In this document: in pieces, positions 1-62,394 of the stretch | Numbering within the stretch: position 1 is the first letter of the stretch | Layout: the number at the start of each line of letters is the position of its first letter | Assembly (NCBI GenBank): GCA_002343715.1 | Contig: DDSA01000106.1 | Location: 1-62,394, forward strand | DNA length: 62,394 nucleotides | Source of the DNA: Phycisphaerales bacterium UBA2402 | GTDB taxonomy: Bacteria > Planctomycetota > Phycisphaerae > Phycisphaerales > UBA1924 | Reading direction: 5' to 3' | Notes under the pieces: model-generated | Told to the model about the DNA's origin: nothing | The model's input: only the letters and a program-made list of their open reading frames with translations | Databases searched by the model: none | Position numbers and translations under genes: made by a program

Positions 1-1349
1 GGGTCGAACGCCCGCCCGCACATCGCGTAGTTCCCCGCGCCGTACGACCCGCCCAGGATCACCACGATCTTCGGCACCACGCTGTTGCTCATCGCGTTCA
101 CCATCTTCGCCCCGGCGCGGATGATGCCGCCCTGCTCGCTGTCACGCCCCACCATGAACCCGGTGGTGTCGTGCAGGAACAGGATCGGGATCTTTCGCTG
201 GTTGCAATCCAGAATGAACCTCGCTGACTTGTCGGCGCTGTCGTCGTAGATCACCCCCGGCATCTGCACCGCCTTGGTCGGCCCGCCCTTGCCCCCCGGC
301 TGCGTGCGGGTCACGATCTTCTTCTGATTCGCCACGATCCCGCAGGCGTGCCCGCCGATCCGCGCGTACCCACAGACCACGCTCTGGCCGTATTCCGACT
401 TGTATTCATCCCAGTCGGGCGCAAGGCTCTCGTGACCGTCGGCGTTCCGCACCGCCCGCGCATCGACCAGGCAGGCGATCACCTCTTCCACGTCGTACTG
501 TGCCCCCGGCTTGTCGGTGAAGACATCGTACAACCGGTCGCCGCCGTGCAACGCCGGCGGCACGCCCCTCGCGGAAAGCGGGGCCGCGCCGTACTTGCCC
601 GCCAGCGCCCGCAACCGCTCGATGCACGCCGCATCATCTTTCTCCCGGAAGTCGATCGTGCCCGAAATCGCCGCGTGCATCTCCGACCCGCCGAGTTCCT
701 CGTCCGTAACCTCCTGTCCGATGGCCGCCTTCACCAGCGCCGGCCCCGCGAGGTACAGCCCGCTCCCCTCGGTCATCAGGAGCGTGTCGCAGAGGACCGG
801 CAGATAGCCGCCCCCCGCCACGCAGTACCCCATGATCGCCGCGATCTGCGGGATGCCCATGGCGGAGATGACCGCGTTGTTCCTGAAAATCCGCCCGAAG
901 TCGTCGGTATCCGGGAAGACGTCCTCCTGCATCGGCAGGAAGACACCCGCCGAGTCCACCAGGTAGAGCAGCGGCAGGCGCGCCGCCATCGCGATGGTCT
1001 GCGCCCGGATGATCTTCTTGCACGTCATCGGGAAAAAGGCCCCGGCCTTTACGGTGGCGTCGTTGGCGATGATGATGCACCGCCGCCCCTGCACCACCCC
1101 GATGCCCGTGACAACCCCCGCGGCGGGAGCGCCCCCCTGCTCCTTGTACATCTCGTGAGCGCACCAGAGACCCAGTTCCTGGAAGAACGTGCCCGGATCG
1201 ATGAGCAGCCCGATGCGCTCGCGCGCGGTCAGGCGGCCCTTCTCGTGCTGGCGGTCGATGGCGGACTTCCCACCGCCTTGACGGATCTTCTGCTCGGTCT
1301 TGACGAACTCGGCCGCGAGATCGCGGAGCGTGGTGGCGGCGGTGGACAT
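1..1349 (-). CDS. Acyl-CoA carboxylase carboxyltransferase (beta) subunit, 3' end cut by window edge
   Basis: Reading the minus strand from the ATG at 1349 gives about 449 uninterrupted residues running off the left edge. The protein resembles the biotin-dependent carboxyltransferase subunits of methylcrotonyl-CoA and propionyl-CoA carboxylases (crotonase fold). Recognisable stretches are RLTARERIGLLIDPGTF near the N-terminus, the oxyanion-type glycines of GYCVAGGGYLPVLCDTL, TEGSGLYLAGPALVKAAIG, and in the second half HDTTGFMVGRDSEQGGIIR and GGSYGAGNYAMCGRAFDP. Family members are about 510-540 residues, so some 60-90 C-terminal residues are missing. The pattern is closest to the methylcrotonyl-CoA type (leucine breakdown), but the substrate cannot be fixed from sequence alone. 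The biotin-carrying alpha subunit is not in the window. No clear Shine-Dalgarno precedes the start. Confidence 0.88.
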   Translation of the reverse strand, partial: MSTAATTLRDLAAEFVKTEQKIRQGGGKSAIDRQHEKGRLTARERIGLLIDPGTFFQELGLWCAHEMYKEQGGAPAAGVVTGIGVVQGRRCIIIANDATVKAGAFFPMTCKKIIRAQTIAMAARLPLLYLVDSAGVFLPMQEDVFPDTDDFGRIFRNNAVISAMGIPQIAAIMGYCVAGGGYLPVLCDTLLMTEGSGLYLAGPALVKAAIGQEVTDEELGGSEMHAAISGTIDFREKDDAACIERLRALAGKYGAAPLSARGVPPALHGGDRLYDVFTDKPGAQYDVEEVIACLVDARAVRNADGHESLAPDWDEYKSEYGQSVVCGYARIGGHACGIVANQKKIVTRTQPGGKGGPTKAVQMPGVIYDDSADKSARFILDCNQRKIPILFLHDTTGFMVGRDSEQGGIIRAGAKMVNAMSNSVVPKIVVILGGSYGAGNYAMCGRAFD

Positions 1350-1386
1350 GCGGCGGGAGGGTACACCCCCGCCGTCGGCCCCGGCA

Positions 1387-3789
1387 TCAGTTGCAGCCAC
1401 CGTTCTCCCACGCCGCGAAGAAGGCGTCCACATCCCCGCCGTCGATGCCGCCGTCGCAGTTCACGTCCGCCGCGGGTTCGCCGGCGCTCCACGCGTCGAA
1501 GAAGGCGTCCACATCCCCGCCGTCCACGCCGCCGTCCTGGTTGTAGTCCGCGGGGCAGGGGGGCAGGATGATGACGATGAGGTCGTCCGTGGCGGCGTCG
1601 CCCCGGTTGTCGGTCACAGTCAGCCGGATCGTGTGCGTACCGACCGGGATGGAAGCAACCACCGAGGCCGATGGTCCGCTGGCGATCAGATCGTCCCCCG
1701 GCATGAAGGCCCATCTGTAGTTGGAAATCGTGCCATCGGGGTCCGAACTACCCGAACCGTCGAGCGTGACCGATTCCTCTCCGCTGCAATCGCTGTCCAC
1801 CAGATCCGTCTGGTCGGGTCCCGCATCGGCGATCGGCGGTTGGTTCGCGCCGGACACCACGGTCATCACCACCGTGTCGGTCGCGGTCGCGCCGTCATCG
1901 TCGGTCACGGTGAGTTCGATGGTGTGAACGCCCACGGCGAGCGAGACCATCGATGTCGGCGAGGAGGATGAGGCCAGCGTCACGGCGCCCTCTTTCCAGA
2001 GGTAGTTGGTGATCGTTCCATCGGGATCGTTACTCCCGCTGCCGTCAAGCGTCACCACTTCCGCGCCGCTGTTGTCGGTGTCGGTCACGGTCTGGTCGGA
2101 CCCGGCGTTGGCGGTCGGCGGCTGGTTGGCCACTGCCCTCGAACCCGGCTCGCCCGCGGCCTGCATCAGGCGGTAGCCGGTCGCTCCCGGCTGTTGGGCA
2201 CGCGTCCAGTAGTAATACGGCACGCCCGGTGTCGCCGTGGTGTCGTCAAAGGAGAGCACGCCCGCGCCCAGCGTGGCGATGGTGGTGGCGAACTGCGGAT
2301 TGTCGATGGTGCCCCGCGCCACCTGGTACCCCGTCGCGTCGTTGATCACGCCCGGCCAGGTGATGCGCACCTTGTCGGTGAACGTGCCGTCGCTGGCATC
2401 GCAGGACAGGTCGGTCGTCGCCGCCGTGATGGAGAGCGTGTAGGCCTGCGGCCCCTGCACCACCCCGCTGGCATAGACCCGCACGGTGAAGTCGCCCGCC
2501 GGAGCGACCAGAAGGCCCGTGATCGTCTCGGCGCTGCCCGCTCCTGTGGCGTTCACCGAGCGGTAGGTCGCCGTGCCGCTGGCGCTGCGCACGTCCAGGG
2601 CGAGGTTCACGACGGCCAACGAGTTGGTCGTGGCCCACGACCCGCTCTGGCAATCACCGCTCTGCGGCGCATCCCCGTAGGTGCTGCCGTTGGGCGTGAC
2701 CGTCACGGTCACGAGGCGGGGTTGATCCAGTGTCGCCTTGAAGTAATCCGCGTCGAACGGGTCCGAAATGCTCAGCAGCGATGCGCCCGCCGGCGCGGGC
2801 GCGGGCACCGGGCCGAGCGTGAGCGTCACGCCAGGCGTGAGTGTTCCCAGCACGGACGCCGTCGCCGCGGTGGCGTTGGGCTCGTAGGGATCGCCGTAGA
2901 GCGACTGGGCGGCGCGGATATCGTCCTGCTGCGGGCCGTCGTACGCGTTGTTGATGTACGGCTCCATCAGTTTCCACGTCCCCGCGCCCGTCCCCAGCGG
3001 GCAGACGTGCGCGATGCCGAGGCCGTGCCCGTGCTCGTGGGCCACGACGTTGCGCAGGAAACGGTGACTGTTACTCGATGACTGCCACGACTCCCAGCGG
3101 TCCAGCACCATGTCTCCACCGCCGGAAGGGAACTGGTTGTACGCCAGCACCCCGCCCGCGCTGTCGATGCGCTTCATGGCGATGCGGATGTCGCCCCGCG
3201 TCGCCGACCCATCGCTGCCCCACGCCGCACCATCGTCCCACTCGCTGGTGCCGTTGCGGACACGCACGTACGTGATTCCCGTCAGCGCCTGCCAGCGGTC
3301 GAAGACCTGCTGAAAGCGCGAGATCCACAGCGCCCGGTTCGCCGCGCCGAACTGTGCATCCAGCCGGGCGAAGAGTTCGCTGTTTCCCGCCGGCTCGTTC
3401 TGAACGTTCCCGCCGGGGAGAGCCACACCGTCGGGCACGAAACTCCATGTAATTGTCACCGGGTTCGTGCCCCAGCGGCTGCCCTGCGTCTGGAACCGCT
3501 CGGCGTACCCGCGCATCACACGGTCGAGTTGCTCCATGACCTCCTTGCTCGGAGGGTCCTTGGGGTCATAACACGCGATACCGCGCGCGGGGTCAAGGGG
3601 GTTGCCGCCGCCGATGGGCCAAGCCGCTTCTTCCGCGGCGAAGACGGCCCACGCCGACCGCCCATCCTGAAAGTAGACGTTGCACGCCGGATAGTTCAGA
3701 CCGAAGTTCGGGTTGCGATACAGATCCGCCGCGACACAAACCCCCGCTCCCAGCAACACACCGATGATGGTGATCAAACGTGAACTCAT
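1387..3789 (-). CDS. Secreted matrixin-like zinc metalloprotease with two PKD-type domains and paired-loop C-terminal domain
   Basis: 800 residues. The N-terminus is a signal peptide (MSSRLITIIGVLLGAGVCVAA). The zinc motif HEHGHGLGIAH has ligands H251, H255 and H261 with catalytic E252, the HExGHxxGxxH pattern of matrixins (M10) and other metzincins. It is preceded by a typical astacin/matrixin-like beta region with GDIRIAMKRI. After the catalytic region come a pre-peptidase-C-like beta region, a fibronectin-like segment, and two PKD-like repeats (each starting NQPP with an internal LDGSGSxDPDG). Residues from about 745 form two Asp-rich loops, DYNQDGGVDGGD and DVNCDGGIDGGD, bracketed by Cys and ending GGCN. 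The start is supported by a strong AGGGAGG ribosome site just upstream. The substrate is unknown, probably an extracellular protein. Confidence 0.85.
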   Translation of the reverse strand: MSSRLITIIGVLLGAGVCVAADLYRNPNFGLNYPACNVYFQDGRSAWAVFAAEEAAWPIGGGNPLDPARGIACYDPKDPPSKEVMEQLDRVMRGYAERFQTQGSRWGTNPVTITWSFVPDGVALPGGNVQNEPAGNSELFARLDAQFGAANRALWISRFQQVFDRWQALTGITYVRVRNGTSEWDDGAAWGSDGSATRGDIRIAMKRIDSAGGVLAYNQFPSGGGDMVLDRWESWQSSSNSHRFLRNVVAHEHGHGLGIAHVCPLGTGAGTWKLMEPYINNAYDGPQQDDIRAAQSLYGDPYEPNATAATASVLGTLTPGVTLTLGPVPAPAPAGASLLSISDPFDADYFKATLDQPRLVTVTVTPNGSTYGDAPQSGDCQSGSWATTNSLAVVNLALDVRSASGTATYRSVNATGAGSAETITGLLVAPAGDFTVRVYASGVVQGPQAYTLSITAATTDLSCDASDGTFTDKVRITWPGVINDATGYQVARGTIDNPQFATTIATLGAGVLSFDDTTATPGVPYYYWTRAQQPGATGYRLMQAAGEPGSRAVANQPPTANAGSDQTVTDTDNSGAEVVTLDGSGSNDPDGTITNYLWKEGAVTLASSSSPTSMVSLAVGVHTIELTVTDDDGATATDTVVMTVVSGANQPPIADAGPDQTDLVDSDCSGEESVTLDGSGSSDPDGTISNYRWAFMPGDDLIASGPSASVVASIPVGTHTIRLTVTDNRGDAATDDLIVIILPPCPADYNQDGGVDGGDVDAFFDAWSAGEPAADVNCDGGIDGGDVDAFFAAWENGGCN

Positions 3790-3792
3790 GCT

Positions 3793-3800
3793 ACCTCCCT
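3793..3800 (-). promoter_or_regulatory. Shine-Dalgarno for the matrixin-like protease
   Basis: On the minus strand the sequence AGGGAGGT lies 3 bases before the ATG at 3789 (full spacing AGGGAGGTAGC-ATG). It is one of the clearest ribosome sites in the window and fixes the start of the protease. Confidence 0.7.
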
Positions 3801-4098
3801 AGGGGGTCAATGTCAGAACTCGGTGAAGAAGACCATCCGGAATCTCCCATCCAGAATCGGCCCTCCCGGGAACGAACCCCAGCGGGACCCTCCAAACTTC
3901 GGAGCAGGCCGATGCCGGTCGGGATGAACGAGGTGAATCATCGCCGCGCGTCCCCCGAATCGACGAACGCCGATCCGGTCGCGCGAACTCTTCCTCCTTC
4001 AATCATTCGCACGGACGAATGCCGGAGGTGCAGCCTGCTTGAAGTAATAATCCGTCCGAGAGGAATCGAGTTATCGAACCATCATCACGATTGCTCTC
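3801..4098. other. Intergenic region between gyrA 3' end and protease start, no gene seen
   Basis: About 300 bases separate the gyrA stop from the downstream protease start; both genes are on the minus strand. I see no convincing coding frame, no strong terminator hairpin with a T-run, and no recognisable RNA. It presumably holds the protease promoter, but I cannot point to boxes with confidence. Confidence 0.5.
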
Positions 4099-6828
4099 TC
4101 ATTCAACAGTCGGCTCGGATTTCTCATCGGATTCGGGCACCGTTGCCGCCGCCACCACCGCGTCACCTTCATTGAGCGAAACGACGCGCACACCCATGGT
4201 CCCCCGCCCGCATTCACGGATCTCCGAAGCCGGCACACGTACGAGTTGCCCGCCGCGCGAGATCACCACCACATCGTCGGTAGCCCGCACACCCAACGCC
4301 GCGACCGAGGGTCCGTTGCGGTCTCCGGCCTTGATGTCGGCGCGGCCCTTGCCGCCGCGGGACTGCGAGCGCATCGGCCCGCTCTCGGGCTGGACACGGT
4401 ATTCGTCGATGGGCGTGCGCTTCCCGTACCCGTTGGCCGAGATGGTGAGCAGGCACAGTGAAGGATCGGTCGTGACGCCCGGATCATCCGCATCGGCTCG
4501 TTTCATCGGGATGGCCACGACGCCGATGACCTCATCACCCTCCTCGAGTTCGATGCCCTTGACACCCGCCGCGGGACGGCCCATGAGGCGGGCGTCGTTC
4601 TCATCGAAGCGGATGGCCATGCCCTGAGCCGTGGCGAGCAGGATGTCATCGGTGCCCGCCGTGACCGTGACGTCGAGCAGACTGTCGCCTTCCTTCAGCC
4701 CCACCGCGATCAATCCGCCCTTGCTGACGTTGCGGTAGTCTTTCAGCGGCGTGCGCTTCACGATGCCCTGCCGGCTGGCGAAGGTGAGGTAATGGCTCCC
4801 TTCCTCGAAATCCTTGACCGCGAGGTAGGCGCAGGTGCGCTCCCCCTCGCGCAGGTCGATCAGGTTGATGATCGCGCGGCCCACGCTGGTGCGCGACATC
4901 TCCGGGATCTCGAAGACTTTCATCTTGAAGACCCGGCCCGTGTTCGTGAAGCACAGGAGATCATCGTGCGTGCTGGCGATGAAGACGTGGGCGATGAAGT
5001 CCTCGTCCTTGCTGTCGCCGGCGCGGATGCCTTTGCCGCCGCGTCCCTGCTGGCGGTAGGTGTCCAGCGGCACGCGCTTCACGTACCCGTGGTGCGAGAT
5101 CGTGACCGCCACATCGGTGACCGGGATCAGTTCGGCGATCTGGATGTCCGCGTCGGCATCGTCGATGCGTGTCCGCCGTGCGGACTTGTACTTCTCGCGC
5201 ATCTCGGCGCAATCGTCGAGGATCATCCGCAGGATGCGTGCCGGGTCGGCGAGGATCGCCTCCAGACCCTCGATCTCCGATGAGACAGCGTTGTATTCAG
5301 AAGCCAGCCGCTCGATCTCCAGGCCCACGAGTTGGATCAGACGCATCGCGCCGATCGTCTCCGCCTGCACCCGTGTGAGGGCGACGCCGCCCTGCGCTTC
5401 GGCCAGTTGAAGGCGGTTCTTCAGCCTCGCGGGCAGTAGTGCCGCGTGCGGGTGCCCCGGCGGGATACGGAACCGCCGCCGCATCAGCCGCTCGATCGCT
5501 TCCTCGCGTGTCACGCTCTCGCGGATCTCGCGGATGACCGCGTCGATGTCGCACACCGCGTAGATCATGCCCTCCAGGACGTGGGCCTTTTTCTTCGCCT
5601 CACGCAGCAGGTACTCCGTCCTCCTCCGCAGCACATCGTGCCGGTGGTCGATGTAGCAGCCGATCATCTCCGGCAGACTCAGCGTCTTGGGCTGGTTCCG
5701 GACCAACGCGATATTCTGGATCGAGTACGTCTCCTGCAGCGGTGTGAACTCGTACAACTGTTTCTCGGCCACACGCGGGTCGCCGCCCTTCTTCAGTTCC
5801 ACCACAATCCGCGTGGTTGCTTCGCGCCCCGATTCGTCGTTCACGTACGACACGTCGGACACCTTCTCCTCTTCCGCGGCGTTCTTCACCGACGCGTACA
5901 GCGTCCCCTGGCTGGACATGAAAGGAATTTCGTCGATCACCACGCGCTGCCTGCCCCCCGCCTTGTCGATGTCCTCGACATGACAGGTGCCGCGGATGGT
6001 GATCTTCCCGCGGCCCGTGAGATAGGCCTCGATGATGCCGCGCCGGCCCAGGATGACGCCGCCGGTGGGGAAGTCCGGCCCTTTGATCCCCTGCCTGACG
6101 ATCGCGCCGTCCTCGCCGACAACGTCCTTCATCAGTTCATCCAACCCGATCTCCCGCTCCGCCAGCCTGGCCTCGACCACGCGGATGATTGAATCAAAGA
6201 CCTCGGTCGGGTTGTTCGGCGGCAGGTTCGTGGCGATGCCCACGGCGATGCCGGTGCCACCGTTGATCAGGAGGTGCGGGAACCTCCCCGGCAGCACCAT
6301 CGGTTCCAACAGACGCTCGTCGTAGTTGGGTTTGAAGTCGACGGTGTCGAGCTTGATGTCGGCCAGCATGTCCACCGCCGCGCCTGTCATGCGGGCCTCG
6401 GTGTACCGCATGGCCGCGGGCGGATCGCCCATGATGGAGCCGAAGTTCCCCTGCGAATCCACGAGGGGCACACGCATCCTCCATTTCTGCGCCAGAATCA
6501 CCATCGTGGGATAGATCACCGCCTCGCCGTGCGGGTGGTAATCGCCCGAGGTGTTGCCGCAGATCTTGGCGCACTTCAGATGCTTGCGCCCGGGGCGGAG
6601 GTTCAAGTCGTTCATCGCCACCAGGATGCGCCGCTGGCTGGGCTTCAGCCCGTCACGGATATCGGGCAAGGCCCGGTCCATGATCGTGCTCATCGCGTAG
6701 GTGAGGTAACTGTCCTTCAGTTCACGCTGGATGTCCAGGTCCGCGATCCGCTCTCCAACAGCGCCACCGCCGGCACCGCCGAGTTCAGTGTCCGGGGAAT
6801 AGCACGGCAGCCGCAGGATTCCGTTCAT
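4099..6828 (-). CDS. gyrA: DNA gyrase subunit A
   Basis: Type IIA topoisomerase subunit, which with GyrB introduces negative supercoils. Numbering from the ATG at 6828 gives 909 residues. The N-terminal winged-helix breakage-reunion domain contains the active-site tyrosine Y142 in AAMRYTEARMT. A coiled-coil region follows, then the C-terminal beta-pinwheel. The GyrA-box is present as GRGGKG within YRQQGRGGKGIRAGDS, which supports GyrA over ParC. A second box-like string, QSRGGKGRADIKAGDR, occurs further on. In the quinolone-pocket helix, HPHGEAVIYP has Ala at the usual Ser83 position and Pro at the usual Asp87 position (E. coli numbering). The frame stays open upstream to a TTG at 6894, but that extension is not family-like, so I prefer 6828. 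gyrB is not in the window. Confidence 0.96.
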   Translation of the reverse strand: MNGILRLPCYSPDTELGGAGGGAVGERIADLDIQRELKDSYLTYAMSTIMDRALPDIRDGLKPSQRRILVAMNDLNLRPGRKHLKCAKICGNTSGDYHPHGEAVIYPTMVILAQKWRMRVPLVDSQGNFGSIMGDPPAAMRYTEARMTGAAVDMLADIKLDTVDFKPNYDERLLEPMVLPGRFPHLLINGGTGIAVGIATNLPPNNPTEVFDSIIRVVEARLAEREIGLDELMKDVVGEDGAIVRQGIKGPDFPTGGVILGRRGIIEAYLTGRGKITIRGTCHVEDIDKAGGRQRVVIDEIPFMSSQGTLYASVKNAAEEEKVSDVSYVNDESGREATTRIVVELKKGGDPRVAEKQLYEFTPLQETYSIQNIALVRNQPKTLSLPEMIGCYIDHRHDVLRRRTEYLLREAKKKAHVLEGMIYAVCDIDAVIREIRESVTREEAIERLMRRRFRIPPGHPHAALLPARLKNRLQLAEAQGGVALTRVQAETIGAMRLIQLVGLEIERLASEYNAVSSEIEGLEAILADPARILRMILDDCAEMREKYKSARRTRIDDADADIQIAELIPVTDVAVTISHHGYVKRVPLDTYRQQGRGGKGIRAGDSKDEDFIAHVFIASTHDDLLCFTNTGRVFKMKVFEIPEMSRTSVGRAIINLIDLREGERTCAYLAVKDFEEGSHYLTFASRQGIVKRTPLKDYRNVSKGGLIAVGLKEGDSLLDVTVTAGTDDILLATAQGMAIRFDENDARLMGRPAAGVKGIELEEGDEVIGVVAIPMKRADADDPGVTTDPSLCLLTISANGYGKRTPIDEYRVQPESGPMRSQSRGGKGRADIKAGDRNGPSVAALGVRATDDVVVISRGGQLVRVPASEIRECGRGTMGVRVVSLNEGDAVVAAATVPESDEKSEPTVE

Positions 6829-7023
6829 TCCATATTGTAGAAACCCGAGCGGTCCGAGGGTGGTCCGTTTCTCCCGGTCGGCGATACCCGCCAACGCATC
6901 AAACCCCCTCTCGAATCTCCATCTCGTCGATGCGCCTCATGGCTCATCGATGGACCGTCCACGCGAATCCGATCCGTTCTCGGAACTCTTCCCGCCACCC
7001 GTTCATGACGATATCCTTCCGTG

Positions 7024-7776
7024 ATGCGCCGTTGCACCCTTCTTCTCGCGGCACTCCTGTGCCTTGCGGCCCCTGCCGCCGCCATTACGTCCGGCCGCCC
7101 ACCCGCCCAAACCGACCGTCGCTTCGACGCCGTCGCCGGGTTCACTCGCACCGAGTGGGCGGGCATCAACAACGTCTTCGGCAATGCGGTGCTGATCTCT
7201 CCTGACCGCATCGTGATTCCGCGCCATCTCATCAATGAGCAGTTCCGGAACCGCGCTTCGGTGGACGGCGCGCCCGCCGAGTACACCGTGCGTTTCCGCC
7301 GCCGTCCCGATGGTGGCCTGGGCGATCTCGCCGATCTATCCACTTTTCATCATGTACGCATCAGGGAGTGGGTTTTCCCCGCCGGTCGAGCCGAAAAGGA
7401 CGACATCGCGATCGGCGTCCTCGAAACACCCGTGCTGCACATCATGCCCATGGTGATCGACTTCAATCCCCGAGTGAACGCCAAGACGCCGATCCTGCTC
7501 GCATCATGGGGCCCAGAGTCCCCACCAACCGGCATCGTGCCCAAGGGTCGCCTCCTGATCGGTGAAGTCAGGCTTCGATCCGCCGGCTCGGTGATGAAAC
7601 TCGCCCCCAAGTCCGCCCAGATGCCCACCGAAGTGGTGCGTCACGATTCCGGCTCACCCATCTTGGCGATGAGCGGGAGTTCAGTGCGGATGATCGGCTT
7701 TGTGTCCACGACCGTCGGAGGTCCGGCCCTCAAGGCGCACGCCAACACCCGCCTTTTCCCGAAGGCCCGCCGATAG
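7024..7776 (+). CDS. Small secreted trypsin-like (S1/S1-like) serine protease
   Basis: About 250 residues with a clear signal peptide (RRCTLLLAALLCLAAPAAA). A trypsin-like catalytic arrangement is visible. The His region reads VLISPDRIVIPRHLI, in place of the usual TAAHC. The Asp region reads KDDIAIGVLE, and the nucleophile region RHDSGSPIL, the counterpart of GDSGGP. All three triad residues therefore appear present, but the flanking residues are divergent, so activity is likely but unproven. A GTG at 7021 immediately precedes the ATG at 7024; I chose the ATG. The gene is divergent from gyrA across about 190 bases. It lacks the C-terminal paired-loop domain of the larger exported proteases here. 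Confidence 0.7.
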   Translation: MRRCTLLLAALLCLAAPAAAITSGRPPAQTDRRFDAVAGFTRTEWAGINNVFGNAVLISPDRIVIPRHLINEQFRNRASVDGAPAEYTVRFRRRPDGGLGDLADLSTFHHVRIREWVFPAGRAEKDDIAIGVLETPVLHIMPMVIDFNPRVNAKTPILLASWGPESPPTGIVPKGRLLIGEVRLRSAGSVMKLAPKSAQMPTEVVRHDSGSPILAMSGSSVRMIGFVSTTVGGPALKAHANTRLFPKARR

Positions 7777-7799
7777 CACCGTTCATGATCCGGCGAGGT

Positions 7800-8273
7800 T
7801 CAATCGTCGCCCAGGGGCAGCCGGCCGAGGAATAACTCCGCAGCGCGGCGGGTGTCTTCGCCTATCGCCGCTGCTTCTTCGCGCAGGTCGTCCTCGATTC
7901 CACGCACAAAGGCCACGGGCACCGCGGGTTTCGCGGCACCGATCGTGTCGGGCTTCATCGTCCCGGAGGTCTTCCAGATCGGAAGTCCCCACACCAGAAT
8001 CCCGATCGCCGCGGCCAATGCGAGACGCAGTGGCCACGCGGGCATCGAACGTTGGCGGCGACGATGATACCGACGCGATTCAATTTCAACCAGTACCCTT
8101 GTCCGAACCTCACCGGAGGGCTTTCGCCACGGAAGGCGTTTCGCATCGGCGAGTTCGGCATCGACCATGCCCTGCTCGTCCATCTCCGCCCGAGCCCTCG
8201 AGGTTCGATCCACGCGATCATCCAGCACGCGGGTCGTGCGCAGCACGCGACCGATGTCCCAGGGAAACTTCAC
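7800..8273 (-). CDS. Single-pass membrane protein, candidate anti-sigma factor
   Basis: 157 residues. A charged cytoplasmic N-terminal half of about 75 residues contains RTTRVLDDRVDRTSRARAEM. One membrane segment follows (PLRLALAAAIGILVWGLPIW), then a short C-terminal part. Its start codon overlaps the stop of the upstream ECF sigma gene by 4 bases, so the two are translationally coupled. That arrangement and topology are typical of a sigma/anti-sigma pair. I do not see a zinc-finger HxxxCxxC anti-sigma motif, so the role is inferred from context only. Confidence 0.55.
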   Translation of the reverse strand: MKFPWDIGRVLRTTRVLDDRVDRTSRARAEMDEQGMVDAELADAKRLPWRKPSGEVRTRVLVEIESRRYHRRRQRSMPAWPLRLALAAAIGILVWGLPIWKTSGTMKPDTIGAAKPAVPVAFVRGIEDDLREEAAAIGEDTRRAAELFLGRLPLGDD

Positions 8274-8968
8274 TTCGCACCCCCTGCGCCCGATGGCACT
8301 CCCGATATCGGTTCCTCCTCAATAAGCACGGTTATCTCAGGCGCTTCTGTGAGTGGCTCGGTCCACGCGGGCAGCCCCACGCCTGTCTCGCGGGCCTTTT
8401 CCGCCAGCATCTGCCTCGCTCGGAAGAGACACACCCGCACACCCACGTGCGTCTTGCCCAAAACCTGCGCGATCTCGCCGATACCCATGTCCTCCGCGTA
8501 GCGAAGCCAGAGGGCGGTGTGCTGCTCGGGCTTGAGGGCCGCCGCGGCCAACAGCCACAAGTTGCCGCCATCTCGCACATCCCGCTCCGCATCGCGCCCA
8601 TCCGGGGGCTGGGTACGCACCTGCTCATCGTTCTCGAGGTGGGCGGTGGGACGGCTGCGCCGATGCTGGCTCACCGCCAAGCGGCTCGCGATCGTGAAGA
8701 GCCAGGTGGAGAATCGCCACGTAGGGTCGTAACTCTCGATTCGTTCCCATGCCCGAACAAAGGCTTCCTGCGTCAGATCCTCGGCGTCGGTCCGGCTGGA
8801 CACACGACGCAGAAGAAAGTTGTACAGTCGGGCCTCAAACCGAACGACCAGTTCGTTGAACGCCGCGAGATTCTCTCGGGCCGCCAGCAACGCCAACTCT
8901 TCGTTCGTACGCTGCGAAAGGGGCACCTGGACAGGCGGCCTGGAGGTTGTTTCGGTCTTGCGCGGCAT
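8270..8968 (-). CDS. ECF-type RNA polymerase sigma factor
   Basis: 232 residues from the ATG at 8968. Region 2 is clear: AAFNELVVRFEARLYNFLLR, then DAEDLTQEAFVRAWERIESY and FSTWLFTIASRLAVSQHRR (core binding and -10 recognition). Region 4 follows, with LKPEQHTALWLRYAEDMGIGEIAQVL and the helix-turn-helix THVGVRVCLFRARQML (-35 recognition). A C-terminal tail of about 35 residues is rich in Pro, Glu and Ile. The frame is open further upstream to 9061 but would overlap the preceding gene. It is the middle gene of a three-gene operon: secreted protein, sigma, then one-TM protein with a 4-base overlap. Confidence 0.92.
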   Translation of the reverse strand: MPRKTETTSRPPVQVPLSQRTNEELALLAARENLAAFNELVVRFEARLYNFLLRRVSSRTDAEDLTQEAFVRAWERIESYDPTWRFSTWLFTIASRLAVSQHRRSRPTAHLENDEQVRTQPPDGRDAERDVRDGGNLWLLAAAALKPEQHTALWLRYAEDMGIGEIAQVLGKTHVGVRVCLFRARQMLAEKARETGVGLPAWTEPLTEAPEITVLIEEEPISGVPSGAGGAK

Positions 8969-8993
8969 GCTCAACTTCTGCGAACTATAGCCC

Positions 8994-10034
8994 TCAACGC
9001 TTGGAATCCCCCTTGGCTTTCGGACCTTCCGCTCCGCCTTTCTCCACGTGCTCGACCGCACGCGCTTCGCGTCGCTTCTCTTCCATCAGGTCGTAGACGG
9101 CGATCACCGTTTTGGCGTCATGCCGCGAGGATACGACGCAGCGATCTTCCTCCGCCACGATCGTGACCCCGCTCACCAGATCGCCCACCGCCGCGCTCTC
9201 TTCCGGTTGATCCGCCGCGGTCAAGGCCATGAATGCCAGCACTCCCTGCGCCAACTGCCTGATCTTCAAGGCCGACTTGTGATCCGCCGCGCCGATCGTG
9301 GCGCGCCCGTACACCGTGTCGCCGGGCGAGCCGGGATCACGCCCCACATCCAGCACCAGCGACCGCGCCTCGCGGAGCAGTTCCGCGTTGGGCCGCTCCT
9401 CGCCGGGCGCGTTCATGTCCCCCGCCGAGACAAAGAGAAATGAGTTTGCCCCGGGTTCGCCCGGGGGACGCGGGCTCTCGGGCATCACCTTCTCACCGTG
9501 CAACGCCCGCGAGACCGCGCCCATCCCGATGTCCAGCGCCCGAACACTGTCCGCGAGAATCACCAGTTTGTCGCTCGCACGCAGCCCTTCACGCTCCGCG
9601 GCGTAAAACGTCTTATGACGGGACTTCCACGAATGCACCCGGAACCCGTCCCGCTCCACCGTCGTCAAGTCGCACCGATCCGCGCGGGCCAGGCCGGCCC
9701 CGATATCTCCACACCCCGCGATCGTCAATACCGACACCACATCCCCCGGTTTCCCGGGGAGACCGAAGACCGTCAACCCTCGCAGGTCGCTTCGGGGGCA
9801 GAGCCCAAAATCCCGGCTCATCCGCGCGAACGGCTGCCTCGGATCGCGCGACATCCGCTCCACCAGGTGTCGTCCGACCGGGCTTTGAAGTGCTGACTCG
9901 ATATCGACATGAACCACCCAGCGAGCCTCCGGATGAACCAGCGACCGATCCAACGGTCCTGCCGTGGCCGCACAAACAGGCCACAGCGCCGCCATCGCAG
10001 CCAGCCAAACGTGATGAAATGCCGACAATCTCAT
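8994..10034 (-). CDS. Secreted protein of unknown function, first gene of the sigma-factor operon
   Basis: 346 residues beginning with a signal peptide (HVWLAAMAALWPVCAATAG). The mature part starts LVHPEARWVVHVDIESALQS and repeats an alternating beta/alpha pattern. Residues 290-320 (SGVTIVAEEDRCVVSSRHDA) look like beta strands. The C-terminus is highly charged, with Lys, Arg and Glu (KRREARAVEHVEKGG). I do not recognise a family; similar planctomycete proteins of the 'HVDIEAL' type exist, but I cannot name one. It lies 25 bases upstream of the ECF sigma gene on the same strand, so co-transcription is likely, and it may be part of what that sigma system senses. Confidence 0.65.
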   Translation of the reverse strand: MRLSAFHHVWLAAMAALWPVCAATAGPLDRSLVHPEARWVVHVDIESALQSPVGRHLVERMSRDPRQPFARMSRDFGLCPRSDLRGLTVFGLPGKPGDVVSVLTIAGCGDIGAGLARADRCDLTTVERDGFRVHSWKSRHKTFYAAEREGLRASDKLVILADSVRALDIGMGAVSRALHGEKVMPESPRPPGEPGANSFLFVSAGDMNAPGEERPNAELLREARSLVLDVGRDPGSPGDTVYGRATIGAADHKSALKIRQLAQGVLAFMALTAADQPEESAAVGDLVSGVTIVAEEDRCVVSSRHDAKTVIAVYDLMEEKRREARAVEHVEKGGAEGPKAKGDSKR

Positions 10035-10187
10035 CGTGTTCCCTGCCCCGTTGGGGCAACTCCTTCATACCGATGAACGGGCAAGATGTTACCGCATGAG
10101 CACTGGACTTCACGGGAACATCAATACCATACATAGTACGAACATCAATCGCCGATTGGACAACGCGCACACGATACTCTCTGATGC

Positions 10188-10496
10188 ATGAATTCACCCC
10201 TCACGGATGAGCATATCCGAAGAATCGCAGCACTCAGCCACCTTCGGATCAGTGATGCCGAAGTCTCGCACTACCGCGACAAACTCGGCGCGATTGTGGA
10301 GTACGTCAATCGTCTGACTGAACTCGATCTCCGCGGCGTCGAGCCGCTTGTCCATATCGGTGATGCGGTGAATCGACTCCGTGATGATGCGCCAGGCCCG
10401 GTTTTAGCAACCGAAGTCTTGATGCGGATGGCTCCCGTCGCCGCACCGCCGTATGTCGTCGTGCCCAAGGTCATCGGCGATGGGAGCAGCGCGTGA
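10188..10496 (+). CDS. gatC: Asp-tRNA(Asn)/Glu-tRNA(Gln) amidotransferase subunit C
   Basis: 102 residues, the usual GatC size. The pattern [20 protein letters not shown] at the N-terminus and [22 protein letters not shown] in the middle is diagnostic. The end, RDDAPGPVL followed by [12 protein letters not shown], corresponds to the segment that wraps around GatA. GatC stabilises GatA and GatB in the complex that converts misacylated Glu-tRNA(Gln) and/or Asp-tRNA(Asn). Its stop codon overlaps the gatA start (TGATG), so they form one operon. gatB is not adjacent. Confidence 0.95.
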
Positions 10497-11983
10497 TGCC
10501 CGCGATCCGATCGACGATCGCCGGGGCAACATCCTTACCGGGGAGCGCGACCGCCGCGGCCCGGGAAGCACGCCGCATCAACCCGGCGCTCAACGCTTTT
10601 CTGCAGATCTTTGAACCCGGTGAATCAAGGCCCGGCCCGCTCTCAGGGGTGCCCATCGCCATCAAGGACAACATCTGCATCGGCCCGGATCTCTCTGTGC
10701 CCGGCGACGGTCGCGGGTACGCAGGACGCACCACCGCGGCCAGCCGGATGCTCGAACACTACGAGTCCCCCTACACCGCTACGGCTGTACAGCGCTTGCT
10801 CGATGCCGGCGCGGCGATCATCGGCAAGACCAACCTCGACGAGTTCGCGATGGGCTCTTCGACGGAGCACTCCGCCTTCGGACCAACACGCAATCCGTGG
10901 GACCTGTCGCGTGTTCCGGGCGGATCCTCGGGCGGCTCCGCCGCCGCGGTCGCGGCGGGTATTGTCCCTGTGGCACTCGGTTCCGACACCGGCGGCTCGA
11001 TCCGTCAGCCCGCGGGATTGTGCGGCGTCGTAGGGGTCAAGCCGACGTACGGCCGCGTCAGCCGATACGGCCTGATCGCCTTCGCCAGCAGCCTCGACCA
11101 GATCGGCATCTTTGCCAACTGCATCGACGATGCCGCGACGGTTCTCTCCATCATCAGCGGGCCTGATCCGATGGACGCGACGAGCGCCGATCGCCTTGTA
11201 CCCGATTGGACATCAACCGCGCCGATCAACGGGCTTCGCATCGGGGTTCCGCGGCAGACCCGCAGCAGCGCCAATCACCCGGGTGTCGCCGCCGCGTTCG
11301 AGGAGGCCCTTCGCGTCTGCGGCTCGTTCGGGGCCGAGATCGTCGACATCGACCTGCCCCTCACCGATCACGGCATCGCGGCGTATTACATCGTGGCCGC
11401 CGCGGAAGCGTCGTCGAATCTCGCCCGGTTCGACGGGGTTCGATACGGCCGTCGTGCTGAAACGCGGCCGGGGGAGGTTCTCGCCGATTTGTACGCACGC
11501 AGCCGCTCGGAGGGGTTCGGGACGGAAGTCAAGCGCCGCATCATGCTGGGCACCCACGTCCTCAGCAGCGGGTATTACGATGCGTATTACGCCACAGCGC
11601 TCCAGGCCCGCCGCCGCATCCTCGCCGATTTCACCTCGGCCTTCAACGATCAGGGATGCCACTGCATCGCCATGCCCGCCAGCCCGGGGCCGGCATTCCG
11701 GCTCGGTGAGAAGACCGATGACCCGCTCTCGATGTACCTTGAAGATGTCTACACGGTGGGCGTCAATCTCGCAGGACTTCCCGCGCTCGTCCAGCCCATG
11801 GGCTTTGTGGCTCCGCCCTCCCTGGCGGGGCGGGCCGATGCCAGCGCGGGGCTCGGGGGCGGCCCTCTCCCTGTGGGCCTGCAACTCATCGCGCAGGCAT
11901 TTGACGAATCCACGCTCTTCCGCGCCGCACGGATGTATGAGCGAGCCACCGACTGGCACCTGCACACTCCGCCCCCCGTCTGA
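10496..11983 (+). CDS. gatA: Asp-tRNA(Asn)/Glu-tRNA(Gln) amidotransferase subunit A
   Basis: About 495 residues, the normal GatA length. The Ser-cisSer-Lys triad of the amidase signature family is visible: Lys in [10 protein letters not shown], the cis-Ser in [14 protein letters not shown], and the nucleophile in [39 protein letters not shown] follows as expected. The protein hydrolyses glutamine to supply ammonia to GatB. The start was taken as the ATG at 10496, which overlaps the gatC stop by one base; a GTG at 10493 is in the same frame. It converges on a small secreted-protein gene, with a strong inverted repeat between them. Confidence 0.96.
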
Positions 11984-12001
11984 ACCGTCATCAACACAGA
12001 A

Positions 12002-12041
12002 GGCCGCGGCCGCCCCCCACGAAGGAGACACGGCCGCGGCC
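12002..12041. terminator. Inverted repeat between convergent gatA and loop-repeat gene
   Basis: Two perfect 11-base arms, GGCCGCGGCCG at 12002-12012 and CGGCCGCGGCC at 12031-12041, are separated by 18 bases in the 86-base gap between convergent stop codons. Flanks CAACACAGAA and TGCGTTG extend the stem imperfectly. The position suits a bidirectional terminator, but there is no clean T-run on either strand, so intrinsic termination is a guess. Confidence 0.5.
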
Positions 12042-12069
12042 TGCGTTGTCGATCATGCACTCGCCGAGA

Positions 12070-12564
12070 TCACTCGTCCGTGAGGGTGGCCTCGTGCTTG
12101 TCGGGTCCGCCCTTGGGATCACGAGGCTCGGCCTCGACCGACTTGCTGAGTTCCTCAACGCTGGGCAGAGTGAACTGCTCAAGGGCGGTGAAGAACGCCT
12201 CCAGATCGGCGCCGTCCACGCCGCCGTCGAAGTTCAAGTCGCCGGCGGCCCCACCCTCGGACCAGACCGCGAACATCGGGATGATGTCGTACTTGTTCAG
12301 TGTGCCATCGCCGTTGACATCGGCGGCCAGCGCCCGGTAGAAGGCTTCGATGTCATCCCCGTCCACGCCGCCGCTGCCGTCGACATCGGCGATGGGCAGG
12401 CCCGCCTCCCACGCCCTCATGTAGGCGTTGATGTGCAGTTCGCGGACGAGACTGTTGTCGAAACCACCGTCCGGGATGGTGCCGCTGTCGGGGGTGCCGC
12501 CCGCGAAGGCGAAACCGCTGGAGAGGACGAGAGAAGAGAGGCTCAACGCGAAAGTCCGGTTCAT
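12070..12564 (-). CDS. Small secreted protein made mostly of dockerin/EF-hand-like loops
   Basis: 164 residues. Signal peptide TFALSLSSLVLSSGFAFAGG. Three calcium-loop-like segments follow: DVDGSGGVDGDDIEAF at about residue 64, DVNGDGTLNKYDIIPMF at about 84, and DLNFDGGVDGADLEAFF at about 112. Between them the pattern keeps the AFF/W helix seen in the C-terminal domains of the large exported proteins here. Unlike those domains it has no cysteine, has three loops instead of two, and carries a polar tail of about 35 residues after the last loop. There is no catalytic domain. A good ribosome site, AAGGAG, precedes the ATG. Its role could be calcium binding or interaction with the paired-loop proteins; this is inference. 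Confidence 0.75.
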   Translation of the reverse strand: MNRTFALSLSSLVLSSGFAFAGGTPDSGTIPDGGFDNSLVRELHINAYMRAWEAGLPIADVDGSGGVDGDDIEAFYRALAADVNGDGTLNKYDIIPMFAVWSEGGAAGDLNFDGGVDGADLEAFFTALEQFTLPSVEELSKSVEAEPRDPKGGPDKHEATLTDE

Positions 12565-12794
12565 GTGATGCTCCTTGCCGTGTTCGACGCACGCTCCGTC
12601 CGTCAGATCGGGATCGGGGTCCCACGCCCCGCGAGTGTTTGGCCGTCTTCATGGTCCGGCGTGCGTTCTCACAAGACAGCCCTTCACACCAGCGGTGTGC
12701 GCGTTGATCACGCTATTTTTCTCGAATGAAGATACACACAGTTCAGCGCGCCGTCATCATCGCGCCGTGTCTATCACGCGCCTGTTCGCGCGCT

Positions 12795-15700
12795 TCAACT
12801 CGCGCGCGAAGAACGTCTCGCCGACGGTCGGAGCGCGGGCCGATCGTTCGCGGTCGATGCCGCCGCGCCGGTCTCCGGCGGTGTGATGCCCAACCGCCGC
12901 CGCAGGACCGCCAGCAGCGTCGCCGGCTCGAGGTACCCATCCGGCGGGCGAAAATACACCTCGCACAGACCGCCCGCTTCCTTCGGCGGGAGTGAACGCA
13001 CTGTGGCGCCCGATGCGGCACCCGCCGCCGCGCTGCGCTGCAGCGCGGCCGTAACCGGGCCGCCATCCTTGCACAGGAAAATCACGTCTCGCTCGCGGAT
13101 GGTGCATGTCCTGACGCCAAGCGCCGCGAGCGCGATCCGGATCTCGGCAAGTTCAAAGAGCCGTTCCGCCGCCGTGGGCGGCGCCCCGTAGGCGTCTTTC
13201 AGGTCCTTGCGGAGCAGCGCCAGTTGCTCCGGCGTGGCCGCCATCGCGAGTCTGCGGTACGCCTCGAGCCTTCGGGCCTCGCTGGGGATGTAGGTCCTGG
13301 GAATCAGCCCGCCCGCGCCGATCTCGACGCTCGTGGCCCCCGGCTTCTCCGCGACCTTCTCGTTGCGCAGTTCCACCACCGCCTCCTCGAGCAGGTGGCA
13401 GTACATCTCGTACCCCACCGCCGCGATATGGCCGGACTGTTCCGCCCCCAGGATGTTTCCCGCGCCGCGGATCTCCAGGTCGCGCATGGCGATCTTGAAC
13501 CCGGCGCCGAGCATCGAGAACTGCTCCAGCGCCTTGAGCCGCTTCTGCGCAACCTCCTTCACGGTGCGGTCGGGCGGGAGCAGCAGATAGCAGTACGCCC
13601 TGTGCTTGCTCCGGCCGACACGTCCCCGCAACTGGTGCAGGTCGGCAAGGCCGAAGCGGTCGGCATCGTTGATGAGCATGGTGTTCGCCGTGGGAATGTC
13701 GATGCCGCTCTCGATGATCGTCGTCGCCACCAGCACATCCGCCTGGCGTCGGATGAACTTGAGCATCACTTCTTCCAACTGGTGCGGGGGCATCTGCCCA
13801 TGCCCGACCACGATCCGCGTCCCCTCGGGACACAGACGTCGCACATTGTCCGCGACACTCTGGATGTCATGCACGCGGTTGTGCACGAAGTAGACCTGCC
13901 CCTCGCGGGCCAGTTCGCGCTCGACGGCGCGTTTGACACGGACCTCGTTGTACGGGAAGACCTCCGTGACGATCGCCCGCCGGTCCGCCGGTGCCGTGGT
14001 CAGGCTCGAGATATCCCGGATGCCCAGCATCGCCATGTGCAGCGTCCGGGGGATGGGCGTGGCCGAAAGCGTCAGCACATCCACCGTCAGACGCAGCCGC
14101 AGCAGGCTCTCCTTGTGCTCCACGCCGAAGCGCTGCTCCTCGTCCACGATCACCAGCCCCAGGTCGGCGAAGACCACGTCCTTTGACAGGAGCCGGTGCG
14201 TGCCGATGATGAGGTCCACGCGGCCTTTCCTCAACTCATCGAGAATCGCACGCGCTTCGCCGTCGCTCTTGAACCGGCTTACGCTCTCGATCCGGAAGGG
14301 GTACCCCGCGAAGCGCGATCGGAAGGTGCGTTCGTGCTGCTCCGCCAGCACCGTCGTGGGCACCAGCACCGCCACCTGCTTGCCGAACTCGCACGCCTTG
14401 AACGCCGCCCGGATCGCCAGTTCCGTCTTGCCGAAGCCGACATCCCCGCAGATCAGCCTGTCCATCGGCCGCCCTCGGAGCATGTCCTTCTTGATTTCCG
14501 AGAGCGCCGCCAGCTGATCCGGCGTCTCTTCGTAAGGAAACTCCTCCTCGAACTCGGCCTGCCACGGCGTATCGGCGGGGTAGGCGATGCCGGGCATGTG
14601 CTCCCTCGCCGCACGAACCCGGAGCAACTCCGCCGCCAGGTCGCGGACGCTCTCGGCCGCGCGTTCCTTCTGGTTCTGCCACTTCTGCCCGCCCAGCACC
14701 GACAAGGGCGGCTTGCCCGCGAACCCGCCGATGTACTTCTGCACCCGGTCGATGTGAACCGCGGGAACGTGCAGTTTGCTCTTCCCGGCAAACTCCAGCG
14801 TGAGGTACTCCTCGGGCTCCACCGCTTTCTTGTCCAGCGGTGAACGCCCCGCCGCGGGGACCTCGCGCGGGGTCATCACTTTCAGCCCCTCGAACCGCGC
14901 GATGCCGTGGTCGCGGTGGACCACGAAGTCGCCGGGCGCGAAATCGAGGAACGTGTCCATCGCGCGCCCCGCCCGCAACCGCCCGGCGCGTCGCCGCACC
15001 GTGAAACGGTTGACCAGTTCGTGGTACGGCACGAAGGCCGTGGTTGCCTCGGCATTCAACGACGAAGGAGTGCGCCAGACGAATCCGCGGTGCAGATAGA
15101 CGGTGCGTGCTTCGATGACAGCCGATGAATCCGTCGCGCCGTCGCTCGCGGCTTCCAGCCCGCCGCGGAGGGCGGAGACGCCGAGCAGTTCGGCCAGGCG
15201 GTGCCGCTCGCCCTCGTTGGTGCAGCATACCACAACCCGCGATCCCGCCGGAGGTGCGCCGATGGCGTGCAACTCCGCCACGGCTTCCGCAAGGTCTTTG
15301 GAAAATGCGGGCAGAACACCCATCCCCAGATCGATGCGTATGTCTGCCCCCGTCGCCCCGGCAGAGAACTGGTTGAGTTCCGCGACGCCTCGGAACCGCG
15401 ACTCGATCAACCGCAGCACCGATGGCGGTCCCACGATCCCCTTCCCGTCATGGACGCGCTCGAAATAGCCGCGGCCCTGCTCCACCACTTCCATCGTCTC
15501 GGCGATCAGCACCAGCGCCTCGGCGGGGACGTTCTCCAGAAAACTCACGCCGCCGTCCCCCTGCGTTGCCCGACCCGCGTCCGCGGCGAACAGGTCCACG
15601 CTCTTGACGGCGCGGTCGGAACCCATTGACTCGATGTCCACCTCGGTGATGCGCTCCACGGTGTCGCCGAAGTAATCCAACCGCACGGGCGAGGCTCCCG

Positions 15701-16280
15701 CTCCGATGGGGAAGATGTCGAGAATCCCCCCGCGTAGTGAGAAGTCGCCCGGTTCCTCGATTGTCTCGATCCGCTTGTACCCCGCTTCGAGCAGCCAGCG
15801 GGTCAGGTCGGTCAGGCGCACATCCTCGCCCGCGCGCACGGTTCGGGCCAGCGAGGCGATCTGATCCGGCCCGGGCACGAGCTGCATCAACGCCTGGATC
15901 GGGCAGACGATCACTGTCGGCTCCGTCAGACAGACCACCGAGCGGATCGCCGCGAGCCGCTCGGCGAACAAGTCCAGACTCACATTGGTCTCACCCGGGA
16001 GCACCTCCAGCGCCGGAAGGACGATCACAGGCAGGCTCGCCAGTTCATCCGCCGCCTCGTCCGCATCGTCCGCATGAGCCACCACCAGCACCACGTGCCG
16101 CGAGGCCGCATCCGCCACCGCCGCAGCTGTCAACCCCGCCGCGGCGATCCCGACACCCGACGCGACCACACGTCGCCCCGCCCCGAGGGCGCGCGCAAGC
16201 TCGCACACGCCGGGGTGGGACGCCACCAGGCTCCGAAGTTCCGCCGCGGGGTTCACGAACCAAGCGTACGGCCCGGTCAC
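12795..16280 (-). CDS. mfd: Transcription-repair coupling factor
   Basis: 1161 residues, full length for Mfd. The protein displaces stalled RNA polymerase and recruits UvrA. The N-terminal third is the UvrB-homology module (LDLFAERLAAIRSV, GGILDIFPIG). The CarD-like RNA polymerase interaction domain is seen in GDFVVHRDHGIARFEGL. The RecG-like translocase has Walker A ICGDVGFGKTELAIRA, the DEEQ box VIVDEEQRFGVEHKE, SATPIPRTLHMAMLG, and motif VI QLRGRVGRSKHRAYCYLL. The C-terminal TRCF domain contains YIPSEARRLEAYRRLA. The start is a GTG at 16280; a second in-frame GTG at 16256 is possible. It is divergent from the SbtA-type gene. Confidence 0.96.
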   Translation of the reverse strand: MTGPYAWFVNPAAELRSLVASHPGVCELARALGAGRRVVASGVGIAAAGLTAAAVADAASRHVVLVVAHADDADEAADELASLPVIVLPALEVLPGETNVSLDLFAERLAAIRSVVCLTEPTVIVCPIQALMQLVPGPDQIASLARTVRAGEDVRLTDLTRWLLEAGYKRIETIEEPGDFSLRGGILDIFPIGAGASPVRLDYFGDTVERITEVDIESMGSDRAVKSVDLFAADAGRATQGDGGVSFLENVPAEALVLIAETMEVVEQGRGYFERVHDGKGIVGPPSVLRLIESRFRGVAELNQFSAGATGADIRIDLGMGVLPAFSKDLAEAVAELHAIGAPPAGSRVVVCCTNEGERHRLAELLGVSALRGGLEAASDGATDSSAVIEARTVYLHRGFVWRTPSSLNAEATTAFVPYHELVNRFTVRRRAGRLRAGRAMDTFLDFAPGDFVVHRDHGIARFEGLKVMTPREVPAAGRSPLDKKAVEPEEYLTLEFAGKSKLHVPAVHIDRVQKYIGGFAGKPPLSVLGGQKWQNQKERAAESVRDLAAELLRVRAAREHMPGIAYPADTPWQAEFEEEFPYEETPDQLAALSEIKKDMLRGRPMDRLICGDVGFGKTELAIRAAFKACEFGKQVAVLVPTTVLAEQHERTFRSRFAGYPFRIESVSRFKSDGEARAILDELRKGRVDLIIGTHRLLSKDVVFADLGLVIVDEEQRFGVEHKESLLRLRLTVDVLTLSATPIPRTLHMAMLGIRDISSLTTAPADRRAIVTEVFPYNEVRVKRAVERELAREGQVYFVHNRVHDIQSVADNVRRLCPEGTRIVVGHGQMPPHQLEEVMLKFIRRQADVLVATTIIESGIDIPTANTMLINDADRFGLADLHQLRGRVGRSKHRAYCYLLLPPDRTVKEVAQKRLKALEQFSMLGAGFKIAMRDLEIRGAGNILGAEQSGHIAAVGYEMYCHLLEEAVVELRNEKVAEKPGATSVEIGAGGLIPRTYIPSEARRLEAYRRLAMAATPEQLALLRKDLKDAYGAPPTAAERLFELAEIRIALAALGVRTCTIRERDVIFLCKDGGPVTAALQRSAAAGAASGATVRSLPPKEAGGLCEVYFRPPDGYLEPATLLAVLRRRLGITPPETGAAASTANDRPALRPSARRSSRAS

Positions 16281-16440
16281 GCTCCGTCACGATGGCCCGG
16301 CGATCAAGGTGACTGTTTCTTCGAGGTGCTCCCGACAACCCATCGGGCCTGATCTCCGGGTGTCATCTCCGGTGCTCAGACCGACGCGGCGACGCGATAC
16401 TGTTGCCGCTCGAACACCCGGGAACACCGGCCGGCTCGTG

Positions 16441-16446
16441 GAGAGG
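16441..16446 (+). promoter_or_regulatory. Shine-Dalgarno fixing the SbtA-type permease start
   Basis: GAGAGG sits 4 bases before the ATG at 16451 (GAGAGGATCG-ATG). The frame is open upstream to 16403, but only the ATG at 16451 has a ribosome site and begins with a family-like hydrophobic N-terminus. Confidence 0.6.
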
Positions 16447-16450
16447 ATCG

Positions 16451-17467
16451 ATGTGGACATTGGCACAGGAAGTGTTGTCGCCGGGAGCGGCGTTGCAGGT
16501 TCTTCTCGCGTCGCCGCCGGTTCTCTTTTTCTTCCTGGGAGCCTTCGCGGCGCTGGTCAAGAGCAACCTCTACGTACCAAAGCCCGTTACCAAGCTCCTC
16601 TCGCTCTATCTTCTCTGGGCCATCGGTTTCAAAGGTGGTGTGGAGATCGCCCGAAGCGGTCTGACGGCCGAGGCGGTGTGGGCCGGAGCCATCGGCATCG
16701 GCTTGGCGTGCGTCGTGCCCGTCTACGTCTTCTTCCTCGTGCGTCGGTTCGTCAACGGGCCGAACGCCGCCGCGTTGGCGGCGACTTACGGCTCCATCTC
16801 CGCCGTGACGTTCATGGCCGCCTCCGCCATACTCGATACACGCGGCATTATGTACGGCGGGCACATGGTCGCCGTCATGGCGCTCATGGAGTCACCCGCG
16901 ATCGTGATCGCGGTGATTCTGCTGCGGCTTTCCGGCAACTCCGGAGAGGAGACCGGCGACGGGTGCGCAACCTCGCGGCGGAGCCACGGCAGTTGGGGAA
17001 GGCTGCTGCACGAAGCCTTCCTCAACGGCCCGGTCCTGCTGCTCCTGGGAAGCCTGCTGATCGGTTGCATCACGGCCGACCGCGGCTACAAACTATTCAA
17101 GCCTCTCGCCGGTGATCTGTTCAACGGTGTGCTGGTCTTCTTCCTGCTCGACCTGGGAATCCTCGCGTCCCGTCGCCTGCACGATCTACGGAAGGCCGGC
17201 GTGATGCTCGTGCTGCTGGGCATCGCGATCCCGCTCGTGAACGCAGCGGCGGCCTTCCTGTTGTGCCGATACGCGGCCCTGCCCAGGGGCGACACCATCC
17301 TGCTGATGACGCTCTGCGCATCCGGGAGCTACATCGCGGTCCCCGCCGCGGCCAGGCTTGTGCTGCCGCGGGCCACGCCTGGTCTGTACGTCTCCATGGC
17401 GCTGGGGGTGACGTTCCCCTTCAACATCGCCGTAGGCATCCCTCTGTATGTGCTCGTGACGAAGTAA
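16451..17467 (+). CDS. SbtA-type sodium-dependent bicarbonate permease family protein
   Basis: 338 residues, almost entirely membrane segments (about 10). The N-terminal repeat contains PPVLFFFLGAFAALVKSNL and LYLLWAIGFKGGVEIARSG, then TYGSISAVTFMAASAIL and MVAVMALMESPAIVIAVILL. The second half mirrors this, with GVLVFFLLDLGILASRRLHD and LCASGSYIAVPAAARLVLP. This inverted-repeat layout and the KGG and GSISAVTF signatures match the DUF897/SbtA family known from cyanobacteria, which takes up bicarbonate with sodium. No SbtB (PII-like) regulator gene lies next to it. The substrate in this organism is inferred from the family only. Confidence 0.85.
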   Translation: MWTLAQEVLSPGAALQVLLASPPVLFFFLGAFAALVKSNLYVPKPVTKLLSLYLLWAIGFKGGVEIARSGLTAEAVWAGAIGIGLACVVPVYVFFLVRRFVNGPNAAALAATYGSISAVTFMAASAILDTRGIMYGGHMVAVMALMESPAIVIAVILLRLSGNSGEETGDGCATSRRSHGSWGRLLHEAFLNGPVLLLLGSLLIGCITADRGYKLFKPLAGDLFNGVLVFFLLDLGILASRRLHDLRKAGVMLVLLGIAIPLVNAAAAFLLCRYAALPRGDTILLMTLCASGSYIAVPAAARLVLPRATPGLYVSMALGVTFPFNIAVGIPLYVLVTK

Positions 17468-17509
17468 CCGGGCTTCAGACATTTCCGGCGCACCCAGAGG
17501 TCAAACCGT

Positions 17510-17526
17510 CCCGCCGTCCCGGCGGG
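17510..17526 (+). terminator. Short GC hairpin downstream of the SbtA-type gene
   Basis: CCCGCCG-TCC-CGGCGGG forms a perfect 7-base stem about 43 bases after the stop. It is not followed by a T-run, so intrinsic termination is uncertain. The rest of the 246-base gap has no gene. Confidence 0.3.
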
Positions 17527-17640
17527 CAGGGAAGGTCTTATCGGGCATCTTGTGTAGTTTTTCACATGCACGAACGTCACACCGACCCCGCCAGCGCACT
17601 TTGTTGAGTAGCCGCCCCCTGGCCACGGTGAAAGACGCCG

Positions 17641-17652
17641 CCTGGTACCAGG
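17641..17652. promoter_or_regulatory. Perfect 12-base palindrome upstream of secreted beta-rich protein
   Basis: CCTGGTACCAGG is a perfect palindrome 61 bases before the ATG at 17714. It could be an operator half-site pair or chance; no second copy was noticed in the window. Confidence 0.25.
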
Positions 17653-17713
17653 GGCCACTGATATCGACACTCACACCCGGCCGTACAGGCCCGACCGAAT
17701 AGGAGTTTTTGCC

Positions 17714-19978
17714 ATGCTCTCTCCAGACGCGATCACACGTTCACGCCGCCTGATTCCATGTGCCGCCGCCCTGATCGCTCTCACGGCGGGCAGCGCTCAA
17801 GCCATCAACAAGAGTTGGAACGTCGCCGGTTCCGGCACCTGGAGCACGGCGAGCGCCTGGACCCCGGCCGGCGTGCCCGCAGCGGCGGATGCGATTTTCA
17901 TCGGGAACACGGCCGCCTCCGCGAACGGCTCGGTCCGCCTCACCGCGAACACCACCGCCGCCTCGCTCACGGCGAGCGACGGGATGACGCTCGACACCAA
18001 CGGATTCTCGTTCACTCTGACCGGGGACCTGACGGCCACCGGGTATAACATAGTCAATAATATCGGGTATCCGTCCGGCCTGCGGGTTGAGCAAAGCCCC
18101 GCGGCGATCGACTGCCAAGTGCGGAACATCACTGTAAGCGACAACGCCCGCGCGGATATTCATGGCGGCAGCACACTGCGGGCGACCGGCCTCATCCACC
18201 TCGACGGTGGGCACATGTACGGCGACGGAGTTCTCAGCCTGACGGGCAACGGCGCACGCTCGCTGATCGTTGACGGTGTGCTTCAGTCTTCAACCAACGG
18301 TTTCACCATCACGCAGACGGGCACGGGTTTGATTGATCTCGACGGATCGGTGGCCGGCGACCGGGCTCTCGGCATCGCCGGGTACATGATGAACGGCACG
18401 GGGTTTGCAAGCCTGACTATCTTCGGCACAGCCCTCTTTGACACCTTCGATGATGACCTGTGGATCGGCGGCAACAGTTTCCTGGCGATGAATCTCAACG
18501 AGGGGTGGGCGATCGGCCCCTCCGCAGAACTCGTGATCTACGGCAACTCGCAGTACCCCGGACCGGCACAAATCAACGGCTCGGCCCTGCAGTTCAACGG
18601 CTCGATCCGGTTCATCTCCTCCAACGCCCACGGCCAGTTCAACTGTCCATTGACCTTGGGAACCTCCGCCTCGGCCACGCTCACAGAAAATGATGTCCTT
18701 GAGTGCAACGGCACGACCATCATCCAGGGCGGCCTGTACACACTGGAGCATAACGCGTACATCAACTTCGACGGCCCCACCACCGTTCAAGGAGGGTGGT
18801 TCCAAACCTACAGCACAACGCAGACCGATGGCATGGTCAACTTCCGTGGGCCGACGCAGTGGAACGGCTCCTTGACTGTCAACGGTCTGGCCTCCCAATC
18901 CGGCAATGCCACGGTCATCGGCACGACCACCATCAACGCCGCCGCGTTCGATCTGGACGGCACACCAGGCAGCACGAACTGGACGATCAACGCAGCACTC
19001 ACCATCAACGCCCACATGGTCGATGCCGCCGGATTCAACAACGACTTTGGCGGAGTCATGACCATCGCCGGCTCGCTCCCCGCCCGGTTGACCGTGAACC
19101 TCCTCTCGCAGTCGCAGACCTATTGGCGATCCTCGGGCACCATCAACGTCACCGGGGATGCGAACCTGTACTTCACCCGCCTTGCAGGCTCGCCTCTGTG
19201 GAACTATGGCAACCTGAATGTGACCAACCGTGTCCTGGCCACATGCGACCTGCGGCTCCTCTCAGGAAGCACCACCACATTCACCAGCGGCACGAGCATC
19301 CTGCGACTCTCCGGCCAGTCCTACATCGCCTCGGGAGCCTCTTTCGCCGGAACGGGAACGCTCTACGTCACGACTACCGGCAGGATGAACGCCGCGCACA
19401 ACACCAATCTGGCGGGTGTCGGCCTCACCAACGAGGGAGTGTTTGATCCCGGCAACACCCCCGGCACCCCCGCCGCCGTCAGCGTGGGCCGGTTCACCCA
19501 GACCGCCAACGGCCGCCTCGATATCGACATCGGCGGCTATGCCTTCGGCACCCAGTACGACCGCATCACCACCGGCTCCGGCCCGGCCACGCTCGCGGGC
19601 GACATCTCGGTGCGGCTCGCGGACTTGGGAAACTCGTTTCAGCCAAACCCCGGAGATCTCTTCACCATCATTCACTCCCCATCGGGTGTCGCGGGCACCT
19701 TTGCCGCCAACCCCCAGACCATCGCCAACGGCCTGATCTACACATGGACGGTGCTCTACAACGCCACCAACGTCCGCCTCCGTCTCGACAGCATCACCCC
19801 GATCCCCTGTCCGGCAGACTTCAATCAGGACGGGGGTATCGACGGTGCCGACGTTGATGCCTTCTTCGAGGTCTGGGAACAGGGCATCTCGACCGCCGAC
19901 GTCAATGATGACGGCGGCGTGGACGGCGCTGATGTCGATGCCTTCTTCGACGCCTGGGAAGCCGGTGGTTGCGTCTGA
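17714..19978 (+). CDS. Secreted beta-rich repeat protein with paired-loop C-terminal domain
   Basis: 754 residues. The N-terminal export signal (LIPCAAALIALTAGSAQA) is followed by KSWNVAGSGTWSTASAWTPA, a start shared with autotransporter-like and PEP-CTERM-type beta-solenoid proteins and with the large repeat protein at 48.6 kb. The bulk is Asn/Thr/Gly-rich strands of beta-helix character (for example NGFTITQTGTGLIDLDGSVA), with no catalytic motif. Near residue 600, FDPGNTPGTPAAVSVG and RLDIDIGG resemble the linker seen before surface-anchoring ends. The last 55 residues hold two loops, DFNQDGGIDGADVDAFF and DVNDDGGVDGADVDAFF, bracketed by Cys and ending GGCV. A ribosome site (GGAG) lies about 9 bases before the ATG. 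Role: probably structural or adhesive at the cell surface (inference). Confidence 0.75.
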   Translation: MLSPDAITRSRRLIPCAAALIALTAGSAQAINKSWNVAGSGTWSTASAWTPAGVPAAADAIFIGNTAASANGSVRLTANTTAASLTASDGMTLDTNGFSFTLTGDLTATGYNIVNNIGYPSGLRVEQSPAAIDCQVRNITVSDNARADIHGGSTLRATGLIHLDGGHMYGDGVLSLTGNGARSLIVDGVLQSSTNGFTITQTGTGLIDLDGSVAGDRALGIAGYMMNGTGFASLTIFGTALFDTFDDDLWIGGNSFLAMNLNEGWAIGPSAELVIYGNSQYPGPAQINGSALQFNGSIRFISSNAHGQFNCPLTLGTSASATLTENDVLECNGTTIIQGGLYTLEHNAYINFDGPTTVQGGWFQTYSTTQTDGMVNFRGPTQWNGSLTVNGLASQSGNATVIGTTTINAAAFDLDGTPGSTNWTINAALTINAHMVDAAGFNNDFGGVMTIAGSLPARLTVNLLSQSQTYWRSSGTINVTGDANLYFTRLAGSPLWNYGNLNVTNRVLATCDLRLLSGSTTTFTSGTSILRLSGQSYIASGASFAGTGTLYVTTTGRMNAAHNTNLAGVGLTNEGVFDPGNTPGTPAAVSVGRFTQTANGRLDIDIGGYAFGTQYDRITTGSGPATLAGDISVRLADLGNSFQPNPGDLFTIIHSPSGVAGTFAANPQTIANGLIYTWTVLYNATNVRLRLDSITPIPCPADFNQDGGIDGADVDAFFEVWEQGISTADVNDDGGVDGADVDAFFDAWEAGGCV

Positions 19979-20012
19979 TTCACACACGCTCGCGGGTCGG
20001 GGCGGATGGCGG

Positions 20013-20939
20013 CTACGCCTTCCGCCCCACCACCACCCGGGGCAGACCGTCGATGTCCTTGAGCACGCGGACATCCTCCACGCCCGGAACAGACCGAAGC
20101 AGGCCCGCCGCGGCATCCACGGTACACGAAGCGACTTCAACCAGGATCAGCCCACCGGGTCGCAACCATCGCGGCCCGTGTTCCAAGACCGGCCGGACAC
20201 ACGCCAGCCCGTCCGGCCCGCCCCTGAGTGCCAGGTGAGGCTCGTAGTCCTTGACGTTGGGCGCGACATCCGGCCATTCATGATCGGGGATATAAGGTGG
20301 ATTCGAGACGAGGTAATCCACGCTCTCATGCCCCCGCGTGGCGGGAAACTCAAGCAGGGGGGCAAGTAGATCCCCCCGGAGCAGGTCCAGACGGTCGTCC
20401 ACACCATGCCTCTGGGCGTTGGCCGCGGCGACTGCGAGCGCGGGCTCGCTCAGATCGGTGGCGACGGCGCGGGCCGCCGGCAGATTCTTGAGCAGGGCCA
20501 CGGCCAAGCACCCCGAGCCGGTGCAGATGTCGGCGATCAAGAGACCTTCACCGTCCGAGGCGGCCGCGCTTCGTGTTGCACGTACGTGTTGCAGCACCTC
20601 CTCCGCGATGGTCGCGGTCGAAGGGCGGGGGATCAGCACCCGGGGATCGACCACGAAGTCGAGCATGAAAAACTTGGCGGTTCCAACCAGATACTGAACC
20701 GGTTCGTGCCTGAGAGCACGGGCGACCAGTTCACGGAGCGACTGCCGCTCGGCCGGGCTGGCGGGCCGGTCCGGGTCGATGTACAACTTCATCCGGTTGC
20801 AGCCAAGGACGTGTTCGAGGAGCATTTCGGCTTGGATGCGCGGGCTGTCGAGGTCTTTCCTGGTAAAGGCGTCGATCATCCAGGCCATGAGGGACCGGGT
20901 GGTCCACTGTCGATCGGCGGTGTGGGGGGCGCTGCTCAC
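20013..20939 (-). CDS. prmC: Release factor glutamine N5-methyltransferase
   Basis: 308 residues from the GTG at 20939 (HemK/PrmC family). It methylates the glutamine of the GGQ motif in peptide-chain release factors using SAM. The N-terminal helical domain contains SPRIQAEMLLEHVLGCNRM. EPVQYLVGTAKFFMLDFVV and RVLIPRPSTATIAEE lead into the Rossmann domain. Motif I is IADICTGSGCLAVALLKNLP, and the catalytic NPPY motif is VDYLVSNPPYIPDHEWP. The frame extends upstream to 21002, but that would run into the promoter region of the divergent aminotransferase, so I chose the GTG. The release factor gene prfA is not adjacent. Confidence 0.93.
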   Translation of the reverse strand: MSSAPHTADRQWTTRSLMAWMIDAFTRKDLDSPRIQAEMLLEHVLGCNRMKLYIDPDRPASPAERQSLRELVARALRHEPVQYLVGTAKFFMLDFVVDPRVLIPRPSTATIAEEVLQHVRATRSAAASDGEGLLIADICTGSGCLAVALLKNLPAARAVATDLSEPALAVAAANAQRHGVDDRLDLLRGDLLAPLLEFPATRGHESVDYLVSNPPYIPDHEWPDVAPNVKDYEPHLALRGGPDGLACVRPVLEHGPRWLRPGGLILVEVASCTVDAAAGLLRSVPGVEDVRVLKDIDGLPRVVVGRKA

Positions 20940-21077
20940 CGGCGGAGTGTACGGGCGGCCTCTTGATGCCGACCGAATCGCTCTGTCCGGGCTGTGCGGC
21001 ATGCCAAAGATTGTCTTTCACGAATCGCCCACTTCGGGTGTGCGAAGCCGCCCCTGTTGACCGATATACCGCGCCGA

Positions 21078-22388
21078 ATGCTCGCTTCGCTTGTCGCCGA
21101 TCTCACTCGAACCGTTCCCGACGCCGTCCCGCCGGGCACACTTCCGATCCGAGGCCAGATGGTCCCGATGGATCGGACCAACGGAGAGTGGTCGATCGAC
21201 CCGACTCTGACGTTCCTCAACCACGGCTCCTACGGCGCGGTGCCCCGGGCCGCGCTGAAGCATCAGGCGGATCTTCGCACGCGGCTGGAGCGAGATCCGG
21301 TCAGGTTCTATAAGACGGACCTTGAACCCCTTCTCGATGAGATGCGTTCCCGGCTTGGAGCGCTGCTCAACTGCAGACCCAGCGATCTGGCCCCTCTTCC
21401 GAACGCCACCATCGCTCTGTGCACGATTCTTCAGAACACCCGGCTGGAGCCGGGCGACGAAATACTGATCACCGACCACGAGTACCAGTCCCTCAGCAAC
21501 GAGTTGGAGCGGGTGGTCGCGAGGACCGGCGCGGTGGTGGTCCGGGCGTCATTCCCGTTTCCCATCAGCGACCCTGCCGTCGTCACGGAGCGTTTTCTCG
21601 GGTGCCTGTCGCCTCGCACGCGGATCGCATTCATCAGCCATATCACCAGTTGCACGTCGCTGGTCTTTCCCGTCGCCGAGATCGTCCGGGAGTGCAACCG
21701 ACGGGGCATCGATATCTGCGTGGACGGCGCCCATTCACCCGGCCAGGTACCGGTTGATATCGCCGCGCTCAAACCCACGTACTTTGTCTTCAGCGGTCAC
21801 AAATGGCTGAGCGGGCCGAAGGGGACCGGGTTTCTCTACATCCGATCGGATCGACAAGTGGGCTTCCGACCGCTTCAGATTTCGAGCCGCGTCCACAAGG
21901 TCCGGCCCGAGCGGGCCTTGTTCCTGAGAGACTTTGACTACCAGGGCACGGCGGACTATTCCGGTGTTCTCACCGTGCCGGTGGCGGCGGAGTGCATGGG
22001 GCGACTCCTGCCCGGCAGCTGGCCGGCGCTGATGCGCCACAATCACGAACTCATCATGAAGGGGCGGGGCATCCTTGCCTCGGCACTGACGGACATACCC
22101 GGCTGCTGTGTCGAGACCGCCCCGGAGCGGATGATCGGCTGCATGATCACGATCATCGTGCCCGAGCCGCCCGAGTCACTGGCCAACCGCCCGACCAACT
22201 ACGACGATGCCCTGCAGGATGCGCTGTTCGAGCGTCACCGGATCGTGACGCCCGTGTGGAGGTTCGGAGCGACCAACGCCCGAGTGGTTCGAGTGTCGGC
22301 CCAGGTGTACAACACACCCTCTCAGTACGAACACCTCGGGGATGCGCTGGCGGAAGAACTGGCCCGCGAGGCGGCCGGACGGGTGTAG
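21078..22388 (+). CDS. Class V (PLP-dependent) aminotransferase, isopenicillin-N-epimerase-like
   Basis: 436 residues from the ATG at 21078. Fold type I features are seen in LTFLNHGSYGAVPRAALKHQ at the N-terminus, the pyridine-ring aspartate in IDICVDGAHSPGQVPVDI, and the Schiff-base lysine in FSGHKWLSGPKGTGFLYIR. The NHGSYG start is typical of the isopenicillin N epimerase-like/cysteine desulfurase-like subgroup. The overall substrate is unknown; the name reflects resemblance only and does not imply antibiotic synthesis. The gene is divergent from prmC and is followed 34 bases later by the FUN14-like gene. Confidence 0.85.
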   Translation: MLASLVADLTRTVPDAVPPGTLPIRGQMVPMDRTNGEWSIDPTLTFLNHGSYGAVPRAALKHQADLRTRLERDPVRFYKTDLEPLLDEMRSRLGALLNCRPSDLAPLPNATIALCTILQNTRLEPGDEILITDHEYQSLSNELERVVARTGAVVVRASFPFPISDPAVVTERFLGCLSPRTRIAFISHITSCTSLVFPVAEIVRECNRRGIDICVDGAHSPGQVPVDIAALKPTYFVFSGHKWLSGPKGTGFLYIRSDRQVGFRPLQISSRVHKVRPERALFLRDFDYQGTADYSGVLTVPVAAECMGRLLPGSWPALMRHNHELIMKGRGILASALTDIPGCCVETAPERMIGCMITIIVPEPPESLANRPTNYDDALQDALFERHRIVTPVWRFGATNARVVRVSAQVYNTPSQYEHLGDALAEELAREAAGRV

Positions 22389-22422
22389 GTTCTCCCATCC
22401 GCGGATGCGCCAACGATCGGGC

Positions 22423-22920
22423 ATGAGCGAACTTCCCCGCCCACCGCGATCCGCCCCGGCGTCTGGTCTCCCGACCTGGGTCAAGTTCCTCCTCCTGGGT
22501 TCGGTGGCGCTCATGGCTGTCGGGGTCATCCTACCCCTCGTACGGCGGGAGCCCCCGCAGTCCATCGGAGCGCTCACCAACAGCCTGGCGACCGAGGCAC
22601 CGGCCACGAGCGAGGATTGGTCTCCGGCAATCTTTCGGCTGGGCTTCAGTTTCTTTGTCGGGTTCGTTGTGGCCTATGCCCTGCGATGGTTCCTGAAGAC
22701 CGCGCTGCTGGCGGCGGGGTTCATGGCGCTGCTGCTCTTCGGCCTTCAGTACGGCGGCCTGATCGAGGTGAAATGGGGTGCGATCGAGGACAAGTACGAA
22801 GAGGGGAGCGGATGGGTCTCACGTCAGACCGAGTCTTTCCAGGCGCTGGTGACGGGGGCGCTCCCCTCGGCGGGGGCGGCGGGGTTTGGGTTGTTCGCCG
22901 GGATGCGTCGGCGGGTGTAG
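22423..22920 (+). CDS. FUN14-domain family membrane protein
   Basis: 165 residues. One membrane helix (TWVKFLLLGSVALMAVGVIL) is followed by an extracytoplasmic linker. Next comes a FUN14-like core: FRLGFSFFVGFVVAYALRWF, then KTALLAAGFMALLLFGLQYG, then GLIEVKWGAIEDKYEEG, a helical segment and the C-terminal hydrophobic stretch ALPSAGAAGFGLFAG. The GFxxGFxxGYALK-like glycine spacing and the following Val-x-Trp are characteristic of the family. Bacterial members have no established function. The start was chosen at 22423; the same frame is open upstream but overlaps the aminotransferase. It sits between that gene and motA. Confidence 0.72.
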   Translation: MSELPRPPRSAPASGLPTWVKFLLLGSVALMAVGVILPLVRREPPQSIGALTNSLATEAPATSEDWSPAIFRLGFSFFVGFVVAYALRWFLKTALLAAGFMALLLFGLQYGGLIEVKWGAIEDKYEEGSGWVSRQTESFQALVTGALPSAGAAGFGLFAGMRRRV

Positions 22921-23070
22921 GCCCTTATCGGGCGAGCGGTCGTCATAGATGGGCCGCCATGAACGATTGCCCGCGCGGACGGGCGTGGGTCGCCGGTCCG
23001 GGTCGCCGATAGCCCTGCGGGGTCCGGCACGTCGCCGGGCCGCGTCAACCACACTCGGAAGAACCCCGGC

Positions 23071-23853
23071 ATGGACAAGGCCAGTCTCATCGGCGTCATC
23101 ATCGGCGTGGCCGCGCTGGGCATCGTTTTTTACGAGGTCTCGCACGGCCACCTGATGATGTTCTTCTCGGGTGAAGGCGTGCTGATGGTGGGCTTCGGCT
23201 CGGTCAGCGTCTGCTTCATGGCGATGCCGATGGAGCGGATCAAGGCGGTGCCGGGGTACGTGAAGCGGTTCATGTTCCACAAGGCCCAGCCGATCCCCGA
23301 GATCATCAAGCAGTTGGCGGGCCTGTCCGAGAAGGCCCGGCGCGACGGCATCCTCGCCCTCGAAAGCGAGATGGCGAACATCAAGGATCCTTTCCTCGCC
23401 GCGGGCCTCAAGATGGCCGTGGACGGGATCGAACCATCACAGATCGAGGCGACCGCCCGGATGGAGCTGCTGGCGATGCAGGACCGACACAAAGCGGGCA
23501 AGAAGTTCTTCGACCTGATCAAGTTGTACGGACCCGGCTATGGCCTGGTCGGGACGCTGGTGGGCCAGGTGGGCATGTTCGGCAAACTCGCCTCAGCGGA
23601 CATCGGCGCCCTGGGCAGCGCCCTGGCCATCGCGGTCGTGGCCACCCTCTACGGCGCGATCGTGGCCAACGCTATCGCGGGGCCCATCGGCGACAAGCTC
23701 GCCCTCCGATCCAGCGAGGAGATTCTTGCCCGGGAGATGATGCTCCAGGCGATCCTCTCCATCCAGGCGGGCGATAACCCGCGCGTCACACAGGACAAGA
23801 TGCTGGCCTTCATCCCCATGGCCAGCCGGGGCAAACTGCAACTGGCGGCCTGA
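23071..23853 (+). CDS. motA: Flagellar stator subunit MotA
   Basis: 260 residues with four membrane segments. TM1 and TM2 are at the N-terminus (ASLIGVIIGVAALGIVFYEV; GVLMVGFGSVSVCFMAMP). A cytoplasmic region of about 90 residues follows (AGLSEKARRDGILALESEM). TM3 is LYGPGYGLVGTLVGQVGMF, with the conserved proline, and TM4 is LAIAVVATLYGAIVANAIAG, followed by Pro. The layout matches MotA/PomA. Together with MotB the protein forms the proton (or sodium) channel that drives flagellar rotation. motB starts 13 bases downstream, so they are co-transcribed. No other flagellar genes are in the window. Confidence 0.92.
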   Translation: MDKASLIGVIIGVAALGIVFYEVSHGHLMMFFSGEGVLMVGFGSVSVCFMAMPMERIKAVPGYVKRFMFHKAQPIPEIIKQLAGLSEKARRDGILALESEMANIKDPFLAAGLKMAVDGIEPSQIEATARMELLAMQDRHKAGKKFFDLIKLYGPGYGLVGTLVGQVGMFGKLASADIGALGSALAIAVVATLYGAIVANAIAGPIGDKLALRSSEEILAREMMLQAILSIQAGDNPRVTQDKMLAFIPMASRGKLQLAA

Positions 23854-23866
23854 TCCACGAGCACCC

Positions 23867-24736
23867 ATGGGCGACGACCACGGCAAGCACGGCGAAGACA
23901 ACGGCGGCGGGCACGGCAAGGCCCGCGCCGGCGGGCATTGCTGCCACGGCGGAGGCCATGCCGAGGGCGAGCACGAAGGCGCCCCCGAGTGGCTCATCTC
24001 CTTCGCCGACAACGTGGCGCTCCTGATGGGCTTCTTCGTCATCCTGCTCGCCATGAACATGGGGCCGAAGGTCAAGGGCATCAACGAGGGCGACGGCAAC
24101 ACGTCTCCCAGCGCCAATGCCGAGATGCTCGACTTCGTCATCGCCATGCGCGAGGCCTTCAACAACAAGGTGGACATCAACTCCAAGGACCCCACCGATG
24201 CCCCCCTGATCCGCCGGATGCTCCAGCGCACCAGCGGCAAGAGCAACGACCCCGGACCACAGGGGAAGAACGACGGGCAGCAGGCCCTGCGCCCCACCGA
24301 GTTCAACCGCGTCACGGCCTCCGTTCCCTTTGACGACGGCGGCACCACTCTCTCCGCATCGGCACGGGCCACGCTCATCGAGACCGCGAACATGCTCCGC
24401 GATCAACGCTGGGTCATCGAGGTCCGCGGCCACGTCAGCCCCTACGAGGCGATGCGGAACCCTGTCCGTGCCATGGAACTCGCGCACCAGCGTGCGATCG
24501 CCGCGGCGACGGCCTTGGTCGAGGGAGGACTGTCGTGGGACTCGCTCCGTATTGTCGCGTGCGGAGACAACGACCGACTGGTCGCACGACCCTTCGATCG
24601 AGACAAGGACCGGACCAACCAGCGCGTCGAGATCGTTGTCACCGATGTCGCCCTGCCGCCCGACCCGTACGTCAAGCAGGAAGAGACGCGTGGGCCCGAA
24701 TCGCGCAGCGCCGGCGCTGCGGACATCGACCGCTGA
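23867..24736 (+). CDS. motB: Flagellar stator subunit MotB with His/Cys-rich N-terminus
   Basis: 289 residues. The first 36 residues are unusually rich in His, Gly and acidic residues (HGKHGEDNGGGHGKARAGGH, then CCHGGGH). The single membrane helix contains the ion-binding aspartate in EWLISFADNVALLMGFFVI. A periplasmic linker follows, then an OmpA-like peptidoglycan-binding domain with VIEVRGHVSPYE, where the usual GHTD is GHVS, and DRDKDRTNQRVEIVV, the equivalent of the NRRVEI end. Function: the anchoring half of the stator. A cardiolipin synthase gene follows 14 bases downstream. Confidence 0.9.
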   Translation: MGDDHGKHGEDNGGGHGKARAGGHCCHGGGHAEGEHEGAPEWLISFADNVALLMGFFVILLAMNMGPKVKGINEGDGNTSPSANAEMLDFVIAMREAFNNKVDINSKDPTDAPLIRRMLQRTSGKSNDPGPQGKNDGQQALRPTEFNRVTASVPFDDGGTTLSASARATLIETANMLRDQRWVIEVRGHVSPYEAMRNPVRAMELAHQRAIAAATALVEGGLSWDSLRIVACGDNDRLVARPFDRDKDRTNQRVEIVVTDVALPPDPYVKQEETRGPESRSAGAADIDR

Positions 24737-24750
24737 GGTCTCACGCGTGT

Positions 24751-26232
24751 ATGCTTCCCGCGTTGCCGTTGTGGAACACCATCGCCGAGCACTGGCAGGC
24801 GTGGGCCGTCTTCACCATTGATGCGTTGCTGCGCATCGGGCTGGGGGTGCGGGTAATTCTGCGCCGGCAACCCGTGCCCGCCTCCCTTACGTGGCTGGTG
24901 TTGCTGCTCTTTGCGCCGTTTCTCGGCGCCTTTTTGTACCTGCTGATGGGTGAGAACCGCCTGGGCGGACGGCGGGCGAAACGGTTGCAGGCTCTCTCCA
25001 CCGCCTGCGAAATCCAGGCGCTTGCCCTCTGGGAGCGTCAGGCCGCCGCCCAGACGCCGATCCCCGAGGAGTACTCGGGCTTCGTGCAACTCGGGAACAC
25101 CGTGAGCGGGTTCGTCCCGCTGCGGGGCAACGTGCTCGAGATCATGGACGATGCCAACGAGGTCCTCGACCGCCTCGCCGCGGACATCGACCGCGCGCAG
25201 CATCATTGCCATCTGCTCTACTACATCTGGATGCCCGCCGGGCGGGGCGTGACGGTCGCCGAAGCCCTCATCCGCGCCGCCCTGCGCGGCGTGGAATGCC
25301 GAGTGCTGGTCGATGCCGTGGGGAGCAAGAAGTTCCTGCGCAGCCCGTGGCCGCAGCGCATGCGGGCAGCGGGGGTCAAAGTCACGGCGGCCCTGCCCGT
25401 CAACCCGCTGCGCATGCTCTTCGCCCGCATCGACCTGCGCAACCACCGCAAGATCGCCGTGATCGACGGGCACACGGCCTACTGCGGGAGCCAGAACCTG
25501 ACCGACGAAACATTCCGCTCGCGCAAGCACCGCAAGACCGGCCCGTGGATCGACACCACCGTCCGCATCGTCGGCCCCGCGGTATTGCCGCTCCAGACCG
25601 TCTTCCTGCGCGACTGGTCCTGTGAAGAAGTCGAAGACATCACGAGACTCGATCCCTATTTCCCCGAGGTACCGACGCGAGGCACCTCGCTGGTCCACGT
25701 CATCCCCTCCGGCCCCGGCCCTCAGCCCGACGCCATCCATCAGGCGCTCCTGGCGATGCTCTTCTCGGCGAAGCAGGAGATCATCATGACCACGCCCTAC
25801 TTCGTGCCCGATGAGGCGACGAAGGCGGCGCTGCTCAACGCGGCCCTGCGGGGCGTGCGGGTCACGCTCGTGGTGCCCGATGTGCTCGACGCCGTGATCG
25901 TCGCCGCGGCGAGCCGATCGCACTACGACGAACTGCTCGAAGCCGGTGTGCGCATCATGCACCACACCGAGGGCCTCCTGCACGCCAAGACCGCCGTGAT
26001 CGACCAGCGACTGGCCGTGGTCACCAGCGCGAACCTCGACATGCGCAGTTTCTGGCTCAACTTCGAGGTCAGCCTCTTCATCTACGACGACGACTTCGCC
26101 GGGATGCTGCGCTTCCTCCAGACCCGCTACATCGATGAGTCCGAGCAGATCCACCTCGACGAATGGCGCCATCGCCGCGTCGGGCGTCGATTCCTCGACA
26201 ATGCCGCGCAGTTGCTGGGCCCCCTGCTGTAG
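24751..26232 (+). CDS. cls: Cardiolipin synthase, phospholipase D superfamily
   Basis: 493 residues from the ATG at 24751. Two N-terminal membrane helices (FTIDALLRIGLGVRVIL; LTWLVLLLFAPFLGAFLYLL) are typical of Cls. Two HKD motifs are present: NHRKIAVIDGHTAYCGSQNL at about residue 230 and LLHAKTAVIDQRLAVVTSAN at about 410. The enzyme joins two phosphatidylglycerols to make cardiolipin. It is adjacent to motB and probably in the same transcript; whether that link is functional is unknown. The frame is open upstream inside motB, but the ATG at 24751 gives the normal N-terminus. Confidence 0.92.
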   Translation: MLPALPLWNTIAEHWQAWAVFTIDALLRIGLGVRVILRRQPVPASLTWLVLLLFAPFLGAFLYLLMGENRLGGRRAKRLQALSTACEIQALALWERQAAAQTPIPEEYSGFVQLGNTVSGFVPLRGNVLEIMDDANEVLDRLAADIDRAQHHCHLLYYIWMPAGRGVTVAEALIRAALRGVECRVLVDAVGSKKFLRSPWPQRMRAAGVKVTAALPVNPLRMLFARIDLRNHRKIAVIDGHTAYCGSQNLTDETFRSRKHRKTGPWIDTTVRIVGPAVLPLQTVFLRDWSCEEVEDITRLDPYFPEVPTRGTSLVHVIPSGPGPQPDAIHQALLAMLFSAKQEIIMTTPYFVPDEATKAALLNAALRGVRVTLVVPDVLDAVIVAAASRSHYDELLEAGVRIMHHTEGLLHAKTAVIDQRLAVVTSANLDMRSFWLNFEVSLFIYDDDFAGMLRFLQTRYIDESEQIHLDEWRHRRVGRRFLDNAAQLLGPLL

Positions 26233-26546
26233 CACGGGCATGACGATCGATCCGCCCGCCGGTGCCGCTCTCAAATTTCCACGCTGAACCCCCGAACTTT
26301 CTCCGCCGCGGCGCGTATATCCGGTACGCCGGCAACGGGCCGGCAACACCAGGAACGGGTGTGCCCGACGAATGTCGAACGGGCGAAACTCCGACGCTCC
26401 CCAAAGCGCGGAGACCGATGTGACAGACAGCAGCGGTTGTGTACCGGGTGCCGAGGCACCCGCCGACCTGACGCCCTCACGGGCGTACCGGCTGTGTCAT
26501 CACCACACCCCGAAAGGCACGTTCGGACAGACCCACACACAGATAC
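26233..26546 (+). promoter_or_regulatory. htrA upstream region with two tandem hairpins
   Basis: The gap of about 325 bases between cls and htrA has no credible gene. Two adjacent hairpins lie 70-110 bases before the htrA start: GGGTGCC-GA-GGCACCC at 26446-26461 and ACGCCC-TCAC-GGGCGT at 26471-26486. A direct repeat CCGGCAAC occurs twice near 26325-26345. They may be an operator or leader structure for a stress-regulated protease. I see no unambiguous promoter boxes. Confidence 0.35.
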
Positions 26547-26552
26547 GGGAGG
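26547..26552 (+). promoter_or_regulatory. Shine-Dalgarno fixing the htrA start
   Basis: GGGAGG lies 5 bases before the ATG at 26558. The frame is open to 26372, but only this start has a ribosome site and a plausible export signal directly after it. Confidence 0.65.
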
Positions 26553-26557
26553 CTCTC

Positions 26558-28054
26558 ATGAATAGCACGAAAGAATCCACAGGAACCACCATCCGGCACG
26601 GACGCGCCGCGCTCCTGGCCCTCGCCCTGGCGATCGCCGCGGGCGGGCCGGTGGGACTTGCGAGCGCGGGCGAGGATGCCGCGGCACGCGCGAAGGACAC
26701 TGCGGCGATCGATGTCGCCACCTCGCTCTCCACGGCCTTCCGCTCCGCCGCGGCGAGGATCGATCCCAGCGTCGTCAGCATCATGGTCACGAAGAAAGCC
26801 GAGTCGCCCATGATGGTCGGCGGGCCGGAACTGCCCGAGGAGTTCAAGCGCTTTTTCGGCGGTCGACTGCCGGGGGCCCAACTCCCTTCACAACCCCGCT
26901 CGATGCCCAAGGCACGCGGCGAAGGTTCGGGCGTCATCGTGAGCGATGACGGCCGGATCCTGACCAACAACCACGTTATCCATGACGCCGAGACGATCAC
27001 GGTGAAACTCTCCGACGGGCGTGAACTGCCCGCCGCCCTCACCGGCGCAGATCCGGAGACAGACCTGGCCGTGATCAAGATCGAAGCATCTGGCCTCACC
27101 GCCGCCAGGATCGGCAGCAGCGATGCCCTCCAGCCCGGTGACTGGGTGGTGGCCGTCGGCTCCCCCTTCGGCCTCGACCACACCGTCACCGCGGGAGTCG
27201 TGAGCGCCAAGAGCCGCGCCGATGTCGGTCTCAACACCTTTGAAGACTTCATCCAGACCGATGCGGCCATCAACCCCGGCAACTCCGGCGGCCCGCTCAT
27301 CAACCTCCGCGGCGAAGTCGTTGGCATCAACAGCGCCATCCGCTCCGCGGGTGGCGGGAACAACGGGATCGGCTTCGCCATCCCCAGCAGCACCTTTGTC
27401 CGCGTGATGGATTCGCTCATCGCCAGCGGCAAGGTGGAGCGAGGCTACCTCGGTGTTTCAACCCAGGCGCTGACCGCGGATCTGGCGACATCACTGAATG
27501 CCGACAGCCCCCGCGGTGCGCTGGTGGCCGAGGTCGTGCCCGATGCCCCCGCCGACAAGGCCGGGCTTCGCTCGGGCGACATCATCACCGCCGTCAACGG
27601 GCGTACGGTCGGCTCGTCCAGGGAACTGGTCAACACGGTCGGGGGCCTCTCTCCCGGAGAAGAGGCGGCCATCACCATCCTGCGTGACGGCAAGCCCACG
27701 ACCGTCACTGTGAACCTCGGCACACGCCCGACGAAGGGAGCCACCGTACCAGCGACGGATCCCTCCGCGCCCACCCTGGGCCTTTCGCTCCAGAAAATGA
27801 ACGATGATCTGGCGAAGCAACTGGGCATGAAAGATGCCAGAGGCGTCCTCATCGCCGAAGTTGAAGACGGTTCTCCCGCGGCCGAGTCGGGGCTTGAATC
27901 GGGCCATGTGATCCTCCAGGCGGGCGGCAAGGATGTCGAAAGCCCAGCGGACGTCGCCGCTGCCGCCAAGGCCGCCAAAGACGGCAAAGGCCTGCTCCTC
28001 AAGGTCCGTCACCAGAACACGACGCGCTTCGTCGTGGTCAAGACCGGGCGCTGA
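26558..28054 (+). CDS. Periplasmic HtrA/DegP-type serine protease with two PDZ domains
   Basis: 498 residues. N-terminal export signal (RAALLALALAIAAGGPVGLA). Trypsin-like core with catalytic H139 (LTNNHVI), D169 (ETDLAVIKI) and S243 (INPGNSGGPLIN). The family-typical TNGIGFAIPS-like stretch appears as NNGIGFAIPSSTFVRVM. Two PDZ domains follow: one at about 305-395 with YLGVSTQ and APADKAGLRSGDIITAVNG, and a second at about 410-495 with LGLSLQKMNDDLAKQLG and PAAESGLESGHVILQAGG. It degrades or refolds damaged envelope proteins. It is a single-gene unit followed by a strong terminator. Confidence 0.94.
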   Translation: MNSTKESTGTTIRHGRAALLALALAIAAGGPVGLASAGEDAAARAKDTAAIDVATSLSTAFRSAAARIDPSVVSIMVTKKAESPMMVGGPELPEEFKRFFGGRLPGAQLPSQPRSMPKARGEGSGVIVSDDGRILTNNHVIHDAETITVKLSDGRELPAALTGADPETDLAVIKIEASGLTAARIGSSDALQPGDWVVAVGSPFGLDHTVTAGVVSAKSRADVGLNTFEDFIQTDAAINPGNSGGPLINLRGEVVGINSAIRSAGGGNNGIGFAIPSSTFVRVMDSLIASGKVERGYLGVSTQALTADLATSLNADSPRGALVAEVVPDAPADKAGLRSGDIITAVNGRTVGSSRELVNTVGGLSPGEEAAITILRDGKPTTVTVNLGTRPTKGATVPATDPSAPTLGLSLQKMNDDLAKQLGMKDARGVLIAEVEDGSPAAESGLESGHVILQAGGKDVESPADVAAAAKAAKDGKGLLLKVRHQNTTRFVVVKTGR

Positions 28055-28082
28055 TACCGCCAGTCACAGATACCACCTCCCC

Positions 28083-28122
28083 GGCGGCGTTCGCGAGTGT
28101 TCGCGGGCGCCGCCTTTTTTTT
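28083..28122 (+). terminator. Intrinsic terminator of htrA
   Basis: GGCGGCG at 28083-28089 pairs with CGCCGCC at 28108-28114, directly followed by eight T. It lies 29 bases after the htrA stop and just before the 3' end of the convergent pseudopilin-like gene. It is the cleanest intrinsic terminator on the + strand. Confidence 0.88.
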
Positions 28123-28127
28123 GCGCT

Positions 28128-29018
28128 TCAGGGAACTCCCAGGTACTTCTCGGGGTTCGAATACAAGGTGATCTCGCCCTGATTCTCGGCGCGGACTTCG
28201 TCGAGTGTGTTGCCCGCACCCAACCCTCGCGGGAACTCGTCGGCGCTCACCACTCGCGCGTGGCCGTCGGCGAAGGCGGCGTTGACCGCTCCCCCTCCCT
28301 TGCCGGGGTGGCGGTAGCCGATGCGGCTGTTGGCCCGCCCGATCTTGTTGTCCCGGTGCCGCCCTGCGTAGACGCCGTCGGCCACGGTCACAAGCGCGGA
28401 GGGCCGCATGAAGGCCGAGACCTTGGTGGGCTGCACGACCAGCCCGTTGCTGCCCGGGCCGTAACCCACCGAAGCGGTGTAGTGCAGGTCGGGATCGACC
28501 TGCGTGCTGCCGCCGATGGGGTTGAGGGCGTTGATCCAGTACGACACGCGCAGGATGCGCTCAAAGCCGCGCTCGGGGATCTCGGTGGCGATGTTGTCGT
28601 TGCCGGTGCGGATGTTGGGCCAGTCCATCCACCCTTTGGGCTTCTGCGGGTCGGTGCCCGTCTGGCCCCCGCGCATGCCTTCCACATCGACGGTGTCCGG
28701 GCAGACGAAGGGGCCGCGCTTGGTCTCCCGAGACCCCGACATGTACCCGTCTCGGTCAAGAATCGGTGCCCAGCCGTCGAGCGGCTCGGTGGTGTCGAGG
28801 CCGGTCATGTTGTAGGAGGGAACAACGATCTCCTTGTGCTCGTTGTTGTATATGACGAAGGCCTGCCCCCCGCCGCGGAGGATCGCCCCGCAGGCGGTGG
28901 TCCTCGCGTTGCGCCGCGCGGAACCGAGCGACGGAAGGAGGATCGCCAGCAGCACCCCGATGATGGCGATGACGACGAGGAGTTCGATGAGAGTAAACGC
29001 GCGGCGAGAATCGTTCAT
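28128..29018 (-). CDS. Type II secretion pseudopilin-like protein (prepilin N-terminus)
   Basis: 296 residues. The N-terminus RRAFTLIELLVVIAIIGVLL is a textbook prepilin cleavage/methylation motif, F/TLIELL with Glu at +5, followed by the polymerisation helix. The globular part has YNNEHKEIVVPSY, VCPDTVDVEG and, near the C-terminus, GGAVNAAFADGHARVVSADE. That last element resembles the 'FADGH' stretch common in the many planctomycete prepilin-domain secreted proteins (H-X9-DG type). Such proteins are numerous in planctomycetes and their individual roles are mostly unknown. The gene converges on htrA. Confidence 0.85.
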   Translation of the reverse strand: MNDSRRAFTLIELLVVIAIIGVLLAILLPSLGSARRNARTTACGAILRGGGQAFVIYNNEHKEIVVPSYNMTGLDTTEPLDGWAPILDRDGYMSGSRETKRGPFVCPDTVDVEGMRGGQTGTDPQKPKGWMDWPNIRTGNDNIATEIPERGFERILRVSYWINALNPIGGSTQVDPDLHYTASVGYGPGSNGLVVQPTKVSAFMRPSALVTVADGVYAGRHRDNKIGRANSRIGYRHPGKGGGAVNAAFADGHARVVSADEFPRGLGAGNTLDEVRAENQGEITLYSNPEKYLGVP

Positions 29019-29176
29019 AGACTTTCACACGGACCTGTCGTTCTCCCACGAACGGCGGAAACTTCATCGAGTCATGATCTTGTTACACGCGGGACTGGTG
29101 CCGCGTTTCACGGCAGTACCATCGGCCCGCCCCATGCCGCCGTTACCACGTGAACCGTTCCCGCCCGGTAACCGAT

Positions 29177-30772
<1,596 letters not shown>

Positions 30773-30932
30773 AGGCAGACTCTCTCACGGCGTGAAACGG
30801 TTACAACAGACAGGAAGTCAAGGATAGTGCGCTGCCCCGGGGTTTGCCAGAGCGAGTTCACCATAGTCGATGAGTCTGGTTCCACCCCGACCCTCGCGCC
30901 ATTCACGCCGCGAATCCGCCCTCCGCGGCCGA

Positions 30933-33263
30933 CTAGCAACCGCCGGCTTCCCAGCGGGTGAAGAAGAACTCGACATCTCCCCCGTCCACACCGCCGTCTT
31001 CATTCACGTCCGCCCCGGCATCACCGTCCTGCCACGACACAAAGAAAGCCTCAACATCGCTCCCGTCCACACCACCGTCGCCGTTGTAATCCGCGACACA
31101 CGCCTCCTGCTCAACAGTGAAGGACCATTGAGCCACTCCGCCCGCGGCGCTATTGCCGCTCGGCAGAACACCGCCGACGATCTCCCCGTCGAGGGCCGCG
31201 CCGCCCGCGGTGCTGGTCACGGTCGGTTGTACCGTCACCGTGTAGGTGCCGGGCGGCAGCGGCTGCGAGAACGAGAGCGATCGACCCGTGGTCCCGTTCG
31301 CTCCGCTGACAGACACAGGCACCTGACCGCCCGGACCAACGACCGCGAACGCTGCGGCGGTGGAGTTCACCGCTTCACTGAACGTGATGGCCACCGAACT
31401 CGGCGACTGCGCCGCTGCGAGCGTCGCCCCCGGTCCCGGCTCGGCCCGCACGATCTTCGCCGGCCCGTTGACGTACGACTCGGTGACTTTCGCCGTCGCC
31501 AGAACCCAGTTGAACTCGTCGAGCACCACGTCGGTAGCAGCGGCGGGGATGGGAACGACGAAATGGCTGGTGCGCGCGGCGGGCATGACCATCGCGGTCT
31601 GACTTCCGCCCCCCGCGAGGTCGATCCTGACGCTGATGGGCGTCGCGAAGGCATCGCCCGGCACGCCTCTCCCGGGCCACGCGGCGTTCTGGGTCTGGCG
31701 GAGGCTGATGCGCGCGAAGTTCTGCCCGCCGATGGACGCGGTCTGCCATCCGGTCGCGTAGGCCGGGGCTCCAACCCCGTAGACCGCCTGCTCGAAGTAG
31801 TTTGACAGATCACGCCCCGAGATGAAGGACATCGTCGCCGCGAAATCCTCGGTGGTCGCGGCGGAATCCTCGAACCGTGACCGATACTCGCGCAGCCCGT
31901 CAAAGAACGCCGTATCGCCGATGAACCCGCGGAGCGTGTGCAGCACCCACCCCCCCTTGCGGTAGGAATAGGTGCTGCTGAAGATGCGGTTCATGTTGCC
32001 GATATCGGTGACATAGACGCTGTCGGAGACCTGCGTCGGGCGGCGGGCGTTCATCGCCGCGTGCAGCGCGGAGATGCCCGCGCTCCCGGGCTTGTACTGC
32101 TCCCAGAGCGCCTCGCTGTACGTGGCGAACCCTTCGTTGAGCCAGATGTGGTTCCAGGTTTTGCAGGTAACGGCGTCCCCCCACCACTGGTGCCCGAGTT
32201 CGTGCGCGGTCACGCTCTCGCTGAAAGTGCCCTGGCCGGTCATGGTCTGGTGCTCCATGCCGCCGCTGAAGGGGAACTGATAGATGCCGTATTTCTCGTT
32301 GATAAAGGGGTAGAGACCGAAGAGCGGGCGGAACGCGGCGAGCATCGGCACCGTGCGTTCCCACGCCGCGCGGTTGGAGGCGTTATCGCTGGCGGGGTAG
32401 ATATAGAACTCGACGGGCATCGTGCGTGGCGAGCCGCCCTCATCGGGCGTGTAGGTGTAGTTCACCGTCCAGGTGTTGTACACGCTGGACGCGAAGGCGA
32501 CGAGGTACGTGGCGATCGGGTAGCCGCTCCGCCAGGCGTACCGGCGCTTGCCGCCGGGTACATCGGTGACGGATTGAAGCAGCCCGTTGCTCACCGACCG
32601 AAGCCCCGCGGGGGCCGTGATCGCCAAGCTCATGGTGAACTTGTCGCTGTTGTCGCCGGCCTGAAAGACATCCCCATCCTTGCAAGGCCACCACGTCGCG
32701 GCGAAGTACGCCTCGCTGAGCGAGGCCACGATGTCGTTGGAGGTGCCCGGCTGGTTCTGAAACTCGATGGACCCGAAGCCGCGGCTGACCGCCTGCCCCG
32801 CGTACGGGATGCGGAGCGTGAACTCCTCGCCGATGTTGTACGCGCGGTCGAGCGTGATCCGTCTCGCGTAGGAGTTGGCCCCCGGTGCCGGGACCGTCAC
32901 CGGGGTGCTCCCGTTGATCGTCGCTCCGGTCACGGCGTAGTTGCTCCGCAGCATGATGGTGAACTGCGTCAGGCCGTTCACCCGGCTGCGCACCCGCATC
33001 ACGCACACCCCCGCGATCTCGGGCGTCGCCAGATCGGGGAAAATTTCCATGTCGAGGTCGCAATCGAGCAGGTCCGTGTCGGTTAGGGCCTCTCGCCCCG
33101 AGTAGCCGCGCGGACCATCTTCACCGATCGGCAGCCCCGCGGCGTGCCGGAGGCGAAGGGCGTTGGCCTTGCCGCAACCGCACTCCCCATCGGGGCAGTG
33201 CTCTTCGGCGGGGGGCATCGCGCCAAGGGATAGGGTCGCGGCGAGCAGAGCGATCACATTCAT
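30933..33263 (-). CDS. Secreted M1-family metallopeptidase with Ig-like and paired-loop C-terminal domains
   Basis: 776 residues with an N-terminal export signal (VIALLAATLSLGAM) followed by CPDGECGCGKAN. The M1 catalytic domain has the exopeptidase motif GGMEHQTMTG and the zinc motif with H354, E355, H358 and, 19 residues on, E377 (AHELGHQWWGD then NHIWLNEGFATYSE). After the peptidase comes an Ig-like domain of the SbsA type (SSVAITFSEAVNSTAAAF). The final 55 residues contain loops DYNGDGGVDGSDVEAFF and DVNEDGGVDGGDVEFFF between two Cys, ending GGC. It probably trims peptides outside the cytoplasm. It is first from the left in a run of four exported peptidase genes on the minus strand. Ribosome site GGTGA precedes the ATG. 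Confidence 0.9.
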   Translation of the reverse strand: MNVIALLAATLSLGAMPPAEEHCPDGECGCGKANALRLRHAAGLPIGEDGPRGYSGREALTDTDLLDCDLDMEIFPDLATPEIAGVCVMRVRSRVNGLTQFTIMLRSNYAVTGATINGSTPVTVPAPGANSYARRITLDRAYNIGEEFTLRIPYAGQAVSRGFGSIEFQNQPGTSNDIVASLSEAYFAATWWPCKDGDVFQAGDNSDKFTMSLAITAPAGLRSVSNGLLQSVTDVPGGKRRYAWRSGYPIATYLVAFASSVYNTWTVNYTYTPDEGGSPRTMPVEFYIYPASDNASNRAAWERTVPMLAAFRPLFGLYPFINEKYGIYQFPFSGGMEHQTMTGQGTFSESVTAHELGHQWWGDAVTCKTWNHIWLNEGFATYSEALWEQYKPGSAGISALHAAMNARRPTQVSDSVYVTDIGNMNRIFSSTYSYRKGGWVLHTLRGFIGDTAFFDGLREYRSRFEDSAATTEDFAATMSFISGRDLSNYFEQAVYGVGAPAYATGWQTASIGGQNFARISLRQTQNAAWPGRGVPGDAFATPISVRIDLAGGGSQTAMVMPAARTSHFVVPIPAAATDVVLDEFNWVLATAKVTESYVNGPAKIVRAEPGPGATLAAAQSPSSVAITFSEAVNSTAAAFAVVGPGGQVPVSVSGANGTTGRSLSFSQPLPPGTYTVTVQPTVTSTAGGAALDGEIVGGVLPSGNSAAGGVAQWSFTVEQEACVADYNGDGGVDGSDVEAFFVSWQDGDAGADVNEDGGVDGGDVEFFFTRWEAGGC

Positions 33264-33290
33264 ATTTTCACCAATCGCTTTCGTGCAAAG

Positions 33291-33322
33291 CGCGGGCCCG
33301 TCGCGTCAACGGCGGGCCCGCG
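33291..33322 (-). terminator. GC-rich hairpin between M36-like and M1 peptidase genes
   Basis: CGCGGGCCCG (33291-33300) and CGGGCCCGCG (33313-33322) form a perfect 10-base stem with a 12-base loop in the 85-base gap. It is downstream of the M36-like gene and upstream of the M1 gene on the minus strand. There is no clean T-run, so it may terminate or attenuate transcription. Confidence 0.45.
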
Positions 33323-33348
33323 TTCGTTCCATACTCAACACCCTTGGG

Positions 33349-36165
33349 TCAGCAGCCGCCGTTCTCCCACGCTGTGAAGAACGTCTCGACATCGGCCCCG
33401 TCTACGCCGCCGTCCTCGTTCACATCGGACTGGGCTTCGCCATTGACCCAGGCATCGAAGAACGCGGTGATGTCCGCGCCATCGACGCCTCCGTCGCCGT
33501 TGAAGTCAGCGTAGCACAAGTCGCGTGTCTGGCAGACGATGCCCGCGATCTCGAAGTCATCCACGGCCGCCTCGACCAGCGACGCCGTGCCGGCATCCTC
33601 CGCGATGAACCGGACGCGGATCTGGTTGGTGGGCGTCAAGCCGAGCGAGGAAAGATTCCAGGTGGCGAATCTCCATCCCGGGTTGGTGTTCGGATCGGAA
33701 GCGCTCCCCGGTCCGACGGTCTCCGCCCGAGTCCACGTGGAGCCGTTGTTGGTGGAAACGTCGATCCGGAACGTGTCCGCGTAGGGACCGCTGGTGCTGG
33801 CCCCGTTGGAGTACCAGCGCCAGTACGACACCTGGGCATCGTCGAACCCGGCGAGGTTGTACGCCGCGGAGACGAGTGTGGTGTATCCGCCATCCACATC
33901 GGCGGTTCCGGCGGCCGCGCCGGCGGCGGCCTGGCCTGTCACCCAGCACATCGTCCCGATCGGCGAGCGGTCGTCCTCGGGCTGTGCGATGGTGCCGTTG
34001 GGATCGACCCGCACCCACGCGCCGGTGGTGGCGGTGGTATCTCCCAAGGCCCACCCCGAATCAGATTCGAAGTTGTGCGAGGCGATGATGACCTGCGCCG
34101 CGCTGATGGAGACCTGCTGCGTGCCCGAGGCCGGGAAGATCTTGTTTCCCTGGCTGGAGCCGACCTGCATGTAGAACTGCACGGTGTTGGGGCACGTCTG
34201 CGCGGGGATCAGCGCGCGGTACTGGTTCGCCGCGATCTGCGTCGCCACGATCTGCGTGAAGGTTGACTGCCCCGCCCGCCGCCAGAAGACGCGTCCGGAG
34301 TTGGGGGTGGGCACCACGCACAGACCAGCGACATTGAACCGCACCTCGATGGTCTCGCCCGGCGCGGCGCTGTCCGGCAACCCGGCGGGGAAGGAGAAGT
34401 TGAAGTCGGGGGAAGTGGGAAGGTTGATGCTGTGCTGCGAGAAGGCGTTGGTGATTTCGCAGATGTCGGGTGTGCCGTTGTCCAGGTTGCCGTCATCATC
34501 GTTGATCGTCAGCCACTGCGAAAGCGTGGCGGGGTGGGCCGAGTTGCCGGTCCCCTCACCGCCGAGCGTGATGCGGGCCCAGTCCATGTAATCCTGTCGG
34601 ACGCGTTCCATCCCGGGAGCCGAGCCGTACTTCGAGCCGTAGTTGCGGCGCAGTTCGCACATGACGCCGCCGAGAATTTCGCCGCCGGCGTGGACGGCGC
34701 ACGAATCGCAGGGGTACTGACGGTTGGTGGTGTCGGGCGTGCGGACGGCTCCGCCGGTGGTCCGGAAGTAGCGTCCTACAACGAAATCGTCGTACTGCAG
34801 GATGCTCACGCAATCGCCCATGCCCTCGCCGAAGGCGTTCTGCGCCAGACCGAGGCGGTTGACAAGATGGTGGCCGTACTCGTGGGCGATGACGCTGCTG
34901 AAGGCGGTGTTGTTGCACCCTCCGCCGGCGTTGTAGAAGTTGGTGGAACTGCCGTTGTAGAACGCGTTGCACGTGCCCGATACCTGCACGTTCGCGGGGA
35001 ACTGAGTGTCGATGTTCAGTTCGCCCGTGGGGCTGCCGGGTCCGAAGTTCGGGGCGTACTGCTTGATGAAGTTGTGCGTTGATGTCTGGTGGATGAAGGC
35101 GTTGACCTGCGCGGTGGTGAACTGATCCGGGGCCGTGTTCAGCGTCAGCGTCACGGGGGTGCCCGGGGTGGCGCTGGCCGATGCGGTCTGAAGCGCCGTC
35201 ACCGCGTCCACCACCCGGGCCCAGCGGCCGTCGCCCACCGAGCAGTCCACCGTCACCGGGGTCGAGCCGGACCAGGGGATCGTGAAGTTGCCGTCATCGT
35301 CGGTAAAGGCCGAGTTCGTGTTGTTCCCGTTGATCCGCACGCGGATGTTGGGCACGCCGCGCAGCGCGGGAGGATTCCCCGCGTGGTCCGCGGTGGCATT
35401 GCCCGCGGGAGAGGGTGTGGCGTTGGCCACCACCCGGCCGACCACGTCGATGTTCAGAATGTCGTTGCGGGCGTGGACGAGTTTCCCGCTTGCGGCGTCG
35501 ACGATGAACGTGAACTTGCGGGAGAAGGCACCCTCGGGCGCCTCGCCGACGAACCGCCACGCTCGGATCGCCTCCATCCGGGTCGGGAAATCCCCTTCGC
35601 CGAAATACACGATCAGCTCGGGTTCGGTCCATACCGGCAGCGTCTTGTACTCGCGGTAGGCACGCACCGCGGCGAGGGCCGCGGCGGGGCTGACGCCCGC
35701 GTGCGGGAAGCCTGCTTCGGGCCGCGGCGTGACTTTGGCGCCGGCGGAGATCACCGTGTGACCGGCGGCGGTGGGCAGCACCACCACTTTGACCATGCCG
35801 AACTCCACGGGCAGGCCGTCGAGCCACTGTGAATACGTGACGACGACCTTGCCGTCCGAGAGTTCGTTCTCCCACTCGTAGCGCAGCGAGAGGTCGCCCG
35901 CGCCGAAGGCACTCCCGTGGTTCGCGAGCCATGTGTCCGCGGCGACGCGTGGATCGTGCGCGGAGTTCATCGGCTTGCCGAAATACATGACCTCGGTTGC
36001 AGTATCAACAACTCGCAGGCCGGGGTACGTGTTGAGCAAACCCGCCCGATCACGGGCACGGTCCTGGACCGCATCACCCGCGCCCAGCGCCGACCCGACC
36101 ACGAGAACCACCAACGCCGCGCCGAACAAACCACGGGCACGAACCAACGAACTGGCCATCGTCAT
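33349..36165 (-). CDS. Secreted M36 (fungalysin)-like metallopeptidase with paired-loop C-terminal domain, copy A
   Basis: 938 residues from the ATG at 36165. N-terminal export signal (LFGAALVVLVVGSALGAG). A fungalysin/thermolysin-type propeptide follows (VMYFGKPMNSAHDPR, SQWLDGLPVEFGMVKVVV). A carboxypeptidase-regulatory-like insert reads RVRINGNNTNSAFTDDDGNF. The zinc motif HEYGHH has ligands H428 and H432 with E429; a third ligand is likely in FGEGMGD. Then comes a MAM/jelly-roll-like beta domain (VSYWRWYSNG, VRFIAEDAG). The C-terminal loops are DFNGDGGVDGADITAFF and DVNEDGGVDGADVETFF, ending GGC. Copy B, with the same architecture, is at 37.6-40.4 kb. The frame is open further upstream into the divergent methyltransferase gene, but the ribosome site supports 36165. 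Confidence 0.88.
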   Translation of the reverse strand: MTMASSLVRARGLFGAALVVLVVGSALGAGDAVQDRARDRAGLLNTYPGLRVVDTATEVMYFGKPMNSAHDPRVAADTWLANHGSAFGAGDLSLRYEWENELSDGKVVVTYSQWLDGLPVEFGMVKVVVLPTAAGHTVISAGAKVTPRPEAGFPHAGVSPAAALAAVRAYREYKTLPVWTEPELIVYFGEGDFPTRMEAIRAWRFVGEAPEGAFSRKFTFIVDAASGKLVHARNDILNIDVVGRVVANATPSPAGNATADHAGNPPALRGVPNIRVRINGNNTNSAFTDDDGNFTIPWSGSTPVTVDCSVGDGRWARVVDAVTALQTASASATPGTPVTLTLNTAPDQFTTAQVNAFIHQTSTHNFIKQYAPNFGPGSPTGELNIDTQFPANVQVSGTCNAFYNGSSTNFYNAGGGCNNTAFSSVIAHEYGHHLVNRLGLAQNAFGEGMGDCVSILQYDDFVVGRYFRTTGGAVRTPDTTNRQYPCDSCAVHAGGEILGGVMCELRRNYGSKYGSAPGMERVRQDYMDWARITLGGEGTGNSAHPATLSQWLTINDDDGNLDNGTPDICEITNAFSQHSINLPTSPDFNFSFPAGLPDSAAPGETIEVRFNVAGLCVVPTPNSGRVFWRRAGQSTFTQIVATQIAANQYRALIPAQTCPNTVQFYMQVGSSQGNKIFPASGTQQVSISAAQVIIASHNFESDSGWALGDTTATTGAWVRVDPNGTIAQPEDDRSPIGTMCWVTGQAAAGAAAGTADVDGGYTTLVSAAYNLAGFDDAQVSYWRWYSNGASTSGPYADTFRIDVSTNNGSTWTRAETVGPGSASDPNTNPGWRFATWNLSSLGLTPTNQIRVRFIAEDAGTASLVEAAVDDFEIAGIVCQTRDLCYADFNGDGGVDGADITAFFDAWVNGEAQSDVNEDGGVDGADVETFFTAWENGGC

Positions 36166-36172
36166 CCAAGCA

Positions 36173-36178
36173 CCCCTT
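36173..36178 (-). promoter_or_regulatory. Shine-Dalgarno fixing the start of M36-like copy A
   Basis: AAGGGG on the minus strand lies 7 bases before the ATG at 36165. This rejects the upstream extension of about 168 residues, which would run antisense through the methyltransferase gene. Confidence 0.6.
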
Positions 36179-36373
36179 TTCACACCGCCACGCAAGATTT
36201 GCGAAGTACCGCCCGAACCGGGCAAAACGAAAACAAACACCGAGGACAACGCCCCGGCACCATACCTACGGGTGATTCGGTGCAGGCGTTTCCATTTGAA
36301 TGTCAAGTAGGTCGAAATTTTCGCATCGATCCCGAACACACCCCCGACAAAACGCGCGAAATACGTATACGAG

Positions 36374-37480
36374 GTGACGAGTGCAGTACGATGCTGCATG
36401 TACTGCATACCCATCCTGCTTGGGGGAATTACTCTTGGAGCCACGGCCCAGGACATATCGGCCTCTGCTACTCCCACGCAACCCGTGAGCGCTCCGTCCG
36501 CGGCGGAGCACGATCCGTATGTGCCCTCTTCGGTTGAACTCCTCCGCGAAGAGGCCGCGCGTGTTCTGAGAACAGTGAAAACGTCGGGCGCGAAGCGATG
36601 GCTGGTGGCCACCAACTGGCTCCCGATCCATGACCCGCGAACGGTGTATGTCAACAAGGAAAAACGCACCGCGCTGGGCGCGTCGGCATGGAGCTCGCTG
36701 GCTGAATCCGAGCGGGAGACGTACGAGGCCCGCCCGCTGGAGGAGAAGTATTTTTATTACACCAGATACGGTTCACCGCTCGCCTATGCCCGTGCGCTCG
36801 ACCTGGCGTGCGAACACTGGGGCGGCGGGCCGAGTTGCTTCGCCTCGAAGCGCATCCTGGATTACGGGTACGGGGGCATCGGTCACCTGCGGCTGCTCGC
36901 GAGCCTCGGGGCGCACGCCACGGGCGTGGATATCGACCCGATCCTCGCGGCGCTCTACAGCCAGAGCGGCGACACCGGTGAAGTTCCCGGCGTCGGGATG
37001 GGCGGTGACATCGCGCCCAACGGATCACTCACCCTGCTCCACGGGCGCTGGCCAGGTGAACCCGTCGTGCGCGAAGCCGCGGGCGGCGACTACGACCTGA
37101 TCCTCTCGAAGAACACGCTCAAGAAAGGGTACATCCATCCAGCGCAGGAGGTGGACAAGCGGATGCTTGTTGATCTCGGCGTGGACGATGCGGCCTTTCT
37201 CGACGCGGTGGCCGGAGCGCTGAAACCCGGGGGTCTGTTCATCATCTACAACATCTGCCCGAAACAGAACCCGGAGAAGTACATCCCGTGGGCGGATGGT
37301 CACTGCCCCTTCGATCGCGCCCTGATGGAGTCCGCGGGGATGGAGATCATCGAGTTCGATAAGGAAGACTCCCCCGCGACCCGCACGCTGGGAAGGGCGT
37401 TGGGTTGGGACCGCGGCGACCACCCGATGGACATCGAGAACGACACCTTCGCGTGGGTCACGATCGCACGTAAGAAGTGA
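36374..37480 (+). CDS. SAM-methyltransferase-fold protein with N-terminal export signal
   Basis: 368 residues from a GTG at 36374; an ATG at 36398 is an alternative. The N-terminus looks exported: MYCIPILLGGITLGATAQ, then a Ser/Pro/Ala linker. The rest is a class I methyltransferase fold. Motif I is ILDYGYGGIGHLRLLASLG with HATGVDIDP after it. YDLILSKNTLKKGYIHP and LKPGGLFIIYNICPKQNP take the positions of motifs II-III. DYGYGGIGH replaces the usual D-x-G-x-G-x-G in recognisable form. Why a SAM-dependent fold would be outside the cytoplasm is unclear; the hydrophobic start may instead be a membrane anchor. It lies divergently between two M36-like peptidase genes. The substrate is unknown. Confidence 0.68.
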   Translation: MTSAVRCCMYCIPILLGGITLGATAQDISASATPTQPVSAPSAAEHDPYVPSSVELLREEAARVLRTVKTSGAKRWLVATNWLPIHDPRTVYVNKEKRTALGASAWSSLAESERETYEARPLEEKYFYYTRYGSPLAYARALDLACEHWGGGPSCFASKRILDYGYGGIGHLRLLASLGAHATGVDIDPILAALYSQSGDTGEVPGVGMGGDIAPNGSLTLLHGRWPGEPVVREAAGGDYDLILSKNTLKKGYIHPAQEVDKRMLVDLGVDDAAFLDAVAGALKPGGLFIIYNICPKQNPEKYIPWADGHCPFDRALMESAGMEIIEFDKEDSPATRTLGRALGWDRGDHPMDIENDTFAWVTIARKK

Positions 37481-37531
37481 CGCTCGGTGGGGACTCGGCT
37501 TGTGCCAGTTCGTTCGCGCGGCCACATTCCG

Positions 37532-37561
37532 AAAAAAACACGGCAGGCTCAAGGCCTGCCG
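37532..37561 (-). terminator. Intrinsic terminator of M36-like copy B
   Basis: CGGCAGGC (37541-37548) and GCCTGCCG (37554-37561) form a perfect 8-base stem with a 5-base loop. On the minus strand it is followed by a T-rich run (seven T, complementary to the A-run at 37532-37538). It lies about 38 bases past the stop of copy B. On the + strand it also follows the methyltransferase stop but without a T-run, so it works best for the minus strand. Confidence 0.8.
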
Positions 37562-37598
37562 CGTTCACTCGATCCTTTGATCCCGGCGGCAGGACCTG

Positions 37599-40409
37599 TC
37601 AGTTCGGACACTCGCCCGATTCCCAGGCGATGAAGAACGTCTCGATGTCGCCGCCGTCCACACCGCCGTCCTGGTTCACGTCCGCGGCGCTTTCACCCGT
37701 GCTCCAGACGAGGTAGAAGGCCTCGACATCGGCCCCGTCCACCCCGCCGTCGCCGTTGAAGTCCGCGTAGCACGGCGGCACGAGCGGACAACCGAATCCG
37801 CGGATCGCGAAGTCGTCGATGGCGGCTTCGACGGTGGACTCCGTCCCGGCATCCTCGGCGATGAAACGGACCCGTATTTTGTCCGAGGGTGCGAGGCCGC
37901 GGGCGGAGAGTTTCCACGCCGCGAAGCGCCACCCGGGGTTCACGTTCGGATCGGAGGCGCTGCCGGGGCCGACCGTCTCGCCCGAGCGCCACGATTGGCC
38001 GTCGTTGTCGCTCACCTCGATGCGGAAGCGGTCCTGGAACCGCGATCCCGAGACGCCGTTGGAGTACCAGCGCCAGTACGAAACCTCGACATCGTCGTAG
38101 TTGCGGAAATCGTAGAGCGGCGAGTTGAGGGTGGTGAACCCGCCGTCAACATCGTTGGCCGTGGCGGGGTCTCCCGCCTCGACCGACTGCTGCGTCACCC
38201 AGCACGATGTGCCGTGGGGAGAAGTGTCATCGCCCGGAGCGGCGGCGGTGGCGATCGGTTCGACCCGCGCCCAGAAGCCGGCGGTGGCTGTCGAATCGAC
38301 GAGGTCCCAGCCGGTGGGTCGCTCGAAATCGTCGGTGAACTCAGCGAACCGCTCTGCCACAAAGATCGTGGCGATCCCCGGCCCGTTGTTGACCGACGGC
38401 CAGTACTTGAACCCCTCGTTGGTGTTCACGCGGAAGTGATACTGAATGGAAGTGCCGCACTGCTGCCCGGGGAGGACGGCGAAATAGGAGTCGGGCACGA
38501 TCTGGTTCATCGTGACTTCGTTGTAGGTGGCGGCCCCGGCGTAGCGCCAGAAGAACCTGCCGGAGTTGGGCACCACGGTGATGCAGCGAGAGAAAACATC
38601 GGTGCGGAGCACGATGGGCGCCCCCGGCAGCGTGGGACGGGCGGGAAGACCGTCGGGGAAGAGGAAGGCGAAGGTGAGCGGCCCTTCGATGCCGTGCGCC
38701 TTGAAGGACGAGATGATCTCGCACAGGTCCGGCGTGCCGTTGTCCAGGTTGCCGTCATCGTCGTTGATGGTGAGCCACTCGGCGAGGGTCGTGGGATGCG
38801 CCGAGTTGCCGCCCCGCCCGCCCGCCGTGAAGCGCCCCCAGTTCAGGAACTCCTGGCGTGTCCGCTCCAGGCCCGGTGTCTGACCGTACTTCTGGCCGTA
38901 GGCCTTGCGTATCTCGCAGATCACCCCGCCGAGGATCTCACCCCCGTCGTGCGAGCCGCAGCCGTTGCAGGGGTACTGCCGGTTGGTGGTATCGGGCGTG
39001 CGGACGGGTGAGCCGTCAAGGAAGAAGAAGCGACCGATCACGAAGTCATCGTACTGAAGAATGCTCACGCCGTCGGAGAATCCCTCGCCGAAGGCCCGCT
39101 GCGCGAGCTGCAGCCGGTTCACGATGTGGTGGCCGTACTCGTGCGCGACCACCGTGCTGTACGCCGTGTTGTTGCACGTGCCCGAGGCGTTGAAGAAGTT
39201 GGTGGAACTGCCGTTGTAAAACGCGTTGCACTCGCCCTGCACCTGAACGTTCGCGGGGAACTGCACGTCGATGGAGAGTTCGCCCGTGGGGCTGTTGGGG
39301 CCCCAGTCGGGGGCGTATCGCTTGATGAAGTTGTGGGTGCTGGTCTGGTGGATGAAGGCGTTGGCCTGCGCGTTGGTGATCGCGCTTGGGGTCGCGTTCA
39401 TCGTCAGTGTCACGGGCGTGCCGGGAACGGCGTTCGCCGAAACATACTGAACCGGGTTCACGCCGTCAACCACCCTGGCCCATAGGCCGTCACCGAAGGA
39501 GGCCTCCACCCGCACCGGCGCGGTCCCGCCCCAGAAGATGCTGAAGTTGCCCTGATCGTCCGTGATCGCGGAGTTGGCGTTATTGCCGTTGATCCGCACG
39601 CGGATGTTCGGAACCGGCTGAAGGCTCGGGGGGTTGCCGGGGTGATCCGCCGCGGCGTTGCCCATCGGCGTCGGCGTGGCCTGTGCCATGACGCGCCCGG
39701 TGACGTTGATGTTCAGAATCTCGTTGCGCGCGTGGATGAGTTCGCCCGTCGCCGCATCCACAAAGAACGAGAACTTGCGGGCGAACGCCCCGATGGGCTG
39801 CTCACCCACGAACTTCCAGACTCGGCGGGCCGTGATCCACTGCTCAAGGTCGCCCTCGCCGAAATAGACGATCATCTCCGGATCGCTCCACACCGGAAGG
39901 GTCTTGTATTCGCGCACCGCCCGCACCGAGTCCACCGCCTGCTTCGCGGTCAGAGTCGCGGCCGGAAAACCTCCCGCGGGCCGTTCGGCCACTTTCGCGT
40001 TGGCCGCGACGACCGTGTGCCCCTCGGGCGAGTTCAGCACCAGCACGCGCACCACGCCGAACTCCACCGGCAGACCGTCCATGTGCTGAGCGAAGTTGAA
40101 GACCGTCATGCGCCCATGGTCGAGGTCATTCTCCCAGTTGAAGTTCAGGGAGAGTTCGCCGACGCCGAACGCGCGGGCGTGTGCCCGGATCCAGGTTTCG
40201 GCGGCGATGCGGGCATCGCCCGCCGCGTTCATCGGCTTGCCGTAGAACATCGCGGGCCGTCCCTGCCACTCCTCGACACGCAGGCCGGGGTATGCATCCA
40301 ACAGCGCGCGAGTGTCGGCGCGTTCAACGCCCCACGCCCCCGCGCTCAGGATCAGCGCCGCGAGTGCCGCGCCGACTGCCCGGCGCACGTTCGTTCCTTG
40401 CTTGGCCAT
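37599..40409 (-). CDS. Secreted M36 (fungalysin)-like metallopeptidase with paired-loop C-terminal domain, copy B
   Basis: 936 residues from the ATG at 40409, preceded by a GGAG ribosome site. Export signal VGAALAALILSAGAWG. Domain order matches copy A: propeptide (AMFYGKPMNAAGDAR, FAQHMDGLPVEFGVVRV), regulatory-like insert (RVRINGNNANSAITDDQGNF), catalytic core with HEYGHH (H423, E424, H427) and FGEGFSDGVSILQYDDF, then a beta domain (VSYWRWYSNG, VRFIAEDAG). The C-terminal loops are DFNGDGGVDGADVEAFY and DVNQDGGVDGGDIETFF, ending SGECPN rather than GGC. Long identical strings shared with copy A indicate duplication. It ends at a good terminator. Confidence 0.88.
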   Translation of the reverse strand: MAKQGTNVRRAVGAALAALILSAGAWGVERADTRALLDAYPGLRVEEWQGRPAMFYGKPMNAAGDARIAAETWIRAHARAFGVGELSLNFNWENDLDHGRMTVFNFAQHMDGLPVEFGVVRVLVLNSPEGHTVVAANAKVAERPAGGFPAATLTAKQAVDSVRAVREYKTLPVWSDPEMIVYFGEGDLEQWITARRVWKFVGEQPIGAFARKFSFFVDAATGELIHARNEILNINVTGRVMAQATPTPMGNAAADHPGNPPSLQPVPNIRVRINGNNANSAITDDQGNFSIFWGGTAPVRVEASFGDGLWARVVDGVNPVQYVSANAVPGTPVTLTMNATPSAITNAQANAFIHQTSTHNFIKRYAPDWGPNSPTGELSIDVQFPANVQVQGECNAFYNGSSTNFFNASGTCNNTAYSTVVAHEYGHHIVNRLQLAQRAFGEGFSDGVSILQYDDFVIGRFFFLDGSPVRTPDTTNRQYPCNGCGSHDGGEILGGVICEIRKAYGQKYGQTPGLERTRQEFLNWGRFTAGGRGGNSAHPTTLAEWLTINDDDGNLDNGTPDLCEIISSFKAHGIEGPLTFAFLFPDGLPARPTLPGAPIVLRTDVFSRCITVVPNSGRFFWRYAGAATYNEVTMNQIVPDSYFAVLPGQQCGTSIQYHFRVNTNEGFKYWPSVNNGPGIATIFVAERFAEFTDDFERPTGWDLVDSTATAGFWARVEPIATAAAPGDDTSPHGTSCWVTQQSVEAGDPATANDVDGGFTTLNSPLYDFRNYDDVEVSYWRWYSNGVSGSRFQDRFRIEVSDNDGQSWRSGETVGPGSASDPNVNPGWRFAAWKLSARGLAPSDKIRVRFIAEDAGTESTVEAAIDDFAIRGFGCPLVPPCYADFNGDGGVDGADVEAFYLVWSTGESAADVNQDGGVDGGDIETFFIAWESGECPN

Positions 40410-40799
40410 GAAAAACTCCGTTTCGAACCGCGTACGCATCGTCGATCCATGAACTGACTTTGAGCCGGGTGGCGAAGAATCAGCCCGAGGTAGAACACCC
40501 CTGCTCCCGGAGAACCAGTCTACACCCATACGGGGGTTGTAGGCCCCCTGTTTCGGACTGGAATCACGCGATCACGAATTCGCGCGATTCAAACAGAAAC
40601 CACGGGAGCCGAACTCTATGCAAACAACTTGCGCTGGGGCGCGTTTGCTCCGATGCTGTGCCCGAGAACTTCCCTGAACACGTCCTCCCATCTCGAAGAA
40701 GCCCGTGTGGTGTTGTTATCGCCACACTTCAAGCACCAGTTGAACAGTGAAGGCGATTCCGTCCTTCATAGCTGCGCCACTCTGAAAGTCTCGGCTTCG
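40410..40799. other. 390-base intergenic region between S8 and M36-like genes, with an imperfect inverted repeat
   Basis: No credible gene is seen. The ribosome site of copy B is at 40416-40419. An inverted repeat lies at 40561-40590: GAATCACGCG and CGCGCGATTC pair at 9 of 10 positions around a 10-base loop. It could be an operator or a weak terminator for the upstream S8 gene. I see no clear promoter boxes. Confidence 0.35.
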
Positions 40800-42965
40800 T
40801 CAGCACCCCGACTGCCACGCCGCGAAGAACGCTTCGACATCGGCTCCGTCGATTCCGCCGTTCTGATCGATATCGGCGCTGCCGTCGCCGGTTTCCCAGG
40901 CGTTGAAGAACGCCTCGACATCCGCCCCGTCAGCGCCGCCATCGCGGTTGAAGTCGCCGATGCAGGGAACCTCCGACACCGCGCCGGTAATGACCAGCGC
41001 GAACCCCTGCGTGCCGATGTTGACGGCCCGCCCCGAGACTTCAATCCGCCACCGACCCGGCGGCGGAGCGACGAGATGAACCTGCTCGGTGTTGTTGCGG
41101 ATGTCCGCATCGCCGCCGGTGGTGGAGAAGCCCCCGGCAAAGACGTTCCCGCGGTACACCTCGCCCGTGGGTGAGGTGAGCGTCAGGTCCAGGTCGTTGA
41201 CCGGCGCGAAAGATGCGTTGACCTCGGCGGGGACATCGGCGTACACCATCGTGACGCGCAGTGCCTGATCCGCCGCGTCGACGGAAAAATCGCTGAGGAA
41301 CGATTGCCCGGTCGAGAGCGCCTCGGCCGAGGCGTTGCGCACATCACGCACCAGCAGCCGGCGAACATCCCCGGCGAAATAGAGCGTCGAGTCCGCGAGC
41401 ACACGCCCCCACCCCTCGCGGAAGTTGGGATAGTCGGGCACACCTGTCATGTCCTGCCCGCTGTTGATGAGTGTGGCCTTCAGGAGCGAGCCGGTCGGCG
41501 AGAGGACATCGGCGGGCGTTTCGGCGCCCGAGGGGTAGAAGCCACGCATGTAATACTCTCGCACCAGCGCGGCGAGCCCCGTCACCGCCGGGCACGCCAT
41601 CGAGGTGCCGCTCGCGGATGTCGTAGCGCACCCCCCGTTGCCCGTCGAAGATGAAATCGCGCACCCCGGGGCGGCCACCTCGGGCTTGCGACGCCCGTCG
41701 AGCGTCGGCCCGATCCCGCCGAAGCACATCGTGTTCTCGTTGGGGTTGTTGTTGCTCGCCGTCACCGCCAGCGAGTTCTTGGCATTCTCGGGGTTGTGGA
41801 TGAACGCCGAATCGCTCACCGCGAAAAGAATGAGGCTCTCCTCGCTCTCGCGCTGAACGGTGTCGATGGCGCGGCAGCCGCCGTCGTAGGCGTCGATCCA
41901 GTCCGCGCCCCACGAGTTGCAGTGCACGCGGGCGCCCTGCGAGACGTGCAGCATGAACCGGTCGTAGTTGCTCTGCTCGTTCACATCGGGCCAGGTGTTG
42001 AAGACCATCTTGGCCCCGTAAGCGATACCCCGGTTGTTCCCGTTGGTGTTGTCGTTGCCCACCGCCGTCCCCGCTACGTGCGTGCCGTGGAAGTCGTACG
42101 AAGGAACGGCGTTGTAGGCCAGGATCTTGCGGTGAAGCGGGCCGACGGGATTGATCGGATCGTTGAACGCGCAGTGCGACCGCGCCACCCACCCGTCGAT
42201 GATGCCCACCACCTGCCCCACGCCCGTGATACCGCGCGCGTACAGGGGCGTCACGCTCGTCTGGTTGCTCTGGATCACCCAGCGCGTCGTCGCGTTGCTG
42301 CGGGGGGTGTACTCGGGGAACGGCTCGGCGTACTGCACATCCGGCACATCGGCCAGGGCCACGACGGACTCGGCCGGAAGAATGATGCCGATCGAGTGCG
42401 ATCCCGACACCAGGTCCACGCCACTCACCAACACACCGGGCATCGCCCCCAGCGCGGCCAGCGCCGCATCCGGTGCTGCCCCCGAAAAGAGCCAGATGTT
42501 CGCCGCGACACGTCCCTGAGCGGCGAGTTGGACGCGGGCCGGGGTCTGCCACGGATGCGGGTTCGCACCCGCCTTCAGGTGGGCATCGAGTTTCCACTCC
42601 CGCCGGTACTCAACGACGCCGCGAACAAAGGGCAAGGCCCGGAGTTTGGCCGGGGTCGTGCCGGTCAGGTCCGCGAGAAAGAAGTTGGTCGGGAAGTACG
42701 CCACAGGCTCCGCGCCCGCGGCCCGAAGGGCTTCGCGCCACGCGGGAGACATCGGACCATCCAGACGTATCAACCCACGGGTCGGCAGCACCTCACCCGC
42801 CAGCAAATCCGGCAATGTCGTCGAATCGACATCGCCCGAACGAAGGTTGATGACACCGTCACGCGGCGAAATCAGCGGAACTCTGTCACCGATGCCGACA
42901 TCCCCCGATGCGATCGCGCAACAGCCGGCAAGAGAAAACAGTGCGAGAGGACGGGCGGTGTTCAT
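40800..42965 (-). CDS. Secreted subtilase (S8) with paired-loop C-terminal domain
   Basis: 721 residues from the ATG at 42965; an upstream ATG at 42983 is also possible. The N-terminal signal (ARPLALFSLAGCCAIASG) is followed by a prodomain-like region of about 230 residues. Catalytic triad: D257 (VVGIIDGWV), H293 (DFHGTHVAGT) and S455 (SASGTSMACPAVTG). Where most subtilases have the oxyanion-hole Asn (AAGN), this protein reads FAVSDSAF, with Asp at 385. A beta-sandwich domain follows (LTLTSPTGEVYRGNVFAGG, WRIEVSGRAVNIG), as in KP-43-like subtilases. The last 55 residues carry loops DFNRDGGADGADVEAFF and DIDQNGGIDGADVEAFF between Cys, ending QSGC. It is the rightmost of the four exported peptidases. 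Confidence 0.9.
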   Translation of the reverse strand: MNTARPLALFSLAGCCAIASGDVGIGDRVPLISPRDGVINLRSGDVDSTTLPDLLAGEVLPTRGLIRLDGPMSPAWREALRAAGAEPVAYFPTNFFLADLTGTTPAKLRALPFVRGVVEYRREWKLDAHLKAGANPHPWQTPARVQLAAQGRVAANIWLFSGAAPDAALAALGAMPGVLVSGVDLVSGSHSIGIILPAESVVALADVPDVQYAEPFPEYTPRSNATTRWVIQSNQTSVTPLYARGITGVGQVVGIIDGWVARSHCAFNDPINPVGPLHRKILAYNAVPSYDFHGTHVAGTAVGNDNTNGNNRGIAYGAKMVFNTWPDVNEQSNYDRFMLHVSQGARVHCNSWGADWIDAYDGGCRAIDTVQRESEESLILFAVSDSAFIHNPENAKNSLAVTASNNNPNENTMCFGGIGPTLDGRRKPEVAAPGCAISSSTGNGGCATTSASGTSMACPAVTGLAALVREYYMRGFYPSGAETPADVLSPTGSLLKATLINSGQDMTGVPDYPNFREGWGRVLADSTLYFAGDVRRLLVRDVRNASAEALSTGQSFLSDFSVDAADQALRVTMVYADVPAEVNASFAPVNDLDLTLTSPTGEVYRGNVFAGGFSTTGGDADIRNNTEQVHLVAPPPGRWRIEVSGRAVNIGTQGFALVITGAVSEVPCIGDFNRDGGADGADVEAFFNAWETGDGSADIDQNGGIDGADVEAFFAAWQSGC

Positions 42966-43257
42966 CGTTTTGTTACGTTGCAATGTATCAAAGTCGGAAG
43001 ATTAGGAGAAACGAGGATCTTTGGCTGCCGAGCGCCGCACCGGGCATGCATCGCAAAGGCGCGCATCGCGATTGTTTAGATCGGGTCGTGCGAGTCACGA
43101 CATTGGTCCATACGCCCTGTGAAGGGGGTGGGTTTCCCCGGTTGTTGAAGAGTGTTTCATGGACCGCCATGCTGATTCGGTCTCGGGTAGGGTATGAACA
43201 CACTTCGCACGAGACCTCAACAAGCACGTTGTTCAACCCACCCTACGATCGTCCCTC

Positions 43258-44118
43258 ATGACCACACCGACCGCCCGCGCGCCGCAGTCCAACCCGGCGC
43301 GTGATTATGTTCTCGGCACCCAATCTGATGAGGCCGTCCGGCTCGGCCTACAACATCGCCTGTGGTCCGCGGCCACCCATGAACTCTGGGAGCGTGCCCG
43401 GATTCAACCCGGCGAGAGCGTGCTCGACCTGGGGTGCGGACCCGGTCACGCCGCGATGGACCTGGCCCAGATCGTGGGGCCGACGGGGCGCGTCATCGCT
43501 CTCGATGAGTCCGCGACGTTCCTCAAGCAACTCCACGATCACGCCGTCTCCCGCAAGTTCCATCACATCGAGCGGGTTTTGGGCGATGTGCAGGATCTGA
43601 CCAGCGTGCTCCCGGGCGAGGATGAGCAGATCGACGCGGCGTACATCCGTTGGGTGCTCTGTTTCGTTCCCCGGCCCGAGGACGTGGTCAAGGAACTGCA
43701 CAAGGTGCTGAAAGTCGGCGGGCGCGTCGCCGTGCAGGATTACTTCAACTACGAACGCTGCCTCACCCTCGCGCCCAAACGCGAGGCCTTCACCAAGGTC
43801 ATCCAAGCAGTCGCGGCCAGTTGGCGCAGCCGGGGCGGTGACACCGACATCATGGGCAAGCTGCCCGGCATGTTCCTCCGTCATGGATTCCGCATCGAGC
43901 ATTTGGGCGTGGTGCAGCGCATCGCCCGACCGGGAAGCCAACTCTGGCACTGGCCTAACTCCTTCTGGCAGACCTTCGTCCCTCGCCTGGTCGAGACGGG
44001 ATTCATTACCGCCGAGGAGATGGCGGCGTTCAACAAGGCCTGGGAGGATGCAGGGAAGGATCCCGCGAGTTTCATCCAACTGCCCCCGGTATTTGAGATG
44101 GTGGCGGTCAAGGAATAA
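43258..44118 (+). CDS. Class I SAM-dependent methyltransferase, UbiE/Methyltransf_11-like
   Basis: 286 residues, no export signal. Motif I is SVLDLGCGPGHAAMDLAQIV, with the acidic end of strand 2 in RVIALDES. Then LGDVQDLTSVLPG, AAYIRWVLCFVPRPEDVVKE (motif II region) and KVLKVGGRVAVQDYFNYE (motif III region). The C-terminal 100 residues are a helical lid with LPGMFLRHGFRIEHLG. The substrate cannot be told from sequence. It is divergent from the S8 gene and lies upstream of rpmB on the same strand. Confidence 0.83.
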   Translation: MTTPTARAPQSNPARDYVLGTQSDEAVRLGLQHRLWSAATHELWERARIQPGESVLDLGCGPGHAAMDLAQIVGPTGRVIALDESATFLKQLHDHAVSRKFHHIERVLGDVQDLTSVLPGEDEQIDAAYIRWVLCFVPRPEDVVKELHKVLKVGGRVAVQDYFNYERCLTLAPKREAFTKVIQAVAASWRSRGGDTDIMGKLPGMFLRHGFRIEHLGVVQRIARPGSQLWHWPNSFWQTFVPRLVETGFITAEEMAAFNKAWEDAGKDPASFIQLPPVFEMVAVKE

Positions 44119-44170
44119 CACCCGGCCGTTCAAACCCGCGGGTGATGCCCGAGCACACTCCAAACGCCTC

Positions 44171-44185
44171 TCAATTCTGAATTGA
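44171..44185. promoter_or_regulatory. 15-base palindrome in the rpmB leader
   Basis: TCAATTC-T-GAATTGA is a perfect 7-base inverted repeat around one base, 78 bases upstream of the rpmB start. It is AT-rich in a GC-rich context, which suits an operator, but no partner regulator is visible. Confidence 0.3.
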
Positions 44186-44262
44186 ACCGGACCATCCTCC
44201 GAGGTACTGGCCTTCGATTCAATGAACGCCTACCATCTCGACCCGATTTCGAGGAACCTCCC

Positions 44263-44541
44263 ATGCCCAACGTCTGTCACTTTACCGGCAAGAAGACCAG
44301 TTTCGGCAAAAAGCGTGCGTGGCGCGGCCAGGCGATCAGCAAGGGCGGCTTCGGCCTCAAGCCCACCGGCATCACACGCCGGACCTTCAAAGCCAACCTT
44401 CAGACACTCAACGCCGTTGTTGACGGACGCCCCCAGCGCGTCAAGGTTTCGGCGAAAGCCATACGAACAGGATTGGTCGTGAAACCACTGAAGCGCAAGT
44501 ACGGTTACACCCGGCAACAGAAAGCCGCCGCCGGCAACTGA
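44263..44541 (+). CDS. rpmB: 50S ribosomal protein L28
   Basis: 92 residues, normal for L28, rich in Lys/Arg. N-terminus NVCHFTGKKTSFGKKRAWRG, then KPTGITRRTFKANLQTLNAV and a basic C-terminus LVVKPLKRKYGYTRQQK. The start at 44263 is fixed by GAGGAA at 44251-44256, 6 bases before the ATG. The same frame is open upstream to 44182, but those residues are not L28-like. A strong terminator follows. No rpmG (L33) neighbour. Confidence 0.93.
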   Translation: MPNVCHFTGKKTSFGKKRAWRGQAISKGGFGLKPTGITRRTFKANLQTLNAVVDGRPQRVKVSAKAIRTGLVVKPLKRKYGYTRQQKAAAGN

Positions 44542-44570
44542 GATCTCAAACCCTCATGTTCGATTATTGT

Positions 44571-44600
44571 AAGGACATCCTAACGGATGTCTTTTTCTTT
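44571..44600 (+). terminator. Intrinsic terminator of rpmB
   Basis: GACATCC (44574-44580), loop TAAC, GGATGTC (44585-44591), then TTTTTCTTTT. The stem extends to about 10 pairs with A-T and G-U pairs. It lies 30 bases after the rpmB stop. Confidence 0.9.
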
Positions 44601-44764
44601 TGGGACGTCAAGGTCTGTTGATCGTACCGAGAATCCAACGGGAACAGGGTGTTTTCGACGATTCTGAACCAAAGCCGCCCCCGAATGGTTGGCTCGCACG
44701 AAAGGAAGCAGTAAACTCTGGCGGCGGAACGGAGAGCCGCCGACCAGAGGGAGAGAGATCAGAC

Positions 44765-45454
44765 ATGAACACACTTCAACGCGCGGCCTTTCTGGCCGCG
44801 GCGGCGGCCTGTATGTATGCCTCCGCCGATCCGGTTTGGAGCTATTTCCCCGAGGGGGATGCCTGGTACAACGTGCTGAGCAACAACGCCGCCCGCGAGC
44901 AAGGAACGGTCGAAGGACGAATCGGGAATCGGCTGAACATCGGCACGTGGGAACTGGGCATCTGGCGAGTGCACGACATCGGGCCGTTCCTGGCCCTGGG
45001 TCAACTCGAGTGGTTCAATGGCGTGGCCGCGCCCTTCTCGATTGTCTACGACGGGTCGAGGGGCGTGAGTTTCTCGCTTGGCACATCCACCATCACGACC
45101 ACGGAACTGGGCGGCACGTTCACCGATATTTTCATCCGCACGCGCTCGGCCACCTTCGGCGATGTGGACCTTTCGTCGATGCGGCTCTTCACCGCTTCGG
45201 GCGAACTGCCCATCGGCGACCTGGCTTCGATGGGCGCGGGCGATGTGGAGTACATCCGCATCGAGAACATGGGTCAGCGGTTCGGGGCGTTCGAACTTCG
45301 TGGGCAGATGAAACTCACCTGGCTGGCCAGCGATCCGCCGATCAACTCGCAGGTCAACGCCCAGTTCCGCTTCACCAACGTGCCCTCTCCCGCATCGCTC
45401 GCGGCGCTCGCTCCACTGGCGCTGCGCCCCCGCCGTCGCGCCTTCAGGGTGTAG
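44765..45454 (+). CDS. Secreted protein with PEP-CTERM-like C-terminal sorting tail
   Basis: 229 residues. Export signal TLQRAAFLAAAAACMYASAD. The mature part is beta-rich (GTWELGIWRVHDIGPFLALG, FSLGTSTITTTELGGTFTDI) with no catalytic motif. The C-terminus NVPSPASLAALAPLALRPRR resembles the PEP-CTERM signal: a Pro-Ser/Glu-Pro-Ala motif, a short hydrophobic run, and a terminal Arg cluster. It differs from the paired-loop Cys ends of other exported proteins in the window. A purine-rich ribosome site (GAGGGAGAG) precedes the ATG at 44765. Its 3' end overlaps the 3' end of the convergent kinase gene by 11 bases. Function unknown. Confidence 0.65.
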   Translation: MNTLQRAAFLAAAAACMYASADPVWSYFPEGDAWYNVLSNNAAREQGTVEGRIGNRLNIGTWELGIWRVHDIGPFLALGQLEWFNGVAAPFSIVYDGSRGVSFSLGTSTITTTELGGTFTDIFIRTRSATFGDVDLSSMRLFTASGELPIGDLASMGAGDVEYIRIENMGQRFGAFELRGQMKLTWLASDPPINSQVNAQFRFTNVPSPASLAALAPLALRPRRRAFRV

Positions 45455-47864
45455 TGCCCAGTTGATCGAGCAACGTACGTGCAGTTCGCGTGCGGTCGTG
45501 TTCAGGCCCCAGCAGCCGCAATAGTCTTTCGTAGGCGATACGCGCGATCGGATCGGCTTCCTCACGCCGCCCGAGATCGATGAGTGTCTGCGACAGGTTG
45601 CACTCGAAGGCCCCCACCATCCAGTTCTCCTCGCCGAGCGCTTCCCGGGCCGTTTCCACGATCGCTCTGTACTCGGCCGCGGCCCGATCCCCCTCGCCGT
45701 GGCGCGAGAGCCAGCCCGCGTAGTTGCTCCGCAGGATCAGGCTGGTGCGGTGCGACGGCCCCAGCGTCTCGACCGCTCCCTCCGCCGCCTCGCGGAAGTA
45801 CGGCCCGGCCGCGGCGTCCTCTCCCTTGTTGCGGTAGAGCGTGCCCACGTTGCTCAGCACGCCCAGGGTCCGCTCGTGATGCGGACCGTTCACCCGGCGA
45901 CGAACCTCCAGCACGTGCAGCAGGATCGGCTCCGCTCTGGCGAGTTCGCCTCGGTTCATCAGGAGGTCCGCGTAGTTGTTGGCGGTGATGAGCGTCTGGG
46001 TGTGCTCAGGCCCCCAGATCCGCTCCGCATCGGCGTAGGCTGATTCCAACAGCGCGAGCGCCTCATCAAAGCGTCCTTGCACCTTGTACGCCGAGGCCAG
46101 GTTCACCGCCGTCATCTGAGACTCCGCCGTCTCTCCGCTCCCCACCCGGCGCTGCGCCGCCAGCACTTCTTCCAGCGCTGAAGTGGACTCCGCGATCTTT
46201 CCCTGGCGGTGATAGTTCATCGCCAGGTTATTGAGTGAGAGGATCGAGTCGGGGTCGTCCGTTCCCCGTATGCGCCTGTACGAATCCGCCACGTGGCGCT
46301 TGATCGGTTCGGCCTCGGCGGAACGGCCCAGTTCATCCAGGCATGTGCCCAGGATCGTGAGCGCATCGAGCGTTCGAGGATCATCCGGGCCACCCTGACG
46401 CGATCGCACCTCCACGAGTGTCTCGGCGATCGGCAATGCCTCCGATCCCCGCCCCAGTTCCGTCAGGCACGTAGCCTCGCCCCCGCGTGCTGTCAACCAT
46501 TCGTCCGACTCGGGCTCGAGGTGTGCCGCCGCCCGGCCCGCGGCTTGATGCCGCGCGAGGCCCTCCTCAAAGAGCCCGAGTTTCGTGTAACTGACGCCCA
46601 GCGCGTTCTGCACCGCCGCCAATGACCGGGGCCGATCGGCGAAGGCTTTGTCCGCCTGAATCGACGCCGCGGCGAGCACGTCCACCACTTTGACCTCACG
46701 CCCGTCCTTGCTCGGGTCGGGGCTGGTGAGCATGTCACGTACGAAGTCACTGACGGCCCGAGCCTTGTCGGCCTGATCGCGGGCCACATCCCGCTCGCGG
46801 GCGGCCTCTCGGGCCGCACGTACAGATACGAGCAGCGCCCCGCTTATAACCATCGCGAAGGCCGCACCGAACCAGGCCGCCTGTCGGTATCGCCGCGCAG
46901 CAACCCGCAGGGTGTACCACGCGCTGTCCCGCCTCGCCGCGATCGGCGCGCGGCGCAGATACGCGGCCAGGTCGTCCGCCAGCTCCGCCGCGGATTGGTA
47001 GCGGCGTTCCGGCTCCTTCGCCAGACACCGCAGCGCCACGGCGGAGAGGTCTTCGCCTACCGCGGGCACGATCGATCGGGGCGCGGCGGGCATCGCCGTG
47101 CGTATGGAATGGACCGCCGCGGCGAGCGAACCGCCGGTGTCGTAGGGCATCCGTCCGGTCAGCGCCTGGTACAGCATCACGCCCAGCGCGTACACATCGC
47201 TGCGCACATCGGCGGACTCCGCTTCATCGCCGGTCTGTTCCGGCGCGGCCCAGGGCAACGACCCGACAAACTGGCCGCTCCGAGTCACACCCTTCCCGGC
47301 ATCCTCGAATACGGACTTCGCCAAGCCGAAGTCCAGGATGCGTGGTTCGCCCGTGTCGTCCACGCGGATGTTGCCCGGTTTGAGGTCGCGGTGGATGATC
47401 CCGCGCTGGTGCGCGTACGCCACCGCGCGCACGATCTTCTCGAAGAGCACGACCCGCGCATCGAGTTCACCCACCGAGGCCGGCCCCGCGATAACGGCGT
47501 CGAGCGGTCGTCCCTCCACGTACTCCATGACCAGGAACGGCCAGCCTTCCGGCGTGACGCCGCTGTCGAAGACCCGCACGATGTTCGGGTGCCGCAGGCT
47601 CGCCGCCAGTTCGGCCTCTCGCTCGAAGCGGCGTCGATGCGACGGGCCGGCCAAAGAACCGGCGAGAAGCACCTTGATGGCCACGGTCTGTCGTGTAGTT
47701 CGCTGCTCCGCCGTATAGACAACGCCCTGCCCGCCCCGACGGAACTCCTGAAGGTTTTCGTACCCCGGCACGGAAGGTATTACGGGGGCATCTCGGCTCG
47801 CCAGACGCAGCAACTCGCGCTCGTCCTCGAACCAACTCGTGGCGCTGGGTGGGGCGGGTTGCAC
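45444..47864 (-). CDS. Transmembrane serine/threonine protein kinase with TPR repeats
   Basis: 806 residues. Kinase domain about 30-300: glycine loop FRRGGQGVVYTAEQ, lysine in TVAIKVLLAG, catalytic loop GIIHRDLKPGNIRVDDTGEP, DFG as RILDFGLAKSVFED, and APE as LPWAAPEQTGDEAESADVRS. One membrane helix at about 330 (AAWFGAAFAMVISGALLVSV). The rest is a row of TPR-like units (for example LFEEGLARHQAAGRAAAHLE; LDALTILGTCLDELGRSAEA; LLMNRGELARAEPILLHVLE), probably a protein-binding sensor. It starts 4 bases after the stop of an ECF sigma gene, so they are co-transcribed. This sigma plus kinase pairing is common in planctomycetes. Confidence 0.92.
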   Translation of the reverse strand: MQPAPPSATSWFEDERELLRLASRDAPVIPSVPGYENLQEFRRGGQGVVYTAEQRTTRQTVAIKVLLAGSLAGPSHRRRFEREAELAASLRHPNIVRVFDSGVTPEGWPFLVMEYVEGRPLDAVIAGPASVGELDARVVLFEKIVRAVAYAHQRGIIHRDLKPGNIRVDDTGEPRILDFGLAKSVFEDAGKGVTRSGQFVGSLPWAAPEQTGDEAESADVRSDVYALGVMLYQALTGRMPYDTGGSLAAAVHSIRTAMPAAPRSIVPAVGEDLSAVALRCLAKEPERRYQSAAELADDLAAYLRRAPIAARRDSAWYTLRVAARRYRQAAWFGAAFAMVISGALLVSVRAAREAARERDVARDQADKARAVSDFVRDMLTSPDPSKDGREVKVVDVLAAASIQADKAFADRPRSLAAVQNALGVSYTKLGLFEEGLARHQAAGRAAAHLEPESDEWLTARGGEATCLTELGRGSEALPIAETLVEVRSRQGGPDDPRTLDALTILGTCLDELGRSAEAEPIKRHVADSYRRIRGTDDPDSILSLNNLAMNYHRQGKIAESTSALEEVLAAQRRVGSGETAESQMTAVNLASAYKVQGRFDEALALLESAYADAERIWGPEHTQTLITANNYADLLMNRGELARAEPILLHVLEVRRRVNGPHHERTLGVLSNVGTLYRNKGEDAAAGPYFREAAEGAVETLGPSHRTSLILRSNYAGWLSRHGEGDRAAAEYRAIVETAREALGEENWMVGAFECNLSQTLIDLGRREEADPIARIAYERLLRLLGPEHDRTRTARTLLDQLGTTP

Positions 47865-47868
47865 CTGT

Positions 47869-48453
47869 TCATCCCTCTTCCGCGACCTGCGCCTCGATCA
47901 GCGCACTCAGCCTTTTCAGGATCCTGCTTTTGGACTGGTACACCGCGTCCACGCTCATGGAAAGGTCGCGTGCGATCCCCGCGGCATCGCGCCCGCCCAC
48001 GGCGTACATGGTGAACGCACTGCGGTCCTTCTCAGAAAACTCAACCTCGATCGTCGCCATGGCTCTGCGGAAGTGGTATTGCCGCCACTCATCCTCCCAG
48101 ACTTCTTCTTCATGCTCCTCGGACTCGTTCCCAGATTCCGACACACCAGTTAGGCCCGCTCCCGGAGGATTCTGACACATTCGCCGAGAAATCGCACGCA
48201 TGACGATTGTTTTGAGGTAGGACCGAAAACGCCCTTTCTCCGGGTCGTACCGGAACCCGGGCATCGACTTGGAGAGCGCGAGCAGCACTTCTTGTCGGAC
48301 GTCATCGGCATCCGCGATCTGCAAGCCGCGCCTTGCGCAGCACCCCCGTATCAAGTCCGCGTAGCGCGTACAGAACTCACCCCAGGCAGATTCATCATTT
48401 CCTTCGGTGAGGCGTGCAATTAGACTTGTATGTGTACGCGTTCCGGTGTACAT
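47869..48453 (-). CDS. ECF-type sigma factor paired with the Ser/Thr kinase
   Basis: 194 residues. Region 2: SAWGEFCTRYADLIRGCCAR, ADADDVRQEVLLALSKSMPG and GRFRSYLKTIVMRAISRRM. An acidic linker (SGNESEEHEEEVWEDEW) separates it from region 4: FSEKDRSAFTMYAVGGRDAA followed by the helix-turn-helix GIARDLSMSVDAVYQSKSRI. It is the first gene of a two-gene operon with the receptor kinase directly downstream. It is plausible that the kinase phosphorylates the sigma factor, as shown for some sigma/kinase pairs; this is inference. Confidence 0.88.
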   Translation of the reverse strand: MYTGTRTHTSLIARLTEGNDESAWGEFCTRYADLIRGCCARRGLQIADADDVRQEVLLALSKSMPGFRYDPEKGRFRSYLKTIVMRAISRRMCQNPPGAGLTGVSESGNESEEHEEEVWEDEWRQYHFRRAMATIEVEFSEKDRSAFTMYAVGGRDAAGIARDLSMSVDAVYQSKSRILKRLSALIEAQVAEEG

Positions 48454-48613
48454 TCAAAGATACAGATAGGTCATACGACATTGTTCTCGGGCACCGTTCG
48501 CACTTTCGTTTCAAGTTTCTTGTCAGACGTACGGCGCACGCGAACTAGACACTGGTATCGGTCAGGTCCGTTGGGGAGAATCGCCGCGAAACTCGACATA
48601 CGCGGCCAGTAAA

Positions 48614-48619
48614 AAGGAA
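48614..48619 (+). promoter_or_regulatory. Shine-Dalgarno of the large repeat protein
   Basis: AAGGAA lies 7 bases before the ATG at 48627 in an A-rich tract. The 173-base gap from the divergent sigma gene holds the promoters for both but no gene. Confidence 0.55.
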
Positions 48620-48626
48620 AAGTACG

Positions 48627-51600
48627 ATGTGCGCGCACAATGGTCCGGTAACGGCGGGGAAGAAATATGGCCGTTTGTTAGCCGCGGTGGCTGGGCTTTC
48701 GATCGGCCTGAGCAGCGCTTGTGCTCAGATGTCATGGATCGGCGGGACCGGGAGTTGGAACATCGCGTCGAACTGGACGCCGGCGAACGTGCCGGATAAC
48801 ACCGGCGAGACGGCGACGATCGGCGCGCTCGGCTCCTACGTGGTGTCGCTCACCGGCTCGGTCAATGTCGGCGCTGTCACGCTGACCAACCCGAACGGGC
48901 TACTCAACATCAACAACAGCCTCAACTTCGGGCTCGCCGGTGGTGGCTTGAGCAACGACAGCACCGTCACGATCAACCCCACCGCCGGATCGTCCGGCAC
49001 CTCGATCCAACTCCTGGCTTCGCAGCCGTGGAACGGCTCGGGCGCAGTCGTGCTCAACGCGAACGCCGGCAACCTCGAGACCGCCATCATCGGTTGGACC
49101 GGGGGTGGTGAATCCATTACACAAGGCGAAGGGCACTCGATCCTGGGCACCGGCCGCGTGTACACCTACCTCACCAACAACGGCACGGTGAATGCGAACG
49201 TCGCGGGCCGCACGCTCTGGCTCTCGAACCAGAGCAAGATCAACAACAATCTGTTCGCCGCGACCGGCGGCGGCACGCTGCTCATCACCACGCCGGTGGA
49301 CCAAACCGGCGGCGGCCGCATCGATGCCGATGGCGGCTCGCTGCGCCTCGGCGGCGGCTCATCCATCAGCGGCGGCTCGATCAATGTGTTCGGGGGCGGC
49401 GATGCCTCCACCAACCCCGGCGGCACGACCTGGTCGGGGGTCACGCTCACCGGGCCTTTCGGGATCACCAACAACACGCCCTTGTACGTCTCCAACAGCC
49501 TCACCAACAACGGCACGCTCACCATCAACCCCTCGGGCGGATCATCGAGCACGTTCCTCCAGTTGCTCAACAGTGTCGCCCTCAACGGGACGGGCGTGCT
49601 GGCGCTGAACGCCAACCCCGGGAACATCGAGACCGCCGTCATCACGTGGAGCGGCGGGGGCGAGGTGCTGACCCAGGCCGCGACACACACCATCCGCGGC
49701 TCGGGCCGCATTTACTCGCATCTGATCAACAACGGCAATGTGGATGCCGACATCTCGGGCCGCTCGCTGCTATTGAGCAACCAGGCCAAGACGAACAACA
49801 ACCTCATGACCGCTTCCGGCGGGGCGTTCCTCGACATCGCCTGCACCGTCACTCAGGGCCCCGGCGCGGCCATCCGGGCCATCAACGGCACGGCGCGGCA
49901 TTCGTCCGCGACCATCAACGGCGGATTTCTGAGCACGACGGGGACCGGCCTTCATCAAGTGACCGTTGGCTCGCGATGGAACAGCGTGACCCTCTCCGGT
50001 CTCGGTGCCGTCGAGAACAGCGTCTTCCTTCAACTGGCCGATGCGCTCACCCTCAACGGCACACTCACGGTCAACCGCACCGCCGGTTCCTCAAGCACAG
50101 GTCTCCAGGTGCTCAACAGCATGGGCATCGCGGGAGCGGGCACCATCGTGCTCAACGCCAACGCCGGCAATCTCGCAACCGCGAATATCACGTGGAACGG
50201 GGGTGGAGAGGTTCTCACGCTCGGCGCGAACCAGACCGTGCGGGGCACCGGGCAGGTCAACGTCAACACCACAAACAACGGCCTCATCCACGCCGACATC
50301 AGCAGCCGGACCCTGCAACTCCTCGGCCAGCCAAAGGTGAACAACGCGCTGATCCGGGCGAGCAACAACGCCACGCTCCTGGTCTCGGGCATCAGCATCA
50401 CGCAGGCCGCCGCGGCGGAGATTCTGGCGGACGCCGGGGCCGTCCAGTTCAGCGGGGCAACGGTCATCGGCGGCGGCGTGCGGGCGATCAACGGCGGGCT
50501 GTGCAGCATCACGGCAAACAGCCGTTTCGACGGAGTGACCGCGAGCGGCCCGCTCGAAGTGAACAACAGCACGAACCTCCAGTTGCACGCCAATCTGGTG
50601 AATAACGGTACGATCACCGTCAACCCGACCGCGGGCGGCAGCGGCACACTCCTTCAGGCCCTGAGTTCGCAGAACCTCGGCGGCACGGGCGAGGTCGTTC
50701 TCAACGCCAGCACCAACCTTGATACCGCCTACATCACATACAGCGGCGGAGGCGAAGTCCTGACGCACGCGGCAACACACACGATCCGCGGCACGGGGAA
50801 CATTCACGTCAATCTGCTCAACAACGGGCTTGTCAACGCCGACCGTGCCGGCAGGATTCTCTCCCTCCGGACCACGAACAAATCCAACAACGCCACGATG
50901 AAAGCCACCAACGGCGGCACGTTGTCGGTCAACGGCATTCTCATCTCGCAGTCCCCTGGCGCTCAACTCCTCGGGGACGGCGGGACCGTGCTCATCGCGG
51001 GGGGGCACATTGTCGGCGGTCACATGAACGCCATGAACGACGGGATGATTGATTTTTCCAGCAACAACAGAGCGGACGGGATCACGCTCGCCGGCCCGGC
51101 CCGTATCTTCAACGGATCGAGCCTCCAGATACACGCCAACCTCGTCAACAACGGCACGATCACCGTCAACCCGACCGCCGGCGGTAATGGAACATTCGTG
51201 CAGGCGCTTTCAACCCAGGGCCTGAACGGCACAGGCGAGGTCGTCCTGAATGCGAGCACCAATCTCGACACCGCCTACATCACCTACAACGGCGGAGGTG
51301 AAGTTCTCACGCACGCGGCGACGCACACCATCCGCGGCACGGGCCGAGTCTACGTCAGCCTCGCCAACGACGGCTTGGTGCACGCCGACCGCGATGCTCG
51401 AGTTCTGGAGTTGCTGGGCATCTCGAAGACCAACAACGCCACCATGAAGTCCTCCAACGGCGGCATCCTCGCCGTGACGAGCATCGGTCTTACTCAAGCC
51501 CCCACAGCGCAACTCCTCGGCGATGGAGGCTCAGTCAGAATCTTCGGAACCACGATCTCAGGAGGGCAGGTCAACGCCACCAACGGAGGTTTGAGCAGCG

Positions 51601-52430
51601 TCACGGGCAACAGCCGTTTCAACACCGTCTCGATTTCGGGACCGTTCCATGTGAACAACGGGGTCGCGTTGCAGATCGCCGACGGCCTTACGAACAACGG
51701 AACGATCACAGTCAACCCGAGCATGTCATCATCGGGCACCTTCATTCAAGTCCTCAACAGCCAGACTTTCGGCGGGTCCGGCGCGATCTATCTGAACGCT
51801 AACCCCGCTAACCTTGACACGGGCTACATCTTCTACAACGGAGCCGGCGAGGTTCTTATTAACGGCGAGGGCCACACCATCGGCGGCACCGGGAGAATCT
51901 ACGTCCGCACCCACAACAACGGCATCCTTTCGCCGGGGCGGCCCGGCAGCCCCATCGGCCTGCTCAACCTGCAGGGCGTAACAGACCTTTCCTTCGGCGC
52001 AACCGGCGAGTTCCACTGCCAGCTCGCCGGGTCCGGCGATGCCAACGCCGACCGCATCACCAGCTCCCGGCCCATCACGCTCGACGGTGTCTGCCGCGTG
52101 AGCATCGTGCCCCCCTTTGTCGCCAGCCGCGATGAATCGTGGACCATCATCACCGCGCCGAGCATCACCGGCGCCTTCGCCGAACTCGCCGCGCCGCCCG
52201 CCGTCAACGGCATCGGCTACCGCCTCGAGTACTTCTCCAACCGCGTCGTACTCCACGCCGTCTGCTACGCCGATGTGAACAACGACGGCGGTATCGACGG
52301 CGCCGATGTGCAGGCCTTCTACGACCTCTGGGAAGCCGGCGATCCCGTCAGCGACCTCAACAACGACGGTGGCATCGACGGCGCCGATGTGGAGGTCTTC
52401 TTCGAACTCTGGGAGGGCGGCGGCTGCTGA
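48627..52430 (+). CDS. Large exported beta-solenoid-like protein with six tandem repeats of about 182 residues
   Basis: 1267 residues. Export signal LLAAVAGLSIGLSSACAQ. The mature N-terminus MSWIGGTGSWNIASNWTPAN is shared in pattern with the 17.7 kb protein. Six units follow, each containing an NNGTxTxNPxxGxSGT-like start, then an LNxTGxVVLNA strand, a GGGEVLTxAATHTIRGTGxI block, and an N-x-A-x-M/L-K/x-xxNGG segment. The last unit passes into GGTGRIYVRTHNNGILSPGR, a terminator-like cap, then a Pro-rich end. C-terminal domain: DVNNDGGIDGADVQAFY and DLNNDGGIDGADVEVFF between Cys, ending GGGC. No enzyme motif. Probable role: surface fibre, adhesin or matrix protein (inference). Confidence 0.8.
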   Translation: MCAHNGPVTAGKKYGRLLAAVAGLSIGLSSACAQMSWIGGTGSWNIASNWTPANVPDNTGETATIGALGSYVVSLTGSVNVGAVTLTNPNGLLNINNSLNFGLAGGGLSNDSTVTINPTAGSSGTSIQLLASQPWNGSGAVVLNANAGNLETAIIGWTGGGESITQGEGHSILGTGRVYTYLTNNGTVNANVAGRTLWLSNQSKINNNLFAATGGGTLLITTPVDQTGGGRIDADGGSLRLGGGSSISGGSINVFGGGDASTNPGGTTWSGVTLTGPFGITNNTPLYVSNSLTNNGTLTINPSGGSSSTFLQLLNSVALNGTGVLALNANPGNIETAVITWSGGGEVLTQAATHTIRGSGRIYSHLINNGNVDADISGRSLLLSNQAKTNNNLMTASGGAFLDIACTVTQGPGAAIRAINGTARHSSATINGGFLSTTGTGLHQVTVGSRWNSVTLSGLGAVENSVFLQLADALTLNGTLTVNRTAGSSSTGLQVLNSMGIAGAGTIVLNANAGNLATANITWNGGGEVLTLGANQTVRGTGQVNVNTTNNGLIHADISSRTLQLLGQPKVNNALIRASNNATLLVSGISITQAAAAEILADAGAVQFSGATVIGGGVRAINGGLCSITANSRFDGVTASGPLEVNNSTNLQLHANLVNNGTITVNPTAGGSGTLLQALSSQNLGGTGEVVLNASTNLDTAYITYSGGGEVLTHAATHTIRGTGNIHVNLLNNGLVNADRAGRILSLRTTNKSNNATMKATNGGTLSVNGILISQSPGAQLLGDGGTVLIAGGHIVGGHMNAMNDGMIDFSSNNRADGITLAGPARIFNGSSLQIHANLVNNGTITVNPTAGGNGTFVQALSTQGLNGTGEVVLNASTNLDTAYITYNGGGEVLTHAATHTIRGTGRVYVSLANDGLVHADRDARVLELLGISKTNNATMKSSNGGILAVTSIGLTQAPTAQLLGDGGSVRIFGTTISGGQVNATNGGLSSVTGNSRFNTVSISGPFHVNNGVALQIADGLTNNGTITVNPSMSSSGTFIQVLNSQTFGGSGAIYLNANPANLDTGYIFYNGAGEVLINGEGHTIGGTGRIYVRTHNNGILSPGRPGSPIGLLNLQGVTDLSFGATGEFHCQLAGSGDANADRITSSRPITLDGVCRVSIVPPFVASRDESWTIITAPSITGAFAELAAPPAVNGIGYRLEYFSNRVVLHAVCYADVNNDGGIDGADVQAFYDLWEAGDPVSDLNNDGGIDGADVEVFFELWEGGGC
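48963..51950 (+). repeat. Six tandem in-frame coding repeats, period 546-552 bases
   Basis: The codons for T-x-T/x-x-N-P in each unit begin at 48963, 49515, 50061, 50610, 51156 and 51702, giving steps of 552, 546, 549, 546 and 546 bases. Units 4 and 5 are the most alike (VNNGTITVNPTAGG and LNASTNLDTAYITY occur in both), which suggests recent duplication or gene conversion. The first and last units are the most divergent. The right boundary is approximate. Confidence 0.85.
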
Positions 52431-52450
52431 CTTTACAACGAGGGTTCTTG

Positions 52451-53168
52451 CTATACGAGAATGCAGCATCGCATGGCAGGAAGGTCGAAGCAGGCGTGTC
52501 TGAGTTTCTCGCGGGTGGCCCGGTTGTGCGATTCGGCGGACCTGGCAATGTTGCGCTGGTGGTAGTTGATCAGCGCTGATACCTTCTCGAAGTATCTGAT
52601 GCGCACCTGATCGCCTTGCCAGAGGCTCCTGACCACGGTTGTGGCCGCGAGCTTCACCTGGCAGACGGTCAGGTGCTTTTCATTCCCCCCGGGGGCACCG
52701 CCAGTCGTTGATGTTCCTGCGCCAGGAAGAGGTGGCTCATGCTGGTGAGGATGAAGTGCAACATCATGGACCGGTAGGTGCGGACCTCGAAGTGACTCAG
52801 GCCCAGTTCGCTCTTTTCCTCCTGGAAGCACTTCTCCACGTGCCAGCGGCTGAACTCCACGTGCGGCTGTGCTTCCAAGGGGGTCACCCGCGGGGCGAGC
52901 AGGAACTCCTTGTCCATGCCGTAGCTGCATCGAAGGTCATCCACTCGAACACCACGCCGTTGCCGCGGCAGCGATCGAAGAGCTCCAACGCGTTGACCGC
53001 TTTGGTGGGATGGACCATGTCCTTGAGAACGGCCGGGATTGCTCTCAATAACCCCGTGAATATGCCCGCTTTCGAAGCTCGCCGCGGCCGCTTGCTCACG
53101 TGCTTGCACTTGTTGACCGAGGGCCGAGCACGAGTATGCATCGGCCGGAAGCCGCGTGAAGCGCACAA
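52451..53168 (-). pseudogene. Decayed IS701/IS4-type DDE transposase
   Basis: Three consecutive minus-strand reading frames each carry a piece of one transposase. The first ends NGVVFEWMTFDAA. The second has YGMDKEFLLAPRV, then FSRWHVEKCFQEEKSELGLS and HFEVRTYRSMMLHFILTSMS. The third has HLTVCQVKLAATTVVRSLWQ and INYHQRNIARSAESHNRATR. The W-x-V-E-x-C-F-Q-x-x-K-x-E-x-G-L string is typical of the C-terminal catalytic Glu region of IS701-family transposases. At least two frameshifts (near 52925 and 52680) and an apparent internal deletion between the FL and W-x-V-E segments disable it. The N-terminal half is absent. No terminal inverted repeats were found. Confidence 0.78.
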
Positions 53169-53696
53169 CTACTGAAGGGGCACGAGTTTGATCCGCGGCG
53201 CAATATCCCGCTGATAGTCCGGCTCATCAATCTGCACGACCGTCCAATCGGGCATCAGGACAAAGCGGCAGGCGGGCAGGTCGTGCTCGATCCTCTCTTC
53301 GATCCCGCCCCACCTCTCGCCCTTGCGCACCGCCCGAGATGGCACCGTCTGCACCACCAGCGGCAGATCCGTGTCGCTCGCGTTGATCGGAACTGTTCGC
53401 GAGAACTGCTCCAGCCCTTCGCCGGTGAACAGTTCAGAGTTCAAGACGGCATCGAGCGTCGGTGCAGCACCGGTGTCTCGCTGAATCTGTTGCGCTGTCA
53501 GCCCGATCGATTGGAGTCTGCCATGCACAAGCGCACGCACGACCGACTGTCGCATGGGCTGGAAAATCCAAAGCAGGCACTGCGTGAGCAGCAGAAGAAT
53601 GATCAAAGCCGGAAGCGACCAAGCGATAATGCGGCGGACTCTTTGTGCGCGTCCAGCATCCTGTGACGCGGCAACCCGCTGAGGTGCACCTTCCAT
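53169..53696 (-). CDS. Single-pass membrane protein of unknown function
   Basis: 175 residues from the ATG at 53696. A basic cytoplasmic start (QDAGRAQRVRRIIAWS) is followed by a strong membrane helix (LPALIILLLLTQCLLWIF). An extracytoplasmic part of about 120 residues comes next, with LQSIGLTAQQIQRDTGAAPT and ACRFVLMPDWTVVQIDEPDY. I do not recognise a family. It could be the remains or neighbour of whatever the adjacent IS element inserted into; its stop lies right at the IS remnant. The longer frame that begins upstream is antisense to the VIT/CCC1 gene and is not used. Confidence 0.5.
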   Translation of the reverse strand: MEGAPQRVAASQDAGRAQRVRRIIAWSLPALIILLLLTQCLLWIFQPMRQSVVRALVHGRLQSIGLTAQQIQRDTGAAPTLDAVLNSELFTGEGLEQFSRTVPINASDTDLPLVVQTVPSRAVRKGERWGGIEERIEHDLPACRFVLMPDWTVVQIDEPDYQRDIAPRIKLVPLQ

Positions 53697-53865
53697 CGGT
53701 TGATTATTGCTCCACCGCCCCCCTGAGCGTTCGCCCACAAGCGCCCCTGCCCGATGTTGGTCCTGACGCCAGGCACTGCTCGGCTGCAGCACATCGGGCC
53801 AGGATCGCGGGACGTGGGCGGTCCTCGCACACGCACTACCCAGCCGGCGGTACCCTTTGTAAACC

Positions 53866-54555
53866 ATGAGGCACACCGAATCCCACCGATCCCACCGCAT
53901 CGGCTGGCTCCGCGCCGCCGTGCTGGGTGCCAACGACGGCATCGTCTCGACCGCGAGCCTGATTGTCGGCGTGGCCGCGGCCGATACCGAGCGCAGCGGG
54001 ATCCTCGTCGCGGGGCTTGCGGGGCTGGTCGCCGGCGCGATGTCGATGGCCGCCGGGGAGTATGTTTCCGTCAGTTCGCAGGCCGACACAGAGGGCGCGG
54101 ATCTGGCGCGCGAGCGGCACGAGTTGGCCACACAGCCCGAGAGCGAGCACGCCGAACTCACGGCCATCTACGTCAAACGCGGGCTCGACGAGAAGCTCGC
54201 GGGCGAGGTTGCGACGCAGCTCATGGCCAAGGACGCGCTCACGGCCCACGCCCGAGACGAACTGGGCATCACCGAGGAGCTTGCGGCGAGGCCGGTGCAG
54301 GCGGCGTTCGCGTCGGCCGGCACGTTCACGATCGGTGCCGCGTTACCGCTGCTCCTTGTTCCGGCCTTGCCCAAGGCGTGGCTCGTGTTGGGCGTCTCGA
54401 TCGCCTCGCTGGGCTTCCTGGCACTGCTCGGGTCGATCGCCGCCCGCGCCGGCGGCTCGCCGGTCCTCAAATCCGCAGCCCGCGTGACCTTCTGGGGTGC
54501 ACTCGCGATGGGACTCACGGCGGGCGTCGGCGCGCTGTTTGGCGCACGGCTGTAG
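53866..54555 (+). CDS. VIT1/CCC1-family iron/manganese transporter
   Basis: 229 residues. N-terminal pair of helices with the signature LRAAVLGANDGIVSTASLIV followed by AGAMSMAAGEYVSVSSQADT. These contain the Asp/Glu/Met residues of the transport path. The cytoplasmic metal-binding-like helices (HAELTAIYVKRGLDEKLAGE and MAKDALTAHARDELG) follow, then three C-terminal helices (GALPLL-type AALPLLLVPALPKAWLVLGV; SIASLGFLALLGSIAA; FWGALAMGLTAGVGALFG). The family moves Fe(II) or Mn(II) out of the cytoplasm or into a compartment. No regulator is adjacent. It precedes recQ on the same strand. Confidence 0.9.
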   Translation: MRHTESHRSHRIGWLRAAVLGANDGIVSTASLIVGVAAADTERSGILVAGLAGLVAGAMSMAAGEYVSVSSQADTEGADLARERHELATQPESEHAELTAIYVKRGLDEKLAGEVATQLMAKDALTAHARDELGITEELAARPVQAAFASAGTFTIGAALPLLLVPALPKAWLVLGVSIASLGFLALLGSIAARAGGSPVLKSAARVTFWGALAMGLTAGVGALFGARL

Positions 54556-54673
54556 CCCGACGCGGTCGGCCGTCGCCCACGATATCTTCCAACGGCACCC
54601 CACCTCTCACCGAATGTTCTACTTCTCGTTGGAGTACCGAGCATACCGCCACGTATCACACCAACGCACATCA

Positions 54674-54705
54674 ACGCGGCGGGGGCCGACCACCCCCCGC
54701 CGCGT
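54674..54705 (+). terminator. Strong GC hairpin between VIT/CCC1 gene and recQ
   Basis: ACGCGGCGGGGG (54674-54685) pairs perfectly with CCCCCGCCGCGT (54694-54705), 12 base pairs with an 8-base loop. The next bases are GTTTCGTCTCTT, moderately T-rich. It lies about 120 bases after the VIT/CCC1 stop and 26 bases before the recQ GTG. It may terminate the first gene, or regulate recQ expression. Confidence 0.5.
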
Positions 54706-54731
54706 GTTTCGTCTCTTCGTACGCTTGGGCC

Positions 54732-56945
54732 GTGTCCGCGCCCCGCGACCAACCCACGATCCACGAGGCACTCCGCCGCTACTGGGGCTTCGAACAACTC
54801 CGCCCCGTGCAGGAGCGGGCCATCCGCCTCGGAATCGAGCGGCGCGATTCGCTGGTGGTCATGCCCACCGGAGGGGGCAAAAGCCTCTGCTACCAACTCC
54901 CCCCGCTTCTGACAGGACGGTTGACCGTCGTTGTCTCGCCCCTGATCGCGTTGATGAAGGATCAGATCGACGGCCTTCGCCTGATCGGCTATCCCGCCGC
55001 GGCCCTCTACAGCGGGCAGGAGGCCGCCGAGCAACGCGAGGTACGGGAGCGAATGGAACGCGGCGACCTGCGCCTGCTCTACCTCGCGCCCGAGCGCCTG
55101 CTGACTCCGGCGATGCTCGCGCGCCTGGCGACGCTCAACGGAGGCGCCGGCCCCGCCACGTTCGCCATTGACGAGGCCCACTGCATCAGCCAATGGGGCC
55201 ACGACTTCCGCCCCGAGTACCGCCGTCTCCGCGAACTGCGCGAAGCCTTTCCGCACGCCGCGTTCAACGCCTTCACCGCCACCGCCACGCCCCGCGTGCG
55301 CGAGGACATCGTCGCCCAGCTCGGCCTTCGTCGGCCCGAGGTGCTCGTGGGCGTCTTTGATCGTCCGAATCTCACCTACCGCGTCACACCCAAAGTCGAT
55401 GAAGACGCTCAACTGCGTTCCATCATCCAGCGCCACGAGAACCGCGCCGTCATCATCTACGCCATCAGCCGCAAGGACACCGAGGCCATCGCCGGGATGC
55501 TCAGGGCCGCGGGCATCCTCGCCGACCACTACCACGCGGGCCTGACCGCCGAGCAGCGCACCCGCGTCCAGGAATACTTCGCGCAGGAACGCACCAACGT
55601 GATCGTCGCCACCGTCGCCTTCGGCATGGGCATCGACCGCAGCAACGTCCGGTGCGTTGTTCACGCCGCCCTGCCCAAGAGCCTCGAGCACTACCAGCAG
55701 GAGACCGGCCGCGCGGGGCGGGACGGCTTGCCCAGCGAGTGCGTGCTGCTCTACTCGGGCGCCGACGCCGCGAAGTGGGCCCGCGTCATCCAGTCGGGCG
55801 CGGCCGAGACCGATGCCCCGCCCGAGCGGACAGCCGCGCAACTGTCGCACCTCGAAGAGATGCGCCAGTTCGCCGCGGGCACCGCGTGCCGCCACCGATT
55901 TCTCAGCGAGCACTTCGGCCAGCCCTACACGCCCACTACCCCGGCGGGGTGCGGCGCGTGCGATGTCTGTCTCGGGGAGTTCGACCCCGTGCCCGATGCG
56001 AACACGGTGGCGATGAAGATCGTCTCGTGCGTCGCCCGGATGGCCCAGGCCTCCGGGGGGCTGACCTTCGGCACGGTCCACATCGCCAACGTCCTCCGCG
56101 GCGCCCGCGAGAAGAGCGTTCTGGCCCGCGGCCACGACTCGCTCAGCACCTACGGCCTCCTCAAGGGGTTCTCCAAGCCCGCCGTCATCAGTTTTATCAA
56201 TCAACTCCTGGATGCGGGGCTGCTCTCCCGCGCGCCGGGCGAGTACCCCACCATCGCGCTCAACGCCGCCTCGTGGGACCTTCTCCGCGGCACGCGTACC
56301 GCCGCCCTCGTGGCACCGCGCGAGCACGTCGAAGCCGCCCCGGTCGAGGAGCCCTTCGATGAGGCGTTGTTCGAAGTCCTCCGCGCCGTGCGTGCCCGGG
56401 AAGCCGGTTCTCGCCGCGTCCCCGCGTACGCCATCTTCGCCGATACCACGCTCCAGGACATGACGCGCATCCGGCCCACGAGGCGGGCAACGTTCCTCAC
56501 CGTCCGCGGCGTGGGCGACCTCAAGTGCCGCGAGTTCGGCAAGGTCTTCGCCGAGGCCATCGCGCACCACTGCGCCCAGCGCGGCCTGCCGACGGACCTT
56601 CCCCCGACATTACCCCCCAAGCGTGCCCGCTCCGAGAAGCCGGTATCCGGGCGCAAGGCCGCGGCCTTCGACCTCTTCCGCCGGCGTGCCAACATCGAGG
56701 ACGTCTCCGACTCGCTGGGCGTGGCCGAGTCCACGGCGTATGGGTACCTCGCCGAGTTCATCGCGCACGATCGGCCCGCGAGTATCAGCGCCTGGATCGA
56801 CACCGCGACGTACGAAGCCGTTGCCGCGGCCAAGCAAACCCTCGCCACCGTGTACGCAAGCAGTATCCGCGAACACCTGGGCGGAAATGTCTCCTACAGC
56901 CACATCCGCATCGCACTTGCCCATCTGCGGAATCGGCTTGGATGA
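54732..56945 (+). CDS. recQ: ATP-dependent DNA helicase RecQ
   Basis: 737 residues from the GTG at 54732 (the frame stays open upstream, through the VIT/CCC1 gene, but the family start is here). Motif 0 FEQLRPVQERAI, Walker A MPTGGGKSLCYQLPP (K50), DEAH as AIDEAHCISQWGHDFRPEYR, FTATATPRVREDIV, and motif VI QQETGRAGRDGLPSE. The zinc site has CRHRF and CGACDVC. The winged-helix RQC region contains LTFGTVHIANVLRGAREKSV. An HRDC domain follows (FEVLRAVRAREAGSRRVPAY to FLTVRGVGDLKCREFG), and a C-terminal helix-turn-helix (ANIEDVSDSLGVAESTAYGY). An OLD-family gene follows 118 bases downstream on the same strand. Confidence 0.94.
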   Translation: MSAPRDQPTIHEALRRYWGFEQLRPVQERAIRLGIERRDSLVVMPTGGGKSLCYQLPPLLTGRLTVVVSPLIALMKDQIDGLRLIGYPAAALYSGQEAAEQREVRERMERGDLRLLYLAPERLLTPAMLARLATLNGGAGPATFAIDEAHCISQWGHDFRPEYRRLRELREAFPHAAFNAFTATATPRVREDIVAQLGLRRPEVLVGVFDRPNLTYRVTPKVDEDAQLRSIIQRHENRAVIIYAISRKDTEAIAGMLRAAGILADHYHAGLTAEQRTRVQEYFAQERTNVIVATVAFGMGIDRSNVRCVVHAALPKSLEHYQQETGRAGRDGLPSECVLLYSGADAAKWARVIQSGAAETDAPPERTAAQLSHLEEMRQFAAGTACRHRFLSEHFGQPYTPTTPAGCGACDVCLGEFDPVPDANTVAMKIVSCVARMAQASGGLTFGTVHIANVLRGAREKSVLARGHDSLSTYGLLKGFSKPAVISFINQLLDAGLLSRAPGEYPTIALNAASWDLLRGTRTAALVAPREHVEAAPVEEPFDEALFEVLRAVRAREAGSRRVPAYAIFADTTLQDMTRIRPTRRATFLTVRGVGDLKCREFGKVFAEAIAHHCAQRGLPTDLPPTLPPKRARSEKPVSGRKAAAFDLFRRRANIEDVSDSLGVAESTAYGYLAEFIAHDRPASISAWIDTATYEAVAAAKQTLATVYASSIREHLGGNVSYSHIRIALAHLRNRLG

Positions 56946-57063
56946 TCTGCCGCCTGTTGCTCGCACCGGCGACAGCATGAACAACCGCCCGCGTTCGTTC
57001 TGGGTCACAAAAGCGCCAAGCGAGTAGAATGCTTCGACACACACCCCGAACCGGAGACACGCT

Positions 57064-58875
57064 TTGACTCACCGCCCCGCACCAGCCGCCCGAACCGTCC
57101 GACCGGTGCTGCCGCGGCCGAGCACTCCCGAACCGCCGATTCATCTCCGCCACGTTGTCATCGAGAACTTCCGCACTATCCGGCGGCTTGCGATCGACCT
57201 CGAACCCCGGGCCACCGCGCTGATCGGCGAGAACAACTGCGGAAAAACCGCGGCCCTCGACGCGCTGGAACGGCTGCTGGGTCGGGCCGCACAACTCCAT
57301 GCCGACACTTCGGGGTTCCCTGCCTCGCTGGCCGCGCTTCACCCCGAAGAGCAGGGCGAAACACGCTGCACCTTGGTCTTCCGCATTCTGCGAACGGACC
57401 ACCTGCCCACCAACGAACGCACGATCTTGGATGCCGCGTGTCGCGCCGCGGCGGTGGCGGGCGCAGATCGCGGGGAGGCGGGCACCCTCGCCGTGCGTGT
57501 TCGGGTCAGCCCCGATGATTCCCACGCCGTCACATGTGAAGTTCTCGGTGCTCCGGAGCGGGTCGCACGGTGCCGCGATCCCCGCGCCGTACTCGGAGCG
57601 CTGCGGGCCGTCATCCCGATCATCCGTGTGCGTCCCTTGATACCCTGGGCGAGTGTCGCGGAGAGCCGGACCGCCGACACCGCTCGCGGGAGGGTCTTGA
57701 CGCTCTACCGGCGGCTGGTTTCCGGTGGAGATGGTGGTCAGACAGGAATCCAAGAACTCCGACGCGCGCTGCTCGATGCGAAGGAGATCGTTGAATCTGT
57801 CGGCACCCAGTTGCGACCCGTTGCGATGCCCGACCGCCATCTCGATGACCTGATCGGCACGCCGCAACCGGTAACGACCACGCTCTTCTCCGCCGCGGGC
57901 TTGGAGGGGGACAACGCCGGTGAGGTCCGACTCCTTTCTCTGTTGCTGCTCGTCGGGGCGATGCTGGACGCGATCGGCGACTCTCCGCTCGCACCGTATG
58001 CCACGCCCGTGCTGCTCATGGATGATCTTGGTGCGGGGTTTCACCCTTCGTGGCTTGCCGCCACGGCGGGCATGGTTTTGAACCTGCCGCTGCAGATCGT
58101 CCTGTCAACGCACGTCGGAGAGATGCTCGCGCGGGTGCCCCTGACCTCGGTTCGGCGGCTGGTGCGCCGCGGCGGAGAAGTGGCCGTGCGCGCTGTGGGA
58201 AGTTCGCTGCGACGGCGGGATGATCTGCGGCGGGTGGGGTATCACATCCGCATGAGCAAACCCGAGGCGTTGTTCGCCCGTTGTTGGCTGCTGGTCGAGG
58301 GTGAGACGGAGGCGTGGCTACTGCCGGAGTTCGCGCGGCTCGCCGGCATCGAGTTCGCGGTAGAGGGCATTCGCTGCGTGGAGTTCGCGCAATGCGGCAT
58401 CCCGCCACTCGTCCGGCTCGCGGATGATCTGGGCATCACGTGGCGGCTGCTGACCGACGGGGACCAGGCGGGAGAGAACTACGAACGGGCCGCGGATTCG
58501 CTGTGCCCGCCGGGCGATTCGCGTGTAGTGCGGCTCCGAGCGCCAGACATCGAACACTTCCTGTACCGACACGGGTTCCATCAGGTCTACCGACGCGCCG
58601 CGGGATTCCGGTCCACCGCACCCCCGGCATCCGAATCGCCCGGCGCGGTTCGCGCTGTCATCCGGCAGGCGATCAAGAAGATGAGCAAGCCCGCGTTGGC
58701 GCTCGCCGTTCTCGAAACGGCGAACGCCGAGGGTGCCGCGCGGGTGCCCGCACCGCTGCGAAACTTGGCCATCGAACTCGCTTGGTTGGCGCGTGGACAC
58801 GGCACCGCGCCACCATGCCCTGCCGCGCCGAACACACCCCCGCGTCCGTCACGGCGCCCGACCCGCGAGCGATGA
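57064..58875 (+). CDS. OLD-family ATPase-Toprim nuclease (YbjD-like)
   Basis: 603 residues. ABC-type ATPase with Walker A LIGENNCGKTAALDALERLL at about residue 55. The Walker B/D-loop region reads TPVLLMDDLGAGFHPSWLAA with the following QIVLSTHVGEMLARVP. A Toprim domain is in the second half: WLLVEGETEAWLLPEFARLA with the catalytic Glu and, further on, WRLLTDGDQAGENYERAADS with the metal-binding Asp pair. The arrangement ATPase then Toprim defines OLD-type nucleases. The start is a TTG at 57064 and is not certain. Family members act in phage defence or repair; here the role is unknown. The gene lies 118 bases after recQ. Its 3' end overlaps the convergent surface-protein gene by 27 bases. Confidence 0.8.
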   Translation: MTHRPAPAARTVRPVLPRPSTPEPPIHLRHVVIENFRTIRRLAIDLEPRATALIGENNCGKTAALDALERLLGRAAQLHADTSGFPASLAALHPEEQGETRCTLVFRILRTDHLPTNERTILDAACRAAAVAGADRGEAGTLAVRVRVSPDDSHAVTCEVLGAPERVARCRDPRAVLGALRAVIPIIRVRPLIPWASVAESRTADTARGRVLTLYRRLVSGGDGGQTGIQELRRALLDAKEIVESVGTQLRPVAMPDRHLDDLIGTPQPVTTTLFSAAGLEGDNAGEVRLLSLLLLVGAMLDAIGDSPLAPYATPVLLMDDLGAGFHPSWLAATAGMVLNLPLQIVLSTHVGEMLARVPLTSVRRLVRRGGEVAVRAVGSSLRRRDDLRRVGYHIRMSKPEALFARCWLLVEGETEAWLLPEFARLAGIEFAVEGIRCVEFAQCGIPPLVRLADDLGITWRLLTDGDQAGENYERAADSLCPPGDSRVVRLRAPDIEHFLYRHGFHQVYRRAAGFRSTAPPASESPGAVRAVIRQAIKKMSKPALALAVLETANAEGAARVPAPLRNLAIELAWLARGHGTAPPCPAAPNTPPRPSRRPTRER

Positions 58876-61800
58876 ACCGCCCGCGGCACCGGCCGGCAAC
58901 TCATCTCGGTCCACGCTCATCGACTCGGGCTTGCCGAAGGCGGCGGGGTGGAGGTAGCGCCCCCGGTCCCGAGCGGGTTTGTCCTGTTCGACAGGTGTGC
59001 GGTTGGTGTTGGCGAAGGCATCCTTGCGGATCCCCGTAACCATCCAACTCACTTCGACGTTAGGAATGCTGGTGCGGATGGTGAAGCGGTTGGCGTCGAT
59101 CTTCCTGACGACCTTGGCCCAGACGAAGTCGGTGCGGTCATCCTCGTCGATGACCGTCAGTTGATAGCGGTAGTCCGAGTTGAGCGCCTCGAAGTAATCC
59201 GGGAGAGTCACAACGGCGTAGCCCGCGCCATCGGTGGTGGTCACACCGTCATACATGTTTTTCATGTCCGGGCTTTCGATGCACGTGTGGGTCAGGGTCT
59301 TGTTGGCCGGGTCGAGCGGGTGGTCAATCTTGAAGGTCTTGCTGCCCGCGCTCACGTTGCCCGTGACATGGGCGGTGCCGCTCACATAGAACGTGTAAGA
59401 ACTGCTGTAGCCGTTGATGGTGCAGCGCCCGCTGCCGTCATCGAGAATATTGCGGAAAGACGGCTCGCCGATGTTGACGTTCGTCAGGGAACCCACGCGC
59501 CCATCGGTGTGGCGTGCTCCGAAATAGGACCGCTTCGCCCCCGCCGCCAGCCCGCCCTGCGTGGACGCCTGCGGGTTGTACATGCCCAGTTGGATTGTCC
59601 CGTACGAGTTCCAGAGCTGCCCCCCGACCGCGTCGTTGGTGTTACGCACGCGCAGCGTTGCATCGCTCCCGGCGACTTCGAGCAACTCGTCTGGTGAGGT
59701 CGTACCAATGCCCACATAGCCCCCGTTGCGGATCACCATGCGGCGGGCGGAGTTGAACTCATCGATGAAGAAATAGTCGTTTGTGCTGTCGTACTCCATG
59801 CGCCAGGTTTTGGAATCGGCGCTGTTGAAGATGCCGATCGCACCATCCTGTACGGTGAGCCGCTCCCCGGGGGACGCCGTGCCGATACCGACGTTGCCCG
59901 CATCACTCAACGTCAGCGTCGGCGTCGTGAGGTCGCTGCGCTTGAAGATCAGATCGCCGTACCCGGAAAGATCCGCCGACCCGGTGAAGCGCACCTGCCA
60001 CGTCCGAAGCGCGGCCGAAGTGTTCGTCATCGTCAGGCCCGTGCCGAAGGCCGAGGTGGAACTCAGCGTCGCCGAACTCGCCGAAGACAGCGAGTTCGAG
60101 TTGTTGACGGTAAGGCCGGAGAAGGCCGATCCCGTGTCGAGGATCACTCCGCCCTGCGCCCGCACGCGGAACTGGTCCGCCGCGGAACTGGCGTAGGACG
60201 GCAGTTGAGAGTCGGCCCAAACAAAGGCGCCGTTGTGCGCGGCGTTGGCGTTGTACCCCGCGGCGAAGGCATACAGCCCGCTCGCCGTGTTCGCCGAGCC
60301 GCCGGGGATGGTCGCCCCGCCGCCGGAGGCGGTGTTGCCATATCCGCCGCCGACCGTTGCGGAATCACCGCTCGCCGTGTTGAGACGACCACCGCCCACG
60401 GTGGCGAACGTCGCGTCCGTTGATGAAGCGCCCGCGTTGCCGGCGGTGTTGTCGATGCCGCCCGAAACCGTGCCGCCATCGTCGTTCACGATGTTCTCGC
60501 GCTGGACAGGAACGCCGTGACGGTTCTCAAACCATCCGCCACCGCCGATGGTCGCCGCCATCGCGCCATTGTTGATGGTGTTGGCACTCCAACCGGAGTT
60601 GATGTTCGTCGTCGTCCACGTTTCGGGGACCGATCCCCGGGCGATGGGTGTCGCGAGAAAGGCCCGCTGGTTGTTCGCCCGCAGTTCGATCGGGATGTTG
60701 TCGGTGGTGCCGATGAAGTTGAACGCCGTCAGGCCGCTGTTGCCGCCCGTGCGCCAGAAAACTCCGTTGGTCGATGTGGGCTGATACTCCGCCGACTCCT
60801 GATTCCACATGAGGATCGAGCCGCTGCTTGGCGCACCCGTGCCGACGCGATAGCCGCGGATGCCCATCACCGTCGGGGCCGGGTACGTCCCGACCAGATC
60901 GCCCGCGGCCGCGCCGCTGGGCGGAAACGCGCTGGGCGCCCCGGTGATCTTCGACCACGCCACATCATTCACCAGCACGTTGGTGATCGCACCGGCGGGG
61001 ATGGAGACGACCGTGCCGGCAATGCTGATGCCCGTGCCCGCGGTGTACGTGGTATTGCTGTCAACACCCGGAGACCAGGCGCTGCCCGTCCATTTGAGCA
61101 CCTGACCCGTGGCGGTGGGATTCCCTGTCACCGGCCACCCGTTGATCTTCGCCACGCCGGGATTGGGGTAACTGCCCACCAGGTCGCCGCCCGCTGCGCC
61201 ACTGGGCGGCAGGGTCGTGGGTCGGTTGCTGACTTTCGTCCAATCCACATCGCTGATGAGCGCGTTGCCGATGCCCAGGTTCGGCACGCTCACCACCGTG
61301 CCGGTGATGTTGATGCCGGTTCCCCCGGTGTACGTCGCGCCGATATCCGTGCCCGGCGACCAGGCCGCGCCCGTCCACTTGAGCACCTGCCCCGCGCTGC
61401 TGGGCGTGCCGGACAGGGGCGCGCCGTTGATCCGGGCCACGTTGGGATTGGGGTATGTGCCCGAAAGGTCGCCCGCCGCGGACCCGCTGGGCGGGAACGC
61501 GCTGGGCGCGCCCGTGACCTTCGTCCACGCGACATCGCTGATCTCTGCGTTGCCGACAGCGTTCGCGGCGATGATGGGGTTCGGGTACGCGCCGGCCAGG
61601 TCCCCGCCCGCGCTGCCAACTGGCGGAAACGCCGCCGGCGCGCCCGTCACTTTCGTCCAGGCGACATCATTGATGAGCGCATTCGTGATGCCCAGGTTGG
61701 GCACGCTGATGATCGTGCCGGTGATATTGATGCCCTGCCCCGCAGTGTAGGTGCCGGACATATCCGCGCCCGGCTCCCAGCGGAGTTGAGCGTTGTTCCA

Positions 61801-62394
61801 CTTGAGAACCTGTTGATCCGTCGGCGCAACCGCCGCCACCGCCCGCCCTTGCAACCTCGCCACCGTGTTCGCGCCGGGCGCGCCCGTCACGTCCCCCACC
61901 AGGTCCTGACTCTCGTTCCAGTAGCGGCCGTCCGCGAACGTTGTATCGAGGGCGAACTGCCCCGCGTTGAGCGTGAGACCGGTTCCCGCGGTGTATGTGG
62001 TGTTCGCGTCCCCCGCCGGCTCCCAGCGCTGCGCGTTGTTGTTCCACTTCAGGACCGCCTGGTCGAAGGGTGTGGAGGGTGACACGACGCGACCGGCGAT
62101 GCGGTTGACGGTCGTAGCCCCGCGCGGACCGGTGACATCGCCGCCAAGCGAATCCGTCTGCCGCCAGTACCGCGAGTCTGCAAACGCCGTGTCCAGTGCG
62201 AACTGCCCCGCATTGAGGGTCAGCCCGGTCCCGGCGGCGTACGTTGTGTCCATATCCGCTGCGGGAGACCACGCCGCGCCTGTCCACTTCAACACCTGCC
62301 CCGCCGCGGTCGGCGATCCCATAAGCGGTGAGCCGTTCAATCCGGTCACGCTCGGGTCAGGATAGCTGCCGGAGAGGTCGCCCCCCGCCGCGCC
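58849..62394 (-). CDS. Very long repetitive fibre-like surface protein, 5' end beyond the window
   Basis: At least 1181 residues; the frame stays open to the right edge, so the start and any export signal are outside. The N-terminal half is modular repeats: five GQVLKW-type units (LKWTGAAWSP, LKWNNNAQRWEP and variants), TYTAGTGINITGTVVSVP-like strands, and four VAWTKVTGAPSAFPP units. In the middle is a YadA/Hep_Hag head-like run (ATVGGGRLNTASGDSATVGG). Toward the C-terminus is a tail-fibre-like region with NVGIGTASPGERLTVQDGAI and SGTAHVTGNVSAGSKTFKID. The last domain contains HPLDPANKTLTHTCIESPDM and ALNSDYRYQLTVIDEDD, as in other bacterial fibre proteins. It lacks the paired-loop Cys end. 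Likely surface adhesin or fibre; not clearly phage. Confidence 0.75.
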   Translation of the reverse strand, partial: GAAGGDLSGSYPDPSVTGLNGSPLMGSPTAAGQVLKWTGAAWSPAADMDTTYAAGTGLTLNAGQFALDTAFADSRYWRQTDSLGGDVTGPRGATTVNRIAGRVVSPSTPFDQAVLKWNNNAQRWEPAGDANTTYTAGTGLTLNAGQFALDTTFADGRYWNESQDLVGDVTGAPGANTVARLQGRAVAAVAPTDQQVLKWNNAQLRWEPGADMSGTYTAGQGINITGTIISVPNLGITNALINDVAWTKVTGAPAAFPPVGSAGGDLAGAYPNPIIAANAVGNAEISDVAWTKVTGAPSAFPPSGSAAGDLSGTYPNPNVARINGAPLSGTPSSAGQVLKWTGAAWSPGTDIGATYTGGTGINITGTVVSVPNLGIGNALISDVDWTKVSNRPTTLPPSGAAGGDLVGSYPNPGVAKINGWPVTGNPTATGQVLKWTGSAWSPGVDSNTTYTAGTGISIAGTVVSIPAGAITNVLVNDVAWSKITGAPSAFPPSGAAAGDLVGTYPAPTVMGIRGYRVGTGAPSSGSILMWNQESAEYQPTSTNGVFWRTGGNSGLTAFNFIGTTDNIPIELRANNQRAFLATPIARGSVPETWTTTNINSGWSANTINNGAMAATIGGGGWFENRHGVPVQRENIVNDDGGTVSGGIDNTAGNAGASSTDATFATVGGGRLNTASGDSATVGGGYGNTASGGGATIPGGSANTASGLYAFAAGYNANAAHNGAFVWADSQLPSYASSAADQFRVRAQGGVILDTGSAFSGLTVNNSNSLSSASSATLSSTSAFGTGLTMTNTSAALRTWQVRFTGSADLSGYGDLIFKRSDLTTPTLTLSDAGNVGIGTASPGERLTVQDGAIGIFNSADSKTWRMEYDSTNDYFFIDEFNSARRMVIRNGGYVGIGTTSPDELLEVAGSDATLRVRNTNDAVGGQLWNSYGTIQLGMYNPQASTQGGLAAGAKRSYFGARHTDGRVGSLTNVNIGEPSFRNILDDGSGRCTINGYSSSYTFYVSGTAHVTGNVSAGSKTFKIDHPLDPANKTLTHTCIESPDMKNMYDGVTTTDGAGYAVVTLPDYFEALNSDYRYQLTVIDEDDRTDFVWAKVVRKIDANRFTIRTSIPNVEVSWMVTGIRKDAFANTNRTPVEQDKPARDRGRYLHPAAFGKPESMSVDRDELPAGAAGGSSLAGRAP
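60850..62394 (-). repeat. Modular repeats of the fibre-like protein
   Basis: Degenerate coding repeats of roughly 100-280 bases recur, for example the units ending in the codons for WTKV at about 60930, 61215, 61500 and 61640. The array continues off the window edge, so its length is unknown. Confidence 0.7.

What the first reader, a model, noticed from the sequence alone, without database searches (positions are those of the whole stretch)
1387..52430. Seven exported proteins share a C-terminal twin-loop domain clasped by two cysteines
Seen in sequence: proteins at 1.4, 17.7, 30.9, 33.3, 37.6, 40.8 and 48.6 kb all end in a domain of about 55 residues with two D-x-N-x-D-G-G-x-D-G-x-D loops, each followed by an A-F-F-x-x-W-like helix. 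One Cys comes just before the first loop and one comes 0-2 residues from the very end (GGC, GGCN, GGCV, SGC, GECPN). The loops match the calcium-binding spacing of dockerins and EF hands (established). I recall such 'GC'-ending dockerin-like domains in Phycisphaerae. Inference: the two Cys form a disulfide clasp, or the terminal Gly-Cys is a processing or anchoring signal. The bodies are unrelated (M10-like, M36-like, M1, S8, beta-solenoid), so the domain acts as a portable address or docking tag.
Basis: partly seen in the sequence, partly recalled or inferred. Interest (0 to 1): 0.75.

Follow-up and report, generated by a model that had tools for sequence, protein, structure and literature searches.

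The report
Cysteine-clasped dockerin tags without cohesins
Over a hundred secreted proteins of this planctomycete end in the same small calcium-type docking domain, apparently locked shut by a disulfide bond between its two ends, and bacterial lineages write the domain in different sequence dialects, which suggests that a still unknown receptor reads it.

Summary
Seven window proteins end in a two-loop dockerin domain with one Cys exactly three residues before loop 1 and one 0-2 residues from the end; all seven pass NCBIfam NF041540 "GC-type dockerin", so the domain itself is catalogued. The genome holds at least 140 such tails.

The terminal Cys looks like half of a disulfide rather than a processing signal. 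Across 334 tails of 11 genomes both Cys are present in 312, neither in 14, the last alone in 8, the first alone in none. Among 120 listed homologues of the window's S8 protease 106 have both, 12 neither.

Tails within a genome resemble each other (62-87% identity) but mostly not those of other lineages (26-39%; one pair 59%), and S8 bodies carry their own genome's version. Seven of eight tag-rich genomes show no Pfam cohesin, none of 22 genomes a sortase; exosortase does not track the tag.

Best reading: a calcium-folded, disulfide-clasped docking tag read by an unidentified, co-diverging receptor. The clasp is well supported; receptor, calcium and location are inferred.

The parts
1387..3789 (-). 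M10 (matrixin)-like secreted protein with PKD repeats; tag at 1390-1557 (Cys...GGCN)
17714..19978 (+). Secreted protein, body without Pfam match; tag at 19808-19975 (Cys...GGCV)
30933..33263 (-). M1 aminopeptidase-like secreted protein; tag at 30936-31100 (Cys...GGC)
33349..36165 (-). Secreted HExxH protein, start moved to ATG 36165; tag at 33352-33516 (Cys...GGC)
37599..40529 (-). Secreted HExxH protein (true start may be nearer 40409); tag at 37602-37772 (Cys...GECPN)
40800..42965 (-). S8 subtilase, start at ATG 42965; tag at 40803-40964 (Cys...SGC); homologues used as the dialect test
48627..52430 (+). Large secreted protein, body without Pfam match; tag at 52263-52427 (Cys...GGC), used for the structure model
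12070..12564 (-). Small secreted protein made of several dockerin/EF loops, no Cys, acidic C-terminal tail; related domain but not the tag

Best explanation
The tail is a dockerin-type docking module used as a genome-wide C-terminal address tag for exported proteins. Proteins leave by an N-terminal signal peptide. The tail folds around two calcium ions, and a disulfide between the Cys just before loop 1 and the last Cys locks its two ends together, a covalent version of the non-covalent head-to-tail clasp of some cellulosomal dockerins. The two similar half-repeats present a two-fold surface to one receptor per lineage, on the cell surface or in the matrix, that is not a recognisable cohesin. 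When that receptor changes, the tags of the genome change with it, giving the dialects. Shown: scale, Cys covariation, dialects, repeat symmetry, no Pfam cohesin in 7 of 8 tag-rich genomes. Inferred: calcium binding, the disulfide as such, the receptor and the place of anchoring.
For: Seven of seven window tails pass NF041540. 151 matches in G000, with only 150 of 204 candidates scored. Cys pair: 312 both, 14 neither, 8 last only, 0 first only of 334. S8 homologues, the 120 listed of 849: 106 both, 12 neither, 2 unclassifiable (exceptions re-sorted by eye); the 12 without the pair all have another Cys pair (loop 1 plus linker). A second pair covaries, odds ratio 42. Fold: pLDDT 91 and the eight best Foldseek hits are dockerins. 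Dialects 0.62-0.87 within genomes against 0.26-0.39 between lineages, G251-G278 0.59; S8 homologues carry their own genome's dialect. Codons at shared residues agree 0.57 against 0.48 expected, so uniformity is hardly recent gene conversion. Half-repeats match each other 0.55 against 0.21 for permuted tails.
Confidence: 0.62

Rival explanations
1. The terminal Gly-Cys is a cleavage, lipidation or thiol-anchoring signal recognised by a dedicated enzyme; the first Cys is incidental.
For: The last Cys is the more constant of the two: seven two-loop tails keep it without the first, none the reverse. It sits within 2 residues of the end in 318 of 320 tails that have it.
Against: Both-or-neither pattern; the residue before it varies and G278 L215 runs on 12 residues past it; no sortase in any of 22 genomes and exosortase in all 22, tagged or not; no membrane segment follows the domain.
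Confidence: 0.1
2. The domain is only a calcium- and disulfide-stabilised end cap that helps folding or secretion; there is no receptor, and dialects arose by founder effect plus domain shuffling.
For: No Pfam cohesin in 7 of 8 tag-rich genomes; both Cys outlast loss of calcium ligands in P0118.
Against: Homologous S8 bodies have each the dialect of their own genome, and both half-repeats change together, which a mere cap does not demand.
Confidence: 0.22
3. It is a classical cohesin-dockerin system whose cohesins are too diverged for Pfam, like the planctosome proposed for freshwater planctomycetes (PMC6461901). It shares the docking idea with the best explanation and differs in the receptor.
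For: PMC6461901 (passages read) reports cohesin/dockerin modules with peptidases in Nemodlikiaceae. In G278 a weak cohesin (22.7 bits, 19.6, cut-off 24.1) lies in an M10 protein directly downstream of a tagged S8 protease.
Against: A search with that G278 module matched nothing by its cohesin part in the ten other genomes, only by its dockerin part. PF00963 at E up to 1 found nothing in seven tag-rich genomes, G000 being 87% complete; the named relatives G294-G296 were not searched with PF00963.
Confidence: 0.3

Closest known systems
NCBIfam NF041540 dockerin_GC (GC-type dockerin domain-anchored protein)
   Same: Domain, C-terminal position, terminal Gly-Cys; seven of seven window tails over the cut-off
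   Different: A name and a profile only, as far as I saw. Of 10 S8 homologues picked by hand for different tails it recognises 5 over its cut-off and lists 5 not at all, two of which lack the Cys pair, so the family is wider than the model
Cellulosomal type I dockerins (Pfam PF00404)
   Same: Two calcium-type loops with helices, two-fold repeat, predicted fold; a head-to-tail clasp is known there as ring stacking (PMC4728124, passage read)
   Different: Two Cys instead of ring stacking; no Pfam cohesin in 7 of 8 tag-rich genomes; only one of the seven tails is listed for PF00404, under its cut-off
Planctosome proposal, cohesin/dockerin peptidases in Nemodlikiaceae (PMC6461901)
   Same: Planctomycetes, dockerin-bearing secreted peptidases
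   Different: That model, in the passages read, has cohesins and two kinds of tagged peptidases; here over 140 tags and no Pfam cohesin in the genome
PEP-CTERM/exosortase C-terminal sorting
   Same: Many-to-one C-terminal tag on exported proteins (its helix and basic end are recalled)
   Different: No membrane segment or basic tail here; exosortase present with or without the tag; PEP-CTERM counts 10-23 in the eight tag-rich genomes, 56-144 in six and 0 in one (G220) of seven tag-free genomes of the order, 24-83 in seven others of the class (E 0.1)

Membership tests
NF041540 dockerin_GC | Profile score over the curated cut-off | tested here: met
   7 of 7 window tails 29.1-35.4 bits, cut-off 29
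NF041540 dockerin_GC | C-terminal position with terminal Cys | tested here: met
   7 of 7 in the window; 141 of 142 parsed tails in G000
Type I dockerin | Two loops with Asp/Asn ligands in EF-hand-like spacing | tested here: met
   Column counts over 137 tails: loop-1 D 136, N 127, D 128, last D 137; loop 2 137, 133, 134, 137
Type I dockerin | Dockerin fold | tested here: met
Type I dockerin | Pfam PF00404 over gathering score | tested here: not met
   Only one of the seven is listed, 18.4 bits, cut-off 22.9
Type I dockerin | Calcium binding | not testable with these tools
   -
Cohesin-dockerin system | Cohesin encoded in the same genome | tested here: not met
   0 in G000 and six other tag-rich genomes at E up to 1; one weak in G278. 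Diverged cohesins not excluded
Sortase-anchored proteins | Sortase in the genome | tested here: not met
   PF04203 0 of 22 genomes; 3 of 14 controls rang
PEP-CTERM/exosortase | Tag with membrane helix and basic end, tracking exosortase | tested here: not met
   Tails end 0-2 residues after the Cys in 318 of 320; exosortase in 22 of 22 genomes with or without tags
Type IX secretion cargo | SprA in the genome | tested here: inconclusive
   PF14349 0 of 15 genomes, but no control rang either
Disulfide clasp | Disulfide observed | not testable with these tools
   Only covariation

The most novel reading that the evidence does not exclude
A cohesin-free dockerin address system: more than a hundred exported proteins per genome carry a disulfide-locked, two-fold symmetric tag read by one unknown, non-cohesin receptor that has co-diverged with all tags at once in each lineage, and the system has largely displaced PEP-CTERM sorting in one planctomycete family.
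Probability: 0.3. Interest if true: 0.75.

Novelty: new variant of a known kind. Interest (0 to 1): 0.55.

Why it matters
At least 140 proteins (204 first-look candidates) in a genome of 4.3 Mb carry a tag whose receptor and destination are unknown. The Cys covariation turns an odd C-terminal Gly-Cys into a testable disulfide clasp, and the dialects give a direct handle on the receptor: it should bind tags of its own lineage and not those of another. If true, it would be a large protein-display system in Phycisphaerae that works like a cellulosome's docking step without recognisable cohesins.

Tried and rejected
Cohesin as partner: PF00963 in G000 at E 0.01 and in 22 genomes at E 1: none in seven of eight tag-rich genomes. 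The weak G278 hit was followed: one M10 protein, matched elsewhere only by its dockerin part.

Sortase, exosortase and SprA as dedicated machinery; only the first two are informative.

Recent gene conversion as the cause of uniform tails: codon test. Mean codon identity 0.57 is somewhat above the 0.48 expected; I read this as near saturation, not as proof of no conversion.

M1 orthologues as the cross-dialect test: close relatives (64-72% identical, one of them split over two contigs) were found only in same-dialect genomes; the more distant homologues printed are untagged. The S8 protease served instead.

S8 in tag-poor genomes as a tag-swap test: 1 weak match in 14 genomes, so no swap could be seen.

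Literature: 'GC-type dockerin' 0 papers; other searches. I saw their listings, and passages only of PMC6461901, PMC11557425, PMC12484212 and PMC4728124. PMC3035643 and PMC3821032 are not held. Absence from print is claimed only for these searches.

Counts dropped or changed: one search counted tails with a slipped register and was replaced. One search parsed 141 tails and printed 3 that it could not parse. One search left out L132 (masked bases) and every tail whose loops its rule did not fit, among them L166. One search used only tails with loops 27 residues apart, and its matrix only genomes with five or more such tails, so not G270 (2). One search used ten S8 tails; that of G034 and the second ones of the g2 genomes were left out. 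In one search the script counted 102 both, 10 neither, 5 last only, 3 first only; I re-sorted the 18 exceptions by eye to 106 both, 12 neither, 2 unclassifiable (P0122 without a tail, P0123 irregular).
Full report
WHAT IS THERE. Seven exported proteins of the window end in a domain of 54-57 residues with two D-x-N-x-D-G-G-x-D-G-x-D-like loops, a Cys exactly three residues before the first loop and a Cys 0-2 residues from the end. All seven pass NCBIfam NF041540, GC-type dockerin. So the domain is not new as an annotation, although a search for its name found no paper in the held library. Bodies differ: M10 with PKD repeats, M1, S8, two HExxH proteins without a family over its cut-off and two without any Pfam match. 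Ten tagged proteins, drawn at random with two others from 82 complete ones of two named relatives, show M12B, phytase-like, beta-lactamase-like and Ig domains in four; the other six have no body family over its cut-off.

SCALE. The genome G000 (4.29 Mb, 280 contigs, 87% complete) gives 151 matches, with only 150 of 204 candidates scored. I fetched the listed places and parsed 143 distinct tails. In 294 genomes of the phylum 20 match at E 0.001 and 11 over the cut-off; at most 19 candidates per genome were scored there. Seven genomes of the window's family and one other of the order are rich (64-223 first-look candidates each, most of them not scored), while seven genomes of two other families of the same order have no match. 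A scan of named genomes for the window's own version, capped at the best 80 matches, returned 77 loci of three records: Planctomycetota SZAS-3, Phycisphaeraceae ACE_PLA8 and Phycisphaerales LaPlata_bin-2707.

THE TWO CYSTEINES. Pooled over 11 genomes, 334 tails: both Cys 312, neither 14, last only 8, first only 0 (Fisher 1.7e-19, not corrected for relatedness). One of the eight, L002, has three loops and its first Cys stands before the first of them. Two of the 14 (L291, L311) look like dockerins of other types. In G251 and G278, where loss is common, 20 tails have both and 10 neither, with none discordant (with a looser parser gave 20 and 11). In G000 alone 135 have both, 6 the last only and 1 neither. 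Among the 120 listed of 849 homologues of the window's S8 protease, 106 tails have both, 12 neither, and two cannot be classed (exceptions re-sorted by eye). All 12 without the pair have instead a Cys in loop 1 and one in the linker; they resemble each other and may be one event. Two G251 tails with the first Cys one residue further upstream (L166, L219) also lack the last Cys and have one in loop 1. A second pair, an extra Cys 1-8 residues upstream of the first and a Cys in the linker, covaries too: 57 both, 64 upstream only, 4 linker only, 187 neither of 312. Cysteines that come and go in pairs are what disulfides leave behind. The known type I dockerin clasp, Tyr-5 stacking on Pro-66 so that head and tail are held together (PMC4728124, passage), makes an end-to-end disulfide geometrically reasonable. 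I could not measure the distance in the model. Against a pure clasp: the last Cys outlives the first in seven two-loop tails and never the reverse.

DIALECTS. Tails of one genome are 62-87% identical to each other over 40 loop and helix positions, tails of different lineages only 26-39%, except that G251 and G278 are 59% alike. G000, SZAS-3, ACE_PLA8 and LaPlata share one version (69-71% between them), and the four genomes of genus g2 another. The S8 protease shows that the tag follows the genome and not the body: bodies are 41-48% identical between the window and G270 or G278, yet those tails match their own genome at 0.60-0.70 and the window's S8 tail at 0.25-0.35. The more distant g2 homologues, about 25% body identity, behave alike (0.61-0.63 against 0.28-0.32). 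Reciprocal orthology was not tested. Both half-repeats change together: over 15 dialect representatives they agree 0.55 with each other and 0.21 when permuted. At shared residues codons agree at 0.57 against 0.48 expected from body usage, so the protein is held uniform by selection more than by recent copying.

PARTNERS. No Pfam cohesin in seven of eight tag-rich genomes, no sortase in 22, exosortase in all 22. SprA was not found but no control rang, so nothing follows. PEP-CTERM counts (E 0.1) are 10-23 in the eight tag-rich genomes, 56-144 in six of seven tag-free genomes of the order and 0 in the seventh (G220), and 24-83 in seven tag-poor genomes of the class; Mann-Whitney p = 0.024 for the order, G220 included. 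This suggests, no more, that the dockerin tag took over part of the sorting.

MECHANISM. I think it most likely that the tail is a docking module: exported by its signal peptide, folded by calcium, locked by a disulfide and held by one receptor per lineage. Steps shown are the sequence facts above; calcium, disulfide, receptor and destination are inferred. It works like a dockerin; membership in the cohesin-dockerin system fails on the one feature tested, a cohesin in the genome, with diverged cohesins not excluded.

Noticed in passing
window 12070-12564 (-): Small secreted protein built of several dockerin/EF loops without Cys and with an acidic tail; scores 33.1 bits on NF041540 although its loops are not C-terminal.
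   Followed up: partly
L355-L373 (G000, G270, G294, G295, G296), L291:4682-6379: A second dockerin type, found with the last part of a G278 protein, has 4-6 matches (E 0.01) in each genome of the window's dialect and one in G270. The two copies I read, in G278 and L291, share DDLYA and lack the terminal Cys pair.
   Followed up: partly
L173:364-2070 (G278 C6): M10 protease with a weak cohesin (below the Pfam cut-off) between two dockerin-like parts, directly downstream of a tagged S8 protease.
   Followed up: partly
window 40800-42965 (-): The S8 protease family has matches in 10 of 11 tag-bearing genomes at E 1e-10 (some only 25% identical) but one weak match in 14 tag-poor or tag-free ones at E 1e-12; a shared history or a role in the system.
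   Followed up: partly
L122 (G000 C136:10199-10748) and P0118: Rare tails that lost one feature: L122 without either Cys, P0118 with both Cys but calcium ligands lost.
   Followed up: no
window 45444-48453 (-): Ser/Thr kinase with TPR repeats next to a small sigma-70-family factor gene, divergent from the tagged 48.6 kb gene.
   Followed up: no
window 57064-58875 (+): OLD-like ATPase with TOPRIM domain next to a RecQ helicase.
   Followed up: no
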